Source: Sipunculus nudus
Lineage: Eukaryota; Annelida; Sipuncula; Golfingiida; Sipunculidae
Reading direction: 5' to 3'
DNA: 64,000 bases
NCBI GenBank assembly: GCA_026874595.1
Contig: CM049317.1
Coordinates: forward strand, 22,142,882 to 22,206,881
Shown in pieces: positions 1 through 64,000 of this stretch. Position 1 is the first letter of the stretch, and every line of letters begins with the position of its first letter. The position numbers and the translations under genes were made by a program. The notes beneath the pieces are model-generated. The model saw nothing but the letters and a program-made list of their open reading frames with translations. It ran no database searches and was not told where the DNA came from.

Positions 1-1168
1 TGAAAAAAGATGTCTTTGGATAAGTAATATAATCTTTTCAAGAAACCTATTTTTGGCAGTGTAGCACATAGTGGTTTTACTCAAAGGATGATAACATAAA
101 GGTTTATTAAGATCTGGAAATCATTAAATTGTTTATAGTGAAACTGAAGCTCTGTTAAGAAGCCAGGAGGCTAGCTTATAAATTATCTTTTTAATGTAAC
201 AATAAAGATTTGCTGTATATATCAGTGTATTTGTTTTATAATACAAACACTAAGAACTCTCTGATATAACTGTTTCATTATATAGTATTTTTTAAATAAA
301 TATTTGGTTACTGCCACACATGCACTAACCTATACAAGCACAAAAAAAGATAAGCTTCAAAATGAATATAAATGAATATATGAGACATCTCATTACTTAA
401 ATAAGAAGTACGGATATAAAACGTTTGTTATACCAAATTGGTGGTTATAACTATCACTATATTCCTATATTTTTTGACAATAATATCATCATTATTTGTT
501 AAAAACCCGACTGTATGTAAAAATTAAACTTAAGGGGTTAGGACATAGCTATATGGTTACACTTTGGAGGCAACTAAGGTTGTAAGTTTGATCCCCTATT
601 GTCAGAAAACATGGTGAAACCATGTTTGAATCCCATAGATAATGGAATCCCATTAATATGACTTGTTAAGTTATATGAATCAGATAACCAACAGATTAAT
701 ACCAGGCCTGCAAAAGTTAAATGACTGAAAAAAAGAGTGGGTCCTCTTGTAAAAAAAAGAGGGGCCTTCTCTGAAATAAAAGAGTAAAAAAAAAGAGTAA
801 ATTTGCAGCAATCCCCTCATTTTATCACAAACTGAATAAATATGTGCTTAGCATACTAAGTTTGTGTGTATATATATATATATATAAATATATATCACTC
901 CAAAAAGTCAGAAATATACATTGCACATCCCCCTGCATAAGGATAGGATCATTTTACACACACTGACATACATGATATGTTCCAGACTTGCCTACCTGGA
1001 AATAACACTTCAAAATCAGTGTGTGTCATTTTGGCATCTAACCAGAAGCTGTACTTAAATGTAGAGTTCAACTCCTGACTTATCGAGCCAGGCATAACAG
1101 ATTCATAACAAACAATCATTTACCATGAGGGCTAATCTAAAACACAGAATGTAAACAAGAGTGCTTAC
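1..1168. other. AT-rich non-coding DNA, probably intron
   Basis: No exon or recognisable element was found here. The stretch has short poly-A and poly-T runs, a small (TA)n run near 870-890, and a weak tRNA-like patch near 545-650 that was not accepted. It lies immediately downstream, in minus-strand sense, of the candidate DCX exon that ends at 1169, so it is inferred to be the next intron of that gene. Confidence 0.5.
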
Positions 1169-1282
1169 TTTTTCTTCCCCAGATATATTTGCGATAAATC
1201 CCGGGTGGATCTGGGCCGATATTTATCACTTTCACTTGAGGCTTTGGGTCCATTTTGACCTGGGTACGACTTGTGTACATTT
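1169..1282 (-). CDS. Candidate second coding exon of the DCX gene (start of DCX domain 2)
   Basis: Read on the minus strand this 114-bp stretch is open. It starts after an AG at 1284-1283 and ends at a good donor (A|GTAAGC, last base 1169). It takes two bases to complete a phase-1 codon and leaves one, so it is a symmetric phase-1 exon and matches the phase of the DCX exon at 14826. The peptide begins MYTSRTQVKMDPKPQVKV and ends near YRKYIWGRK. The pattern of a beta strand (QVKVINI), a loop with GPDPPG, then a second strand (YRKYIW) is what the beginning of a DCX domain looks like. The polypyrimidine tract before the acceptor is weak. An in-frame ATG at 1289, preceded by TAA, means it could instead be an alternative first coding exon of the same gene. 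Confidence 0.55.
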
Positions 1283-4200
1283 CTGGCATGGTTTAACTTA
1301 GGAACACAACACACGTTCACTCAGAGCTGGAAACTTCTGTGTAATTCTTTCCTGCATGCTAAATATTGTCCACTTAAATATTCCATATTGGACATATTAT
1401 ACAAGGCCTTCTAACTGTCCTCTCTGAAATGCTTATGTATAAGTAATATCTCCACACAAGAGAACGGGAATCATCTATCATGTTCACTGAAGCGTGACAT
1501 TGTTGAACTTTAATCATTCATAGCACAGCCAATGCCACAGCTACAAGAAAGGCAGGTTTGCAGAAGTGAACCTCTCTATAACTTTGTTTGTGATGGCACT
1601 GATGTAACGAAAGTCTGCTGGAAGCACTGTGGTCACATGACCTACAACAGATCATTCATTTCAATGAAATATTATAAACATTTCTTCTGGAATAATTCAG
1701 TTGGTGAGTTCAGCGTAAAAATTGTTTTCCCTTCAATATGGTGTTCTCTGTGGAATTTAAAATTTGTCGAAAATGGTCCCTTTTCACAAACTGAAGAAAT
1801 CCATACATACAGCGCTTCACGCTCTGGTAAATGAAAATCTAATTATTTGTAGAATTAGTTTTTCTCTACAGTCCACGTTGGCCTGTTATTTATAATTCAC
1901 AAGAAATCCAATGCCTCATGATTAGATCCAGACACTGATTTGTCAACCTTGAAATAAATAAAATCTTCCTCTATTACTTGAAGATGTCTCTGTTTAAGAT
2001 ATGCTTTATTTAGTCCTGTGTTTCACTTCAGCAGGTGGTCTGAAAGTTCATAGAAAACACACCCCAGCTTGTCTTGAATACTTGTTTCCACATTTGCTTT
2101 CAGCTTAGCGTCTGATCTAGAACACATTAAGGCCATGTATGTTAGGCATTAAAGCCTTAATCCTCTGTAAACACAAATGGTGGTCTTAAGCTTTATCCAT
2201 GCAGCACAGGCTGCTCAGGATAAGCTCCACTAAGTTCAGTCACCAACACACAGGGATCAGCGTGTATATTTTTTCCAGTGATTTGCTAGCCTTACGACAC
2301 ACACGTGACATAAGTGCTTTAATTTCCCTCAAGGTGCAGGTTGTTTGTAAAATCCCTGTTGATATAGCAACCAGAGATAGTAAACATGTCCAAGAGCCCT
2401 ATTTTGATCATTTCCCTTGCGCTTTCACAAAAAGTACTCAAGCGTCTAATACAAGCCATGAATTAGGCAGGTTTACTTGAGGGTGCAAGGACACGCAATT
2501 TAAAGCTATGGTGAATATTGCATTATGGGAGCACAGCTGTATTCATTTATAGCATGATTCCTTTGGTTGAAGAAAGCGCTGTTGCTTCAAATGCGTCAGG
2601 GCCAATGTTTACCGTTATTAATCACTTTATTCGCCTGCGGAGACAATGCTTAGCACCAACCATTGAGGTTGAAAATTGGGGGCATGCTGTTTGATTATTT
2701 GCGATTCCATTCCTTTCTACTTAAATCTGGATGGCATTATACTGGCATGGAAAATGGCATGGAATTTATTCTGATTTCATTAGGGAGGAAGTCATGAATA
2801 AAGCCTGGTGTGAGAGTATATTCCCAATAGAATCTCATGAAAGTCTGATGGCATTCTTTGTGTGACTATGTTTGGATCCTCAGCAATCGTGAAATATTAT
2901 TATCCCCCTGTGTACATATATCATCAAACGTTATTTGCTAATTTATGAGTCGGAGGTTTATATACCTTCTCAGCACCTGAGGGTTCAAAATGCCAGTCGT
3001 ACTATCCCAGATCTATGTGGCCCATGTACTTGAGTCACCTGCTGATACTGAGGTGACATATCAACTATCGTTAAGTCAAGAGGTGTCGTGATACTGCCTG
3101 GATCCCCAGCCCATCTACTTTAAGACCTTCCCACTGGAAGTACACTACAAGTGGTAACAAATTTATAACAAAGCTTTAAATGAGAATATTTGCACCTTCA
3201 GTGACCATATCAAGTCATATTGATAAGGTCGCACTAATCTCTTATCTTATTATCACTTTCTTATCAGACATATCTTTAATGGTAAAAAGGTCATGAGAAA
3301 AACGTTGTACCTTTTGATAAATATACTAGAAAATCTGAAATAGGATTGAGGAAAAAAAGTAGCTGTAAAGTAGAAAAATTAAGAATAGGACAGAGAAAAA
3401 AAAAAATAAAAGGGGGAAAATGGAAAAATTTAGAGTACCTGGGCTTCGAAAAAATGAGGGAAAAGTAGGGAAAATTAAGAATAGGACTTAGAAAAAATAG
3501 GGAAAAGTAGAGAAAGATTAAGAATAGGACTGAGGAAAAAGTAGGAGTGAGTTACTTGAGAGTCTGTGGCTTCAGGGGTGCCATATTTGCAATCTGGTTT
3601 CTCACTGGGACCACAGCCACTCTACATGTTCCTGCTTCTCTAATCCGCTCTCTGTAACCCAGCTATATCCATTTTACACCACAGGTATAATACCTTTTTC
3701 ATTTCTACATAATGGTATTACTCTGACCTTAATTTACCTCATGTTCTCTCCGTTATGTATATTACCTAATCCAAATCTTCTATACCTATACAAATTCTCT
3801 CCACAGCTAATATAATTCCATAATCCACTCTATTTTTAATGCCTGTGTCAATTAATCTTACATCATTGTAACTACAAGAAACCCAGGGGGGCTTATATTA
3901 TATGTGAGCATAATCATGCTGTACATGCAGTGTGGCTGTACAGCTAGCAACACTAACATAGCTTTAAAGTGAATCACTGTTTAAATTTTTCCAACATAAT
4001 AATTTTTAATATAAAAGGGCATGATCAGAAAGATGGTCAGGCTATGAAACCTTATTTCAAGTATATATTTATTAATTCCAAGCATTTGTTTATTAATTTC
4101 AATTATATTTTTATTAATTTCAAATATATGTTTATTAATTTCAAGTATATATTTATTAGTTTCAAGTGTAAGTTTATTAATTTCAAGTATATGTTCATTT

Positions 4201-7200
4201 TTTCAAGTTTACATTTATTATTTCAAGTACCTGGTATATGTTTTTAATTTTAATTGTAGGTTTAACTTCCTACTAAAATTATATATTTATCACAATAAAC
4301 ATTAAGTCTATATTCCAAAATCAATATTGTTATAACTTATATCCATGCTTATTTATTTTACATATATTGGACTGCTCCTTTGATGTATGAGCCAAAGGGA
4401 TACTTTTCAGGTGATGTTGGCAAAACGGAAATTTTCACAAAAATTAAACCCTTATGACTGGGACAACTAATCTACACAGGAAAATGGTCATTTTTTTTAT
4501 TATATATAGCCTCACTGGCATTTTATTTGTTGTCCAGGTGACCTATAGTCAAAAGGCAACAGATGAATAGTTTTAATAATAACATATTTTGTGTTGTCTG
4601 TGAACAAAAGATAAACATTATAAATAATATCTGATCTTTCATATTATCTGACTATATAGCCATGTGGGTCCTTGATAAATTGTTAAATATCAAATAATAA
4701 ATGTGATAATGGATAAACAATGTGTAGGTTACTCCATGGTAAGATAGGGAAAATGGAACCCTCGTGAAACAATGAAAAAGTGAAAATAAAAAAAATTGGC
4801 CTTGTGAATATGAAGCAAACCACAGGAAATTGAAAGTGTAATGACTTTTTTTCTCATTCCAAAAATGTGCAGTAACTGCCATGCTTAATATATATTTGAG
4901 GCTTTTTTATTCACAATTATTTTGAGGCTATTTTATTCACCATTATTTTGAGGCTATTTTATTCATGATTATTTTGAGGCTTTCCTCAGTTGAATCACCT
5001 TGTTGTTTTTACAACACATCGTGACATGTGGCTTTACATATCCCTTCCCACAATGCACCAGCTGTTTTCCCAAAAGGCTTCACAACAATCTGGAGAACAA
5101 GTAGACACTGGAGATTATTTCTACACACTTCCAACTGAGTCTGTCAATAATTTATAACTACTTGTGAGCACGAACCCACATTAATCATACTATAACTGAG
5201 GCCAGTCATACTAATCTCTGATCAGCAACTCTTCCAGCAGATGTCACCACTGTCCATACCAACACTATGAATTGCTTGCAAACATTCTCTATGATATCAC
5301 CCCAAACATCAGAGTATTTTTTTCACAATTTTTCTATTAATTTTTGTTACTTATGGATTTTCCTAGAATTTTCCAGAATTATACCAACATCAACATCTGG
5401 AGTTACAAAACTGTACAATCTTTACGTGACTGAGATAACTGATGGATCTGCTGGTATAACACACCACCATTTTTTTATTCTCTCTAACACATATTCTTTA
5501 TTTCATGTATTTCCCCTGCAATATTTTGCTCAAACAAAAGAAAGTTCCATGACTGAGTCAGCTGGCTGGTCTTGTGGTTGGTGTTGAGGGTGCTGCCATC
5601 ATGTAGTGTTTTAAGAAACTAATTTTAGCCACATCATCTAACAAAATATTGGACCAAAAAATATAAATAACAATAAGGCAAGTCCATGAAAAGTCCACAG
5701 AACTCTCATGGTAGCAAATTAATATCAACTTGTCTGAATGTCACAAACAGGGCATTGGTGTTTATTGGAATGGATGGGATGTGCTTCCATCTGGTGGTAG
5801 TAAGACTCACTAAATTTTGTGAACACCACAAATGTCACATGAAGAGAAGTAACAAACAGATTTAAGCTGTTAGCTGTAAGTTTGATATAAAAATAAAATG
5901 TCTAGACCCCAAAATAGGCAAAAAACTTATTGGAAACCCATCAACCCTGCAAAATTTAAAATTTGGACAAAATAATTTACCTTTCATCACAGAATATGCT
6001 ACATCAGGTAACTGATATTGAGTATTCAAGTAGATTGTGTTGCGTTGTGTGAATGGTTTACCTGTGAATACACAACTCAGTAGGCATCTATATTGGGCTG
6101 GTAAACCTAACTTGACTCATGATACAAGCCATATGGGAGAATGTACTGCAAAAGTCATCAATCCTGTTGGTTGATATCATGATAAACAATAATAATTATA
6201 ACATTAGGCTATGAATGATGAATAAACACAAAAGAAAAGCTATTGGTAACTAGTCATTTTGAACACAGCTGTTTTGTGTACAAGTTGGCTGTTGCCCAGT
6301 AACCTGTGCAACCGATGCTTGTTTTCATGGGGCAGGTGCTAAAAATGTTTAATTCAGCATATTTGGTAAATCACTCTACATGTTTGTTGAATTTCTGACC
6401 ACATGAATACAAGCATGGATGATAGACAACTATTACACAAAACAGGAAATGACCTATTACCAAAGAGACAGATTTACAGTTTGGTTAGTGTGTTAACATG
6501 AATGCTTTTGTGTTAATTCATCACTGGCAGCCTATTCTTAAGATTATTGGCTGTTCACTACAATATCAATGCAATAAGGAGAATGAACATGGCAGTTCAT
6601 TCCCCTGTATGTCTTGCATATATCAACTCAAGTTAGGCTGATAAACCCAACATAAACGCCTACTGAGTTATGTATTCACAGATTAACAATCACAGCACCA
6701 ATCAACACAATTCACATAATTCATACTATGTACAATTATAAACAAATTCACCTGCATCAGTTGTCACCGGTCCTACCATGGCAGCACCAACAGCTAACTG
6801 ATAAAATATGGTGCTCACAGAACTATTAATCTCAGATACAAGAGATGCAATTAACAATGTATCATGTCTGAATGACATTCAACAGACAGGTACCAGTAAA
6901 TCAATAAATAGACAATAAGGACAGAGAATTACCATAGATACTGTTGCTATGAGTTATTTCTTTTAATTGACTATTTGCACACAAAGCTACAGCTTTTGCA
7001 TTCAAATGATTTTACCTCCAGGAGTTAATCTATATTGATTATTAATGATATCTCATTGTATTAGGCCAGAGGAATCCGTACATTAATCAACAGCTACAGA
7101 ATACACCTGCCAGAATAGAACTAAAGCATCAATATTAATTTAATGTGGCTGAATCAGTGAATGCCTCATGCGTGTATGTATATATATATATATCTATATA

Positions 7201-7346
7201 TATATACACAAGTAGAAATGATCTGGGGATATGCAGTCTTTCCTCTGCAGTCACACAGGGCTCTGTTTTCCAACAGAGAATGATATGCTAAGGTATGTGA
7301 TGAACCGATGAGGCAAAACCGACAGTAGTGATCCAGATTCATCACA

Positions 7347-7394
<48 letters not shown>

Positions 7395-10300
7395 GTAAAA
7401 CCTTGAAATTAACGCCATAAAGGGGACCTGGATAAAGTGGTCACATTTTTTAGTTGGTTGTCTTAAAGTAAGGTCTTATATAATGAGCAAAAAAGGAATC
7501 AGGACTGTGCACAAGTGGTTATTTTTAGGTGGTCACTATAAGGAGATGCTCAATAGGCAAGGTTTTACTATAATAATTATATATGCCCTGTACCAGTTGA
7601 AATTAATATATTATTAATCATATCAGGTTTATCTTATATAAAAATGAAAAATTATTTCTTTAGTTGAATTCCTAAAATCTATAATCACAGGAAATTGTCC
7701 TGTGCATGTTCCAACTGCAATATAATAAATCATATTCTGATATCATTACTATTCTGCTTTGTTTTCTGTCAGCTGAGATATCATGAAAATCTTATCTCTG
7801 CACAACACTGTAAAAGGGAAATCATGAAAATTAACCATGCAAATATGGAGCCAAACACAGAAGACTAATATGGGATTTTTATCTGCATAATATGAATACT
7901 TTGAAAACAGCCTTTAAACTGTATAGAATTTTCACAGTCAAGATTCTTAATGAATTTTTTTAAAATATGTATATAAAAATATATGGGCACTTAATAATTG
8001 CAGGAGATATCAATTTGTATATTTATTATTTAACAAATCATGGAATTCTTGGAGGTAATATGTTACCTAAGTGATAATTTATTACTGTTTTCATAAAGTA
8101 GCTTAGATTTTAGGTGTTTTTATCAGTGGGTGCCCATTAAAATTTGCTAATTATTGTAACACATTTTGACAGTCACATGCAGGATAAAAGGCCAAATGCG
8201 AAATGAAATATTTTGTGACACAAAACAGCATTTATCTTTTAGAACCGTCTCACATTGGCAGCCAGCCTAACCCCGATATTAACAATTTTTTTTAGAATAT
8301 TTATGACACTAAACAACCAATCAGCAGCTTTTGAATAGATTCCTTTGAAAATGTAACCACTGACCTTGACCTTCATTAATAGGGCTGAAATCTTATGAAA
8401 CACAGTCTCTTTGCAAACTGATTTGTAAAATAGTCTGCAAGTACAGCTTTCATACATTTTCATACATTTTCCAGTAAATCAGGGTAATATTCTTCATTAA
8501 CTGTATTTTTCTTTATTTACCAGGTCAAATTATGAAAATATTCCAAAATTGCAAGGGACACCATATGTGGAACAGCTTATAGGAAAACCAGCAAAATCGA
8601 TAATTTGTTTACTTATTGTATCCGCATTTTGCAGATACTATGTTTTCAGCCCCCTGTCGCCGCCGCGTAGGTGTCCAGAGAACTTCTCTGTAACCGCTGG
8701 GCGGAATTTTACAGAACCCGGGATTATGTTCAGGCCACATGTGAACTGCTGCCCACAATTTTGTTTTCACCTCTGACCTTTCCTCTGCACTCTGCTTCCA
8801 TCTGTGCGTCTGTTTTGACACATTAACCCACATATCTCGGGAACTGTTTGACCAATAAGGAATAAAATTTAGCACAAATGTAGCCCTTTGATAGCTTTAT
8901 AACAAACATAAAAAATGGTGGCGCCACCTGCATCCATTTTTGCACAGCATCCATCTGTTTATCTGCCTTGGGATAAAATCACTCATATCTCTGCATTGGT
9001 TGGACTTATCCATCTGAAATTTTGCATGTGTATACATCCTGGACAGCTTTCTTGATATAGACAGGTGGTGCCACCTACATTCACATTTACTCTGCAAACA
9101 TCCAAGCTCATGTCTCGGGAACCGTTTGGTCGATTGGTTCAAATTTTGCATGTGTATAGATCTCACATAGCTCTTTATCATGCGCAAAACTGGTGGCGCC
9201 ACTGTCTCTTTTGCACAGCATCTGTCTGTTTGTCTGCCTTGGGATAACATCACACATATCTCGGCAGTGGTTTGACTTTTTGCATTTGTATACAACTTTG
9301 ATAGCTTTCTGGATTTTGTGGTAGGTGGCACAACCTACACACACATTTCGGCTGCTGACATCCATGCTAATATGCAACACACCACTCTATTTCCCCTTGT
9401 TACTCAATCCATGCCTCACTTCACCAGTCCCACCCTGATTTTGGCGGATACACGTAGTCGCTTGTAGACTACCAGTATTCTAGTTACATTTTGAAAATAG
9501 GTACGGTACCCAACATAATCATCATGAAAATGGATATAGTCAAAGCAAGATGCATTAATGCATTGGGTCTTGACCCTTGATTTGAAATCTACACACATAA
9601 AGGCATTACTTTTCTCCATGTTAAGAAGCACTAATGACATCAACAGATGACCCAAGGAAATGTAGGGCAAATTTTAAAAGAAAAAATGATTCAGTTATTA
9701 TTTGGTGCTTGATTTTGCTACCACATATGATAGTTACAGATCTAGATGACTGAACACTCTGCCAATACGGATTATGTAATTCTAAGTTATGCCTTTTGTA
9801 AAAAGTATTTCAAATTCACTATACCATAAAAACATATTTTTCATTTGTTAAGGTTATAAAGAGGTTAATTACCTTCAGAATAATTACCGAATAATAATTT
9901 TGCCAGAGATTTACTATACAAAGGAATAAACACAAGAATAGCTGCACTGTTAGGGTTTTCAATTTTGCACAAAAAGTTCTTCTTTTCAGAGCATTGTTAG
10001 AAACACTCCAGCAGACTGGTTAAATCTTTTATTCTAATTAGTTATTTATTAACCATAAATTCGGATTTTGCTCCAGTGCGAGTCATTATTTTTTACTTCC
10101 TTGGATTATGGATCAGATGTAATGGGTGTTCCAAATGTTAAATGCACCACTGGGAGCATAATGTTCATTAAACGTAATTAAAGATGATTACAAAGCTTGA
10201 CTGATCTTCATAATGTCATTGCATTTCCAGCTAGTTTGGCACATACAAAATAGTAAAATAAATTACAATTTGCAACTCCAAAGAGGGATCTTTGCATGTT

Positions 10301-13300
10301 TAACCCAGAACAGACAGTTTCCTGTGGAATTTAAGCATGTGTGTGTACAAGATATAAACTGATGAATGTTTATGTGGATTTTCATGAAATGTGACAAACA
10401 GTTTCCAAGGCAGAGTGAAAATCCCTAAGATATCAAATGCTGGTGTAAATCCCTATGAAAATAAAACCGAGAATAGTCATTTCAATCACAATGATTTGAC
10501 ATACATGCACAAATATAATGCAAGTACTAAACATTTTTAACTCAAGTACAAGCTTCAATTACACAAAAATTACTCCTGAAGTACTGGCAGGGATGTATAC
10601 AACAAATAAAATTATTAAAGGCGTCACCACCAGTTTTGTGTATGAGAAATCATCAAAGATCATTAAGGACATATAAAATGTCAGGCAGATACTTCAAACC
10701 ACTCTTGAGCTATGTGCACAGATGTATGAAACTCAAAACAATACAGATTATTGCTAATGCAGCCTCTTGAGTAGATGGAGGAGAAAACGACTGGCTGGCG
10801 CAGCAGGAAGCCTGTTTGTGCAGGCAAGCTTGATTCACTTTTTAGGTTTCTGTTGATGTCTAATATCCTCATGTAAAAATATGATGTTAAATATAATTTC
10901 ATATCAAAGTATTAAACTAACAAAGCTGTGAAACCCACAAACGTTGCATTCTGGGTAGCATGGTACAGGTAGGATGGTACAGGTAGCATAGTGCTAATTA
11001 AACCATTGGGCTTTGAGGGCTTTTGTTTTAGTAAATATTTTCATTATTCATATTGTGTTAAAATATTAAAGATATTTGAACAATTAAATGAAATTCATTT
11101 AAAATCTAACCTTGCAAAATTGACAATTCAGATAATTAGAACTTTTGCTGATTGTCACAGTAAGAAAAACTCATGTGGAATAATTAAAGAAAGAATTCTA
11201 TTCCAGAAAATATCAACCAATGACTGAATCAGGACTACATAAAATGCTAAGTTATGACAAAGATCATAGTTTTATATTACAACCCCATATATATATAACC
11301 GCTACATCACTCATTCCTGCTGATATACAGACACATGAACAGTAAATTTACAGCACAAATGAACTGTTGGAGCTTTAAAGTCTCAGCAAACAAGACCGCT
11401 GTTCACTCAGGAAATTGTAACAAATACAGGACTTCATCGATTTTGCTGATTCTACCTTGCTCGATGGAAAAACTGCCTGGTTTACAACGAGTTTCACCAA
11501 GTTTATTCTCAGCGGATCAATTCCAACACAGGCGCGCTGTGCTTTGCTTCGTCAGCCTCGCTGCCAGAATCAATCCCAACGTGTGGTTAACCTGAGATGG
11601 TTTCCTGCCGACATCTCACCTGTTAGCATGTCGCAGATCAATCTGAGCTGTAACGGATATAACCTAAACTTCTAAGGAATGGTCCATGTTATTTTTAAAC
11701 ATAATTCTGTCACTGATGGATTGTTTGTATGATGAATGATATTGATTGGAAAGGTATCTCAGAAAATGATCACATAAGAATCAACCGTATTTGCTTAGAA
11801 GTTTCAATAATAATTTAAAAGCAAGAAATTAATATTGTCATCAAATACTGACTAAAGGATAATGGTTATGAAAGATTATTGAAACGCCAGAATTAATGAA
11901 AAAATAATATAATTATATTATTTTATTGTTAAAATTAATAAGTCACATAATTTAGTATAATGTATTATATCAGACTGCCAAAATGGAGACAGTTTGATCC
12001 GATGGTGGATGAAATTTCTTCTCAACTGCATATAAGACCAACTTAAATTAATATACATAATAATAATGTTTGATATTTGATTAAATATCAGGAATCTGTT
12101 TAATATCTTTTCAAATGACCATATCAAATATACCCTGGTTGCTTGGTTATTTCAAGAGAGAAGAGTTCAGAACATATTTGTTTTTATCATAGTAGTTTTT
12201 ATTAGTAAATACCAAATTGTCCAAGTTCTGTTTGAAATTTATTGTCACATTTAATGCAACAAATTTTCTGTCAAAAATAATACATGAACACATACACCTC
12301 ATCATTCAAATACACACATCAGAATGAAATCAACTGTAACCACAATATTTCTGTTGAACAGCAATTTTTTAATATTATGATTGAATAACACAAATGTGAC
12401 AGGCTTTTATGGCTCAGGGGTAGAGTGCATGACTCAAAGCAGGGGGATCGTGAGTTCGAATCTCAGCTGAGGCAGTGAGGTTTTTCACGGTCGGCCCCCA
12501 CCTAGTGTGAGCCCTCTGCAGGCTTAATGGGAAGGCTGTGCCCAACAGTTGTGTATCACTCACATACCAGTGCGTCTTTGGGAGGTTCCTCAGTGTTATG
12601 ACCCAGCAACAGGGATGATTACACACCCAGGACCCGCAGGTGCAGTAGACACCGGGCCTGGGTGACACCAGGATACAAAATAAACATGATAGGAAGCGAG
12701 TGCTACCGCCCTGTCAAGTAGTCCCCAACCAAAATGCAAAACTCTGCAGATGTACATACTTAGGTTAAGAATTAGATAAGTGGGCATTAAAAATTGGAGG
12801 CGGTACCCTCCACCAAAAAAAATTAAAAAAAAAGAATAACATAAATGTAACTTTCATCCAAGAAACCTTACGGCACATTCACTGCCAAAATGTTTTTTTA
12901 GATATTTTTATCCATTTATTTTATTCTCTTTTTTACTTTTGCTTGCTTATTTGATGCATTCAATTGGGAGAAAAGGCCAACTAAGAAAAAGAAATGGCAC
13001 CATATACTGGATGTTTTATTATTGAACAGATTTCAAATTACAAATTTGCCTTCTTAAGAATGCTGTGCTGAAAAGTAAACATAACGGTCGATAACAACGT
13101 GTTATGCAACAAAAATCTTTACTCCATGGGATCAATTAAGAGGATTTTTGTAAACTGTTCGATAAAGCACAAATGAAGACTGTTAGTGGTATTGCAATGG
13201 CTGAAAATCAGGTTACAAACAATTTGTCATTTGTGAAGGCTGGTGACGGTCCAGGTCAGCCAAGTGTGACACAGTCACTTCTTTTGCTTGCAGCAATGAC

Positions 13301-15234
13301 TGAAGTCATTCTTCACTTGGTGGCAGAAGTGGGATCGGACGGCTGGCCACAAAAGGGCTTTGTACCTGTTGTTTGGCATATTAAATATTTCTCCATAGCA
13401 GTTGCAGACTGCACAGAAATATGTAGGTTCTTCAAAAGCACCTCACAATACATAAACTTGACCCTCCCAGTAGGCTCCCAAGTGCAAATATTTGTGACTA
13501 ACAAAGTGGGGAGTGCATACAATTCTTGGCCTACTGTTTGTTTGTTCAGTCATGGGGAGATGTACTGAATATTTGTCCCTGAGGTCTCTCATTATGAATG
13601 GAACGTTCTTACTTATGTATGTGGACCTTAATCAGTCTTGTATTACAGGATAAATCCAAGGTATTCATGTCCCTGTATGTACCTATACATGTCTTGATTG
13701 CAAATTTCTCAATAAAACATGCAAATCACCATTGCAGTATTACTCATATTCTTGGAAATGTCCAGCTAACAACAGATATGAAGAAAAATTTTTGTGTTCA
13801 CCCTCAAGCAAATTATATAATTAGCAATGTTAATGTAATTTTCAGCCAAGCACAAATAATTTTACCCCATGCCAAATCACAATGATGTAATAACACCCAC
13901 ATTTATTTGTAATATATAATCATATATTCATATTGGTTCAATTTGTCAATCAGATTGTAAAATGGAACTTATTATAGCTATAAATTTGTTTATATTTTAT
14001 GAATAATGCTTAAAATGTTCATTTATTATAATATTTTAAAGAAATAATCTGAAATATTTTTTAGGGTGAAATCCAATGCGGTGATTTTAACAGACAAAAC
14101 AAATGTCAGTTATTTTCAATAGAACTCTCAAAAGTCAACTGAAGCCTAAACTTTATCTCATGTTCAGATGTCCTTTTATAATGAACATAACAAAACATGA
14201 ATTTAGGTTCCCTGGATCAAGCAGATTTTAGTGTTTTATTGATTGATTCCTGCACAGACATTTATCTGCTACTGTTTGAGGTATTGATGAATCAAGTTTG
14301 TTCTGTAAATCAGCAAAAAAAGGTCTAAAAACCATGGTATTGTACCAGTAATACTAAGAATATACTGTAGTTGACCTTTTTTATGGAAGTGTTTCAAATT
14401 CATGATATATCAGATGGGGAAATTATCATGAAAATAAAACCTTTGTGAGTAAGACCCTTAATCTGCACAGGTGGCAGATATAGCTTCAATGGAATCTCAT
14501 GTATATTGGGCCAGTAGCATCTATATTTGCATACATTTTATGTTACCCTTAATTCAAAGATTTATAATAGGAATAATATTAGTGTATCTGTCACTAATGA
14601 ATGAAGAATTTGACCTGTCCGATGCTCCCTTAGCTCCTCATGAAATTAAGTTTTGTGTGCATGTTGGGTAATTAATATAATAATTGTTATGTACATTGTG
14701 GAAGTTTAGCATGGTGAACCCCTTAGAGAAAATGGAACCCTCACCAGACATTGAATAAGTGAAAATTGTGAATATTTAAACTCGTGAATATGAAGCCAAC
14801 CACAGAATAAATAAAAGTTCCTTACCAGTTGACCAAGGTTCCAGCTCTTCTCTGCCATATCTGATGGCTTTAAATGGCTCAAACCCGGCACAGACATAAG
14901 CCTCGCCATCTTGCAGTTCTTCAATTTCCTGTACCTTCCTGCCCCCTACAGGAGTATAAATCTGCCTAACACCATACGGGAGGGGTACCGTCTTGGGCAG
15001 TTTGCTAGTAAGGTCACCAAGAAGGTCATTAAAAGACAGGTATCGGTGAGGTGTAATGTACAATTTCTTCCCTCGGAAGTAGCGATCCCCATTGCAGTAG
15101 AATCGTACTCGACGAGGATGGCGTAGATCACGATAGCGCTCTTCTGTCACATCCCGATGAGACTGCGACGGGATTGGCCGGCTGTAATACCTGCTTGAAA
15201 CTACCTGAGCCATTGGTGAACCCTCACCATACAT
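1169..15234 (-). CDS. Doublecortin-domain protein gene, partial (two exons in window)
   Basis: Gene-level entry for a microtubule-associated doublecortin (DCX) family protein read on the minus strand. The supported N-terminal exon is 15234-14826. A candidate next exon is 1282-1169, joined across a 13.5-kb intron in phase 1. The joined product in the window would be about 174 residues: a basic N-terminus, a complete DCX domain (about residues 41-126), a short linker, and the start of what looks like a second DCX domain. Tandem DCX domains bind between microtubule protofilaments in DCX, DCLK, RP1 and DCDC2 proteins. The first domain resembles DCX/DCLK in FYCNGDRYFRG and RP1 in VPLPYGVRQIYTP and EELQDGEAYVC, so no orthologue is assigned. 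A DCX-EMAP type protein is also possible. Any kinase, WD40 or other C-terminal region would lie left of the window. Confidence 0.75.
1283..3300. other. Intronic DNA without recognised genes
   Basis: No exon, RNA gene or clear repeat was seen. An open frame of 100 codons at 1532-1834 lacks any recognisable domain. The 2500-2900 part is more complex than its surroundings and contains no visible repeat, so it is a candidate for conserved non-coding sequence, but this cannot be tested from one genome. Confidence 0.4.
3330..3550 (+). repeat. Degenerate purine-rich tandem repeat
   Basis: Several imperfect copies of a unit containing AAATTAAGAATAGGAC followed by an A/G-rich tract recur at roughly 50-90 bp spacing (about 3380, 3470, 3515). 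The plus strand is almost pure purine over much of the block, which makes it a possible triplex-forming or H-DNA tract. It lies in the DCX intron. Confidence 0.6.
4055..4255 (+). repeat. AT-rich minisatellite, about 21-24 bp unit
   Basis: Eight or so imperfect copies of a unit like TTTATTAATTTCAAGTATA follow each other head to tail. The repeat creates a spurious open frame rich in FINFKYI repeats. That frame has no protein-family resemblance and should not be annotated as a gene. Confidence 0.8.
4892..4985 (+). repeat. Tandem repeat of about 31 bp, three copies
   Basis: Three near-identical units containing ATTATTTTGAGGCTATTTTA follow each other, differing at only a few positions. Confidence 0.8.
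4986..6009. other. Intronic DNA without recognised features
   Basis: No exon-like open frame with good splice signals was seen, and no clear repeat. A 106-codon frame at 5267-5587 has AT-driven composition and no domain. Confidence 0.4.
6010..6745. mobile_element. Foldback (long terminal inverted repeat) element, class unassigned
   Basis: The first 110-120 bp of this stretch reappear as an imperfect reverse complement at its right end. For example, CTGTGAATACACAACTCAG and the following GTAGGC at about 6062 match the reverse complement of the block around 6650-6690. The match continues through a CCTAACTTGA block, and outward into a GATTGTGTTG-type block. The interior of about 480 bp has no open reading frame of note. 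A non-autonomous DNA transposon is inferred. Exact ends and target duplication could not be fixed. Confidence 0.6.
7170..7394. repeat. Microsatellites: (TA)n, (CATA)n
   Basis: Two simple-repeat tracts, at about 7175-7207 and 7345-7394, flank a short unique segment. They create artefactual MYVC-repeat open frames on the minus strand. Confidence 0.9.
7395..7568. mobile_element. Tc1/mariner-pogo-like MITE with TA target duplication
   Basis: A 174-bp element begins GTAAAACCTTG and ends with the exact reverse complement CAAGGTTTTAC, with TA on both sides. The interior contains paired GTGGTCAC-type motifs. No coding capacity remains. The left TA lies in a (TA)n tract, which is a common landing site for TA-targeting transposons. 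Confidence 0.8.
7569..8616. other. Intronic DNA without recognised features
   Basis: AT-rich sequence with no credible exon, RNA gene or repeat boundary seen. Confidence 0.4.
8617..9489 (-). mobile_element. Diverged HINE-like element with tandem core, minus orientation
   Basis: Read on the minus strand, the element starts with AACTAGA and a hairpin of GTAGTC and GACTAC arms around 9450-9475, followed by GTATCCGCCA. The core has about 270-bp tandem units, each carrying a GGTGGCGCCACC-type palindrome (near 8921, 9067 and 9193) and repeated TCTCGG and GCATGTGTATA blocks. It then has a short CGG tract near 8660. It ends in a second hairpin, GTATCTGCA and TGCGGATAC around 8617-8637. This order is the same as in the three plus-strand elements at 17.4, 26.0 and 30.1 kb, although most of the sequence differs. 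Overlapping antisense frames of 60-144 codons here are by-products of the repeat. It has no transposase, so it would be non-autonomous. Confidence 0.7.
9490..12383. other. Intronic DNA; possible conserved non-coding islands
   Basis: No supported exon. Two stretches look unlike the low-complexity background: about 9950-10250, rich in TAAT-type homeodomain half-sites, and about 11330-11680, GC-richer and with no visible repeat. Both are candidates for cis-regulatory sequence, inferred from texture alone. The overlapping 72-86-codon frames at 11335-11675 have no domain. Confidence 0.35.
12401..12834 (+). mobile_element. Full-length tRNA-derived SINE with 17-bp target duplication
   Basis: The element starts with a tRNA-like head. 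An A box, TGGCTCAGGGGTAGAGTGC, lies at 12410-12428 and a B box, GAGTTCGAATC, at 12452-12462, giving an internal RNA polymerase III promoter. A body follows with TTTTTCACGGTCGG, and an A-rich tail ends at about 12834. It is bounded by imperfect direct repeats AATAACACAAATGTGAC (12384-12400) and AATAACATAAATGTAAC (12835-12851). These differ at two of 17 positions, the signature of LINE-mediated insertion with modest age. A diverged relative lies at 47.75 kb. The head is not called as a tRNA gene because the stem pairing is incomplete and it is embedded in the SINE. Confidence 0.9.
12852..14825. other. Intronic DNA; unassigned 131-codon open frame at 13173-13568
   Basis: The stretch follows the DCX exon donor on the minus strand and is therefore intron. 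A 131-codon plus-strand open frame (13173-13568) overlaps a 69-codon minus-strand frame ending CGQPSDPTSATK. Neither resembles a family recognisable by eye, and neither has clear splice sites in register. It could be a decayed repeat or pseudogene. Confidence 0.35.
14826..15234 (-). CDS. DCX gene N-terminal coding exon with complete doublecortin domain
   Basis: This exon encodes 136 codons plus one base on the minus strand. The start at 15234 (MYGEGSPMAQ) is chosen because an in-frame TGA lies two codons upstream of it. A second Met at residue 8 is an alternative. Residues 1-40 are basic and Ser/Arg/Tyr-rich. A DCX domain spans about 41-126, with the hallmark strand VRFYCNGDRYFRG (43-55), the FNDLLGDLT helix, LPYGVRQIYTP, and EELQDGEAYVCAG before FKAIRYG. 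The reading frame continues past residue 136 only into intron. The exon ends at ACTG|GTAAGG (last base 14826), phase 1. The product would bind and stabilise microtubules. A single exon carrying the whole first DCX domain at the N-terminus is usual for this family. Confidence 0.9.
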
Positions 15235-15305
15235 ACTTCACTCTCAAAGAATCCACTGTCTCACATGGTGTCACTATAACAGTCCCACCAAAATGCACAC
15301 TCTGC
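15235..15305 (-). other. 5' untranslated part of the DCX first coding exon
   Basis: Upstream of the start codon on the minus strand there is a credible acceptor (GTATTTCCAG, AG at 15307-15306). The exon would then begin at 15305 and have 71 bases of 5'UTR. This implies at least one further non-coding first exon and a promoter to the right in the window, at an unknown position. Confidence 0.55.
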
Positions 15306-15307
15306 CT

Positions 15308-17430
15308 GGAAATACAGAAATAATAAAGTCTATTAATTTGTTATCCATACTGTAATTACCAGTGGCATTAAATCATCAAATTTGCAAAGTGTGCATGGCA
15401 AAAATTCCTTAAAAAAATCTTAAAGGAACGTAAAACTGTCTAAATTTTGTGTTGATCATATACACCATTTAACTGTTGGAAGCAATTATTTGGTATTTTC
15501 TCAGTAAGATGGCAATATTTCCTGCTTTGGGCTTATTTTTTGTTTCCAGAGTCTGTGGAACAATTATTTTTGTGTGGCCTAACTTGTATTTGGGTAAAGA
15601 TTTGAGGGGTAGCTCATTCATCAAGATTTTAATTCACCGATCATGTATGTATCATCAATTTAAAACATTAGGTTTCAGATCTCCAGGTGATGTCATGCAG
15701 ACAAGGCATATTTTATTACTAAGTTATAGATCCAGAAGAAGGCACCTGATATACACCTGTACATCAGGTAAGATTAATCAGGTATTTTTCATACCTCACT
15801 CACTAAGAGGATACAGGTGACAACTAGGTATGCACTTCATAATCCAGGTGTCACCCGCAAGTTGATACTTAGTACTTACATGACATTTATAACTGCACTA
15901 CCTGCACTGAATGCATGTGCATGATTTTCTTGTTTCAATTATTTTTCACAAATCACCCTCTATTTTTATTGAACAGTTCAAATATCAGCCTGACTTCTGG
16001 AAGATTTGATATGATTTGGCCAATTAAATTTGTTGATAAGCTGTTAATAACACCACCTGTACAGAGATTTTCTTATCGGCTACCAGATGCATCACATACA
16101 CAGTTAATTTCAGTGCATGGTGCATGCCCTCCCATTGTTTGGTGTCAAAAGACAAAAGTCCAACAGAAACTGTTAGCATACAGACAAAGCAAAATATGCT
16201 ACGTCTTTCCACTACTTCAGGAGTAAATATATACTGATGCACCCATTTCTTTACATTCAGTCACACAAACCAAAATTACCAGCTATTCAGTACGTCATAC
16301 ACACAAAAGATTAAAGTCAAGAGAAATCAGGCTAAAACGGTCCTGAGAAATTCTGACTAGCTACCAATGAAGAAACAAATACCATGGTTAGTCCTGCCAC
16401 AGGTAGCTTGTTTAAGACAGTTTTCATTTCTTTTTTAACATTGTTTTCCTATATAAACAGGAATCATTTTTCTCTGATATTGGTGTCTGCATAAAACATT
16501 CCCTGATTGAGTGCCAATCAAAATTACAAAATTTTTGGTTTTTCTCAGAGGCAAAAAAAATTTACTGACATCTATGTTTAAGTATAAATTTATATGTATC
16601 ACAATTTTTTCCTGAGGAAAGATAGTCAACTGTATTTTTATTGTGTAGTTATGGGTTAAGGAATGTTATTTACAGCCAATATTACACAATTTTGAGCAAC
16701 CAACTGACTCAACCAATAAATCTTTAGAGGGCCATTTGTAAACCTTAGTTTTAATGATTCTGGGTAGATTACAGGTAAATGTTGTTAGTGCGTGACATAT
16801 AGTTGTGCCTGGTATTTGTTCACTTGACCAGCTTTTTGTTTAACCTCATACATTATAAATTAGAAGATATGACTGTGAAGTATACACAGCTAACCCTGTA
16901 GAACAGATGACTCCAGTCAATAACCCGGTATTAAGTATTTGAAGAACAGGGCCTAAATGCATCACAGGTTTATTTGAATGCCTCACCTTAATATATGATT
17001 AGTTCACACATTGATTTTTTCCTTCAACAGAGAAGACACTTTCATAATGAAAGTACTAATTGGAATATTTCTAGTTTCAATTTTTTTATGACTTTTGAGA
17101 CTTTTTCCATAGATGTGATAAATAAAATGTCTCCCTTTCTAGGTAGCCATCTTTGTTTTGGCCTGACAGTTTTGTTTACCATAGATCATTCAATCAGCAG
17201 CTCTCAAACTGACTGATTTTTCATAAACTGTCACCAATGACCTTGTCTGACTTAAAAGGATTTGAGATAATGAGCTGAATAATGCTTTTTTCTAATATGT
17301 TTCATAGTTTTCTAATTAATATTAGTAGTTAAGGTGTTTTGTTAACTTGTTATAAATTTTAGGATCATATATAACTCAGATTTCCCTTATTTTTACAATA
17401 AACATTCCAACTGATAAAAAGTATTTCTAA
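15308..17430. other. Non-coding DNA upstream of the DCX coding exon
   Basis: Probably the first intron of the DCX gene. Several short open frames (60-114 codons at 15476-15820, 15915-16226 and 16995-17216) have no domain or matched splice sites. No repeat boundaries were seen until the HINE-like element at 17431. Confidence 0.4.
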
Positions 17431-18997
17431 ACTAGATATTTCTTGGCACCGCAGGTGCCATAGTATCGCCAGACAATTAATCCCCCCCCCCTTTAAGAAT
17501 AGGCCCCCCATCTTCAGCAACAATTAATATCAGACCACACTCATAGAAAAGGTCATGATCCAAATTTCAATATACATCATCCCCTAACCCATGTCTATGT
17601 ATATGCAAGAAATCTGTCCATTAGTTTTTGACTTATAATGCTCACAGTACTGTTAAGTGGCAATGATGGGGTATTAAACGGCACGAAAACAAGTAAAAGA
17701 ATAACAGGTGGCACCACCTGTTTCCCGTACATGACAACACTATCCAAGATCTTCGTTCAAGTTGATTTTTGGACCAATCAATGCATCCCTTATTGAGAAA
17801 TTAATGATTTTGTGTGATTTTCACCATATATGGCAATATTCAAGGTCAAGGCCACTTATTGGAAAGGTCATGACCCCTATTCAAATAAACATTATCCTAT
17901 AACCCATATCCATGTATTTGCATAATATGAAAGAAATTTGTCCATTAGTTTTTGACTTATAATGCTCACAGTACTGATAAATGGCAATGATGGGGTATTA
18001 AACGGCACAAAACAAGTAAAAGAATAACAGGTGGCGCCACCTGTTTCCGGTACATGACAATACTTTCCAAGATCTTCGAACATTTTGATTTTTGGACCAA
18101 TGCATGCAACCCTTATTGAGATATTAATGATTTTGTGTATTTTTCACTATATATGGCAATATTCAAGGTCAAGGCCACTCTAATTGGAAAGGTCATGACC
18201 CCAATTTATATATACATCATCCCATAACCCATGTCTATGTATATGCATAATATGAAAGAAATCTGTCCATTAGTTTTTGACTTATAATGCTCACAGGTTA
18301 TAAATGTACTGTTAAGTGGCAATGATGGGGTATTAAACGGCACGAAAACAAGTAAAAGAATAACAGGTGGCGCCACCTGTTTCCGGTACATGACGTTACT
18401 ATCCAAGATCTTCGGTCAAGTTGATTTTTGGACCAATGCATGCATCCCTTATTGAGAAATTAATGATTTTGTGTGATTTTCACCATATATGGCAATATTC
18501 AAGGTCAAGGCCACTCTCATAGGAAAGGTCATAACCCCAATTTAAATAAACATCATCCCATAACCCATATCTATGTATTTGCATAATATGAAAGAAATCT
18601 GTCCATTAGTTTTGGACTTATAATGCTCACAGTACTGTCAATTAGCAATTTTGGGGATATTAAACGGCATGAAAACAAGTAAAGAATAATAGGTGGTGCC
18701 ACCAGTTTCTGGAACATGACAACCCTATCCATGATCTTCCATCAACTTGATTTTGGGATCAATCCATGCACGTTTTCTTGAGATATTTAAGAATTTGTGT
18801 GATTTTCCCCAAAACTGAACCTATTCAAGGTCAAGGTCACTCTCCTAGTTGAGGTCATGACCTCATTTTAATAAGGTGTCTTCCTCTCACCCATATCTAT
18901 ACATATACCAAGTTTGGTAAAGATCTGTGAAATATTTTTTGAGTTATTGTGTCCAAAAGAAATCTCTGCGGCGGCGGCGGCGCGACCGTGCCTACAA
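17431..18997 (+). mobile_element. HINE-like non-autonomous element, copy A
   Basis: The element starts ACTAGATATTTCTTGGCACC. The GGCACC-GCA-GGTGCC hairpin follows, then ATAGTATCGCCAGACA and a C run. The core has four tandem units of about 325 bp. Each carries an ACAGGTGGCGCCACCTGT-type palindrome (17704, 18027, 18363, 18689), a TCAAGGTCA site and an AGGTCATGACC block. The last unit is diverged and leads to a (CGG)n tract near 18969-18982, followed by CGACCGTGCCTACAAT. The right terminal hairpin seen in copies B and C is missing exactly between GCCTA and CAAT. There is no transposase. The tandem core plus hairpin ends recall Helentron-associated elements of bivalves; that assignment is inference. 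Apparent frames with ETGGATCYSFTCF are repeat artefacts. Confidence 0.8.
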
Positions 18998-19425
18998 TAA
19001 CAGGTAGATATTGGAACAAAGTATATATTTAAGCATCTTGGTACTGAAGCTACACCTTAATTAAACTATATGACAAGATAGTGGAATCATCTCTACAAAA
19101 TCCATCACTTACGTAAACCAGGAGTTGATATTGGAATTAATATCTGGAAATCATGAACTACTCCATGATCTACAGACGTTTGACATTTAACATACATATA
19201 TATTTGGAATTCCCCATGTATGAGCTAGAGATAAATATATATTAAAACTTCCAGGAGATGACAGACAAGGAAGAGGAAATATTGTAACAGGTTCATTAAA
19301 TCCCACTTTGATGTGACCAAAACCTCATTCTTGTAGAAATAATGACAATTTGCTGATGAGTTACGAACAGGGAAATCATATCCTTGCTGTCCAGGGTTAT
19401 TTCCTTAAACATATTACTCCTTTGC
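18998..19425. other. Non-coding DNA
   Basis: AT-rich sequence between the HINE-like element and the minisatellite. Nothing recognised. Confidence 0.4.
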
Positions 19426-19945
19426 AGCCAGACTTCAGGCTGGGTGATTACATACTTCACACAGTTTGAAGACTAATTTCAGACTTACTATTGACTAACT
19501 TCATACAGGTTGAGGACCAACTTCAGACCTGTTGGTGACTAACTTCAGACTGGTGGAGGACTTACCTTAGAGTAACTTAGACTGATTGTATGAAGACTAA
19601 CATATGATTGGTTAGGACTAAGACTAACTTTAGACTGGTTTAAGACTGGGACTATCTTTAGACAGGTCAAGCACTAAGTAACTTCAGACTGGTCAAGAAC
19701 TAACTTCAGGCTGGTTGAGGATTGACTTTAGACTGGATGAGGACTACCTCACTCTGGTTGAGGATTAAATTCACATTTGTTAAGGACTTTCTTCACACTT
19801 GATGAGGATTAAATTCACATTTGTTAAGGACTTTCTTCACACTTGTTGAGGACTAAATTCCCACTGGTTACGGATTATAAAAAACAAAGGTTGAGAATTA
19901 ACTTGAGACTTTTTAAGGACTAACTTCAGACTGGTTCATGACTTA
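19426..19945 (+). repeat. Degenerate minisatellite with GACTAACTTCAGACTGGTTGAG-like unit of about 22 bp
   Basis: About 20 imperfect copies of a unit reading approximately ACTAACTTCAGACTGGTTGA span roughly 520 bp, with a block of longer higher-order duplication (ATTAAATTCACATTTGTTAAG) near 19760-19840. Unit length varies, so no continuous reading frame is maintained. Confidence 0.8.
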
Positions 19946-22900
19946 TGTATGAAGAGAATCCAGGATTTCATCCAATCTGTCAGACCATGGGACAGACCAA
20001 AAAGTATAAAAACAAAAAATTTGGAATTATTCATATTCTTAATTTCTTTAATGCAACATCAGGTGGTAACTTCCATAAATAGTCTTACATTAAATTATAC
20101 AAAACATGTGCTATCAATAACACTATCCCCCAAAAGTACACACAGGTGAAACAGACTGTAGATCTCTAAAACCTTGATGTCTCCTTGAGTCACAGATCTA
20201 TGGGCCTGCACAGCAAGAGACAGAATTAAGTCACTGAGGAGCAATGGGTCCATGTACAAATAGTAATTACTGGTATGTACCCAGTATACACAGTTCAATG
20301 GTATATACTATCAAGTGTATATGTGACAAGTGCCACTTATACAGTCATCAGAAATTTAAATACAAGCTCGGCTTTCCATCTCTGTGTGTGCGCCATTGGT
20401 AAAACGGCAGCTCTGTTAAACTTAAACAGGTTTTATTTTAAATCTTTTGTTTAAAGTCTTTTGTTTCTAGGAATTGAATTTTTACCTCCCCTCTGTGGTT
20501 TTCCTGGTAGCAAAATTACACAGATAGTTATAAATGGATTGATATAATTTTTGGGAGAGCTTGGCAATGGTACAAGGAAAAAATCCTTACATTTTGGGGA
20601 GATCCAGATCACCATATATGAATCTAAGATATTTGTTCAGGAAAAATGCTGCATTACTGATAAAATGAAATGCGGGTAATGAGCTGCCTTGGCTGATGTC
20701 TGCACTATCTGAGTGCTCATATTCTAGTTAAATTTTATTCACAATTTTCTGGCATTAAAGAAATAAGATAGATGGAATAAAAAAGATTCTGACATATTGT
20801 CATTTAGTTTGATATTATTGCACTGCAAAGGTAGTTTGCTGTTAATGGTTGCTAAAACTGTGTAATAATAATATTCAAAACTTTTAAAATTATCAAAATG
20901 TTTAACTACCATATGAAAAGGAATGTGATACCATCAGGAAAAGAACTACCTGGGAGTAATAATAATATACTTCATGAATCTATTATTATTTTATTATTGA
21001 TTTTAACAAAGGGCATTTTGAAAATGATGCATCTTTAACAGACAGATCTATTATCTTAAACATAATCTTGTAAAAACTTCCTTCAATCATACCAAGAAGG
21101 GTATCAATCATCCAATAATGTGTTGGTTTGGTTTAAGCCAGCAATGTAGCATCACCTGGACAAGAATATACTTGGATTTGTGATGTATCTCACAACTGTA
21201 ATCAGACCTGAAGCTATTAATTTAAAATCATTTGGTCTTAAATAATCTTGAATATAAATCTTAAATATCACATTCCAAGAATTCCAAATTATTTATGGAA
21301 CTTAAAAACCCAAAAAATACTGCATTAAAAAGTTTATTTTTCAATTCTTACTTGTTAGCCTTCATTGTAATTGACGTTAAGTTACTTGCATGTCTATAGA
21401 TATAAATATGCATCATACACAGTTCATTTCCCATATTTTGGACCTTCACTTCATGGAACAAAAATATAATTATCTTTACTATATTATCTTTTTAAGATTT
21501 TTATATTTTTTTCCTATTTTGTCTCTGTCTCTTTTTCTCTTTTCAAAAGTGTAGATTTTCTACTCAAGCACAGCAGCATTAAAATCCCACTTTAAGAACA
21601 AAAATGTAAACATTACAAAATGTTAAGCTCATGAAATCTTTTGGAACCCATGGCTTATTATATATACAATTCTGCAAAGCAGATAAAAGATATGATCAAG
21701 TTAAACTGGAAAGTAATTCAACCAATTTTTACATCAGTTGTCATCAGTTGTGGTGCATGGTCTATGGCTATTAGCTTCCAAAAAGACTAAATCAAGGGAC
21801 TTTTTTTTATTTTTACAGACAAGTATGTCCATGGATGAATTATTTCTCTTACTGGCAGACTGGCCTTTTTGCTTCACTACTTGATCAAACTGCTGCCAAA
21901 AGTGCACATCTTGTAGGTACTGAAATGAAATTATCAAAATTTAGAATTTTTCAGAATTTCCAACAAGTGCAATGATGATTTTAACAAATGCTTTGTTTTG
22001 CTTATGATTTGTGGTATACCCATAATTTCATCATGGGACCTTTGACATCAAGGTTAAGTGTGCATGCAAACTGGCAGCCCAATGAGTGGTTTTGAAAAAA
22101 TGGAGAATAAACCTGTCAAGAGTTCTACAAAAAGTACAGGGATGCAACAGGGAAAGTACTCCTAGGACAGAATCCAGAGAAGAATCTAACTGCTGAGAGT
22201 CTGCTGGCAAGGGATATGCAACAGCAGAGTTTAAAGCAGAGTAACACTTTTTTGGTCCATACCCAAATACTCCACTTGAAAGTATATTATACATATGGTC
22301 CCTCAACGAATCACTGTGGTATCTGTTTTCATACCTTAATCAACATGAACACTAACGTAAAACTCAAAGCAGGACGAGCCCCTAATATAAATAAAAAGAA
22401 CTAAACTCTATAGTGAAAATTATAAACATTTTTAACAGGTTTAACACATAAACTGTACACTACACATGTACTGAAGGTGGTTCCAAAAATCCCTCTAATG
22501 GTGTGCATGACGAAAACCTTTCAATGAATAGCCTCATTGATTACTGGTTCCATGGGACTAATGACCTGTTTTCTACAAAACATTTACCTTTTTCTATTCA
22601 CATTGATTGTGCGCTATATTAGTTGTGTCCAGAATGGTTGAAATGTTCTTTTCACCAAGTGTTTTTCCCTTCCATTTGCATGGGTGCTCCTGAATCAATG
22701 TCTCTTGAATAAATTGGCCCCTTTTACCCATAACTGCACCCCTTTTAATACTCTTTTACCTATATATGACCTATCATTAATGACTAAATTTTGAATTGCT
22801 ATATACAAGGAACATGTCAAGGCCTATCCAAAGTTGTCATAATTCACCAAACATTATTCACAGAGTAATTTAATTGTAAATGATCATTCATGTAACATTT

Positions 22901-23640
22901 AAAGCTTACACGTTAAATGCCCAAGAACTACTTATTTGGCAAAACAGTGTAAAAAACTTTTAGTGTTAGCTTAAAAGCAAGCTTTGATTTCTTTAAGGAA
23001 AACTTGTGTTACTTATGTGAGCTCTATCAAATCTGTTCTGTAGTCAGTGCTTTAATATCTCAAGAAAGGTTTTTCTTAAAGTCTGTGTCAAAGTGACAAG
23101 ACTAAGGCATTTGACATTAGCAACTGCCTGTGAGGAAGATAAATTAACTCCTGCATGAAAAAAATACTCCATAAACTTATTCATCATGTCATGAATATGA
23201 AAGGCCTTTAACGTAAAATGTGTTTCTTTCAGGGTTTTTAGACAGAAATTTCAAAATTTTTGCTAAATAACTACATAAACAATACATCAAAGAAAGGTTT
23301 TTCTCCAGGTTTCTTGTTTGATCATTGCTGATTGAGCCATGAATTGGAAAAAGGTAACACCCACCTGAACATAATATTACATAATTATCGATAAACTATC
23401 TATTTACTCTGATAAGTTGGCATCAAAAATATTTTATAAAATAATTTAATATAATTGCATAATTTGACTAAAATTGTTTCTGATGCAAAACCTTGGGAGG
23501 TACATCAAAATTTTTTTACCTCCATAATAGACTAGATTGGTTACATTTTTGCGTTATCAATCACAAATGATTATGTATGCACATGCAGGAAAGTCAAATT
23601 ATCCAGTAAATTATATTCTAATCATGTCAAAGATATGAAG
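19946..23640. other. Non-coding DNA without recognised features
   Basis: Long AT-rich stretch. Open frames of 60-91 codons (for example 21734-21937 and 22031-22306, minus) lack domains and are not conserved-looking. No RNA gene, repeat array or transposon ends were identified. Confidence 0.4.
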
Positions 23641-23870
23641 ATGATGGAACACAAAGTTGTTAATGGCATTAACACTTAACCTTGCGCAGCAAAAAATTAA
23701 GTGTCAACAATCTGGCATTACCGTACTGACCTTACTGCATGATGAACAAGTCAGACTGAATCTATTCTGGCATTATACTGCAGGCATAATTCTATACAGC
23801 ACATTTCATGGTAATGGTGAAGGTGTATAAATAATTGATTAATAATCAATCATTGGTTGTTTTTTCTTCC
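23640..23870 (-). repeat. Dispersed repeat of about 230 bp, minus copy
   Basis: The reverse complement of this block matches 29085-29300 in the same order of motifs: AACAACCAATGATTGATTAT, then TATAGAATTAT, ATTCAGT, ACTTGT, AAGGTCA and TTGACACTTA. This indicates a dispersed repeat family in inverted orientation 5.2 kb apart. Class and ends are unknown. Confidence 0.6.
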
Positions 23871-24289
23871 AAACATCAAAGATGGTTTTGAAACCAATTC
23901 CTACCATAAGGCATGTGCACTGTCAAATGAGAAGTAGAAATCATCACTAATAACCATTTTATTCATTTTGCTTTCTTATGGGTCTTTCACTCCTCATCTA
24001 TTTATCCATCCCCAAGTTTATTCCCCAATCAATATTTAAATGACAGGTCCTGAATGGTACTCCCTGATACAGAGAATTTATGACATCATTAAGTCACCCC
24101 TTGGGGTAATAATATATGGCAGCCAGTCTGGGGGTCAAATACCACAACATGACAAAACTGAGTCATATGAGATCACACACTTAGGTTAAAACTATACTGA
24201 CAGCACAATTTTCATATGCTTTTTCATCATCATAAGTTTATTTTTAGAACTTTGGGTATTTTGTAATTTTTATAATATACTAGTTATAA

Positions 24290-24572
24290 GGCCAATAAAA
24301 TAAAAGGTATGGTTCTCAGGCACTTTTTTTCCAGAAATCAGTGCAGGCGGGTGGTATTTTATTTTTGACCTGTTTTGTAAGTTTCAATAAAAATGTCATA
24401 TGATCAGAAAAAGCATGAAAATAACAAACTGTTTCACTGAACAGGTAAAAGCACTACATCAACTGTTCTAAATATCTTCTTTGAAGATAAAAATCAAAAT
24501 AAAAACTTTTGATGCGGGGGGTTTAAATTGACGCAAGCCGTGCCTGAGAATCATACCTCTTATTTTTTTGCC
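24290..24572. mobile_element. PIF/Harbinger-type MITE, copy 1
   Basis: A 283-bp element with terminal inverted repeats running from GGCCAATAAAATAAAAGGTA through GGTTCTCAGGCAC, mirrored at the right as GTGCCTGAGAATCATACC and ending TTTGCC. It is flanked on both sides by TAA. Three-base TWA target duplications with GC-rich terminal bases are typical of PIF/Harbinger elements. There is no coding capacity. Confidence 0.75.
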
Positions 24573-26020
24573 TAATACTCTTCTAAACATGACTGGCTGT
24601 TGTGTGAAATGTAACGGTACATTATCCACACAGGCTTTTTATTTAATATATCAATATTTTATGAAAAGAAGATTTGAAAATTTGTTTAAATGATGTGTTG
24701 TTGTCAGAGCCATCAATAATCTTACTGGTGCTTGTAAGAGCCATCAGTAATAATATTAGTTTCTTTGCAACAATAAATATAACAACCTTTCAGTATTTAA
24801 TTTATCATGCCATCTATATCCTCACAATAATTACAACTTTTTTTTCATGGTAATTATATTCTAAGTTAATCATTCCAGTTTTCATCCCATTACATTTTAT
24901 GATTATTTTAAATAACAACTTCACAGCCAGAAAATAATCTTGGATTTTTCTTGCTAGGAATTAACTGATAACTGTCAACAAGTAATTAAATTCTGAATTC
25001 AAAACTGAGGATACCAGTGTACATAGAATTTTTTAAGCTGGGTAAAACAAATCATAAATAAAGCTAAAGAAAAAAATATTAACAACGTACTGTTCGTTCT
25101 TAATTCAAATCTATTCATGACAATGATGAACAAGTTTTAGAGAATAATTATGTATTTATTCTTTATTTCGTTTTAAAAACATATTAGCTAATATTTAACA
25201 AATCTAGAGTGGATATCTCACACTGGCTATTTTCTGGAATTGCATGACTGTTTTAGTTCTTTGATTATTTCACAATCTAAAAAACATGTCCTTCAAGTAT
25301 TTAGAGTGCACATACATGTACCCAGTATTCCATAGAACTGAACCTTAACATTAAGTGAATTGCCATTTAGCACTTACAACACAGTGGCTGAATTATGCAC
25401 ATAACTATTGAGATATCCAGCAATAATGTAACCCAGATACAAGGAGTCGGACACAAAGCAAACAGGATAATTTTATTAATCCGTCTGACATGGAAAGTAA
25501 AAATTAATCACAAAAACAAAAGTGAAAATTACTCTGTTGTTGTTGTTGATGTCATAAATTCTCATACAGGGTGCAATAATCAAGTATGTGCACTGGAAAA
25601 CAGGTTTCTCTCTGATCTACAGTTTGAAAGAGAAAACATAATTAACTTGAGCAATAAATATAAATAATACCAAGTGATCCATGGGTAATGGAACTCCGCA
25701 GACAATCCTGGTTAAGTGTTCTACCCATGTTAACAATGGACCAGAGTAAAAAATTATTATTTCAATAATTCACTTAAAAATATGAATTACACTTTTATTT
25801 CCTATATTTAATAATTCCTGGTTTTTTCCATGATTTTTAAAGTGATTTTTAAAACAAATTATGACTTCATTTCATTGTGTATATGACAGACTCTTTGTTA
25901 TTGCTATGTTCAAGAAACAGATTATATTGTTCTTGTTCTAAACATGAATTAAGAAAACCCTATAATCTTTATGGCACTATTGATATAAATTTGTGTGTGT
26001 GTGTGTCTGTCCATATATAA
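24573..26020. other. Non-coding DNA without recognised features
   Basis: AT-rich. A 90-codon frame at 25395-25667 has no domain. A (GT)n tract near 25991-26006 abuts the HINE-like element. Confidence 0.4.
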
Positions 26021-27265
26021 ACTAGACATTTCTTGGCACCGCTGGTGCCATAGTATCGCCAGACAAATGAGCTTTTATGGTATTTTGTTGATATAATGTT
26101 ATGTATTTGTATTTTAGCAATGAATGTCAGAAACATTTGTACAAATATAGGAATATTTAAAGTGAAGGCAATTGTTATGTAAAAGGTTATGTATAAATAG
26201 AAGTATATATTTAATGATGTATTGAGTTGTATATGTATGTTTGGAGTAACTTGTTTGAGAATAATATAGAGTAAAGCAGAAAGAAAGAGAAAGAGATGGA
26301 TAGACAGGATTTCAGAGAGATGGAGAGATATGATAATGGTTAGTGTAAAACTGCATTCCAAAATATCCAACATTTGAAAAAAAATTAAATTAAAAAAAAA
26401 ATAATTTAAATTAAATTAAATTTTAAAATTAAATTTAAAATTAAATATACCTCATTCCATAAACCATATCTATATACATGCATAACATGAAAGAAATCTG
26501 TCCATTACTGTTTGACTTATAATGCTCACAGTATATACTGTCAAGTGGCAAGGATGGGGTATTCAAAGGCGCAAAAAACAAGAAAAGGACAACAGGTGGT
26601 GCCACCTATCTTCTGCAAAAGACAAAACTATCCAAGATCTTCCGTCAACTTGATTTTTGGACCAATCCATGCATCCCTTTTTAAGATATTCATGATTTTA
26701 TGTGATTTTCACCATATATGGTAATATTCAAGGACAAAGCCACTCTCAAAGGAAAGGTCATGACCCCAATTTTAATATACATCATCCCATAACCCATACC
26801 TATGTACATGCATAATATTAAAAAAATCTGTCAATCAGTTTTTGACTTGTGATGCTAAAAGTACTGTCAAGTGGCAATGATGGGGGTATTAAATGGCACA
26901 AAAACAAGAAAAGGATACTAGGTGGCACCACCAGTTTCCGGTACATGACATCACTATCCAAGATCTTTGTCCAACTTGATTTTTGGATAAATCCATGAAA
27001 GATTTCTTGAGATATTTAAGAATTTGTGTGATTTTCCCCAAAAATGGATCTATTCAAGGTCAAGGTCACTCTCCTAGTTGAGGTCATGACCCCATTTTAA
27101 ATAGGCTTCGTCCTCTCACCTATATCTATAAATGTGTCAAGTTTGAAAAAGATCCTTGAAATATTTTTTGAGTTATTGTGTCCAAAAGAAATCTCTGCGG
27201 CAGCGGCGGCGGCGGCGCGACCGTGCCTAAACCATAGTATCTCCAGACTATGTCTGGCGATACAA
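26021..27265 (+). mobile_element. HINE-like non-autonomous element, copy B
   Basis: This copy starts ACTAGACATTTCTTGGCACC with the hairpin GGCACC-GCT-GGTGCC and ATAGTATCGCCAGACA, like copies A and C. About 390 bp of unrelated AT-rich sequence (26066-26450) then replaces the first tandem units. Two tandem units follow, with palindromes at about 26592 and 26920. The diverged last unit comes next, then the CGG tract near 27198-27216, CGACCGTGCC, and the complete right hairpin GTATCTCCAGAC-TAT-GTCTGGCGATAC ending ACAAT. The right-end GTCTGGCGATAC is the inverse of the left-end GTATCGCCAGAC. Confidence 0.8.
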
Positions 27266-27394
27266 TTATATTTACTGGAAGTCAATATCATATGGACATC
27301 TGCAGAATTCCATTCTGGATTCGGACTATGTTACATGCTTTCTCAAATTTTATATCCTGGTTTTAACTACGCCTTAAGATTACTGTACCTGCGG

Positions 27395-27530
27395 GCACCC
27401 ATGGATTTTGCCCAATCAAACTTCAGTGAGGTTATCTGTTGGTAAGTAATTATTTTTAAGTCAAGTGAAAATCTGAAGCCCTGGTAAGTTAACATGGTGT
27501 CACCGTGACACCAAAAGATGACTGATGGAC
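27395..27530 (+). repeat. Single monomer of an about 170-bp tandem family
   Basis: This block matches the monomers at 31975-32425. Shared motifs are ATTTTGCCCA, ACTTCAGTGAGGTTATCT, GTAAGTA and a GGTGTCACCGTGACACC palindrome (27496-27512, perfect 8-bp arms). It lies 130 bp downstream of copy B. Confidence 0.6.
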
Positions 27531-27802
27531 AAAATGACATGGACAATGAGTATACCATAATATATAGTATAAAATAAAAAGCTATGATAACAAACACCAA
27601 TATGCAGAAATAAAAGAAAATACGAATTCCCTGACTACTCTCTGCTTCGAGACGTTTTGACTGATGGACAAACTGACATGCAGTGGCCAAAGAAAATACC
27701 ATAATTAATAATATATATTAAAAAGCTACTATATCCAACACCAATATGCAGAAATAAAAGAAAATACCAATTCCCGGACTTCTCTCTGCTTCGAGACATT
27801 TT
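27522..27802 (+). repeat. Tandem duplication, 139-bp period
   Basis: Two direct copies begin CTGATGGACAAA at 27522 and 27661 and run to CTCTGCTTCGAGACRTTTT. Divergence is low, so the duplication is recent. It overlaps the end of the 170-bp monomer. Confidence 0.85.
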
Positions 27803-29084
27803 CCTGGACTTATTCCTGATTATATGAAGGGAAGGTTCAAGGTTTCCTCTATTTCAAGTTGGCTGGAAACCCAGTAGAATGACAAAAATTTTCAAAATTA
27901 GCTAAATTTATATTAAAAGAATATATCCTACGTGTAATAAAAATGCTTCATCCTTGCAATTAAAACTGCTTAACATGCAGAATTAATTTGTCTGTGACAG
28001 ACCTTGAGGAATTCAGCTTTTAATTACTGCAAGAAATGTTAAATTAATTTCCAAAGAGCAGATATGTAAACTTTTTGGTTTATAATCTTATTTAAAGAAT
28101 GCAATGCAAGTGATGGAATGAATTAAAGGTGAGATCCCTTGAAGTGGTCAGTATCTAATCACTCCAGCAAGCGGCTAGAATTTATTTACAAAGTGATCCG
28201 TTTGAGTATCCATGGTGATGCACGTGCGGGATAAAGAGGTATCGTTATGGAAACGGTGCTGCTAGATGCAGATGCTAAGGGCGCCAACTCTTCACTTGAT
28301 AACGCGAAGAAAACACAGGAAATGTAAAATCCCACCCCACTACCCTTATAATGTGGCCCCCCCTTTGATGCCATCCTCGCCGCTCACTCCATCAAAACTT
28401 CCGGCCTTCCGTAAACAAAAGGGGGGTTGAAAAACCTGCACTCGACACTGTGTTGATGACTGTGACATCGGTAATTACCAAGCCCCCATGCCCTCATGGC
28501 CCCCACATATGTTCACTGAACCATTCCTGAGCTCCGATTTTACACCACAAACCTGATAAGCTACGAGGGAGTCTGGTCACATCCAGTTCTCTGCTATATG
28601 TCAACCTGCCATTCATTTTATAATGTATCAAAAGTGGTATAATCTCTATTCAATTTTCAAGCAAATCTTACATCAATTTTATTCAGCCAAGTACTTCGTT
28701 ACAGCAGATTAAAATGTTTTCTGAGCATATATGCATGTTATCCATCAGGGCTACATGATAGCATTTTTTATTAAGTTTCATCAATTCTTTCTCATGCTTT
28801 CCAGAAAACAATGGTAATTTCAAAGAAAATAAAATATCTCAAAACCTGTCAATGGGATCACATAATTTTCCAGATAAGCAAAATAATTAAATTGTGTGCT
28901 TTTACAGAAAGAATTATAGATAATAAAAACTGGGATATTAATTCAAACGTTATATAATGTAATAAAGCTCATTACTAACAGAGAAAACACTGAGCAAGGC
29001 CCGGCATACAACATATCAATATATTGGTCATTGTCTGAACTACGGGTACGAATCGATTGTAAAAATATATTTGATGACTTGACA
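27803..29084. other. Non-coding DNA with a GC-richer patch
   Basis: The patch at 28190-28560 is distinctly GC-richer and not repetitive, with GTATCCATGGTGATGC near 28205 that loosely resembles an RFX X-box. No convincing exon was found. It could be an alternative promoter or enhancer; this is weak inference. Confidence 0.3.
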
Positions 29085-29300
29085 ATAAAAAACAACCAAT
29101 GATTGATTATTAATTAAGTATAATATTATGTACCAGTTACATTACCGTGAAATATTCTCTATAGAATTATACCTAATATATTAACCAAATAAATTCAGTA
29201 ACTTGTACATGACACACTGAAAGGTCAAGGTCATGGCTTGGTCGTTGACACTTATTCCTTGCACAAGACTTTTAATGCTATTTTTTGCAATGTCTAACTT
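29085..29300 (+). repeat. Dispersed repeat of about 230 bp, plus copy
   Basis: Reverse-complement partner of 23640-23870. It includes AACAACCAATGATTGATTAT and an AAGGTCAAGGTCA direct half-site pair at about 29221. A partial echo (CCAATGATTGA) recurs near 29403. Confidence 0.6.
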
Positions 29301-30100
29301 ACATCTCTGACTGAATAAGACTTCTTTGAACGTGCACACGATCGTTTATTATTATTTTTATTATCCATTATGCAATAAATTTAAATGATTATGAAAAAAA
29401 TGACCAATGATTGAAAAATTGATTAATTGGTGCACCAGTAGTATAAACTCTGTAAACACGAGTGTCAGAATGCGTCTTAAACCGATAACTAACCATCCAG
29501 TTTAGTCCTCATCACTGCTGTCCTAACAATTTTTAACTTGTTCTGCTGTACAAAATGTAACTTCCTGGTAAGGAATTAACATAAATTTTATTGATAAACA
29601 AAAATAAATAAATTTTCTGGCTACAACGACAAACTGCAGGAAATGTCATAACATAATATAACTGTGCCTTAAATATAAGGGTCCAATCTCCATCAAAAAC
29701 AGCTACATCAAACTACATCAACAAGGCTCAAAATTAACTTTTGTATGTAATTGCCCAGTAACAAAGCTTTTACTTGCCCTACATGAATTTTTACTTGCCC
29801 TTACAACAACAGCACAAACGATTGTAGTTAATCGTTTCTGGCAAGTTGGACAACCAAATTCTTCATATTTTTTTATAATTATAATTATAATAATTTGATA
29901 ATTATATTTCTTTTTTTAGTTTCTAGTCCTTTGACTTGGCTTAAGCAAGCAGCCTACCATTTAAGTTGAGCCCTGACCATTTCTTTTTATTCATATTAGA
30001 TCCCAGTATATTTCATTTAAAATCTGACACAGTCTTTCAAATTAAATGTATTTATGAACTTATTCATTTTGGTATGTTTTTTTTTCCAATTTATTTAATA
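29301..30100. other. Non-coding DNA without recognised features
   Basis: AT-rich sequence between the dispersed repeat and the third plus-strand HINE-like element. Nothing recognised. Confidence 0.4.
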
Positions 30101-31664
30101 ACTAGATATTTCTTGGCACCGCAGGTGCCATAGTATCCCCAGACAATTAATCCCCCCCCCCCTTTAAGAATAGGACCCCATCTTCAGCAACAATTAATAT
30201 CAGACCACACTCATAGAAAAGGTCATTCTCATAGAAAAGGTCATGATCCAAATTTCAATATACATCATCCCATAACCCATATCTATGTATTTGCATAATA
30301 TGAAAGAAATCTGTCCATTAGTTTTTGACTTATAATGCTCACAATACTGTTAAGTGGCAATGATGGGGTATTAAACGGCACGAAAACAAGTAAAAGAATA
30401 ACAGGTGGCACCACCTGTTTCCCGTACATGACAACACTATCCAAGATCTTTGTTCAAGTTGATTTTTGGACCAATCAATGCATCCCTTATTGAGAAATTA
30501 ATGATTTTGTGTGATTTTCACCATATATGGCAATATTCAAGGTCAAGGCCACTTATTGGAAAGGTCATGACCCCTATTCAAACAAACATTATCCTATAAC
30601 CCATATCCATGTATATGCATAATATGAAAGAAATTTGTCCATTAGTTTTTTACTTATAATGCTCACAGTACTGATAAATGGCAATGATGGGGTATTAAAC
30701 AGCACAAAACAAGTAAAAGAATAACAGGTGGCGCCACCTGTTTCGGGTACATGACAATACCTTCCAAGATCTTCGAACATGTTGATTTTTGGACCAATGC
30801 ATGCATCCCTTATTGAGATATTAATGATTTTGTGTAATTTTCACCATATATGGCAATATTCAAGGTCAAGGCCACTCTAATAGGAAAGGTCATGACCCCA
30901 ATTTATATATATACATCATCCCATAACCCATGTCTATGTATATACATAATATGAAAGAAATCTGTCCATTAGTTTTTGACTTATAATGCTCACAGGTTAT
31001 AAATGAACTGTTAAGTGGCAATGATGGGGTATTAAACTGCACGAAAACAAGTAAAAGAATAACAGGTGGCGCCACCTGTTTCCGGTACATGACATTACTA
31101 TCCAAGATTTTCACCATATATGGCAATATTCAAGGTCAAGGCCACTCTCATAGGAAAGGTCATGACCCCAATTTAAATAAACATCATCCCATAACCCATA
31201 TCTATGTATTTGCATAATATGAAAGAAATCTGTCCATTAGTTTTTGACTTATAATGCTCACAGTACTGTCAAGTAGCATTTTTGGGGATATTAAACGGCA
31301 TGAAAACAAGTAAAGAATAATAGGTGGCGCCACCAGTTTCTGGAACATGACAACCCTATCCATGATTTTCGATCAACTTGATTTTGGGATCAATCCATGC
31401 AAGTTTTCTTGAGATATTTAAGAATTTGTGTGATTTTCCCCAAAATTGAACCTATTCAAGGTCAAGGTCACTCTCCTAGTTGAGGTCATGACCTCATTTT
31501 AAATAGGCGTCGTCCTCTCATCCATATCTATACATATACCAAGTTTGGTAAAGATCCGTGGAATATTTTTTTGAGTTATTGTGTCCAAAAGAAATCTCTG
31601 CGGCGGCGGCGGCGCGACTATGCCTAAACCATAGTATCTCCAGACTATGTCTGACGATACAATA
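30101..31664 (+). mobile_element. HINE-like non-autonomous element, copy C
   Basis: This copy is nearly identical to copy A over most of 1.5 kb, including the C run after GACAATTAAT and the unit order. Tandem palindromes lie at 30401, 30724, 31062 and about 31320. The third unit has lost about 75 bp, so the last spacing is about 259 rather than 326 bp. A short duplication of TCATAGAAAAGGTCAT lies near 30205-30240. The CGG tract near 31601 is followed by the right hairpin with one mismatch (GTCTGACGATAC) and ACAAT. Unlike copy A, the terminal hairpin is retained. Confidence 0.8.
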
Positions 31665-31960
31665 AATGGTAGGCATGTGTAATACAATACAATAACATAT
31701 ATAAAAGCATTAATATTAAATTATATAAATTGTCAATATAAAGACACAAGTAACAATTTTGCCTGAACCTCAAATTTGTATTGCAGGAAAATATCAAGAA
31801 AATAAATATTAATGCCAAAAGTTAAGGTGATTTCCATACACCGAGAGCTAAGATTTTCAGAGTACACCTGTTCTAAAAGGTCCTCTGCCAGGAACCAGCA
31901 TATATATTGGTAATGTGTAAAAATATATATAACAAGAGCACTGCAAATGGTGCATAATAT
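31665..31960. other. Non-coding DNA
   Basis: AT-rich spacer after copy C. An 86-codon minus-strand frame at 31733-31993 has no domain. Confidence 0.4.
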
Positions 31961-31969
31961 GCCTGTTGC

Positions 31970-32430
31970 ATATTTTGTGACCTCTGACCTCATTTAATAT
32001 GCGTGAATTTGTTGTGTACGTAATTCAGGTGATAACTGTATTGGTTAATACTCATCATGAGTTTTATGAAAATCCATCAGATTTTTGGTAAGTCAGGGTG
32101 GTGCCACCAAAATGTGGTGACCTCTGACCTCATAAAAAATGCATGGATTTTACTGGAAATAGTGCTTTTAATAGGTTAGATATTATATTGATTAATATTT
32201 CTGTTGAGTTTTATCAAAATCCATTATATTCCTTGCACATTATTGCTGTGACACCACAAAGTAGCCTGGTGACCTCTGAGGGTTCTGACCTGATTAAATA
32301 TGCGTTAATTTTGCCCAGTGTGAAACTTTGGTGAGATAATCTATAGGTAAGTAGTTCTGGTAATTTTCGTGAAAATCCATCAAAGCCTCGGTAAGTTTTC
32401 ACAGTGACACTAAAAGTTAACGGACATCAA
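31970..32430 (+). repeat. Tandem array of about 170-bp units with DR1-type motifs
   Basis: Three imperfect units each hold GTGACCTCTGACCT followed by a TGATTAAATATGCGTTAATTT-like block, a GAAAATCCATCA block, and a palindromic GGTGGTGCCACC or TGACACCA block. Two units contain the perfect TGACCTCTGACCT (31978-31990 and 32118-32130), a direct repeat of AGGTCA spaced by one base when read on the minus strand. The layout resembles the HINE-like cores, so this may be the core of another such element. Confidence 0.7.
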
Positions 32431-34248
32431 AGACCAGCGCAATTAAAAACCTTAACCTTGAGTATATGTTACAAGATCCATCATACATGTATGTATAGGG
32501 TTGATCACATCATGTATTGTATTTGAACTAGCTGATTATATTTAAATCTCAAACCATGCTCAAAGAAACATCTCAATCCAGGAAGCAAACCACATACAAA
32601 CAACAACTTGATACAGTTTGAAGTTCAACCACAGCACACTGTTCAAGAGCATAATAGTAAATAACTGATACTTATTTATCATGGCCTTAAGTTTAATGTC
32701 CTCTGATCAGAAACATTTCGCAACGTAATTGAACTGTACATATAATCTGCCTATCCCTGTTTTTGTATCACTGACCTGGAACTAGATCTATTTGAACACA
32801 GCATTAAGGTCTGATATGAATCAATGCCTAGTTATTATCAGATAATCTCTTGAGAATAATTTAATTTGGCAATGTTCCAACCCCTGTATCAGCTTACCTA
32901 TACATAACAGGAATTTGAACTCCCCTTTTCTTCAATAAGAACCATGTTTTCTCTGTGTAATCTACACAACCATGCCTCAACATAAATTCATATAAAAGCA
33001 ATGAATCACTGTCAAACCAAATGTTAACAAACTGTCCCCTTTAGTGAAATGTTGTCATGTTGTATTAATTACAGGTACATGCCCTATTTACCAAGTACTT
33101 TATCACGGCCAGAAATATTGATAGGGAACCCATTACACTCACATTATGTTATTGATAAAGCAGTCTTCTTAAATTCAGCAGAAAATATCTGTAAATAGTA
33201 CAGATGAACTGATAATGGTGTGTTGTGCATGGTGCCACAATTCTTAAGTGGGCTGTTTTTTTAATTTCCTATATTCATTTGTAATATTATAACAATACCC
33301 AATACTTCATTGACAATATGATTGAGTTTCCCTGTGGATTATTTCCTAAATAAAACATTGAGGATTTCTTCTTGTTTATAAATGTTATAAATAGTTATAT
33401 CCATTACACATAAAAACAAGGATATTTAATTAAAATACTGTGGTTTCCATTTTGGTCACAAAGGTTTCCAATTTTCCTTATCCTCTAACAGCAAATATTT
33501 GATGCCATAAACAATACCAGATCATGTATGCATAGTAGTTGTTATTCAAAGGATGCATAGTAGTTGTTATTCAAAGATTGCCAAATTGATATCAAAATTT
33601 TCAAATTATATGCCAATTACAAAAAGTGACCCATGGGTCATAACGCTCAGCCCACTGTCATGTTGACAAAATGTCCTAGCATAGGCAACTAATTAAGATA
33701 ATGTAGGTGGCATCATAGTCCATGCATATTACCTCAAGTTCATCAAGACCAATTTGCACTCCTAATTCGATGACAATTAATCCAGCTGTTCCTGAGGAAT
33801 CTGGTAATTTGTGTACATTTTGCATTTTTTCTTGGGTGCTCAAACATGGCCTGTAACTTATAATTAATCTTGGGGGGTATTTCTGAGCTTGTTAGCTTGG
33901 AGGATATAGGTAAGAGAGACCTAATTTCAGGTTTCTGAAGAGAACCTTGAGGAACTCTCAGGATTTCAAGTTAGAAGATTCTACTTTTTCTAGGTCCAAT
34001 GGTAATGGTTTGTGCCCTGCTTTGGTATCAAATTTTCAATTATTCTAAGCCCCATAGCTTGGAAAATTTGGGTAACTGAGACCTAATTTCAGGTTTCCAA
34101 GGAGAATTTCATGGACCTCCCTGGATGTCAAGTTAAAATAACCTAGGTACAGTGGTTACAATTTGTGCCCTGTTAACTTACCAATTTTGAGCTGCAGCCG
34201 CTCTGACATTTCTATTAAGAAGATAAAATCATACAATTTCCTTTGTTA
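32431..34248. other. Non-coding DNA; small direct duplication
   Basis: No exon or transposon seen. A 25-bp direct duplication beginning ATGCATAGTAGTTGTTATTC occurs at 33528 and 33553. Two loosely similar blocks near 33880-33990 and 34050-34150 (ACCTAATTTCAGGTTTC) suggest an old 170-bp tandem duplication. Confidence 0.45.
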
Positions 34249-34584
34249 GGCCAAAATAAAAAAAAGGTATGGTTCTCAGGCACTTTTTTTCAGAAATCAA
34301 TGCGGGCGGGCGCTTTTTTAATTTTAATTTTTTGGTATGTTTCGATAAAAATGTCAAATGATAAGGGAAAAGCATGAAAATAACAGTTTTATTTTGCTAA
34401 ATAAGTAAAAGCACTACAAAACAGAGGAAATTGTATGGTTTTATCTTCTTGAAAGAAATGTCGAAGCGGCAGCAGCTCAAAATTGGAAAGTTTTTATTAA
34501 AAATCAAAATAAAACGTTTTGATGCGGGGGTTTAAAATTGATGCGGGCGGTGCCTGAGAACCATACCTTTAATTTTTTTTGGCC
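34249..34584. mobile_element. PIF/Harbinger-type MITE, copy 2
   Basis: A 336-bp element with inverted ends GGCCAAAATAAAAAAAAGGT and TTTTTTTTGGCC, an internal GGTTCTCAGGCAC / GTGCCTGAGAACC pair, and TTA on both sides. It is the best-preserved member of the family also seen at 24290 and 50449. Confidence 0.8.
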
Positions 34585-34732
34585 TTATGTAGTCCTTTTA
34601 CTTGTTTAGCATTATAAATCTGTTATTTTCATGCTTTTCCCTTATCATTTGACATATTTATCGAAATGCCCGCCCGCATTGACCTATGAAAAAAAGTGCC
34701 TGAGAACCAAACCTAATTTTTTTTGGGCCTTA
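34585..34732 (-). mobile_element. Inverted half-copy of the same MITE, adjacent to copy 2
   Basis: Sharing a TTA with the right end of copy 2, this 140-bp block is the reverse complement of the left half of the element (CTTTTCCCTTATCATTTGACA, then GCCCGCCCGCATTGA, then GTGCCTGAGAACC and GGGCC), followed by TTA. Together with copy 2 it forms a near 150-bp stem if single-stranded. Confidence 0.7.
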
Positions 34733-34869
34733 GGTATAGGTTTTAAATTGCTTTTTTAGTGTATAAAATCAAATCGAATGTTACCATCATACCTAAGTGA
34801 ACTTCTATAGGAGAAGACCGGTTAAAGAACTCTTCAATTAAATTTTAGGGACCTTCTTTACACTCCTTT

Positions 34870-35205
34870 AACAAACACAGAAACTTACAGTAAGTGTGCT
34901 TTGCTTTTGCGTATGCAGCACTAACTGTTTGGAATGGATCAACTGCCTGAGGACATTAAGACAGCTCGGTCTACTGTCATTTTTTAAAAAGAGGTTCAAA
35001 ACCTATTATTTCAGGCAAGTGATTAGCTAGTTTTTCTGTGTGAATGGTTTTAAAAGCTCTGTACCTTGCATGTAGTGTGATAATTTATCATTGTTTTAAT
35101 GTCCATTTGACATATGTATTCTTGATTTGTGAGCCGCTGTTGAGTATTGTATTATACATTTGGACAGTTTAAATATTCTAATAAACTATAACTATCAACT
35201 ATACA
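34870..35205 (+). mobile_element. LINE 3' end, decayed
   Basis: In plus-strand reading the region holds AFAYAAxTVWN followed, after a frameshift, by PEDIKTARS and FFKKRFKTYYFRQVIS with a stop. This pattern is the extreme C-terminus of the reverse transcriptase polyprotein of CR1/Jockey-type LINEs (usually VAAPxLWNSLPexIR...FKxxLKTxLF). An AT-rich 3'UTR-like tail ends in ATAACTATAACTATCAACTA. The frameshift and short length mark it as a 5'-truncated, inactive copy. Confidence 0.7.
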
Positions 35206-35889
35206 GAGCTTTTCTAAGCCCCCTGCATTTGATGCATGAATACAACACAAGCAGCCATAACAAGTAATATTTACAAGATAACGGTGGATTCAGAAAATGT
35301 TGTGGGTCTAAAATTTCAAGGTTTTGACATGAAACACTATTTGTGAGGTAAAAAGTATATAAAACTCTGTTGATTTATCATTTTTGACTACATTATTAAT
35401 AGTTCATACAGCACAGGTCATGTACCCTGGCATGTGCTTAATGCACACTCAATGACCATTATTTAAACCAATGACACTGTGAAGTCCTTGTGGAGGCCAT
35501 AAGCTTAGTTACTGATAATGCCCTGTATTAGCAACCTGATTAACTTGAGAGGCTTACTCCTGCAAGACCTAGCAATGCTGAGAAACAGATTAAGACATAT
35601 TAGTGCTTTCAACAGACCTAAGTAACTTTCCCTGGTCTATTCCTGCCACTCACTCATTTAATGGCCTTTCTCCTTTATTATTATGTCTGGGCTATAACTA
35701 ATGACCACTAGTGACCAAGCAAGCCTGGCCAATCCATAGATGTATGGTAATTTTGCATGACAGTTCTGCTCTGTTCATATTTTTGGCATCTCTTGTCTAA
35801 AATTGCTTATAATACATGGATTGTGAAAATAGTGATTATTAACTAATCAAGGCACTCTCCATGGCACAGAAGGTGGCATTAAGTAGCGT
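35206..35889. other. Non-coding DNA
   Basis: Nothing recognised between the LINE remnant and the SINE fragment. Confidence 0.4.
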
Positions 35890-36030
35890 CTAGAGGTGGA
35901 TGAAAACTGCTGACCTGGAGAAAACCACTGACCATGGATGGTCCACTACAACCAACTTTCACAGTCATGAAGGGGATCAAATCCAGGAGAGCTGGATCCG
36001 AGTGTTTTACCCCTCAACTGTCAAGGCCCG
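35890..36030 (-). mobile_element. tRNA-derived SINE fragment, family 2
   Basis: This stretch matches 39030-39187 in order: GGAGAAAACCACTGACCATGGATGG..CCACTACAACC, then ATGAAGG..ATC, then GTGTTTTACCCCTCAACTGT and CAAGGCC. On the minus strand it starts with a tRNA-like head (GGCCTTGACAGTTGAGGGGT, then a B-box-like GGATTTGATCC). It creates a spurious 64-codon frame. Confidence 0.65.
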
Positions 36031-36345
36031 CTGTTCTCATGACCATATATATAATTTTCAAATTCAACATAAATTGAATTGTCCAGATGAGTAACCCCAC
36101 AATGAGTTCATGATCCTAATGTCTTGGATGTACTATATTTCTCTAAGACACATTTTTATAATTTTTGTTAACAAATTCTGATTTAGCTAAAAAATGTCCA
36201 TACAAATATAAATATATATATTAAAAACATAATATATTTCAATCAATTTAACAGATATTGAATACTGAAGAAAAAGTGAACACCACTTATGATTGGCGAT
36301 ATTATTATTATTAGATATATTATCACATTTAAACATATTCAAAAC
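36031..36345. other. Non-coding AT-rich DNA
   Basis: Nothing recognised. Confidence 0.4.
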
Positions 36346-37200
36346 CAGGGTTGCAGATTTTAGACAGTTTTAGCCACAGAGAGTGGCTAAAACAAATTGA
36401 GACCCAGTAGACAGTCTAACGATCAAGGCCTTTAAAGGTCTTCCATGTAGTTATCATAAATTATGACATTCCAGTTATTTACATAACAATGAACAACTAA
36501 CACCAAGTAGAGGAAGTCAAATATTTAAGTTGAGACTCTATAGTGTAATTAACCATGCTGTGATCACTCCTGGTTTGAGATTTCACAGACATTTTAAAAT
36601 TTGTTGAACTTTCAGAGTTTCTGTTATCTTAGAGTTTAAGTATAAGGGGTGTTTTTTTGGTAAGATTTCATAACCAACTGGCATTCCTGTTGTAATTAGG
36701 GCCCAATGAAGTCATAATTTAATTCCTGAAAGGTGGTAGGCCTATTCATATACTTGTGAATTACTCCAAGGGTGCTGCTCAGTGACCAAAGGTGCTGGAT
36801 TGATAGTCGAGGTGAAAAACTCTCCATGGAAAATGTTTCCATTATTTATGCTTGATCAATATTTCATATATTTTTTTTATATTCCAGCAGGATATTACAT
36901 TACCGTGATGTAATATGTATTTAAAATGTTTAAATATAATAAACATATATGTTTATTAACTTTCTGCTTCAATGTTATAATTTTTTTTTCCATGAGATTA
37001 TTATATTTAAAAATAACACTTTACTCTGCTGTGTGTATTCTAACAATCAGCATCTTCTATAAGCACTACACTAATTTTAAATTTTTTAGTTTTATGCCTT
37101 TAAAATTTAACCAACAAAAAGTGGTTAAAACCTAGTTTTAGCCTGTTTTAGACATGGATATTGGCTAAAACAGGTTTTAGCTGGATAAACCCGACCCCAG
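36346..37200. mobile_element. Putative hAT-type non-autonomous element
   Basis: The left end starts CAGGGTTGCAGATTTTAGAC with repeated GTTTTAGCCA blocks. The right end is an inverted version with TTGGCTAAAACAGG and ends ACCCCAG. The flanks TTCAAAAC and TTAAAACT are only loosely alike, so the target duplication is not firm. The interior is AT-rich with no transposase. hAT is suggested by the CAGGG terminus and overall form. Confidence 0.5.
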
Positions 37201-39029
37201 TTAAAACTGAAAGAGAGAGGCTATCACAGAATCCTTAAAAATCTCCATAAATCCACAATATAATTCAGCCAACAATTCTTTAGACTAAAAAATTAACAAA
37301 TTTACCAAAAGAGAAATGATACACAGGATGTTCTGTTATAAAATTATGGTAGCAGAGGCAGTAAGTTGTATAAAAAGTGATATCAGATAGAGCTCTATGA
37401 CTTTCTTAAGCCATTTGATAAGACACAAACATCTGAGGTATATCCCACATAACCCTGAGTGTTTGAACTGTCCATGCCTTGCCAGGTGCCCAGTTGCTGC
37501 GTACACTAACCTCAAGTCGTGAGATTCTTGAGGATGCCATGTCAACCAACAGCTCAACAATGTCAGTGCTACCAGATCCACAAGTGTCTCCACTACACAG
37601 GACCGATCTATCTGCATAATCTCATGTGTTATAAAAAACCTGTCTCCTCGCTGTTTGTTTCCACGCTAATGTAATCAACCAGTGTGGACTAACTTTCAAA
37701 GAGTTCCAGGCACAATAGCATGTAAAACTTACAAGGCTCATTTATTTCCATAAATGTTATTTTATTCAAGGGTGTTAAACGATTTATTTTTTAGCAGATG
37801 CTTGAGGCAATATAATCATAAAAAGACCAATTTTATTATACTAGGACATTGTAGGTATAATTCTTGTTTTTCTAATCACTGAACTATATGAAAAATCAAT
37901 GAAACAATTGAATATTTTTCAATACAGATTTGTAAAAAATTACTTTTCCACAATATCTACATTTCAGGCTTTTTGTGTACTTATATTTCAAGTAAACACT
38001 TCTTGACTTTCAGGATTTTGAAAAATACATGATGCCTAAATCATTTTTCAATTAGCAAAATACATAACACAGTAGTAGTTAATTGTTTGGGATCTGAGTT
38101 ACCTGGATCGTATAAAAGGGAACATGAAAAGTGGTCCTATTTGTGGGGGTAGTCACAATTGGAAAGTGGTCGAAAGGCGGGGTTCCTCAGTATAATATGA
38201 TATATACTGTGGTTGCCATTTTATTTGCCAGGGTTTCAAATTTGCTATATTCGCAAAATTAGAATTATGACAAAAATGAAACTTTTATGAATAAAAATCC
38301 TAAAGGTGAGGGCAAGTTGTAAGGTAAAAGACTTAGTCTTAGTCTTAGGCTGGGTTAGTGTGGGACAGAATTTCTGTGGGTCGAGTTGACATGAGCACGT
38401 GTTATCCAGCCTGATATGGATGAGTCACAGAACTGGTGCAGTTTATTTAAGATGGAGATGTATCAGCCCCTTCAAGAAATAATGTCAAATATGACAGGAT
38501 TCACGGTAAAATAAAAAAAAATTATCTTCCCAGTTCAAAATTTGCAGCATTCCTGACAGATCAAAACCAATAATGGGCATTTCCATGTTGTAGTCACAGA
38601 GGAGTTGTGTGACAACTGTTGAGTGCTACCACTGTCAATTAAAACTAAGATGTGTGTTTTATGTACTTACTTTAAGGAGATTGAAATTCACTGAAACTCT
38701 TATAAAAGCAGACAACAAGGGATGAATTGAATGAGCTTGGATGGTTTCAAGGCATGCTGTCTGCTCATATAATTTGGATACTTCATTGTATACTACATGC
38801 AGAAGATAGTATGGTCAAATGAGGTCATGTATAAAATTTCTCATAACTCTGACACTGACTGAAAGTAAAGTCGGCACTCTGACTCATGCCCATCACAGGT
38901 TTCCAGAAAATCTGGTCCCTACTAGCTCCCTCAGCAAAAACAAAGTTTGACAGGTTGAGTAGGTTTTACAGTTACATATTTAAGGTGAAAGTAAAAGACA
39001 CTGATAAGAGTTCAACTGTTTAAGATCAT
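37201..39029. other. Non-coding DNA; unassigned 93-codon open frame
   Basis: A minus-strand frame at 37336-37617 overlaps two plus-strand frames of moderate length in the same GC-richer block. One of these, about 37478-37618, ends HRTDLSA. None is a recognisable domain. A fragment near 38100-38200 (AAGTGGTC, GGGGTTCCTCAGTATAA) may be the remnant of a pogo-like MITE. Confidence 0.3.
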
Positions 39030-39187
39030 AGTGAGACAGGTGGAGGAAACCAGAGAACCCGGAGAGAACCACCCACCTTGGACGGGCCACTACAACCCAT
39101 TCTAATCATGATGGCAGAACATAGGATGGAATCCGGGTTGCCAGCAGTGAAGGCCGGGTGTTTTACTGCTCAGCTGTCCAGGCCTTA
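39030..39187 (-). mobile_element. tRNA-derived SINE fragment, family 2
   Basis: On the minus strand this starts GGCCTGGACAGCTGAGCAGT (A-box region) and continues to CAACCCGGATTCCATCC (B-box-like). A body follows with GTTGTAGTGGCCCGTCCAAG and CTCCGGGTTCTCTGGTTTCC. The last block resembles a widely shared SINE body motif. It is homologous to 35890-36030. Confidence 0.7.
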
Positions 39188-40189
39188 ACACTGATAACTC
39201 CTAATCTTGAAAGCAGCATAATTAAATTATAACTGTAGCCTCAACTTGCATGTTTTATTTGTAATAAAAAAAGAACCTGAGTGATATGGGTTACCTTATT
39301 AAAACTATAATTTCAAACTTGCATCAGTGGTGCTTTTTGTTTGATCCAAAGACCTTGGAAACAATCACATACTGCTGTTCATTTATTTGTGTCCCATATC
39401 TGTTTATAGCATGTGAATTAATCAGGGTTGAGGTTTGGTTCAGGTAAGGAAATGTGACATGATACAGGACCAGGTAAAGGTAAGGGCTTAAAGAATCCTT
39501 AATGGGTACCTATGTACAGATTATTTGAATAAATTCAAATACATTTTAACTTATGTTAAACTTAAACTGTCCATTTGTTGATTTTTATCTATTTTAAATA
39601 AATTGCAAATTAATCAGTAAATTTAATATGCAGTGATATGATATTGGTCATATTGTTAATTTTTAATTACTCAATTAAAATAACTCCATTTATTTTTTTT
39701 TATATTTAATAATTAATATATTAGTTATATTTATTTGTAATAAAATAATATTACTGTTATTAATAGAATATTGATACTGCCATCCTGACAATTATATTAT
39801 TGTATAGGTCAGTAAGAATGGACAGCACAAGGGCTTCTATGTGAATTCGATTTTTATAACCTAAAAAAAAATAAAAAAAGATAGGCTCGAGTTCACTGTC
39901 GATGACCAAATATAAGTCTAGAACTACATTAATCAGTTATCTGTTATGTCTCCTTTTAATTCGTTTAATCACTGTATATCAGTGTCAATGTAATGTTTTA
40001 GACATTCTCAGTACTATAGTAATACAATATTATTAGTATTTTAATTAAATATTAGAAAAAATGTCTAACGAGTAACAGTGTTCTGTACAATACAAAACTG
40101 TCAATAGTACAGTCTAAAGTAGTAAAGATTGTGCTAAAACAGCCCACTGTTCTTACAAGTGACTTTGCAGGCCAGGCAATGAGGACCAA
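39188..40189. other. Non-coding AT-rich DNA
   Basis: Very AT-rich, with no exon or element recognised. Confidence 0.4.
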
Positions 40190-40900
40190 TCAGTGACAAC
40201 ACTGATGGCAATTAGCGCTAATTAGCGAGAAGTGATTCACCGAGCCCACGGTGATGAGACTGAACAGACAGCGAGAGTAACGTTACCGGCCGGAACTCTC
40301 GCATCGCCTTGCCAACAATGTCAACTAACATGGCGACCATTTCAATACCTGAGGCTTCACTAATCAACTTTCAATGCCCTCACACTCTCATTAACGCAAT
40401 TAAGAACAATATCATCATCCTCTTTTGTAAAAAACACAATTTGAGTGTTTATATACACTGGTGATGTTGGCATGATATAGGAATGCGAAGTTGTAATCAT
40501 TAATCAGGAATCAAAGTGAGATCGTGATATCAGGCAATTTGACGTTCCAGTGTAAACAACACCTGTGGATCTTCGTTTTGATATATCAGAATTTGTGATT
40601 TTACACGTAATGAACCAATGTATCTGATTACAAGTTAAAGTTTATTTATAATAAGTGTTCATACTTACATGTAAGAGCGTATTTAATCCCTGTCTTACGG
40701 ATAATTACATGATAATCCGGGGCAAAGTTGCACGAACTGTCCGCTCGATTCGGCTGTATTCGTTTCAAGATGGCGGCGATATGTCCCTGGGCGCCATATT
40801 CAACCTCCTGTCAATCATCCATAACGCGCACCTGCCATTGGGCAAACTAGATTCCTGACGTCAGGGCCTAATCCCTCCTAAGGACGGGCCACTGGTGAAG
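40190..40900. promoter_or_regulatory. Candidate promoter region (GC-rich, YY1-like and CRE motifs)
   Basis: This patch is clearly richer in G, C and CpG than the flanking tens of kilobases. It contains AAGATGGCGGC at 40767-40777, a strong match to the YY1 site common just downstream of metazoan housekeeping start sites. It also contains a perfect TGACGTCA cAMP-response palindrome at 40856-40863, and GTTACCGGCCGG-type CpG clusters near 40285. No exon could be tied to it. It could drive the minus-strand DCX gene, whose 5'UTR must begin to the right of 15.3 kb, or an unseen transcript on the plus strand. Confidence 0.45.
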
Positions 40901-41844
40901 GTGCCAAATTAAACATGCTCATTTATACTTGTTATTGCTCTTGAACCTGGGGCCGCCTGCCCTGCCTTATGCTTCATTAAATAGATATGGGCACAATAAA
41001 CATTAATTTCTGCCTACCACTCAGCTCTCGGAAGCGACAACACTTGACTGGAATTTATATAAGCACACCGGCTTGGTGTTATGGCTATATATTGCTTATG
41101 GAAGATATATAAAGCTATTGGACGAATGAAGCAGGATTATAGATCGGGATATTATGTTAGAATTTGTCTAAGAAAATGGGCATTGCCGTGATATTATGCC
41201 GCGCACTGGTTATCATACAGTTAATATATATTTGTTATTGATTTATTATTATTATTATTAGGCTTATTATTATTATCATCATCATCATATACATATACAG
41301 TGATTAATTTTGTCAATGTTTTTGCTTTCATTGTTGGTCTTTTAATTATGTATATTAAAAATGAAAAACAAGTTGGTTTGCCGATTCCGTTTGTGATTTT
41401 AATTGCAATGTGTAACTGCATATATTACGATAAGTTTTAGTATAGTTACAATAATATAGATCTTAAGGCTTGATAAAATTTCAAAACTACTACTGAAGTT
41501 TAGAAAAGACACTTAACTGGAGATTAAATATACTATCTGACATCGTAGACAACCTGGTGCAACTCGTCGTGGTATATTATATTGCAGGTATTTATCACTA
41601 AACACGATTTATTATTAATGTACACATTTTTTTCGGACTCGAAGGTGTCTTCTCATCAACTTAAAAGACATCTAACCAAAACCATAAGAACGCCGCAATT
41701 ATTCTAATGTCTGTTACAGAAAAGGAAATATGAGCTGCATTTCAGTCTGTCAGAAATTATCACAAATTGCAGTCATTTTGTCTTTGCTTTAGAACACATT
41801 CCTTAGTTATTTCTGACAGGACGATTTCACAAGTCGTGACAGTG

Positions 41845-41845
<1 letters not shown>

Positions 41846-41898
<53 letters not shown>
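41846..41898. repeat. (AT)n microsatellite
   Basis: Uninterrupted AT dinucleotide tract of about 26 units. Confidence 0.95.
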
Positions 41899-41901
<3 letters not shown>

Positions 41902-44628
41902 TAATTTACGCGTTTCTGCAACAGTGTGCCATTGGGGAACCCAGCCACTATAAGCGCATATAGATACTTGGATACAAATGAGAAATAGTAAGTTTGAATG
42001 AAACTGACATCTTAGGACTTAAACAGTAAAACATGGGATTAGAGTAATATATAATATCCCTCGCTTTTGAAAGTCCAAAACCAATTCTCGCAAAAGGTTA
42101 TTGTTGGACCATCTATTCTTACCGTATATAGTCTTGTTCCGGCCCTAACAACATGCATTAGTGAAACCCCTATAAGAACCAGCAACTATATAATTAAATG
42201 TGAACCATGCATTATTATAACAAATTGAAATTTACAAAAGACATTCCACAAGCTTATCGCATGTTCCTTAATTCCTTTCTTTCTTTTCTTTCATAGAAGG
42301 AAAATTAGACAGTCTCCTGATATATACACGTACACTACCCCCTCCCTGCACCTCCTCGCTTATTAGTGTGGGGCCTATGTGGCCGAGACACCCTACATTT
42401 TTGTGACCATTAGGGCCTTAACCTTTGCAAAAGAAAATGGTGTCAATTTTTCTATTCGGATTTAGTCTTTTTTTTCCCAATTCAAATTTGATTTTAGAGC
42501 ATTTAAAGCATTTTAAACCTAACATAACATCTGAAAATGGTCATAAACTCATAATAACTTCAACTAGACACATGCATAAAGACATAATTAAGACGTTTAT
42601 TACAAATTTAGAGAGCACTTATAGAGCGCACACATCCGTAAGCACCTGAATCCGCACCAACATCACCTAAACATTTAACAGACTAACCATAAAAAAAAAT
42701 AATCAGTTGTCCCTTGGCCGATCTTCCACTATTAAACATAATTTCATTGAAATCTATATCGAAAAAAATATACGTAGAGACAGCATACATGGTATTCTTG
42801 GGTTGTTTGCCCAATAGGTATGTCGGACCACTTGTTGATTTCAGGTATATACGTAGCTTCTATCGTATATAATATGACTCCGTGTTCCCTGGTTATCACT
42901 ATAGTGGATAAATATTAGCTTAATTTATTTAGAACATATGTTAATGACACTTTTATATATATACTTCCATTATGATTTTGTTATTTTCGTCAATCCATCA
43001 TTATATCACCGACATTATTATCCCACTTGCTTAAAGTGAAAGCCCAGAAGCCCGTCTCTTTCGGTTAGTTTATCCAAAAACTATATCTGAATGTTCCTAA
43101 TTAATTGTAAGGAGTTTTGTGGATGTTTTGGTTATTAACTCAGAAGACAATTATAAATGATTAGGCGGATGATTATTTTTTTTAATATTTTGTGACTAGT
43201 CAGCAGACATAAGGGGTATGAAACATGTCATTTAGGAGCAAATATACCTTTTGCGGAGCATTTGTTTCCATATAAGTCAATTTACTCCTCGTTTATAATC
43301 ATTTGTAAGCTGTGGACATCAAGTATAGTTTACAGCAGACAAGTATTTTCAGAATGAGACATACAGAGGAAAGATAAACTAAGAATGAAAAGTATATGTT
43401 TGGATGAAGAAAGCATTAAAGACTCTGCAAGGGGAAGTCCCACAGGAAATCTTTTAGAAAATGCATCAAAATTTAAATAAAGCTCTGTTACAGGAAACAA
43501 ACACTGAGTTATATATATATCGTGTTCTCTTACGTGTTTGCACATGATCTTTTTTCCCATCTTAACCCATCCCTTCTCCTGCAGGTCATTTTTTAAAATG
43601 ATTCCCTTAGCGGGCTAATTTTTTCCACATTTCTGAGAATTTGAATTTTGGACATTTAGGTTATACAATGATACAAGTATACTAAAACAAAATAAATCTT
43701 CACAGAAACAAGAAAAGACAAAAGGAAATTGTAAAAGCTGGTTATTATTTAATTCTTGTCCCATTTTCCATTATCCTTAAATCACCTAAACTCTTTTTCA
43801 AATATGAATTAGTTTTTGTCAAAAAATGAAACTCACAGGACATGTATTTATATAAACGCACATGCAATGGCAACATATATAAGCTGTTCAATTCATACGA
43901 GCAAGATCACTGGTACAACTTTTTTTTCATGAAAACAGTTATCTATATAGAGTATATATGATTATATAGTAGCCGGCTGACACTATTAATATAATGCATG
44001 CTAAATTGTATATAAGATTCAAATTAGAATGAAGATAAACTATTTTGATAATTTATGATATCTTATGAAATATGGGATGGCTTTCTCTATAGATATGCTT
44101 TATTTTAGAGTTAATAAATGCAGCGCATGTCAGATGCGGAATGTACAAGAGTGATGTATATAGCCCATGCTGATTGGATATTAATTTTTTTATGTTTTAT
44201 TTATTTTTATTTTATATTCATTTTTATTACCGGATGACTGTATACAAAAAACGGTAGCAATATTTGCAGGCTGGCTTAACTATAATTTCTCTGACACCGT
44301 AATCAAAAATACAGTTTGAGTTTGCGAATAAGTTAAACAACATGTATACCTTATGAAGAAAACATATGCCTTGAATGCAATTAAAGTCTTGCATTTCTTA
44401 TTTTTTTACATATTAAGCCTTTTTCGTCATTATTATTATTTTAATTTTAATAAATGCAATAGAAATAATTGTTGAATTTATTATGTGAGGATCGATATGG
44501 GGAGAATCAACATTAATGTTGAAGATTACACACACATTTTCTTTTAATTACATTTAACTTTCTTTACATGTGATAGAAAATCATTAATCTTATATAATAT
44601 ACAAAGCCTTCTGTTCGTTCTAACAGCT

Positions 44629-44646
44629 TTATTATTAGCTTTATTA

Positions 44647-44695
<49 letters not shown>
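44629..44695. repeat. (TTA)n microsatellite
   Basis: About 20 uninterrupted trinucleotide units, read as a poly-Asn frame on the minus strand. Confidence 0.95.
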
Positions 44696-44699
<4 letters not shown>

Positions 44700-44817
44700 G
44701 TGTATATATGTATATATACATATATAAATATATATATGAGGGTGTGTGTACACGTGTGTTACAGTTAATCTGTAAATTGCCTGAAATTTTCAGTCAATTT
44801 TCAAGGTGTCTGATTCA

Positions 44818-44864
<47 letters not shown>
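44818..44864. repeat. (AT)n microsatellite
   Basis: About 23 uninterrupted AT units. Confidence 0.95.
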
Positions 44865-44868
<4 letters not shown>

Positions 44869-45485
44869 ACACATACATATATATAAACAGGGGGTCCTTA
44901 GTAAGGAAATGCATTTTTTTTTTTCATTTTGTACCAGTCCGTTGGAAAGAAGAACTTCCACGTTTCCCACATTTTTATACAATTAATGAGAAATGTACAC
45001 ACACAAAAAAAAAAAAGAAATAGCATGCATGCATGGTAACTTGGAAATCTTATATACACTGAAACGTACCCTGACACCCCGCGCTATTATATATGGCCTC
45101 GCAGCGCTGATGAAATCAAAGAGCTCCGTGATTTGCAGAGCAGCAGATTTATGTATATGAGCCATTGAAAAATATTTGGAGATTTGCAGAGCAGCAGATT
45201 TATATTTATAGCCATTGAAAAATATAACTATTTTTGTTTCAACTGTGTATGGATAAAATCTAAAGTTATGTTCATTTGGAAAGTTAATTACAGGTAGAGA
45301 GGTGGGAAGAGGGTATATATGGGAGGGGCTGTTCCCCGTCCCATATTGAAAAAAATTATGAATATGCAATCTTAAGGGTACAATGTTGAAGCCCCTTTAA
45401 AAAAAATATGAGGATTTTCGGTTCCCTAATTGCATAACGCAGTCAAACTTCAGAGGGTGAGAGTTCACCTGTGGAAGGCTATATT

Positions 45486-45831
45486 TAGGGGCGTCAATAT
45501 AGGGGGGATTGGGGGTTTATATACCCCCCACTCAATGTAATCATCCCCCCGCTTTTCAGAGAATAATATTATAATATTGCAAATGAAATATATTAATAAA
45601 TAGAATTAAAGACTTCGGATCCATTAACTAAAAAATGTTATATCTAAACCTTGCTTAGAATTCACAAAATAACTTTTTTTCTAAAACATTATAATTATTT
45701 GAAATATGATTAGGTATATATATATATATATATAGTTGAATATGTCATTTTAGAGACGCTGAAAAAGGTATATATATATGCGCATGCAAAGTCACCCCCC
45801 CCCCACCCTGGAAGAAAAATTGACGCCACTG
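45486..45831. mobile_element. hAT-type MITE with 8-bp target duplication
   Basis: A 346-bp element begins TAGGGGCGTCAAT and ends ATTGACGCCACTG. It is flanked by GCTATATT on the left and GCTATAAT on the right, an 8-bp duplication with one mismatch. Eight-base duplications and CAGKGGCG-type ends are typical of hAT elements. It carries C and G runs just inside the ends. No coding capacity. Confidence 0.75.
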
Positions 45832-46223
45832 GCTATAATATTTATATCTCTTTATAAATTTGGATATTAACGGGAAAGCCCAAACATTCAATCGTTTGTA
45901 ACGTGTTGATACCTATATGGTGAAAATGCGCATTTAGTTTTATAACTTGCAAAATATCATTACTTAATAATAATAATAATAATTTATTTTTTTAAGCGTA
46001 AAATCCATGATGATACATGCTCTAAAACGCTATTACATAACTAGAATACAATCAGCAATCATTAAACATACTATTGTAAGAATATGAAATTAAAGTCCAA
46101 TTGACTAAAATATTACATTCAGAGGCTTACAGAATTAAATAAGACATATAAAATGTTCAAACATTTCACTATCAACAGTATAAAATATCGTACAAAATGA
46201 CTAGGCATAAAAATAGTCCATGA
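45832..46223. other. Non-coding AT-rich DNA
   Basis: Nothing recognised apart from a short (TAA)n run near 45967. Confidence 0.4.
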
Positions 46224-46345
46224 ACAGGGGCGGATCCAGGATTTAGGAAAAGGGGGGGGGGTCCAACCCAGGAGGACAAATGAAAATCCTAAAAAAAAAG
46301 GTCATCAGTTCTGGAAAAGGGGGGTTCAGGCCGCAAAAGCACCCG
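46224..46345 (+). mobile_element. Left end of a hAT-type element
   Basis: CAGGGGCGGATCCAGGATTT is a typical hAT terminus and is followed by a G run and a second GGTCATCAGTTCTGGAAAAGG copy. Possible matching right ends lie at about 48177-48195 (GGATCCGCCACTTG) and 48228-48246 (TGGACCCGCCCCTG), but flanking bases do not form a target duplication with either. Confidence 0.5.
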
Positions 46346-47480
46346 TGATAATCCTCGCCGCAGCATTCTGTATACAGTCGAGCCCGCTTATTGTCATATC
46401 GAAGGTGCATGCTTACATTATGCTAATAACCAGGTTGAGATATCAACGGGCTTCAGCATCGATGTCATTTTGAGTCATAGAATAAGCGTTATGTCTCAAA
46501 TGATATTAAATAAATCGTCAATAAAAAGGGAACAGAAACGTTATTTCATGTTTTTGTTGCACAACAGCATATCAAATTACGTTTATGCGCACCTGACGAT
46601 TTATTTCCTTAAATTTTTGTGCCGCATGTAAAAAAAAAATCCGATTGCAGACTGAAAGTGACGTAGCGTCTGGGTCACGAGGTCAAATGCCTGGGAAAAT
46701 GCGGCACAGTTATAACGTTATGCGTAGGCAAACTTTTTTACTAGATAATTCGTGCATTTTCCCGACTCTTGCATCTTATTTTCTGGATATTTTATAAATG
46801 ACCGAAACTTCCATGATCATCTTTATGATATAGGACTGCATGTTGAAGTTCGGGCAGCGGATATCCTCAAACGATTGTCAAGTTTCTGGGCGTTTGATTT
46901 TTTGGATCGGGATTTGCTTCTAGTGCTCTCAAAACCTCCAGCTTTTCGTGGAACCTTAAAGGGGATTTCCAGCCGTAAACACCGTTAACAGCTCGTGCTT
47001 TATATCATCTCGAGGTGTAAACTGCGGCCTTGCAAAGGTCAGGAGTTCATTATGTATGGCATGTGATCGCAAACATCGCCCATGCTAACATACGAAGAAA
47101 CGCAATGTTCTGTATTAACGGGGTTTAGACATTAATTAGCTAATTGCCGATGAGTGGCCCGCATGCATCACTGCACTTGCCTGCGGCGCACAGGAGGGAG
47201 GTGTAATTGTTTGATACGCCTGACCGATTACAGTCTCTTGGCTTCACTGATTTTTGTGTTGGCGTTTGATGTGATATTAACTGCGAACTGCCATCACTGC
47301 CAAGGGTTCCAAGCATGACAATGACCGGGATTATGACAATATTCCAAGATATTAAACGGTCAGATTTACCATTGTATATATGGGAAATGGTTTTGGATTT
47401 CCTATTTACGTGACAATAAACGGGATTTTCTATTAACCGATATGACACAAAGTGAACTTGACTGTATTTTGCAGTCGATT
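46346..47480. other. Non-coding DNA, no recognised gene
   Basis: A plus-strand 78-codon frame (46752-46988) and a minus-strand 126-codon frame (47140-47520) have no recognisable domain. The latter runs partly into the LINE fragment. Somewhat GC-richer than surroundings; it may be the interior of the hAT element whose left end is at 46224. Confidence 0.35.
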
Positions 47481-47730
47481 TGTTAATGATGAGGGAGTTC
47501 CACACAAGAGTGCATTGCAAAAATCTAATTTAGAAGTAATAAAAGAATGAACTATTTGCTCCAAAGTCTCTCTGTTCACAAACTTTCTTATTTTACTGAT
47601 ATTACGAATATGTACATATGAAGCATTGCAGACTGCCATTACATGGGCTTCCATAGATGCATGATTTAAGTGTAATCCTCGTGGTAATATAATTGATAAT
47701 TTTATGTTCAAGTCGCATGTTAAACTTTGC
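47481..47730 (-). mobile_element. LINE reverse transcriptase fragment
   Basis: Minus-strand translation gives HASMEAHVMAVCNASYVHIR, then NISKIRKFVNRETLEQIVHS and FITSKLDFCNALLCG, ending SLTNRLQN. This is the thumb region of CR1/Jockey/L2-like reverse transcriptases (usual form HIRNIxxIRKxL...LVHAFVxSRLDYCNSLLYGLP). The frame is open over about 80 codons but stops soon after NRLQ and has no upstream RT core, so it is a truncated copy. The first 20 codons of the long frame are contributed by the neighbouring SINE. Confidence 0.85.
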
Positions 47731-47744
47731 ATTTTACCGGCTTC

Positions 47745-47975
47745 TGCAGATGTGGTCCAGGCAGCGCACGAGACTCGGCACAGCACAGATCGCGAGTTCG
47801 AGTATTAGCCTAGGAGCCGTGGGATTTTTCACGGTCGAACTCTGTATAGGCTATATGGAAGCCGTTGCATCACTCACAGGCGAATGCGAATATGTGTGTG
47901 TGTTGGGGGGGGGGGGGGTCTCGGTGTAATGATCCAGCAGTGTAATAACGGAAAGATTCCCTCCCTCAGTATATA
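47745..47975 (+). mobile_element. Diverged SINE related to the 12.4-kb element
   Basis: Shares GATCGNGAGTTCGA (B-box region), GGNTTTTTCACGGTCG, CATCACTCACA and TGANCCAGCA in the same order as the SINE at 12401-12834. A G run interrupts the body. Sequence identity is visibly lower than between target duplications at 12.4 kb, so this is an older or different subfamily copy. Confidence 0.7.
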
Positions 47976-50448
47976 AAGAAACATGTGGATGATATGTTAA
48001 TCACAGGGTCGGGGCTGTTCATAAATATCCCCAATTTTTTAATTAGAATGTAATAAACTGTGGAGCAATTAACAATTTAATTGCTGAAAATAAAAAAAAA
48101 GAAATCTAAAAAATGATAATTGATTAAGAATAATTAGATAACATTACAGGTGTTACAGCTCAACGGGGGGGGGGGTAGCTGGATCCGCCACTTGGGATTG
48201 ACAACATTTTCGTTATTTACATTTGCACCCCCTGGACCCGCCCCTGGAAAGTACAAAATATTACGAGTAAAAAATATTTTAATTGTCTGAGAAGAGTATG
48301 TAAACCAAGTGTTAAAAGTTCGTCCAGTGTTACTGTATGTGACGCTTCTAAACTATATGATATTCCTGTTCTGTAGCGAATCTTACACGAGTCCATAAAA
48401 TTTCGCATTTCATTAATTTTGTTGAACATTATCTTGATCATATTAAAATGGCATGCACTATCATATATCAAAGATTAGCGCACTACATTTTGGCTAGCTG
48501 CGTTCTCTAGTTACTAAGTACAGAGGTCTTCCAAATTCTGGTGAATATAACAGGTGCAAATAGCCATCTTAAAAATGTATACTGATAGGAGTATTAATAG
48601 TATTAACACCTGAATAAAGTATGAAAAATAAACAAAAAGGCAATCTTTCATAACAATAGTTGTCCAAAATGTATCTAAGCTTATTACGCAGCGGTTATAC
48701 ACCGGTCCAGTGCCAGAACCGGTGTAACGTGTTATAAACTCTTTGAACAGACCAACCAGAGCGCGTGTCGTATGTTAAAATTTGGAGCAGGATGCACAAT
48801 GGGATACCTTGCTCTCATTGGTCTATTTACAATTCTTTACTCTGTACGAACACTGTTCGTCTGACCGGCCAGTGAGTCTTGCTATACAAAGGTTAAAAGA
48901 AAAAGGAGAACTTGAACGACTGCAGTGTAGAACCGCTGCGCGAAAAGCGTAAATTATATCCCACTGTCTGTTTTAATTGTCAGATGTCTGGAGTTCCAGG
49001 TAACCCAGTATATTCAATATAGAATATTGAATATAGATTCAATATATTAATGTTCTTATATGTATTTTTCAACTGTACCGTATGATACGTTTCTCAATAT
49101 CTTGTTATTATACATGAACCGGCGTTCAAATATTCATAAATGTAACACTGTAAAATTTACGTAGGCCGTGTGCAGTATTGGGCATTATGAATTAATCTGA
49201 TATGTAAGATATGCCCAAGTAGGTTTGAAAGTTCCTAGATGCTGTGGTCCCAAAGTATTTTTCCACGTGAGGACACGCCACCGGTTCTGTCCCCTTTTGA
49301 GCAGTAAGAGAAATATATAGGCAAACTAAATCACGCAGTCGCAGCCTACAGACCCCCGCCTTTTATGCATTGTCCCGCGTCCTTAAAACGGGTACTCATA
49401 ATCAATGGCAGAGCGAATATTAACCATAATACCTCAATGGGCGGCTTGAACCAAGAGACAAAGTGACTTGTTTCACAATGGAAAAGAAGTCTTTGAATTA
49501 AAAAGAAAACATATGATGGAATCTAGATTACCCAAAAAATTGTAGGCCCCTATTGATTGTTCAATACCTTACCCTTTGCCTCTTCAAAATATAAGAAAAT
49601 TACTTATCTGCGAAAAATTGTTAAAACACATACTAACAAATCAATTTGGGGAAAGAATAACAATCAGAATTAAGGCATGCAGTACGTTGTTCTTCTCTAG
49701 AGCAATAAACTGCCTTCTCCTTGCAATAACGTGACTCAAAATACATATAATAGTTCATTTAAATTATATATAATGAATTTCAATTGAATATAAAGTGTAA
49801 CCTAGTTAAGCATGTTTTTACATCAGCATAAGGATAATTGGGAATATGAGTTTGATAGACGATGTATAGGGTTTTGAGTTACGGAAAAGTTCAATATGAG
49901 GGAAAGGGTAAATTAGAGAAAATATTTATTCAGTGGAACACTAGTTTAGCTTATAAAATGCAGATTATTTTCCCGTTCAGGTAACTGAAAATTACAAACT
50001 GGACTCTATAATTTGTTTTCTTTGTAAATTTTTGACACCTTGGAATTTGTGCGTCGTCCGTCTGTTCGTCGGCCCATTAGCAGAGCACAAACCATTAATA
50101 TACAAGCTCAGATGGCATGCATATGCTTATATAAAGTTCCTTGTGATGGTGTCACTGAGCATTTCAATGCTCTTGTTTAATTACCCTTTAGTAATTTTTT
50201 AAAACATTTATTTAAACATGGAGGAAATACTACAGGATCTACTCCAATTCGAAATAAACAATTTAAATTAAAACACCAACAATTAAAACCGTCTGCGTCC
50301 AGTTCTGATCTACTGGTCCTCTGGACAGTTACTCTCAAACGTCGTGAGTACAAGAAGCTCAAACATCTAAGGAATAACAAAAAGGTGTCTTGATTCAATT
50401 CAAAAGCATAGCTTACAAATAATGTGTGCATATATAATTAAATGATAA
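47976..50448. other. Non-coding DNA upstream of SF3A1
   Basis: Contains hAT-like right ends near 48190-48246, a weak 15-bp inverted pair (GCAGCGGTT / AACCGCTGC) at about 48687 and 48940, an inverted AT cluster near 49008-49045, and a GTCGTCCGTCTG block at 50051 like the repeat at 55.05 kb. No exon recognised. Confidence 0.4.
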
Positions 50449-50788
50449 GGCAAAAAAAAAATAATGTTTGGTTCTCAGATATTTTTTTTCAGAAATCAAC
50501 CAGGGGGCGATTTTGTTTATTTTTTCTATTTTTACCCTTTTTTGTATGTGTTGATTAAAAATGTCATATGATAAGGGAAAAGCATACTAATAACATATTT
50601 TTGTTTAACAGATTAAAGCACTACATGATAAAGGAAATTTATCAAAATTGTATTGATTTTATCTTTTTGAGAGAAATGTCCGAGCAGCTGGAGCTGGTAT
50701 ATTGCTATTGAAAATCAAAATAAAAAATTGAGGCCGGGGGTTTAGATTGACGCGGGCGGTGAGTAAGCTTACCTTAATTTTTTTGGCC
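50449..50788. mobile_element. PIF/Harbinger-type MITE, copy 3, close to SF3A1 promoter
   Basis: A 340-bp relative of the elements at 24290 and 34249, with GGCAAAAAAAA...GGTTCTCAG at the left, GACGCGGGCGGTG and TTTTTTTGGCC at the right, and TAA on both sides. The right subterminal repeat is eroded (GTGAGTAAGCTTACC instead of GTGCCTGAGAACCATACC). It ends about 250 bp before the SF3A1 start codon. Confidence 0.75.
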
Positions 50789-50879
50789 TAAATAGTATTA
50801 ATAAAATTCCTGGATCTTGGACACTTGCAGAAATTCGTAGAACATACCGCCATCTGGTTTGTGTTAGATAAACTATTTG

Positions 50880-51035
50880 GGGGCTAATAATAGTTTTTGA
50901 TGCCCACAGTAGATGGCGCAACTTGACAAATGGGTAACAGAGAGTGAAAACGGACGCCATCTTTGAACCAGAAAGACAAACGTGAGACGGGCGGAAGAGT
51001 TCAACTTGATTAAACGGGGCCGATCTTGATTCAAG
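50880..51035 (+). promoter_or_regulatory. SF3A1 proximal promoter / 5'UTR
   Basis: This segment just upstream of the start codon is GC-richer than its surroundings. It contains GACGCCATCTTTG (50953-50965), the reverse of a CAAAGATGGCGTC YY1-type motif typical of housekeeping start regions, and AGATGGCGCAAC near 50910. The transcription start site is inferred to lie between about 50900 and 51000. No TATA box was seen. Confidence 0.55.
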
Positions 51036-51129
51036 ATGCCTCCCGTAGAGCAAGAAACCCCCGAGCCTAAAGAGGCGCCCGCCTCAAAACCCGTGATTGG
51101 AATCATTTACCCTCCCCCAGAGGTGAGAA
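51036..51129 (+). CDS. SF3A1: SF3A1 coding exon 1
   Basis: Encodes 31 codons from MPPVEQETPEPKEAPASKPV to PPPEVR, plus one base. The donor chosen is A|GTATCC at 51130. A better-looking GTGAGA seven bases upstream would end the exon in phase 0 and put a stop just inside exon 2. The chosen junction restores the conserved EVRNIVDK. Confidence 0.93.
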
Positions 51130-54100
51130 GTATCCTTTGAATGTTAAAGATGTTTCCATTATCGCCCAGGTGCGTTCAGGTGGTCTGCCAGTGACGAATG
51201 GAGTCTGTTTTACCGGCAATAAATAAAACTCGGAAGTCGGAAGCCTTCGGAAGTCGGAAGCCGTTTTATTTTTTATTATAATTTTAAAAATAACGAACAA
51301 ATCGACAAGTTTTTGTGTTAAAACGGAAGATATAGACACCCTTTTTCATACCAGAAAGTTTCAAAGATATATATTAACATATATGAAAATTAAAGCATAA
51401 TTAATGCGTCGGAAGCCTCTCGGAAGTCATTCTGAAGTGACAGATGGTGCTCAAAATGCATAAAACTCGGAAGTCAAGCCACATTATACCAACCGACAAC
51501 GACACAAAAAGGGTCTTGCATCAACCCAAATATTAATTTAGGTGATATTTATATATGTATTTGAACAAAATCAAAATGTATATAAATATCAAAATAATAT
51601 ATAAATTGATATTGAAATGTAAAATATGAATATAAAATACTAAAATAACAAATAAAAAAACAATTATAATACAAAACAGTATTCTCTATTTTTTTCATTG
51701 AACAAATACATACATGATGCAAAATATAATTACATAATAACAAGTATATTAAAATGTATACACAATGTGTTAAATAACATATATAGATGACGATATAATT
51801 ATATATTCATTCAACAGCGATATAATTTGATATTAAATTATATTATATGATAAAATATCATATATTATAAAAATACAATATAATCAATATTCCTAAATTA
51901 AGTAAGACAAAGTTATATAAGTCAATATAAATTAATATATGAAATTATTAAATTGTATATAATATGAGTATTAATATATCCATTCATTTATGTGATAATT
52001 TATCCCCTCCACCTAGCGAGTTATATAAACAAATAAAATGGATAACAAATGGCAGAAAAGATTTTAGGTGGCGATTCCCCTTCTATTAGTTTGTAACTGA
52101 TTACAATTTATGTAATATTTCATTACGTTACCTTAAAGGCACACGCGTTTCCTTGTTCTTATTGCCTGATCTTTAGTTAGCATAATCATTTTATGAAGCT
52201 GTTCTTAAAATGTTTCCAAAAAGAATGTGGCTTTAAAGTGTAAAATTAAAAAAATGTTCTATGGAATCATATAATAATGTAATATCCTTCCTACATAAAT
52301 TATTTTAAGCTAAAGTTAAAATATAAAGATACTGTTATAATTTATATCAATGTTTTTGCAACATCACATGCCTTTTTTTTAAATCTTTCATAGTTATATG
52401 TAGTTTTACATATTTTTAAATTTTCGAAATATTTTGGAAGTGTTTTTATAATGTTTTCTGCAAATTGTCTGTGCAATGTTCTAAAAATGTTTCCTGATAC
52501 GTTGGGTGATCAGTATTCAGCAAGCCTTGGAGAGTTATATGCGTTCCATATAAAGCATCCTAATGCATGGATAAAAATTAGTTTCATTTATATTGTATAT
52601 AGCACCCTAATGGATAAAATAAATTAGTTTTATTATTACAAAACTGAATGGACTTTTCTTACGGTTTTACCAGTTTCTGCAAGGCTGCGACAGTTTGATA
52701 CTTTTTTACATTAATATAAAAATTTATGTATTTTATCAAATATTTGAATAGTGTTATATATGTAAAATTATTATAATACAAATAAATATTAAGTTATACT
52801 TATTTTTTTATATGATATAATATTCTATTCTAAAAGAATTATTACACCATTTTGATAAAATTACGAAATTTAAAATGCTTTTATATTTTATTTATAAAAA
52901 ATAACATTCCATATTAAAATATTACGTCACGATATGATATATAATGTATTACATTTGAATGTATATTTCAACATTTATTTTTTATATATTTTATATATCA
53001 TTATGTTTAATTAGTAATATACATTATGATTTTATCCAAATACATAAATATCACTTTAATCAAAATCTGGAATTATGCAAGACTTTTTCTGTGTCATTGT
53101 CGGTTGGTGCTATGGTCTTGACTTCCGAGTTTTATGCATTTTGAGCATCATCTGACACCTCAGGATGACTTCCGAGAGGCTTCCGACGCATTAAAAATGC
53201 TTTAATTTTCATATATGGGAATATACGTTTGTGCAACTTCCTGGTTGTGCAAAGGGGGTCTATATCTTACATTTTAACACGAAAAAGTGTTGATATGATC
53301 GTTATTTTTAACATTATACTAAAAATTAAAACGGCTTCCGGCTTCCGACTTCCGACTTCCGAGTTTTATTTATTGCCTGTTTTACCGGCAACTTAGTCGG
53401 GTCAGTATTTTGTTTGGTGATTTGGATGTGCGACCCACACACTCTGAGGACAGTCAATAACGCCCAAGAAACAGCATGAAGGTGGTGTATGAGAAGTATC
53501 ACTCCTTCAAAGTCACCTGTAATCAGTTCTGCCAAATTGTAATCAGACCAATGAGAGGTGTTTTGGGTACGTGTGACGAAACACCACGAAACACCCTTTT
53601 AAATTCGAATTTGAAGCAAAACACTTGTATCAGTTAATAAATCATCATCTGTTGGATATTTTAATGTAGAATTTGTGCCACTATTCTGTAAAATTAAAGA
53701 AAGCAATAGTGTTTTGTACAATTGACAAGTGCGCTGCTTGATTGCGACTTGCGCCACTATGGGGCAGGGTCATAGCTAGCCCGATTGAATCGGACTCAAT
53801 ATTATTAGACCCTGCCATATATTGAGTCCGATAGCCATATAGTTAAGAGTTTCTACAATATAAGCCTCAGACTACACGCCACCCAATGCCCTTGTAACCA
53901 GTATCAACGGGTGTTTATTACCCCCGTGCGTGCGGTCATTCTTCAGCGCCGGGCCCGTTGAAACAAAATGTAACAACACTTTAGCTGTCAATCACTCGAG
54001 TCAGCGAGGCTATCAGTGAGGTCATCAAGTGCACCTGTTCGACTGTTCTTCTCTGTCCCTACTAAACTCGCTGAGATGCCTCTGGTTAAATGGTCAGTAA

Positions 54101-57100
54101 ATGTTTAAAAATGATGTTCCAAGATTGATTTTAGTTGCTATCGAAACCATGAAACACATACTAATTGGTGTTAAAATTTATAATCCTGTGTCTTGTTGTT
54201 TGGCAGTAAACAGGCAGTCAAAGCAGATGCAACGGATCCGTTGCATCTTCCGTGGCTTATATTGTAGAAACTCTCATTGTATGGCTATCGGACTCAATAT
54301 ATGGCAGGGCCTAATAATATTGAGTCCGATTCAATCGGGCTAGGTCATAGCTGGCATAAACGGCTGCCGTGGGCGTGGGTGAACCGACCACTGCACGAAA
54401 CACTCGTTTTTATCTTGATGATATGAATTTATGAAACAATATTGCAGAGATATATTCATCAGATGATTATCTATCGATTGGTGTTACGTTTATGGTTCAG
54501 GTTTGAAGTGAAGTGGGTGTTTCGTGATGTTTCGTCACAGATACCCAAAACACCGGTGTTTTGGGTGTTTAGGGGGACTGAATGAGAGAGGTGTAAATAG
54601 ACCAACGTGAATGGGTGTCACATGGTTAGATTATGGAGCTGTATGCACAATGCATTATCACACTGTCATCCTGTCGAGGGTGATTGCAGATTGTAGCACG
54701 TCATTTGTTTGAGGTACTTACTTTGAGGTATGCCAGTAACCTCGTCAATCACATCGTACTTCTGGTGTGACTATTTACTGTCCGACACCAACCGGGCCTC
54801 CCTCAATACCCTCCGGGACTTTGCCGTATTTAGAGCCAATGATTTTCCGTGATCGCGGGAAACGGACGGAATTCACGGAAAACGTATTTTGAAACGGAAA
54901 TTGCAACTTGACACGGAGTCTGGGTAACCTGGAAAAAATTTGGAATTTTCTTCACTAAGTCTTCACTAATCTTGTTAAGATTTCAACTCCTGTTGGTTTT
55001 TAGCTCAGCTGACTATAAGTCATCTGAGCTATAGTCGTGGTCCATTGTCCGTCGTCCGTCCGTCTGTCCGTCCGTCCGTAGATGTGGCACGTTTTGAAAC
55101 CATAAGACCTAGGAATCCAAAATTCGGCATAATGTTAGATGTCCCCAAGATCTCCTATCAAGCCGAAAACTGGGTCTTTGCAACTTCGTTCCTTTGAGAA
55201 ATTAAGGAAAAACCTCAATTTTTTATTAAAAACCTATTTTCAAACTTCAGGACTGCCTAATATCAAAACCACTCATCTGTGTTTCCTCATATTTACCATA
55301 AATATTCCTCTGTATAGTTCCTATGTACATGCCAGAAATTATGCCTGTATTATTTAATTTAAAAAAGTTGTGGGCCCAAACATAATGCATTTTGTAAAAA
55401 ATCAGGAAAGATATTTGATCACTTAACACAAAAAATGTTAAAGCTATCGACCTTTTTTCCAGTAATATAACTTTAATTAATCAAAATTAAATTGTATACC
55501 CAAAATTAGATGAAAATCTTTTAAATTTTCTAAAATATTAATAAAAATAAAAAATTGGTACCTTAAATTTAGCCTAACTTTGACCATGGCACGTTTTTTT
55601 CCTGTAAGTACTGTGGATTTAATTTTCACAGCATGTTTTTGTTAGCATTTCAACTGTTAACACCAAAAATTTGAAACCAGTTGATCAAAAACTGTAGATT
55701 TTAATAAGTTTTCAAGCACCATGTAACATATTGTTTACATCAAGCTAGTGTTATGCAGTTTGCAAGAGCTCAGCTCCCCAGCTTCAGCTCTTAGTTCCTT
55801 AAATTCGGCATACAGTTAGATGTCTCCAAAATCCCCTACCATGCCAAGAATTTGGTCACTAGGACTTAATACCTTCGAGATATTAATGAAAAACTTAATT
55901 TTTCCATTAAAAAAACATTGTTACACTTCAAGACTGCCTAATATCAAAACCACTGATCTGACTTTAATCATAAATAATATACATATTTTTCATTCTCTAT
56001 GCACATGCCAGAATGATGTCAGTATTGCGTAATTGTTTTAAGTTATGGGCCCAAACATAATGCACTTTGTAAAAAATCAAGAAATATATTTACTCCCTTA
56101 ACAAGGGCATTGCTGAAGCTAGAGATTTTTTTGTCAGGGATGTAACATTATTTAATCAAGATTCAATTGAATACCCAAAATTAGTTCTGAATTTTTCAAA
56201 TTTTATAAGTTATTAGTATAAATATAAAATTAGTACCTTAAATTTTGCCCAACTGTGACCATGGCACGTTTGTGTCCTGTGAGCACTGTTGATATAATTT
56301 TCATATCATGCACACATTAGGATTTCAGCTTTTTATTTAAAAAGCTGAAAGAAATTGGCCAAAAATTGTAGCTTTTATTAATGTTTTTTATGAGACCCTG
56401 TCAGACTTTGGCTCTCTCCAGCCCCTCTTGAGTCACCTGTATGTTGACCTTGTTGACCTTTCATCAAATTATGCACGCTTGAGGTGAGGCATACAGGAAT
56501 CCAGGCAGCTTATGGCCAGCCACAGTTGATCCAGGTGTCCAACCCAACTCATCTAGTAGTTTTAACCAACAACATAACAATAAACAATAAATTAATAAAT
56601 TTTTATTGGTTTTTAATAACAAATTAAAGAAAAATAGAAAAGGAATTTGTTAGTTTATAATAACAGGAAATTAACTTGCAGTTACTGATGATATAAGAAT
56701 CTTGTATCGATGGGTAGAATGTCACATATTCCAAATAACACCATGCAGTCACCTATGGCATTTTTCAGTTCAATTTTAATAATAAAGAAGTAAAACATAT
56801 TATTCATTACTAATCATTAGGGATCATATGAAGGAAATTAATGATAGACAAAGATGCAGTTGATAATATTAATCTAGATTCCTACTGTGTCTAGTGTGTA
56901 CATTGATGTGAAATTAGTCCAAAATTAATTTTTACAGTTATTTTTTAATATAAATAAAAGCCATAAAACCAGGTACTTATGATCATTATTTAAATGTGTG
57001 AATTTTGTATATTCTGGATTCTCAACATCATTGGTTGGTGAAACTGAATAAATACCAGACATGGTGCGAATACTTTGTAATTGTATTTAAATACGAATAT

Positions 57101-60100
57101 GATTATGTACTCCATTATAAAATTTCTTGCATAAAGAATAGGAATTCAGGTAAAAATGAAAGTATATGAATACTCGTGCAAATACTTTCAAAATGTATTC
57201 ATGAATGCATTCATGAATATATTCTTTAATATTATTTTAATAATCATATCAGTTATATTTCATTTAAAAAAATCATATGATTCTCTTATTATTTTTTATA
57301 AAAATTATATTTGGGACAATATTTGTAATTTTTTTTAATAAATAATTAAACTCTTATATTATATGTTCTCCTTATAAGTTATATGGCCAAGTCAAAATCT
57401 GTGTGACAATAGTACTCCATTTGTTAATAAAATAAATGAAATCAATCCTCTTCCCTGTCTCCAAAGGTACTATCAAAATCATACATAAGCTAAACAACAA
57501 CAACTCATAATACAGCTTATATTTATTACCACACAGAACCAACATGTGCCTCATTTTTATATAATATTTTTTTATCATATATAACAGCTGAGCGTCGTGA
57601 CCCATAGGTCCCTTGTTTTTAGCCTGCCATGCTGTTATGTTTATCTTTTGTCACATGACCCTGTCCTTGACCTTATTGATATGAGAAAAGTTGTCCTCTG
57701 ATTATTGTCACAAATAAATTATAGTTAATATTGTTTCCATAACTTCCATAGGCAAATTTGTTAAAACCTTAAAAGATATAGCCATAAACTTATAAAGGAC
57801 TTATTGTAGCCATATATTATCATTTACTCATAAGTATTATTCATGAAATAAGATTTTTTAAATAGATTTATAAGCAATAAATTACTCTGGTACACCAGAG
57901 GTCAGGTCACAGGTCAGGTCATGGTTGACCAGAGTTCATGCCTCAGCAACATGGCTGTGTCAGTGATGGTCTTCTGCTCTTCTCTTCATGATAAAATGCT
58001 GTTATATCATATATAACATAAACAGGAGACTCCACATGTATGGAAACTGATATATAAAGGATATATAGGTAGAGTGAACATAGTTTAAGCTGCATCTTAT
58101 TCTTAATTACTCTTTTATTCTTTCCTTTTGATAAATCAGAAGGACCGCTACGATATTTCGTAAGAACATATTCAAGGCTGAGTATGGAGCCCAGGTCACC
58201 TGGTGTGTAATTCTCAGCCTTGCACCAAGGCAAGATTATACCAACCAGGACACCATTCGAGGCAATACAACCAGTCCCTGAACAGACCTGACAACAAAGT
58301 CTAACCAAATTAAATATACTACATATTAAAATATAAATACTCTTATTATTATAATTATTATTAATCATTTGCATTCTTAATATAATTATATCTACCGGGA
58401 TACTGTCCAGGGCAACAGAATTATAACCAGCCTTAAGGCTTAACAGACCTGACATGAACAATGCACACCAGCCAATTTAAATATAATACATATTGAAATA
58501 TTAATACTCAAAAGATCTTTTGATTATATTTTTATGAAGAATGTAATTGTTTGGTATATTACCAAGGTAATGATCATGGACGGTATCACTAGCTCTGGAT
58601 GGTACAGCAGGGTCTTGTATGGTATTTGAGGGAGGCCCGGAAGGTGCCAGACAGTCCCGGACAGTAATTAGTCAGACCCTAGTACTTCCATCGAAGTACA
58701 GACATACCTCAAACGGACGTACTATGATATGTAGTCCAAGACCTGATTTTAGCCACAGAGAAACAAAAGTGCTGTCTTGGGATGGGTGTACGACTGTACG
58801 GTGGTGTACATCCGTACAAGTATGGTCATACAAGGGTGACTTTTGACATTTGAAACAAAATATTCCATAGAATTTCTTGCTAACCCCCTTCAGAAAATGC
58901 TGAATATGTTTAGTTAATATCTGGTGCATCATTTCAATCTTTGGTGTCACTAGTGTTTGATAAAGGAAGTGGCCAAACAGCCGGCAGGAATATGAAAACA
59001 CAATAACTGAATTACATAGGTGTTAAAGCTGAATGTAATGTTAGGATAGGTACTAAAAGAATTAATCTAACACTGAGTAAAAAGGGTCCATGGGGCCTGT
59101 GGATAAGAGTCTGTCACTGTTAATTTTCAAATTATCATTTAAACAGACTTAACGTTACATGTTTTTTGCACAATAATACTGCAAACATTTTACGAATAAA
59201 TTTTGGGATCTGGATGTGGAGTCCAGGTTTTCGCACTGCCCTCCAGCCCAGGGTTGGGCCAGGTACTTGTTCCTGTACCTAGGTACACCAGTCAATTCAG
59301 AGTACTTGTACCTGGCTATCATGAAGGAAGTACCCTATACCTGTACCTGGAACTAAAGTACTTGCACTTGGTACAAGGTACTCAAGGTACATGTGTGATA
59401 CTAGAAATTGTCACCAAGTGTGGGACAGTTGCATGTACAAAGCTGTCACCCCTGTCAGGGCAATTATCTATCTCCAGCAGGATAATTACCAAGCTTTCAT
59501 CCCTGCTGCCTCTGAAGTTGATTGGGCTAGGGCAGCCGGATGCTTGTCTACCTCCAGCCTCAGGAAGTTCTTTGTGGCATTATCAGTACAAGTTAAGTGC
59601 AACCAGCAAAGCATATGAACAGGAATGCTCACATGCCCACTGCTGATATTTGTTGTCTATTATACATGGTGCACTGGTGAAGAGTAAATATAAAGGGAAG
59701 AAAATACATATTATATCCTTAACTCTCAGCTCAACTTTGTATGTTGATCACTTAAATTACTAAAGGCGGTCCAGTAAATAAGAAAGGTCTATATTTTTCC
59801 TGAAGACACGGGGAGTGGTCATTTAATACTTTTTAATGATATATTCTGCCATTTTACTACAACGTTTTATAGCATATCAATGTGAAATTAATGCACATAT
59901 CTTTAGTTCAAAAGGCTTGAAATGTACCTGTAACTAGGTACTTTCTAAAGTACCTGTACCCAGGTACTTTGAAAATGCTCTACCTGAACCCAACCCGGCT
60001 CCTGCTCTTTCTCAGGGTCACACTCAAAAACACAAATCTAGTTTCAATCACTGGATAACTTGGTCTACAAGGTTACACTTCATAATTATAAATGTGTGTT

Positions 60101-62026
60101 TTAGTTTTAATGGACAGATTATGATTCAGTTGCATTTAAAATTAATTAAATAAAGCAAAATTAGATAATGATGAACATATTTTCAGAAGTGATATATCTA
60201 TGCCTGGAGTCTGGACACCTTGAGTGACAAATCAGCCATATCTGTCCTGGAATGTGGTGACATTTTTTCATGAAATCACCAAAGCCCACCAAACATGACA
60301 TCATAACTCATGACCCCCCTGCCTACAACATTCACAAATTAAAACCTGCCAAAAAGATCATCCTGATAGTAGTTTGCAATTTAGCATATTATCATAATTT
60401 GTTCCATTCCTTGATATTCACCAGTAGGTCATTTTGTATTAACATTTAGCCCTGAACAGGTAACAATGCATGTTGGTGGACCAGTCTACACTGACACGTG
60501 TAAACAAATATATGATACTTCATATACAAATATCATATTGTATATCATTTACTAATGATATACTGATGTTGCATGTCACTTTTCACAGATATATTTATAT
60601 ATGTGTGATAAAGTGTACATTGTCGTTATTGAATGTTACTGTTCATTAACAGGAGATGCTCGGTTAACTTGCCATTTATATTTCAATTCCTTCACCAGAT
60701 GATCAGACATTGTAGATAAAACTGCTAGTTTTGTGGCCAGGAATGGACCAGAGTTTGAGACACGTATCAGACAGAATGAATTGAACAACCCCAAATTCAA
60801 CTTCCTGAATCAGAATGACCCTTACCATGCATACTACCAGCATAAGGTCAAGGAGTTCAAAGAGGGCAAAGGTAAGAGGTCAACATTGTTGTCTGTATTA
60901 ACATATCAGTGATTAGCTTATTTTGTATGTCCATTTTATGGAGGGATAACACCTGTGGATGTCAGTCTGAGCATTAGCCATTATTTTGCAGTTTTTCTGC
61001 AAAAAATGGAAGTTTTGGATAATGTAACACATAGATTTTTGTGAATGGCAGTGAAATTATGGTGAATGGCCAATGTAACAGTTTTGGTCTTAATCAGCAA
61101 AATCTGGTTGTAGTGTATAACAGAGCAACACACCGGTTTACTTAAAACTTGAAATGTTGGCATGGACAGGAGTTACACATGGCATATGACATATGAAATG
61201 GTATCAGTAAACCAAAAGAGGTTTTTTGTTGATATTAAATAGTATAATTAAGGCTTAATGACAAACAAAGATTTATAAAGTCAACATGAAATGTTTGAAT
61301 GCCCTTTCAGATATAAGCAGGAGAAAGGGATTGCTTAATAAAATGTTTAACAAAATCTGTCCCCAGTCAACCAAATTATGCACATTGAGATTATTGTTTT
61401 AATGTATGGAATGCTCTTCAGTTGAAATGTGTTGTATGGCATTCCAAAATTTTGTGTTAATTAGTAAATAAATTGGTCAGGAAAAATATTAATAATCTGC
61501 ATGTTTTCTTTTTCATTTCAGCCCAGGAACCTGCAGCTCCAAAGGTAAGTTTTAATATGTTAAGTGTTTTTCTACCTATTCACCTCCCTATTTTTCTGCT
61601 TTTCGGTAAATATATTAATTGTAACAGAAATATTTCATCCTTCACATACTTAAATACTGTGTAATAAATATCTTCTTTTTATTAAAATTATGAAATAAAG
61701 ATAAAAATGCATATGTTTAATATGCCCTGTTAAGACAAATAAAGTGGTTTATATCAGTTGAATAAGTTAAGGATTTTTTATTTTCTCTATGAGTCTTGAT
61801 TGATTATATTGTTTATTAACAATACACATGGAATTATTAAAATAAAAAAAAGATTAATTTATTTTAAATTTTAGAGTGCTCTGTAAAATGTATTTCAGGC
61901 AACTCCCAGCCTTGCTTTGAAGCCAACTATTGAGCCCATCAAGGTAATTGAGCCTGTGGTCCCCAAAGAGCCTCCACCAGAGTTTGAGTTTATCGCAGAT
62001 CCACCATCAATATCAGCATTTGATCT
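51036..62026 (+). CDS. SF3A1: SF3A1, splicing factor 3a subunit 1, 5' part (four exons)
   Basis: Gene-level entry. Joined exons 51036-51129, 60707-60871, 61522-61544 and 61899-62026 encode the first 136 residues plus two bases. SF3A1 (yeast Prp21, SAP114/120) is a U2 snRNP component required for A-complex formation in the nucleus. The translation shows the conserved KPVIGIIYPPPEVR leader, then SURP1 (IVDKTASFVARNGPEFE through NPKFNFLNQNDPYHAYYQHK and VKEFKEGK), the AQEPAAPK linker, and EPPPEFEFIADPPSISAFDL before SURP2. SURP2, the SF1/SF3A3-binding region and the C-terminal ubiquitin-like domain must lie right of the window. The N-terminus is shorter than the proline-rich vertebrate one. Identity is near-unambiguous from these motifs. 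Introns are 9577, 650 and 354 bp. Confidence 0.97.
51216..53376. mobile_element. Mutator-like foldback element, 2.16 kb, 11-bp target duplication
   Basis: The element begins GCAATAAATAAAACTCGG and ends with its exact reverse complement. It is flanked by CTGTTTTACCG at 51205-51215 and 53377-53387. The inverted repeats run roughly 380 bp on each side (to about 51595 and from about 53000) and contain repeated CGGAAGTC/CTTCCG blocks at their outer and middle parts. The two arms differ at a noticeable fraction of positions, so the insertion is not recent. The middle is extremely AT-rich with no transposase. Long inverted repeats plus 8-11-bp duplications point to Mutator-like or foldback elements. 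It inserted in SF3A1 intron 1, 86 bp after exon 1. Confidence 0.85.
53558..54580. mobile_element. Outer element of a nested foldback pair
   Basis: A left block GTGTTTTGGGTA..GTGACGAAACA and ACGAAACACCC is mirrored at about 54508-54554. The right end extends into a perfect 22-bp palindrome built from GGTGTTTTGGG (54543-54564). AATGAGAG flanks the whole at 53550-53557 and 54581-54588, a candidate 8-bp duplication. The left end lacks the last 20-odd bases present on the right, so the exact left boundary is uncertain. The interior is interrupted by another element at 53777-54342. Confidence 0.6.
53777..54342. mobile_element. Inner foldback element with 9-bp target duplication
   Basis: A 566-bp element with about 90-bp inverted repeats, beginning TAGCCCGATTGAATCGGACT and ending with the reverse complement. 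The arms continue through CAATATTATTAG, CCCTGCCATATATTGAGTCC and TTTCTACAATATAAGCC. GGTCATAGC is present on both sides (53768-53776 and 54343-54351). Within each arm GGACTCAATAT and ATATTGAGTCC are themselves inverted, so each arm can also fold alone. The small frame at 54101-54343 reads through the right arm and is not a gene. A Mutator-like non-autonomous element is inferred. Confidence 0.85.
54589..54999. other. Intronic DNA
   Basis: No element assigned. A perfect 10-bp inverted repeat TTTTCCGTGA (54843-54852) and TCACGGAAAA (54873-54882) sits in a GC-richer patch. Confidence 0.4.
55005..56460 (+). repeat. Direct tandem duplication of about 675 bp with GTCCGTC-rich leader
   Basis: The first unit starts after TTTAGCTCAGCTGACTATAA and a CCGTCGTCCGTCC tract. 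It contains TTCGGCATA (about 55124), ACTGCCTAATATCAAAACCA, GGGCCCAAACATAATGCA (about 55372) and ACCATGGCACGTTT. The same blocks recur about 675-680 bp later (TTCGGCATA at about 55805, GGGCCCAAACATAATGCA at about 56046). Divergence between units is substantial. Similar AGCTCAGCTGAG plus GTCCGTC leaders are familiar from bivalve genomes, which is general recollection and not a search result. Confidence 0.75.
56461..59248. other. SF3A1 intron 1 DNA; small tandem duplication
   Basis: Mostly AT-rich with no exon. A diverged direct duplication of about 185 bp lies at 58195-58510, with paired blocks containing TAACCAG or TACAACCAG, ACAGACCTGACA and ATTTAAATATA. It produces a 172-codon minus-strand open frame (57943-58461) of low plausibility. 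Confidence 0.45.
59249..59998. mobile_element. hAT-type non-autonomous element
   Basis: A 750-bp element begins CAGGGTTGGGCCAGGTAC and ends CTACCTGAACCCAACCCGG. The subterminal regions carry many short GTACCTG/CAGGTAC repeats in both orientations, a frequent feature of hAT subterminal transposase-binding regions. Flanks CTCCAGCC and CTCCTGCT match at six of eight positions. The 147-codon frame at 59203-59646 is partly the repeat and not a recognised protein. Confidence 0.7.
59999..60706. other. SF3A1 intron 1, 3' part
   Basis: No element recognised. Ends in a polypyrimidine-containing acceptor region. The acceptor at 60706 lies ten bases after a stronger-looking CACCAG. Confidence 0.6.
60707..60871 (+). 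CDS. SF3A1: SF3A1 coding exon 2 (SURP1)
   Basis: Phase-1 to phase-1 exon of 165 bp encoding most of SURP1, from NIVDKTASFVARNGPEFE to KEFKEGK. Using the upstream CACCAG acceptor would bring in a stop codon in every compatible frame, so ATGATCAG|ACATTG is the functional site. Confidence 0.95.
60872..61521. other. SF3A1 intron 2
   Basis: A 650-bp GT-AG intron with no internal feature recognised. Confidence 0.8.
61522..61544 (+). CDS. SF3A1: SF3A1 coding exon 3, 23-bp microexon
   Basis: Between TTCATTTCAG and GTAAGT there are only 23 bases. They complete an Ala codon and encode QEPAAPK, matching the AQEP linker after SURP1 in animal SF3A1. Enters phase 1 and leaves phase 0. Skipping it would shift the frame. 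Confidence 0.93.
61545..61898. other. SF3A1 intron 3
   Basis: A 354-bp AT-rich GT-AG intron. No element recognised. Confidence 0.8.
61899..62026 (+). CDS. SF3A1: SF3A1 coding exon 4
   Basis: 128 bp after TGTATTTCAG, encoding ATPSLALKPTIEPIKVIEPV and then the conserved KEPPPEFEFIADPPSISAFD, with the donor CT|GTAAGT leaving phase 2. The next residue completes Leu before SURP2 in the following exon, which is outside the window. Confidence 0.95.
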
Positions 62027-62343
62027 GTAAGTATAAGGTTCAAGAAGTCAAATTACAGTCATCATCTTACATTATAATGTAACATTGGATGATGTAGAAT
62101 ATTATATTATTGTTGAATCAAAGTTTATAAAAATATACTGTGTTTGCAGAAAGATTTGTGAGCTCAGACATGCAATTTTGTGGTTTTGTAGTCATTGGCA
62201 GTATATTTACTATATTACTTAAAAGAATATTTATTTGTGAAGTTGGACACATTCTCAGCTAAAATCCTGAGCCCCATCCATACAGCTAAGTCCTTATTTT
62301 AAGCATCAGTGAAAGATAATATTGTGAATACCTGTTATTTGAA

Positions 62344-63411
62344 CAGGGTTGGGGTCAAATACAGTGTGCCAAATATAAATATAAATACAATAGCTGTTCT
62401 CCTCCAAATACAAATATAAGTGACAGAAGATAAATACAAATACAGAACATCAAATTCAGATACATTTTACAAGTGTGCAAATGTAGGTTATACAGAATAT
62501 TTTTTAATTTCCAGCACCATAAATATTAATGTCTAAGGGAGAAGTGAACCACTTGACTTGATGCTGTCTTTTTGATTGTTCAGAATATAGGTAGTAGTTA
62601 AATTTGAAATTATGGCAGATATGAATATGTACAGTGAAACTCCTACTTGTGGACAACTGAGTAAGGTGGACAACTCACTAATGCGGACACCAAAACTAAG
62701 TCCGTTCAATAATGCCTCTATATTGTGTTTAATGTTAACTCAGTAAAGCAGACAACTCACTGTCCCGGACAACGGACAAACTTTCCCGTCCGCCAGCGTG
62801 ATCCAGTACATATATCGACCCTCTAAAGCGGACAGACATCGCCAGTTCTATTTTTGTTTATATGTTTGCCGGGAGATGGCGCCCATAGTGTGACCATCCA
62901 TGAACTGCCGCTTGCTTAATTAGAAGATGAAGCATGGTAAATTGAGGTGAAACTGCCAAGATTAGTGTGCGAGGCCTAACTGATGTTTGTCTTTTTTTTT
63001 AATTATTATATTTTATAAATTGCAAGTGCATTTTTAAGCTATTGATTTAAATCAAATTGATGTATAGCCTATTTCAAATTAGGTGTACTATTTCAAATTA
63101 GGTGTACATTTAATAAAAACATAGGATATCAGAAACATTCAATGACGAATTGACACAGTATGCTAAACTCCTAAGCAGGACAACTCACTAATACGGACAA
63201 AATCCTCCAGTCCCTTGAGTGTCCGGCTTAGGGGTTTCACTGTAATTATATATATGTATTTATACAGTATATGATCTAATACATCAAATATTGAGATCAA
63301 ATACAAATACAAATATTATAATTTTGCACAACACAAATACAAATATAAATACAAATACATACTTTTACTGTATTTAAATACAAATACAAATCCATTTTTG
63401 ACTCCACCCTG
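62344..63411. mobile_element. hAT-type element (host of a nested MITE)
   Basis: Begins CAGGGTTGGGGTCAAATAC and ends ATTTTTGACTCCACCCTG. The flanks TATTTGAA and CATTTTAA match at six of eight positions. Subterminal regions are packed with AAATACAAAT repeats, in opposite functional positions at both ends. After subtracting the 611-bp nested element it would be about 455 bp, a non-autonomous hAT. Confidence 0.75.
62632..63242. mobile_element. pogo/Tigger-type MITE nested in the hAT element
   Basis: Begins CAGTGAAACTCCTACTTGTG and ends CCGGCTTAGGGGTTTCACTG, with TA on both sides. CAGTGAAAC with a TA target is the signature of pogo/Tigger elements. Inside, GACAACTCACTAAT..CGGACA repeats occur in direct and inverted orientation. 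No transposase remains. It must have inserted after the surrounding hAT element. Confidence 0.85.
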
Positions 63412-64000
63412 CATTTTAATATCTGTGAGTTTAAAGAAAGTATGGGACATGGTTATATACTTGTTCACATGTGAACAGATGAGTTGTTAGTGATGAAGAC
63501 TTGTCTGTAGTCCATTTGTCATTTCTTGCAAATATCAAACACTTGTTGATCTTTATTCAGTCAGTTCACATAAATGAGACATTCACTGGCCTGTTTGTTT
63601 GACTAGAAAATATTGATCTGATTAAATTAAGTATCACCAGATTTGCCAGGTAGATATGTCACTTCCTGATAGCAATACATCATAAAGATCCACTGGGTCC
63701 AAAATAAATGGTCATACCTTCTGTCCAACATTATAATATTTTGACTTTGTGACTGCATACTCTTTTAATTTGTGAAACAGTGGTTCAGGACCTTCCCAGC
63801 AGATGTCAGCATTGTGCTTTACACAGCTGACAGATACAATGATTTGTGCACCTGTCAAGATGTTGATAGTTAATTACAAAATTGAAAACTAGAGGGATGG
63901 CTGATGATTCATCTGCAGACTTTATCCATATATTCTACTTTAGCATTACCAGTAGGTTAATTTGTGTTTGTAGGGTGTTTTGTTTTATGGTTTAGAAATT

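Follow-up and report, generated by a model that had tools for sequence, protein, structure and literature searches.

Four satellite-bearing insertions in a Sipunculus nudus contig resemble non-autonomous Helentrons

What kind of element could have left four short loci, built to one plan around tandem repeats, in a single stretch of an annelid genome? The loci, here called E1-E4, lie in 64,000 nucleotides of Sipunculus nudus contig CM049317.1 (the window), where an earlier note had pointed to a common order of parts. Helentron relatives are thought to be copied by rolling-circle replication and to carry short satellite repeats. Perhaps E1-E4 are insertions of this kind? We conclude, at a probability of roughly 0.87, that they are non-autonomous Helentrons (HINEs; E1 is HINE-like) with satellite-like arrays inside, mobilised in trans by a predicted Rep/helicase/endonuclease. 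They look like ordinary non-coding mobile elements, of a kind already known from oysters and flies. E2-E4 are one sequence family and E1 a second, both new members of this known kind of element.

Read as HINEs, with E1 on the plus strand and E2, E3 and E4 on the minus strand, the four share one layout (Table 1). Each would run from a 5' TTG and a subterminal inverted repeat (subTIR) with its hairpin partner (IR), through a (CGC)n microsatellite and a satellite-like tandem core, to a 3' subTIR, a palindrome, 7-8 further nucleotides and CTAG followed by TT. The parts follow one another as described for HINEs in PMC4067079 and PMC7492417 (5' subTIR, IR, microsatellite, repeats, 3' subTIR, palindrome), which favours the HINE reading. 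The earlier note had also seen this layout, which is borne out, starting from an ACTAGA on the left. ACTAGA, however, is the CTAG-T of the 3' end read on the other strand; hence the order given there is opposite to the probable direction of transposition, and ACTAGA would be the 3' terminus.

Table 1. Features of the four elements (positions in the window)
Feature	Position	Strand	Basis or remark
E1, HINE-like element, second family	8616..9483	+	868 bp, both ends present
E1 5' subTIR + IR	8618..8638	+	hairpin fold GTATC...GATAC
E1 CGCCGCCGCG microsatellite-like tract	8658..8667	+	sequence
E1 tandem core, about 280-bp dimer	8831..9371	+	palindromes at 8917, 9064, 9192, 9324
E1 3' subTIR GCGGATAC	9444..9451	+	8 letters match 5' copy, inverted
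E1 3' palindrome, 6-bp stem, 7-nt loop	9454..9472	+	7 nt before CTAG at 9480-9483
E2, HINE-like, first family	17432..18997	-	5' hairpin deleted
E2 CTAG 3' end, then TT	17432..17435	-	
E2 3' palindrome, 7-bp stem, 3-nt loop	17444..17460	-	
E2 3' subTIR	17463..17474	-	complement of GTATCGCCAGAC
E2 tandem core, 336-bp unit, 4.1 copies	17535..18871	-	TRF
E2 (CGC)n microsatellite	18968..18984	-	sequence
E2 5' remnant TTGTA	18993-18997	-	
E3, HINE-like, first family	26022..27265	-	both ends present
E3 3' palindrome	26034..26050	-	
E3 3' subTIR	26053..26064	-	12/12 identical (inverted) to own 5' subTIR
E3 stretch unmatched in E2 or E4	about 26067-26437		next to 3' subTIR
E3 tandem core, 326-bp unit, 2 copies	26444..27100	-	TRF
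E3 (CGC)n microsatellite, imperfect	27198..27219	-	sequence
E3 5' subTIR + IR hairpin	27237..27263	-	
E4, HINE-like, first family	30102..31662	-	both ends present
E4 3' palindrome	30114..30130	-	
E4 3' subTIR	30133..30144	-	one letter off GTATCGCCAGAC
E4 tandem core	30219..31531	-	TRF array 30219-31112, 323-bp unit; BLAST matches extend to about 31531
E4 third core unit, shortened			270 bp counting both palindromes
E4 (CGC)n microsatellite	31600..31617	-	sequence
E4 5' subTIR + IR hairpin	31634..31660	-	

How distinctive are these ends? AACTAGA, at the end from which the earlier note started, is present in all four elements; by itself it is unspecific, with 13 occurrences over the two strands of the window. 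Beside it stands a GTATC-type motif in every case (exactly GTATCSCCAGAC in E2, E3 and E4; GTATCCGCC in E1), and all four have a palindrome there, 7-8 nt before CTAG. The ACTAGA-type start, the terminal hairpin and the adjoining motif described previously are thus all confirmed. In E2-E4 the distance from GATAC to the end is 31 nt, in E1 32 nt, despite differing palindromes. Both the CTAG followed by TT and a 5' end reading ATTGTA are found in 4/4. Scanning the window for CTAGT with an upstream hairpin gave seven matches, and the four with GATAC beside the hairpin are exactly E1-E4; 20 first-order shuffles gave on average 2.55 matches, 0.05 of them with GATAC. Two of the remaining matches, near 59937 and near 6253, are without GATAC. 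The last, near 20701-20727, was considered as a fifth element and rejected: it has no adjacent GATAC, no 5' end was seen for it, and about 2.6 matches are expected by shuffling.

The 5' subTIR folds with its complementary IR in E1, E3 and E4, where the right-end hairpin of the earlier note accordingly stands; in E2 it has been deleted. Compared with E4, E2 goes straight from TTGTA to GGC. The 33 nt that are missing, with TA at both deletion borders, comprise the remainder of the 5' subTIR together with its IR and a few more bases. That E2 reads ATTGTA at its outer edge favours a 5' end lying outside GTATC. As a naturally occurring copy that has no 5' fold, E2 could help in asking if the fold is needed.

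The subTIRs of E2-E4 fall within the expected length of about 11-15 bp: the inverted copies agree at 12/12 letters in E3 and 10/12 (two mismatches) in E4, and E2 has a 3' copy only, identical to E3's. The last arm had been given as GGCGATAC or GCGGATAC, which does not hold for E4, where it reads GACGATAC. E1's two copies agree over only 8 letters, against 11-15 bp published for HINEs. Hence we call E1 HINE-like and no full HINE member; it fits the HINE layout with subTIRs shorter than those published.

Sequence comparison separates the two families. E2 and E4 are 94.7% and 96.4% identical in two BLAST pieces, and 94% over 1573 columns of a full alignment that takes in some 25-43 flank bases on each side. 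E3 is 74-75% identical to both, as aligned with short flanks and the non-homologous E3 stretch included. The strong divergence reported for the four loci therefore applies to E1 and not to E2-E4. By the rule given in PMC4067079, at least 11 identical subTIR letters, E2 and E3 are classed on sequence as one family and E4 as its variant. E1 is placed outside on account of its 8-letter subTIR match and because its monomers, cut free of the palindrome, resemble none of those compared: three E1 units set against three of the seven whole E2-E4 units, in both orientations with 200 shuffles each, showed no relation in 18 comparisons (lowest p 0.040, rest at least 0.13).

A tandem core is present in all four elements, as had been noted; TRF gives units of 323-336 bp in E2-E4, and self-BLAST finds the repeat in E1 at 71% over 283 columns. 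The palindrome said to mark each core unit is also real. At up to two mismatches GGTGGCGCCACC occurs 17 times in the window against 0.28 expected, and 16 of the 17 lie inside E1-E4 (two of these in the CGG tract). The compared monomers of E1 and of E2-E4 have nothing in common beyond it, and a 12-bp palindrome within otherwise unrelated monomers is the mildly odd point of this locus. Five of the ten E2-E4 copies are exact and the other five differ at the central CpG only, variation that also fits ordinary CpG decay; among the four E1 copies one is exact, one differs at the CpG only and two differ elsewhere. Is the palindrome a specially conserved spot in E2-E4? Ten of its 12 columns are invariant in ten aligned copies, but five other 12-column windows also reach 10, and special conservation within this family is thus unsupported. 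Perhaps separate Helentron-like families share GGTGGCGCCACC because it has a function, binding a protein or arresting a strand and so seeding or maintaining arrays? We regard this as unlikely. How such elements gain tandem cores is a question on which the palindrome common to both families could bear.

Each locus appears to have been reached separately. Plain satellite arrays might instead have spread via segmental duplication, with no transposition, and three related copies do lie inside about 14 kb in one orientation. However, similarity ends at the element ends. Flanks of 298 bp, compared for six pairs on two sides with the two bases adjoining each end left out, fell within the shuffle range in 12/12 comparisons, and are unrelated in 6/6 pairs; moreover, ends of one kind cap all the arrays. 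We conclude that E1-E4 are separate insertions, which leaves segmental duplication scarcely credible.

Which enzyme, then, might have inserted them? If E1-E4 were MITEs of a cut-and-paste DDE transposon, the inverted motifs, which are indeed present, would be its terminal inverted repeats. PIF/Harbinger transposons make TTA-type duplications, and TTA stands directly outside both ends, at the same offset, in E1 and E4, shifted by one base in E2; the chance of TTA in at least two of four copies at one offset is 0.007, in a test chosen post hoc. Yet in E3 no TTA adjoins the 5' end on its outer side. Direct repeats close to the ends are at most 4, 3, 5 and 5 nt long, at offsets that vary; random draws with the end letters matched equal or pass their summed length in 10% of cases, and no fixed-length target duplication common to all four was found in the flanks. 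Nor does the geometry suit such a transposon: the inverted motif lies 2 nt from one end and more than 30 nt from the other, and the very ends, TTGTATC and CTAG, are not inverted copies of one another. We judge a DDE origin highly improbable. A canonical Helitron, which would begin with 5'-TC, end in CTAG-3' and sit between A and T, is very unlikely as well. It would explain the 3' end, since a CTRR end with its palindrome and a following T (CTAG-T) is found in 4/4; the hairpin, 7-8 nt before CTAG, is thus 11-12 nt from the end, against about 11 nt in canonical Helitrons. At the 5' end A-TC is present within GTATC, but ATTGTA outside that TC is common to all four elements, whose flanks are otherwise unrelated, and the TC does not follow a host A. 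Inverted subterminal repeats, a 5' IR and a microsatellite are, in the account of PMC4067079, traits of HINEs and DINE-1.

The Helentron-associated reading, which the earlier note had favoured, remains the best fit, given the inverted subterminal repeats, 5' hairpin partner, microsatellite, tandem core, 3' palindrome and T-flanked ends. At least two Ts flank each end in all four elements, and HINEs are described in PMC4067079 as having T-flanked ends and leaving the target unmodified. The results that weigh most against it are the TTA at both sides of E1 and E4, the shortness of E1's subTIR and the failure to observe an enzyme. We also count against it that E2 is without a 5' subTIR, that the 3' subTIR lies nearer the end than in mites, and that the sample is small, four copies only. 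A six-frame motif scan of the window for Rep/helicase coding found no Walker A and no strict Rep motif; its one loose Rep-pattern match lies in a frame interrupted by stops. Such absence from the window is expected for non-autonomous copies, and the partner stays unseen. By its own account the oyster study (PMC7492417) could not relate an autonomous partner to its Cg_HINEs either.

How might non-autonomous Helentrons of this design move? Rep/helicase/endonuclease would come in trans from an autonomous Helentron at another place in the genome. The enzyme may nick the 5' end at TTGTATC, with the subTIR folded onto its IR, and its helicase would then peel one strand off through the microsatellite and the tandem core, the latter copied along as cargo. 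The palindrome adjoining the 3' subTIR could pause the helicase, and the strand, severed just past CTAG, would then be ligated into a T-rich target, presumably with no target duplication. A 3' hairpin acting as terminator has been demonstrated experimentally for Helraiser, a canonical Helitron (PMC4778049); for Helentrons this role is inferred from the family.

Among described elements, the Cg_HINEs of the Pacific oyster, as characterised in PMC7492417, share with E1-E4 a 5' subTIR (normally 11-12 bp), IR, microsatellite, satellite-like array, 3' subTIR and 3' palindrome, as well as TT-rich insertion sites and the occurrence of related and wholly unrelated families in one genome. They differ in unit length (mostly 140-180 bp, against about 325-335 bp in E2-E4) and in microsatellite, with 4-nucleotide motifs in most Cg_HINEs and a CGC tract in ours; E1's subTIR is also the shorter, by description rather than sequence. 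The DINE-1 and mite HINEs portrayed in PMC4067079 likewise have a subTIR 2-4 nt from the 5' end, a 5' IR (DINE-1), a 3' stem-loop and at least two Ts at each end. Their subTIR sequence is different, and in mites the 3' subTIR lies 38-60 nt from the end, against 31-32 nt in E1-E4. Subterminal inverted repeats, a tandem core and a microsatellite also recur in the bivalve Pearl family (CvA and others), DTC84 and MgE, whose core repeats, unlike ours, are about 160 bp (compared by description; PMC7492417, PMC5874043).

Short strings from E1-E4 matched no transposon paper in a literature search of titles and abstract starts that did not extend to figures, which is weak evidence that the families are unpublished. 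The subTIR-IR pattern had no match in viral and prokaryotic contig collections, which says little because those collections hold viral and prokaryotic sequence; the failure of one 421-base core stretch to match phage sequences says equally little. Rfam gave no match at gathering scores. With E1-E4 the Helentron relatives that carry satellites gain two sequence families whose ends are marked, and these boundaries can be used in a genome-wide hunt for the autonomous partner.

Other repeats lie nearby. A short array at 31937-32420, with units of about 140-150 bp, starts near ACAAGAG and carries GTGACCTCTGA at 31977, 32117 and 32269 and one GGTGGTGCCACC at 32097. It is perhaps another satellite-bearing element, and its units showed no relation in the monomer comparison (12 comparisons, lowest p 0.085). 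At 19454-19943 is a minisatellite of 22/44-bp units of TAACTTCAGACTGGTTAAGGAC type, which no test made links to E1-E4.

As for coding sequence, one of seven frames scanned, at 14776-15237 on the minus strand, contains a doublecortin domain (PF03607, E 9.6e-20). Among solved chains doublecortin and doublecortin-like kinase come closest, which points to an animal. At a lax cut-off, two of those seven frames and two additional ones gave nothing above curated scores. The minus-strand frame at 47433-47804, which we take to resemble a LINE reverse-transcriptase fragment, had no match in Pfam. Another dispersed repeat family is found at 24286-24569, 34175-34732 and 50445-50789, its copies near 34.2-34.7 kb being inverted. 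At 51215-51603 and 52994-53377 lies an inverted repeat pair (84%), and 55120-55712 and 55801-56387 form a tandem duplication (76%).
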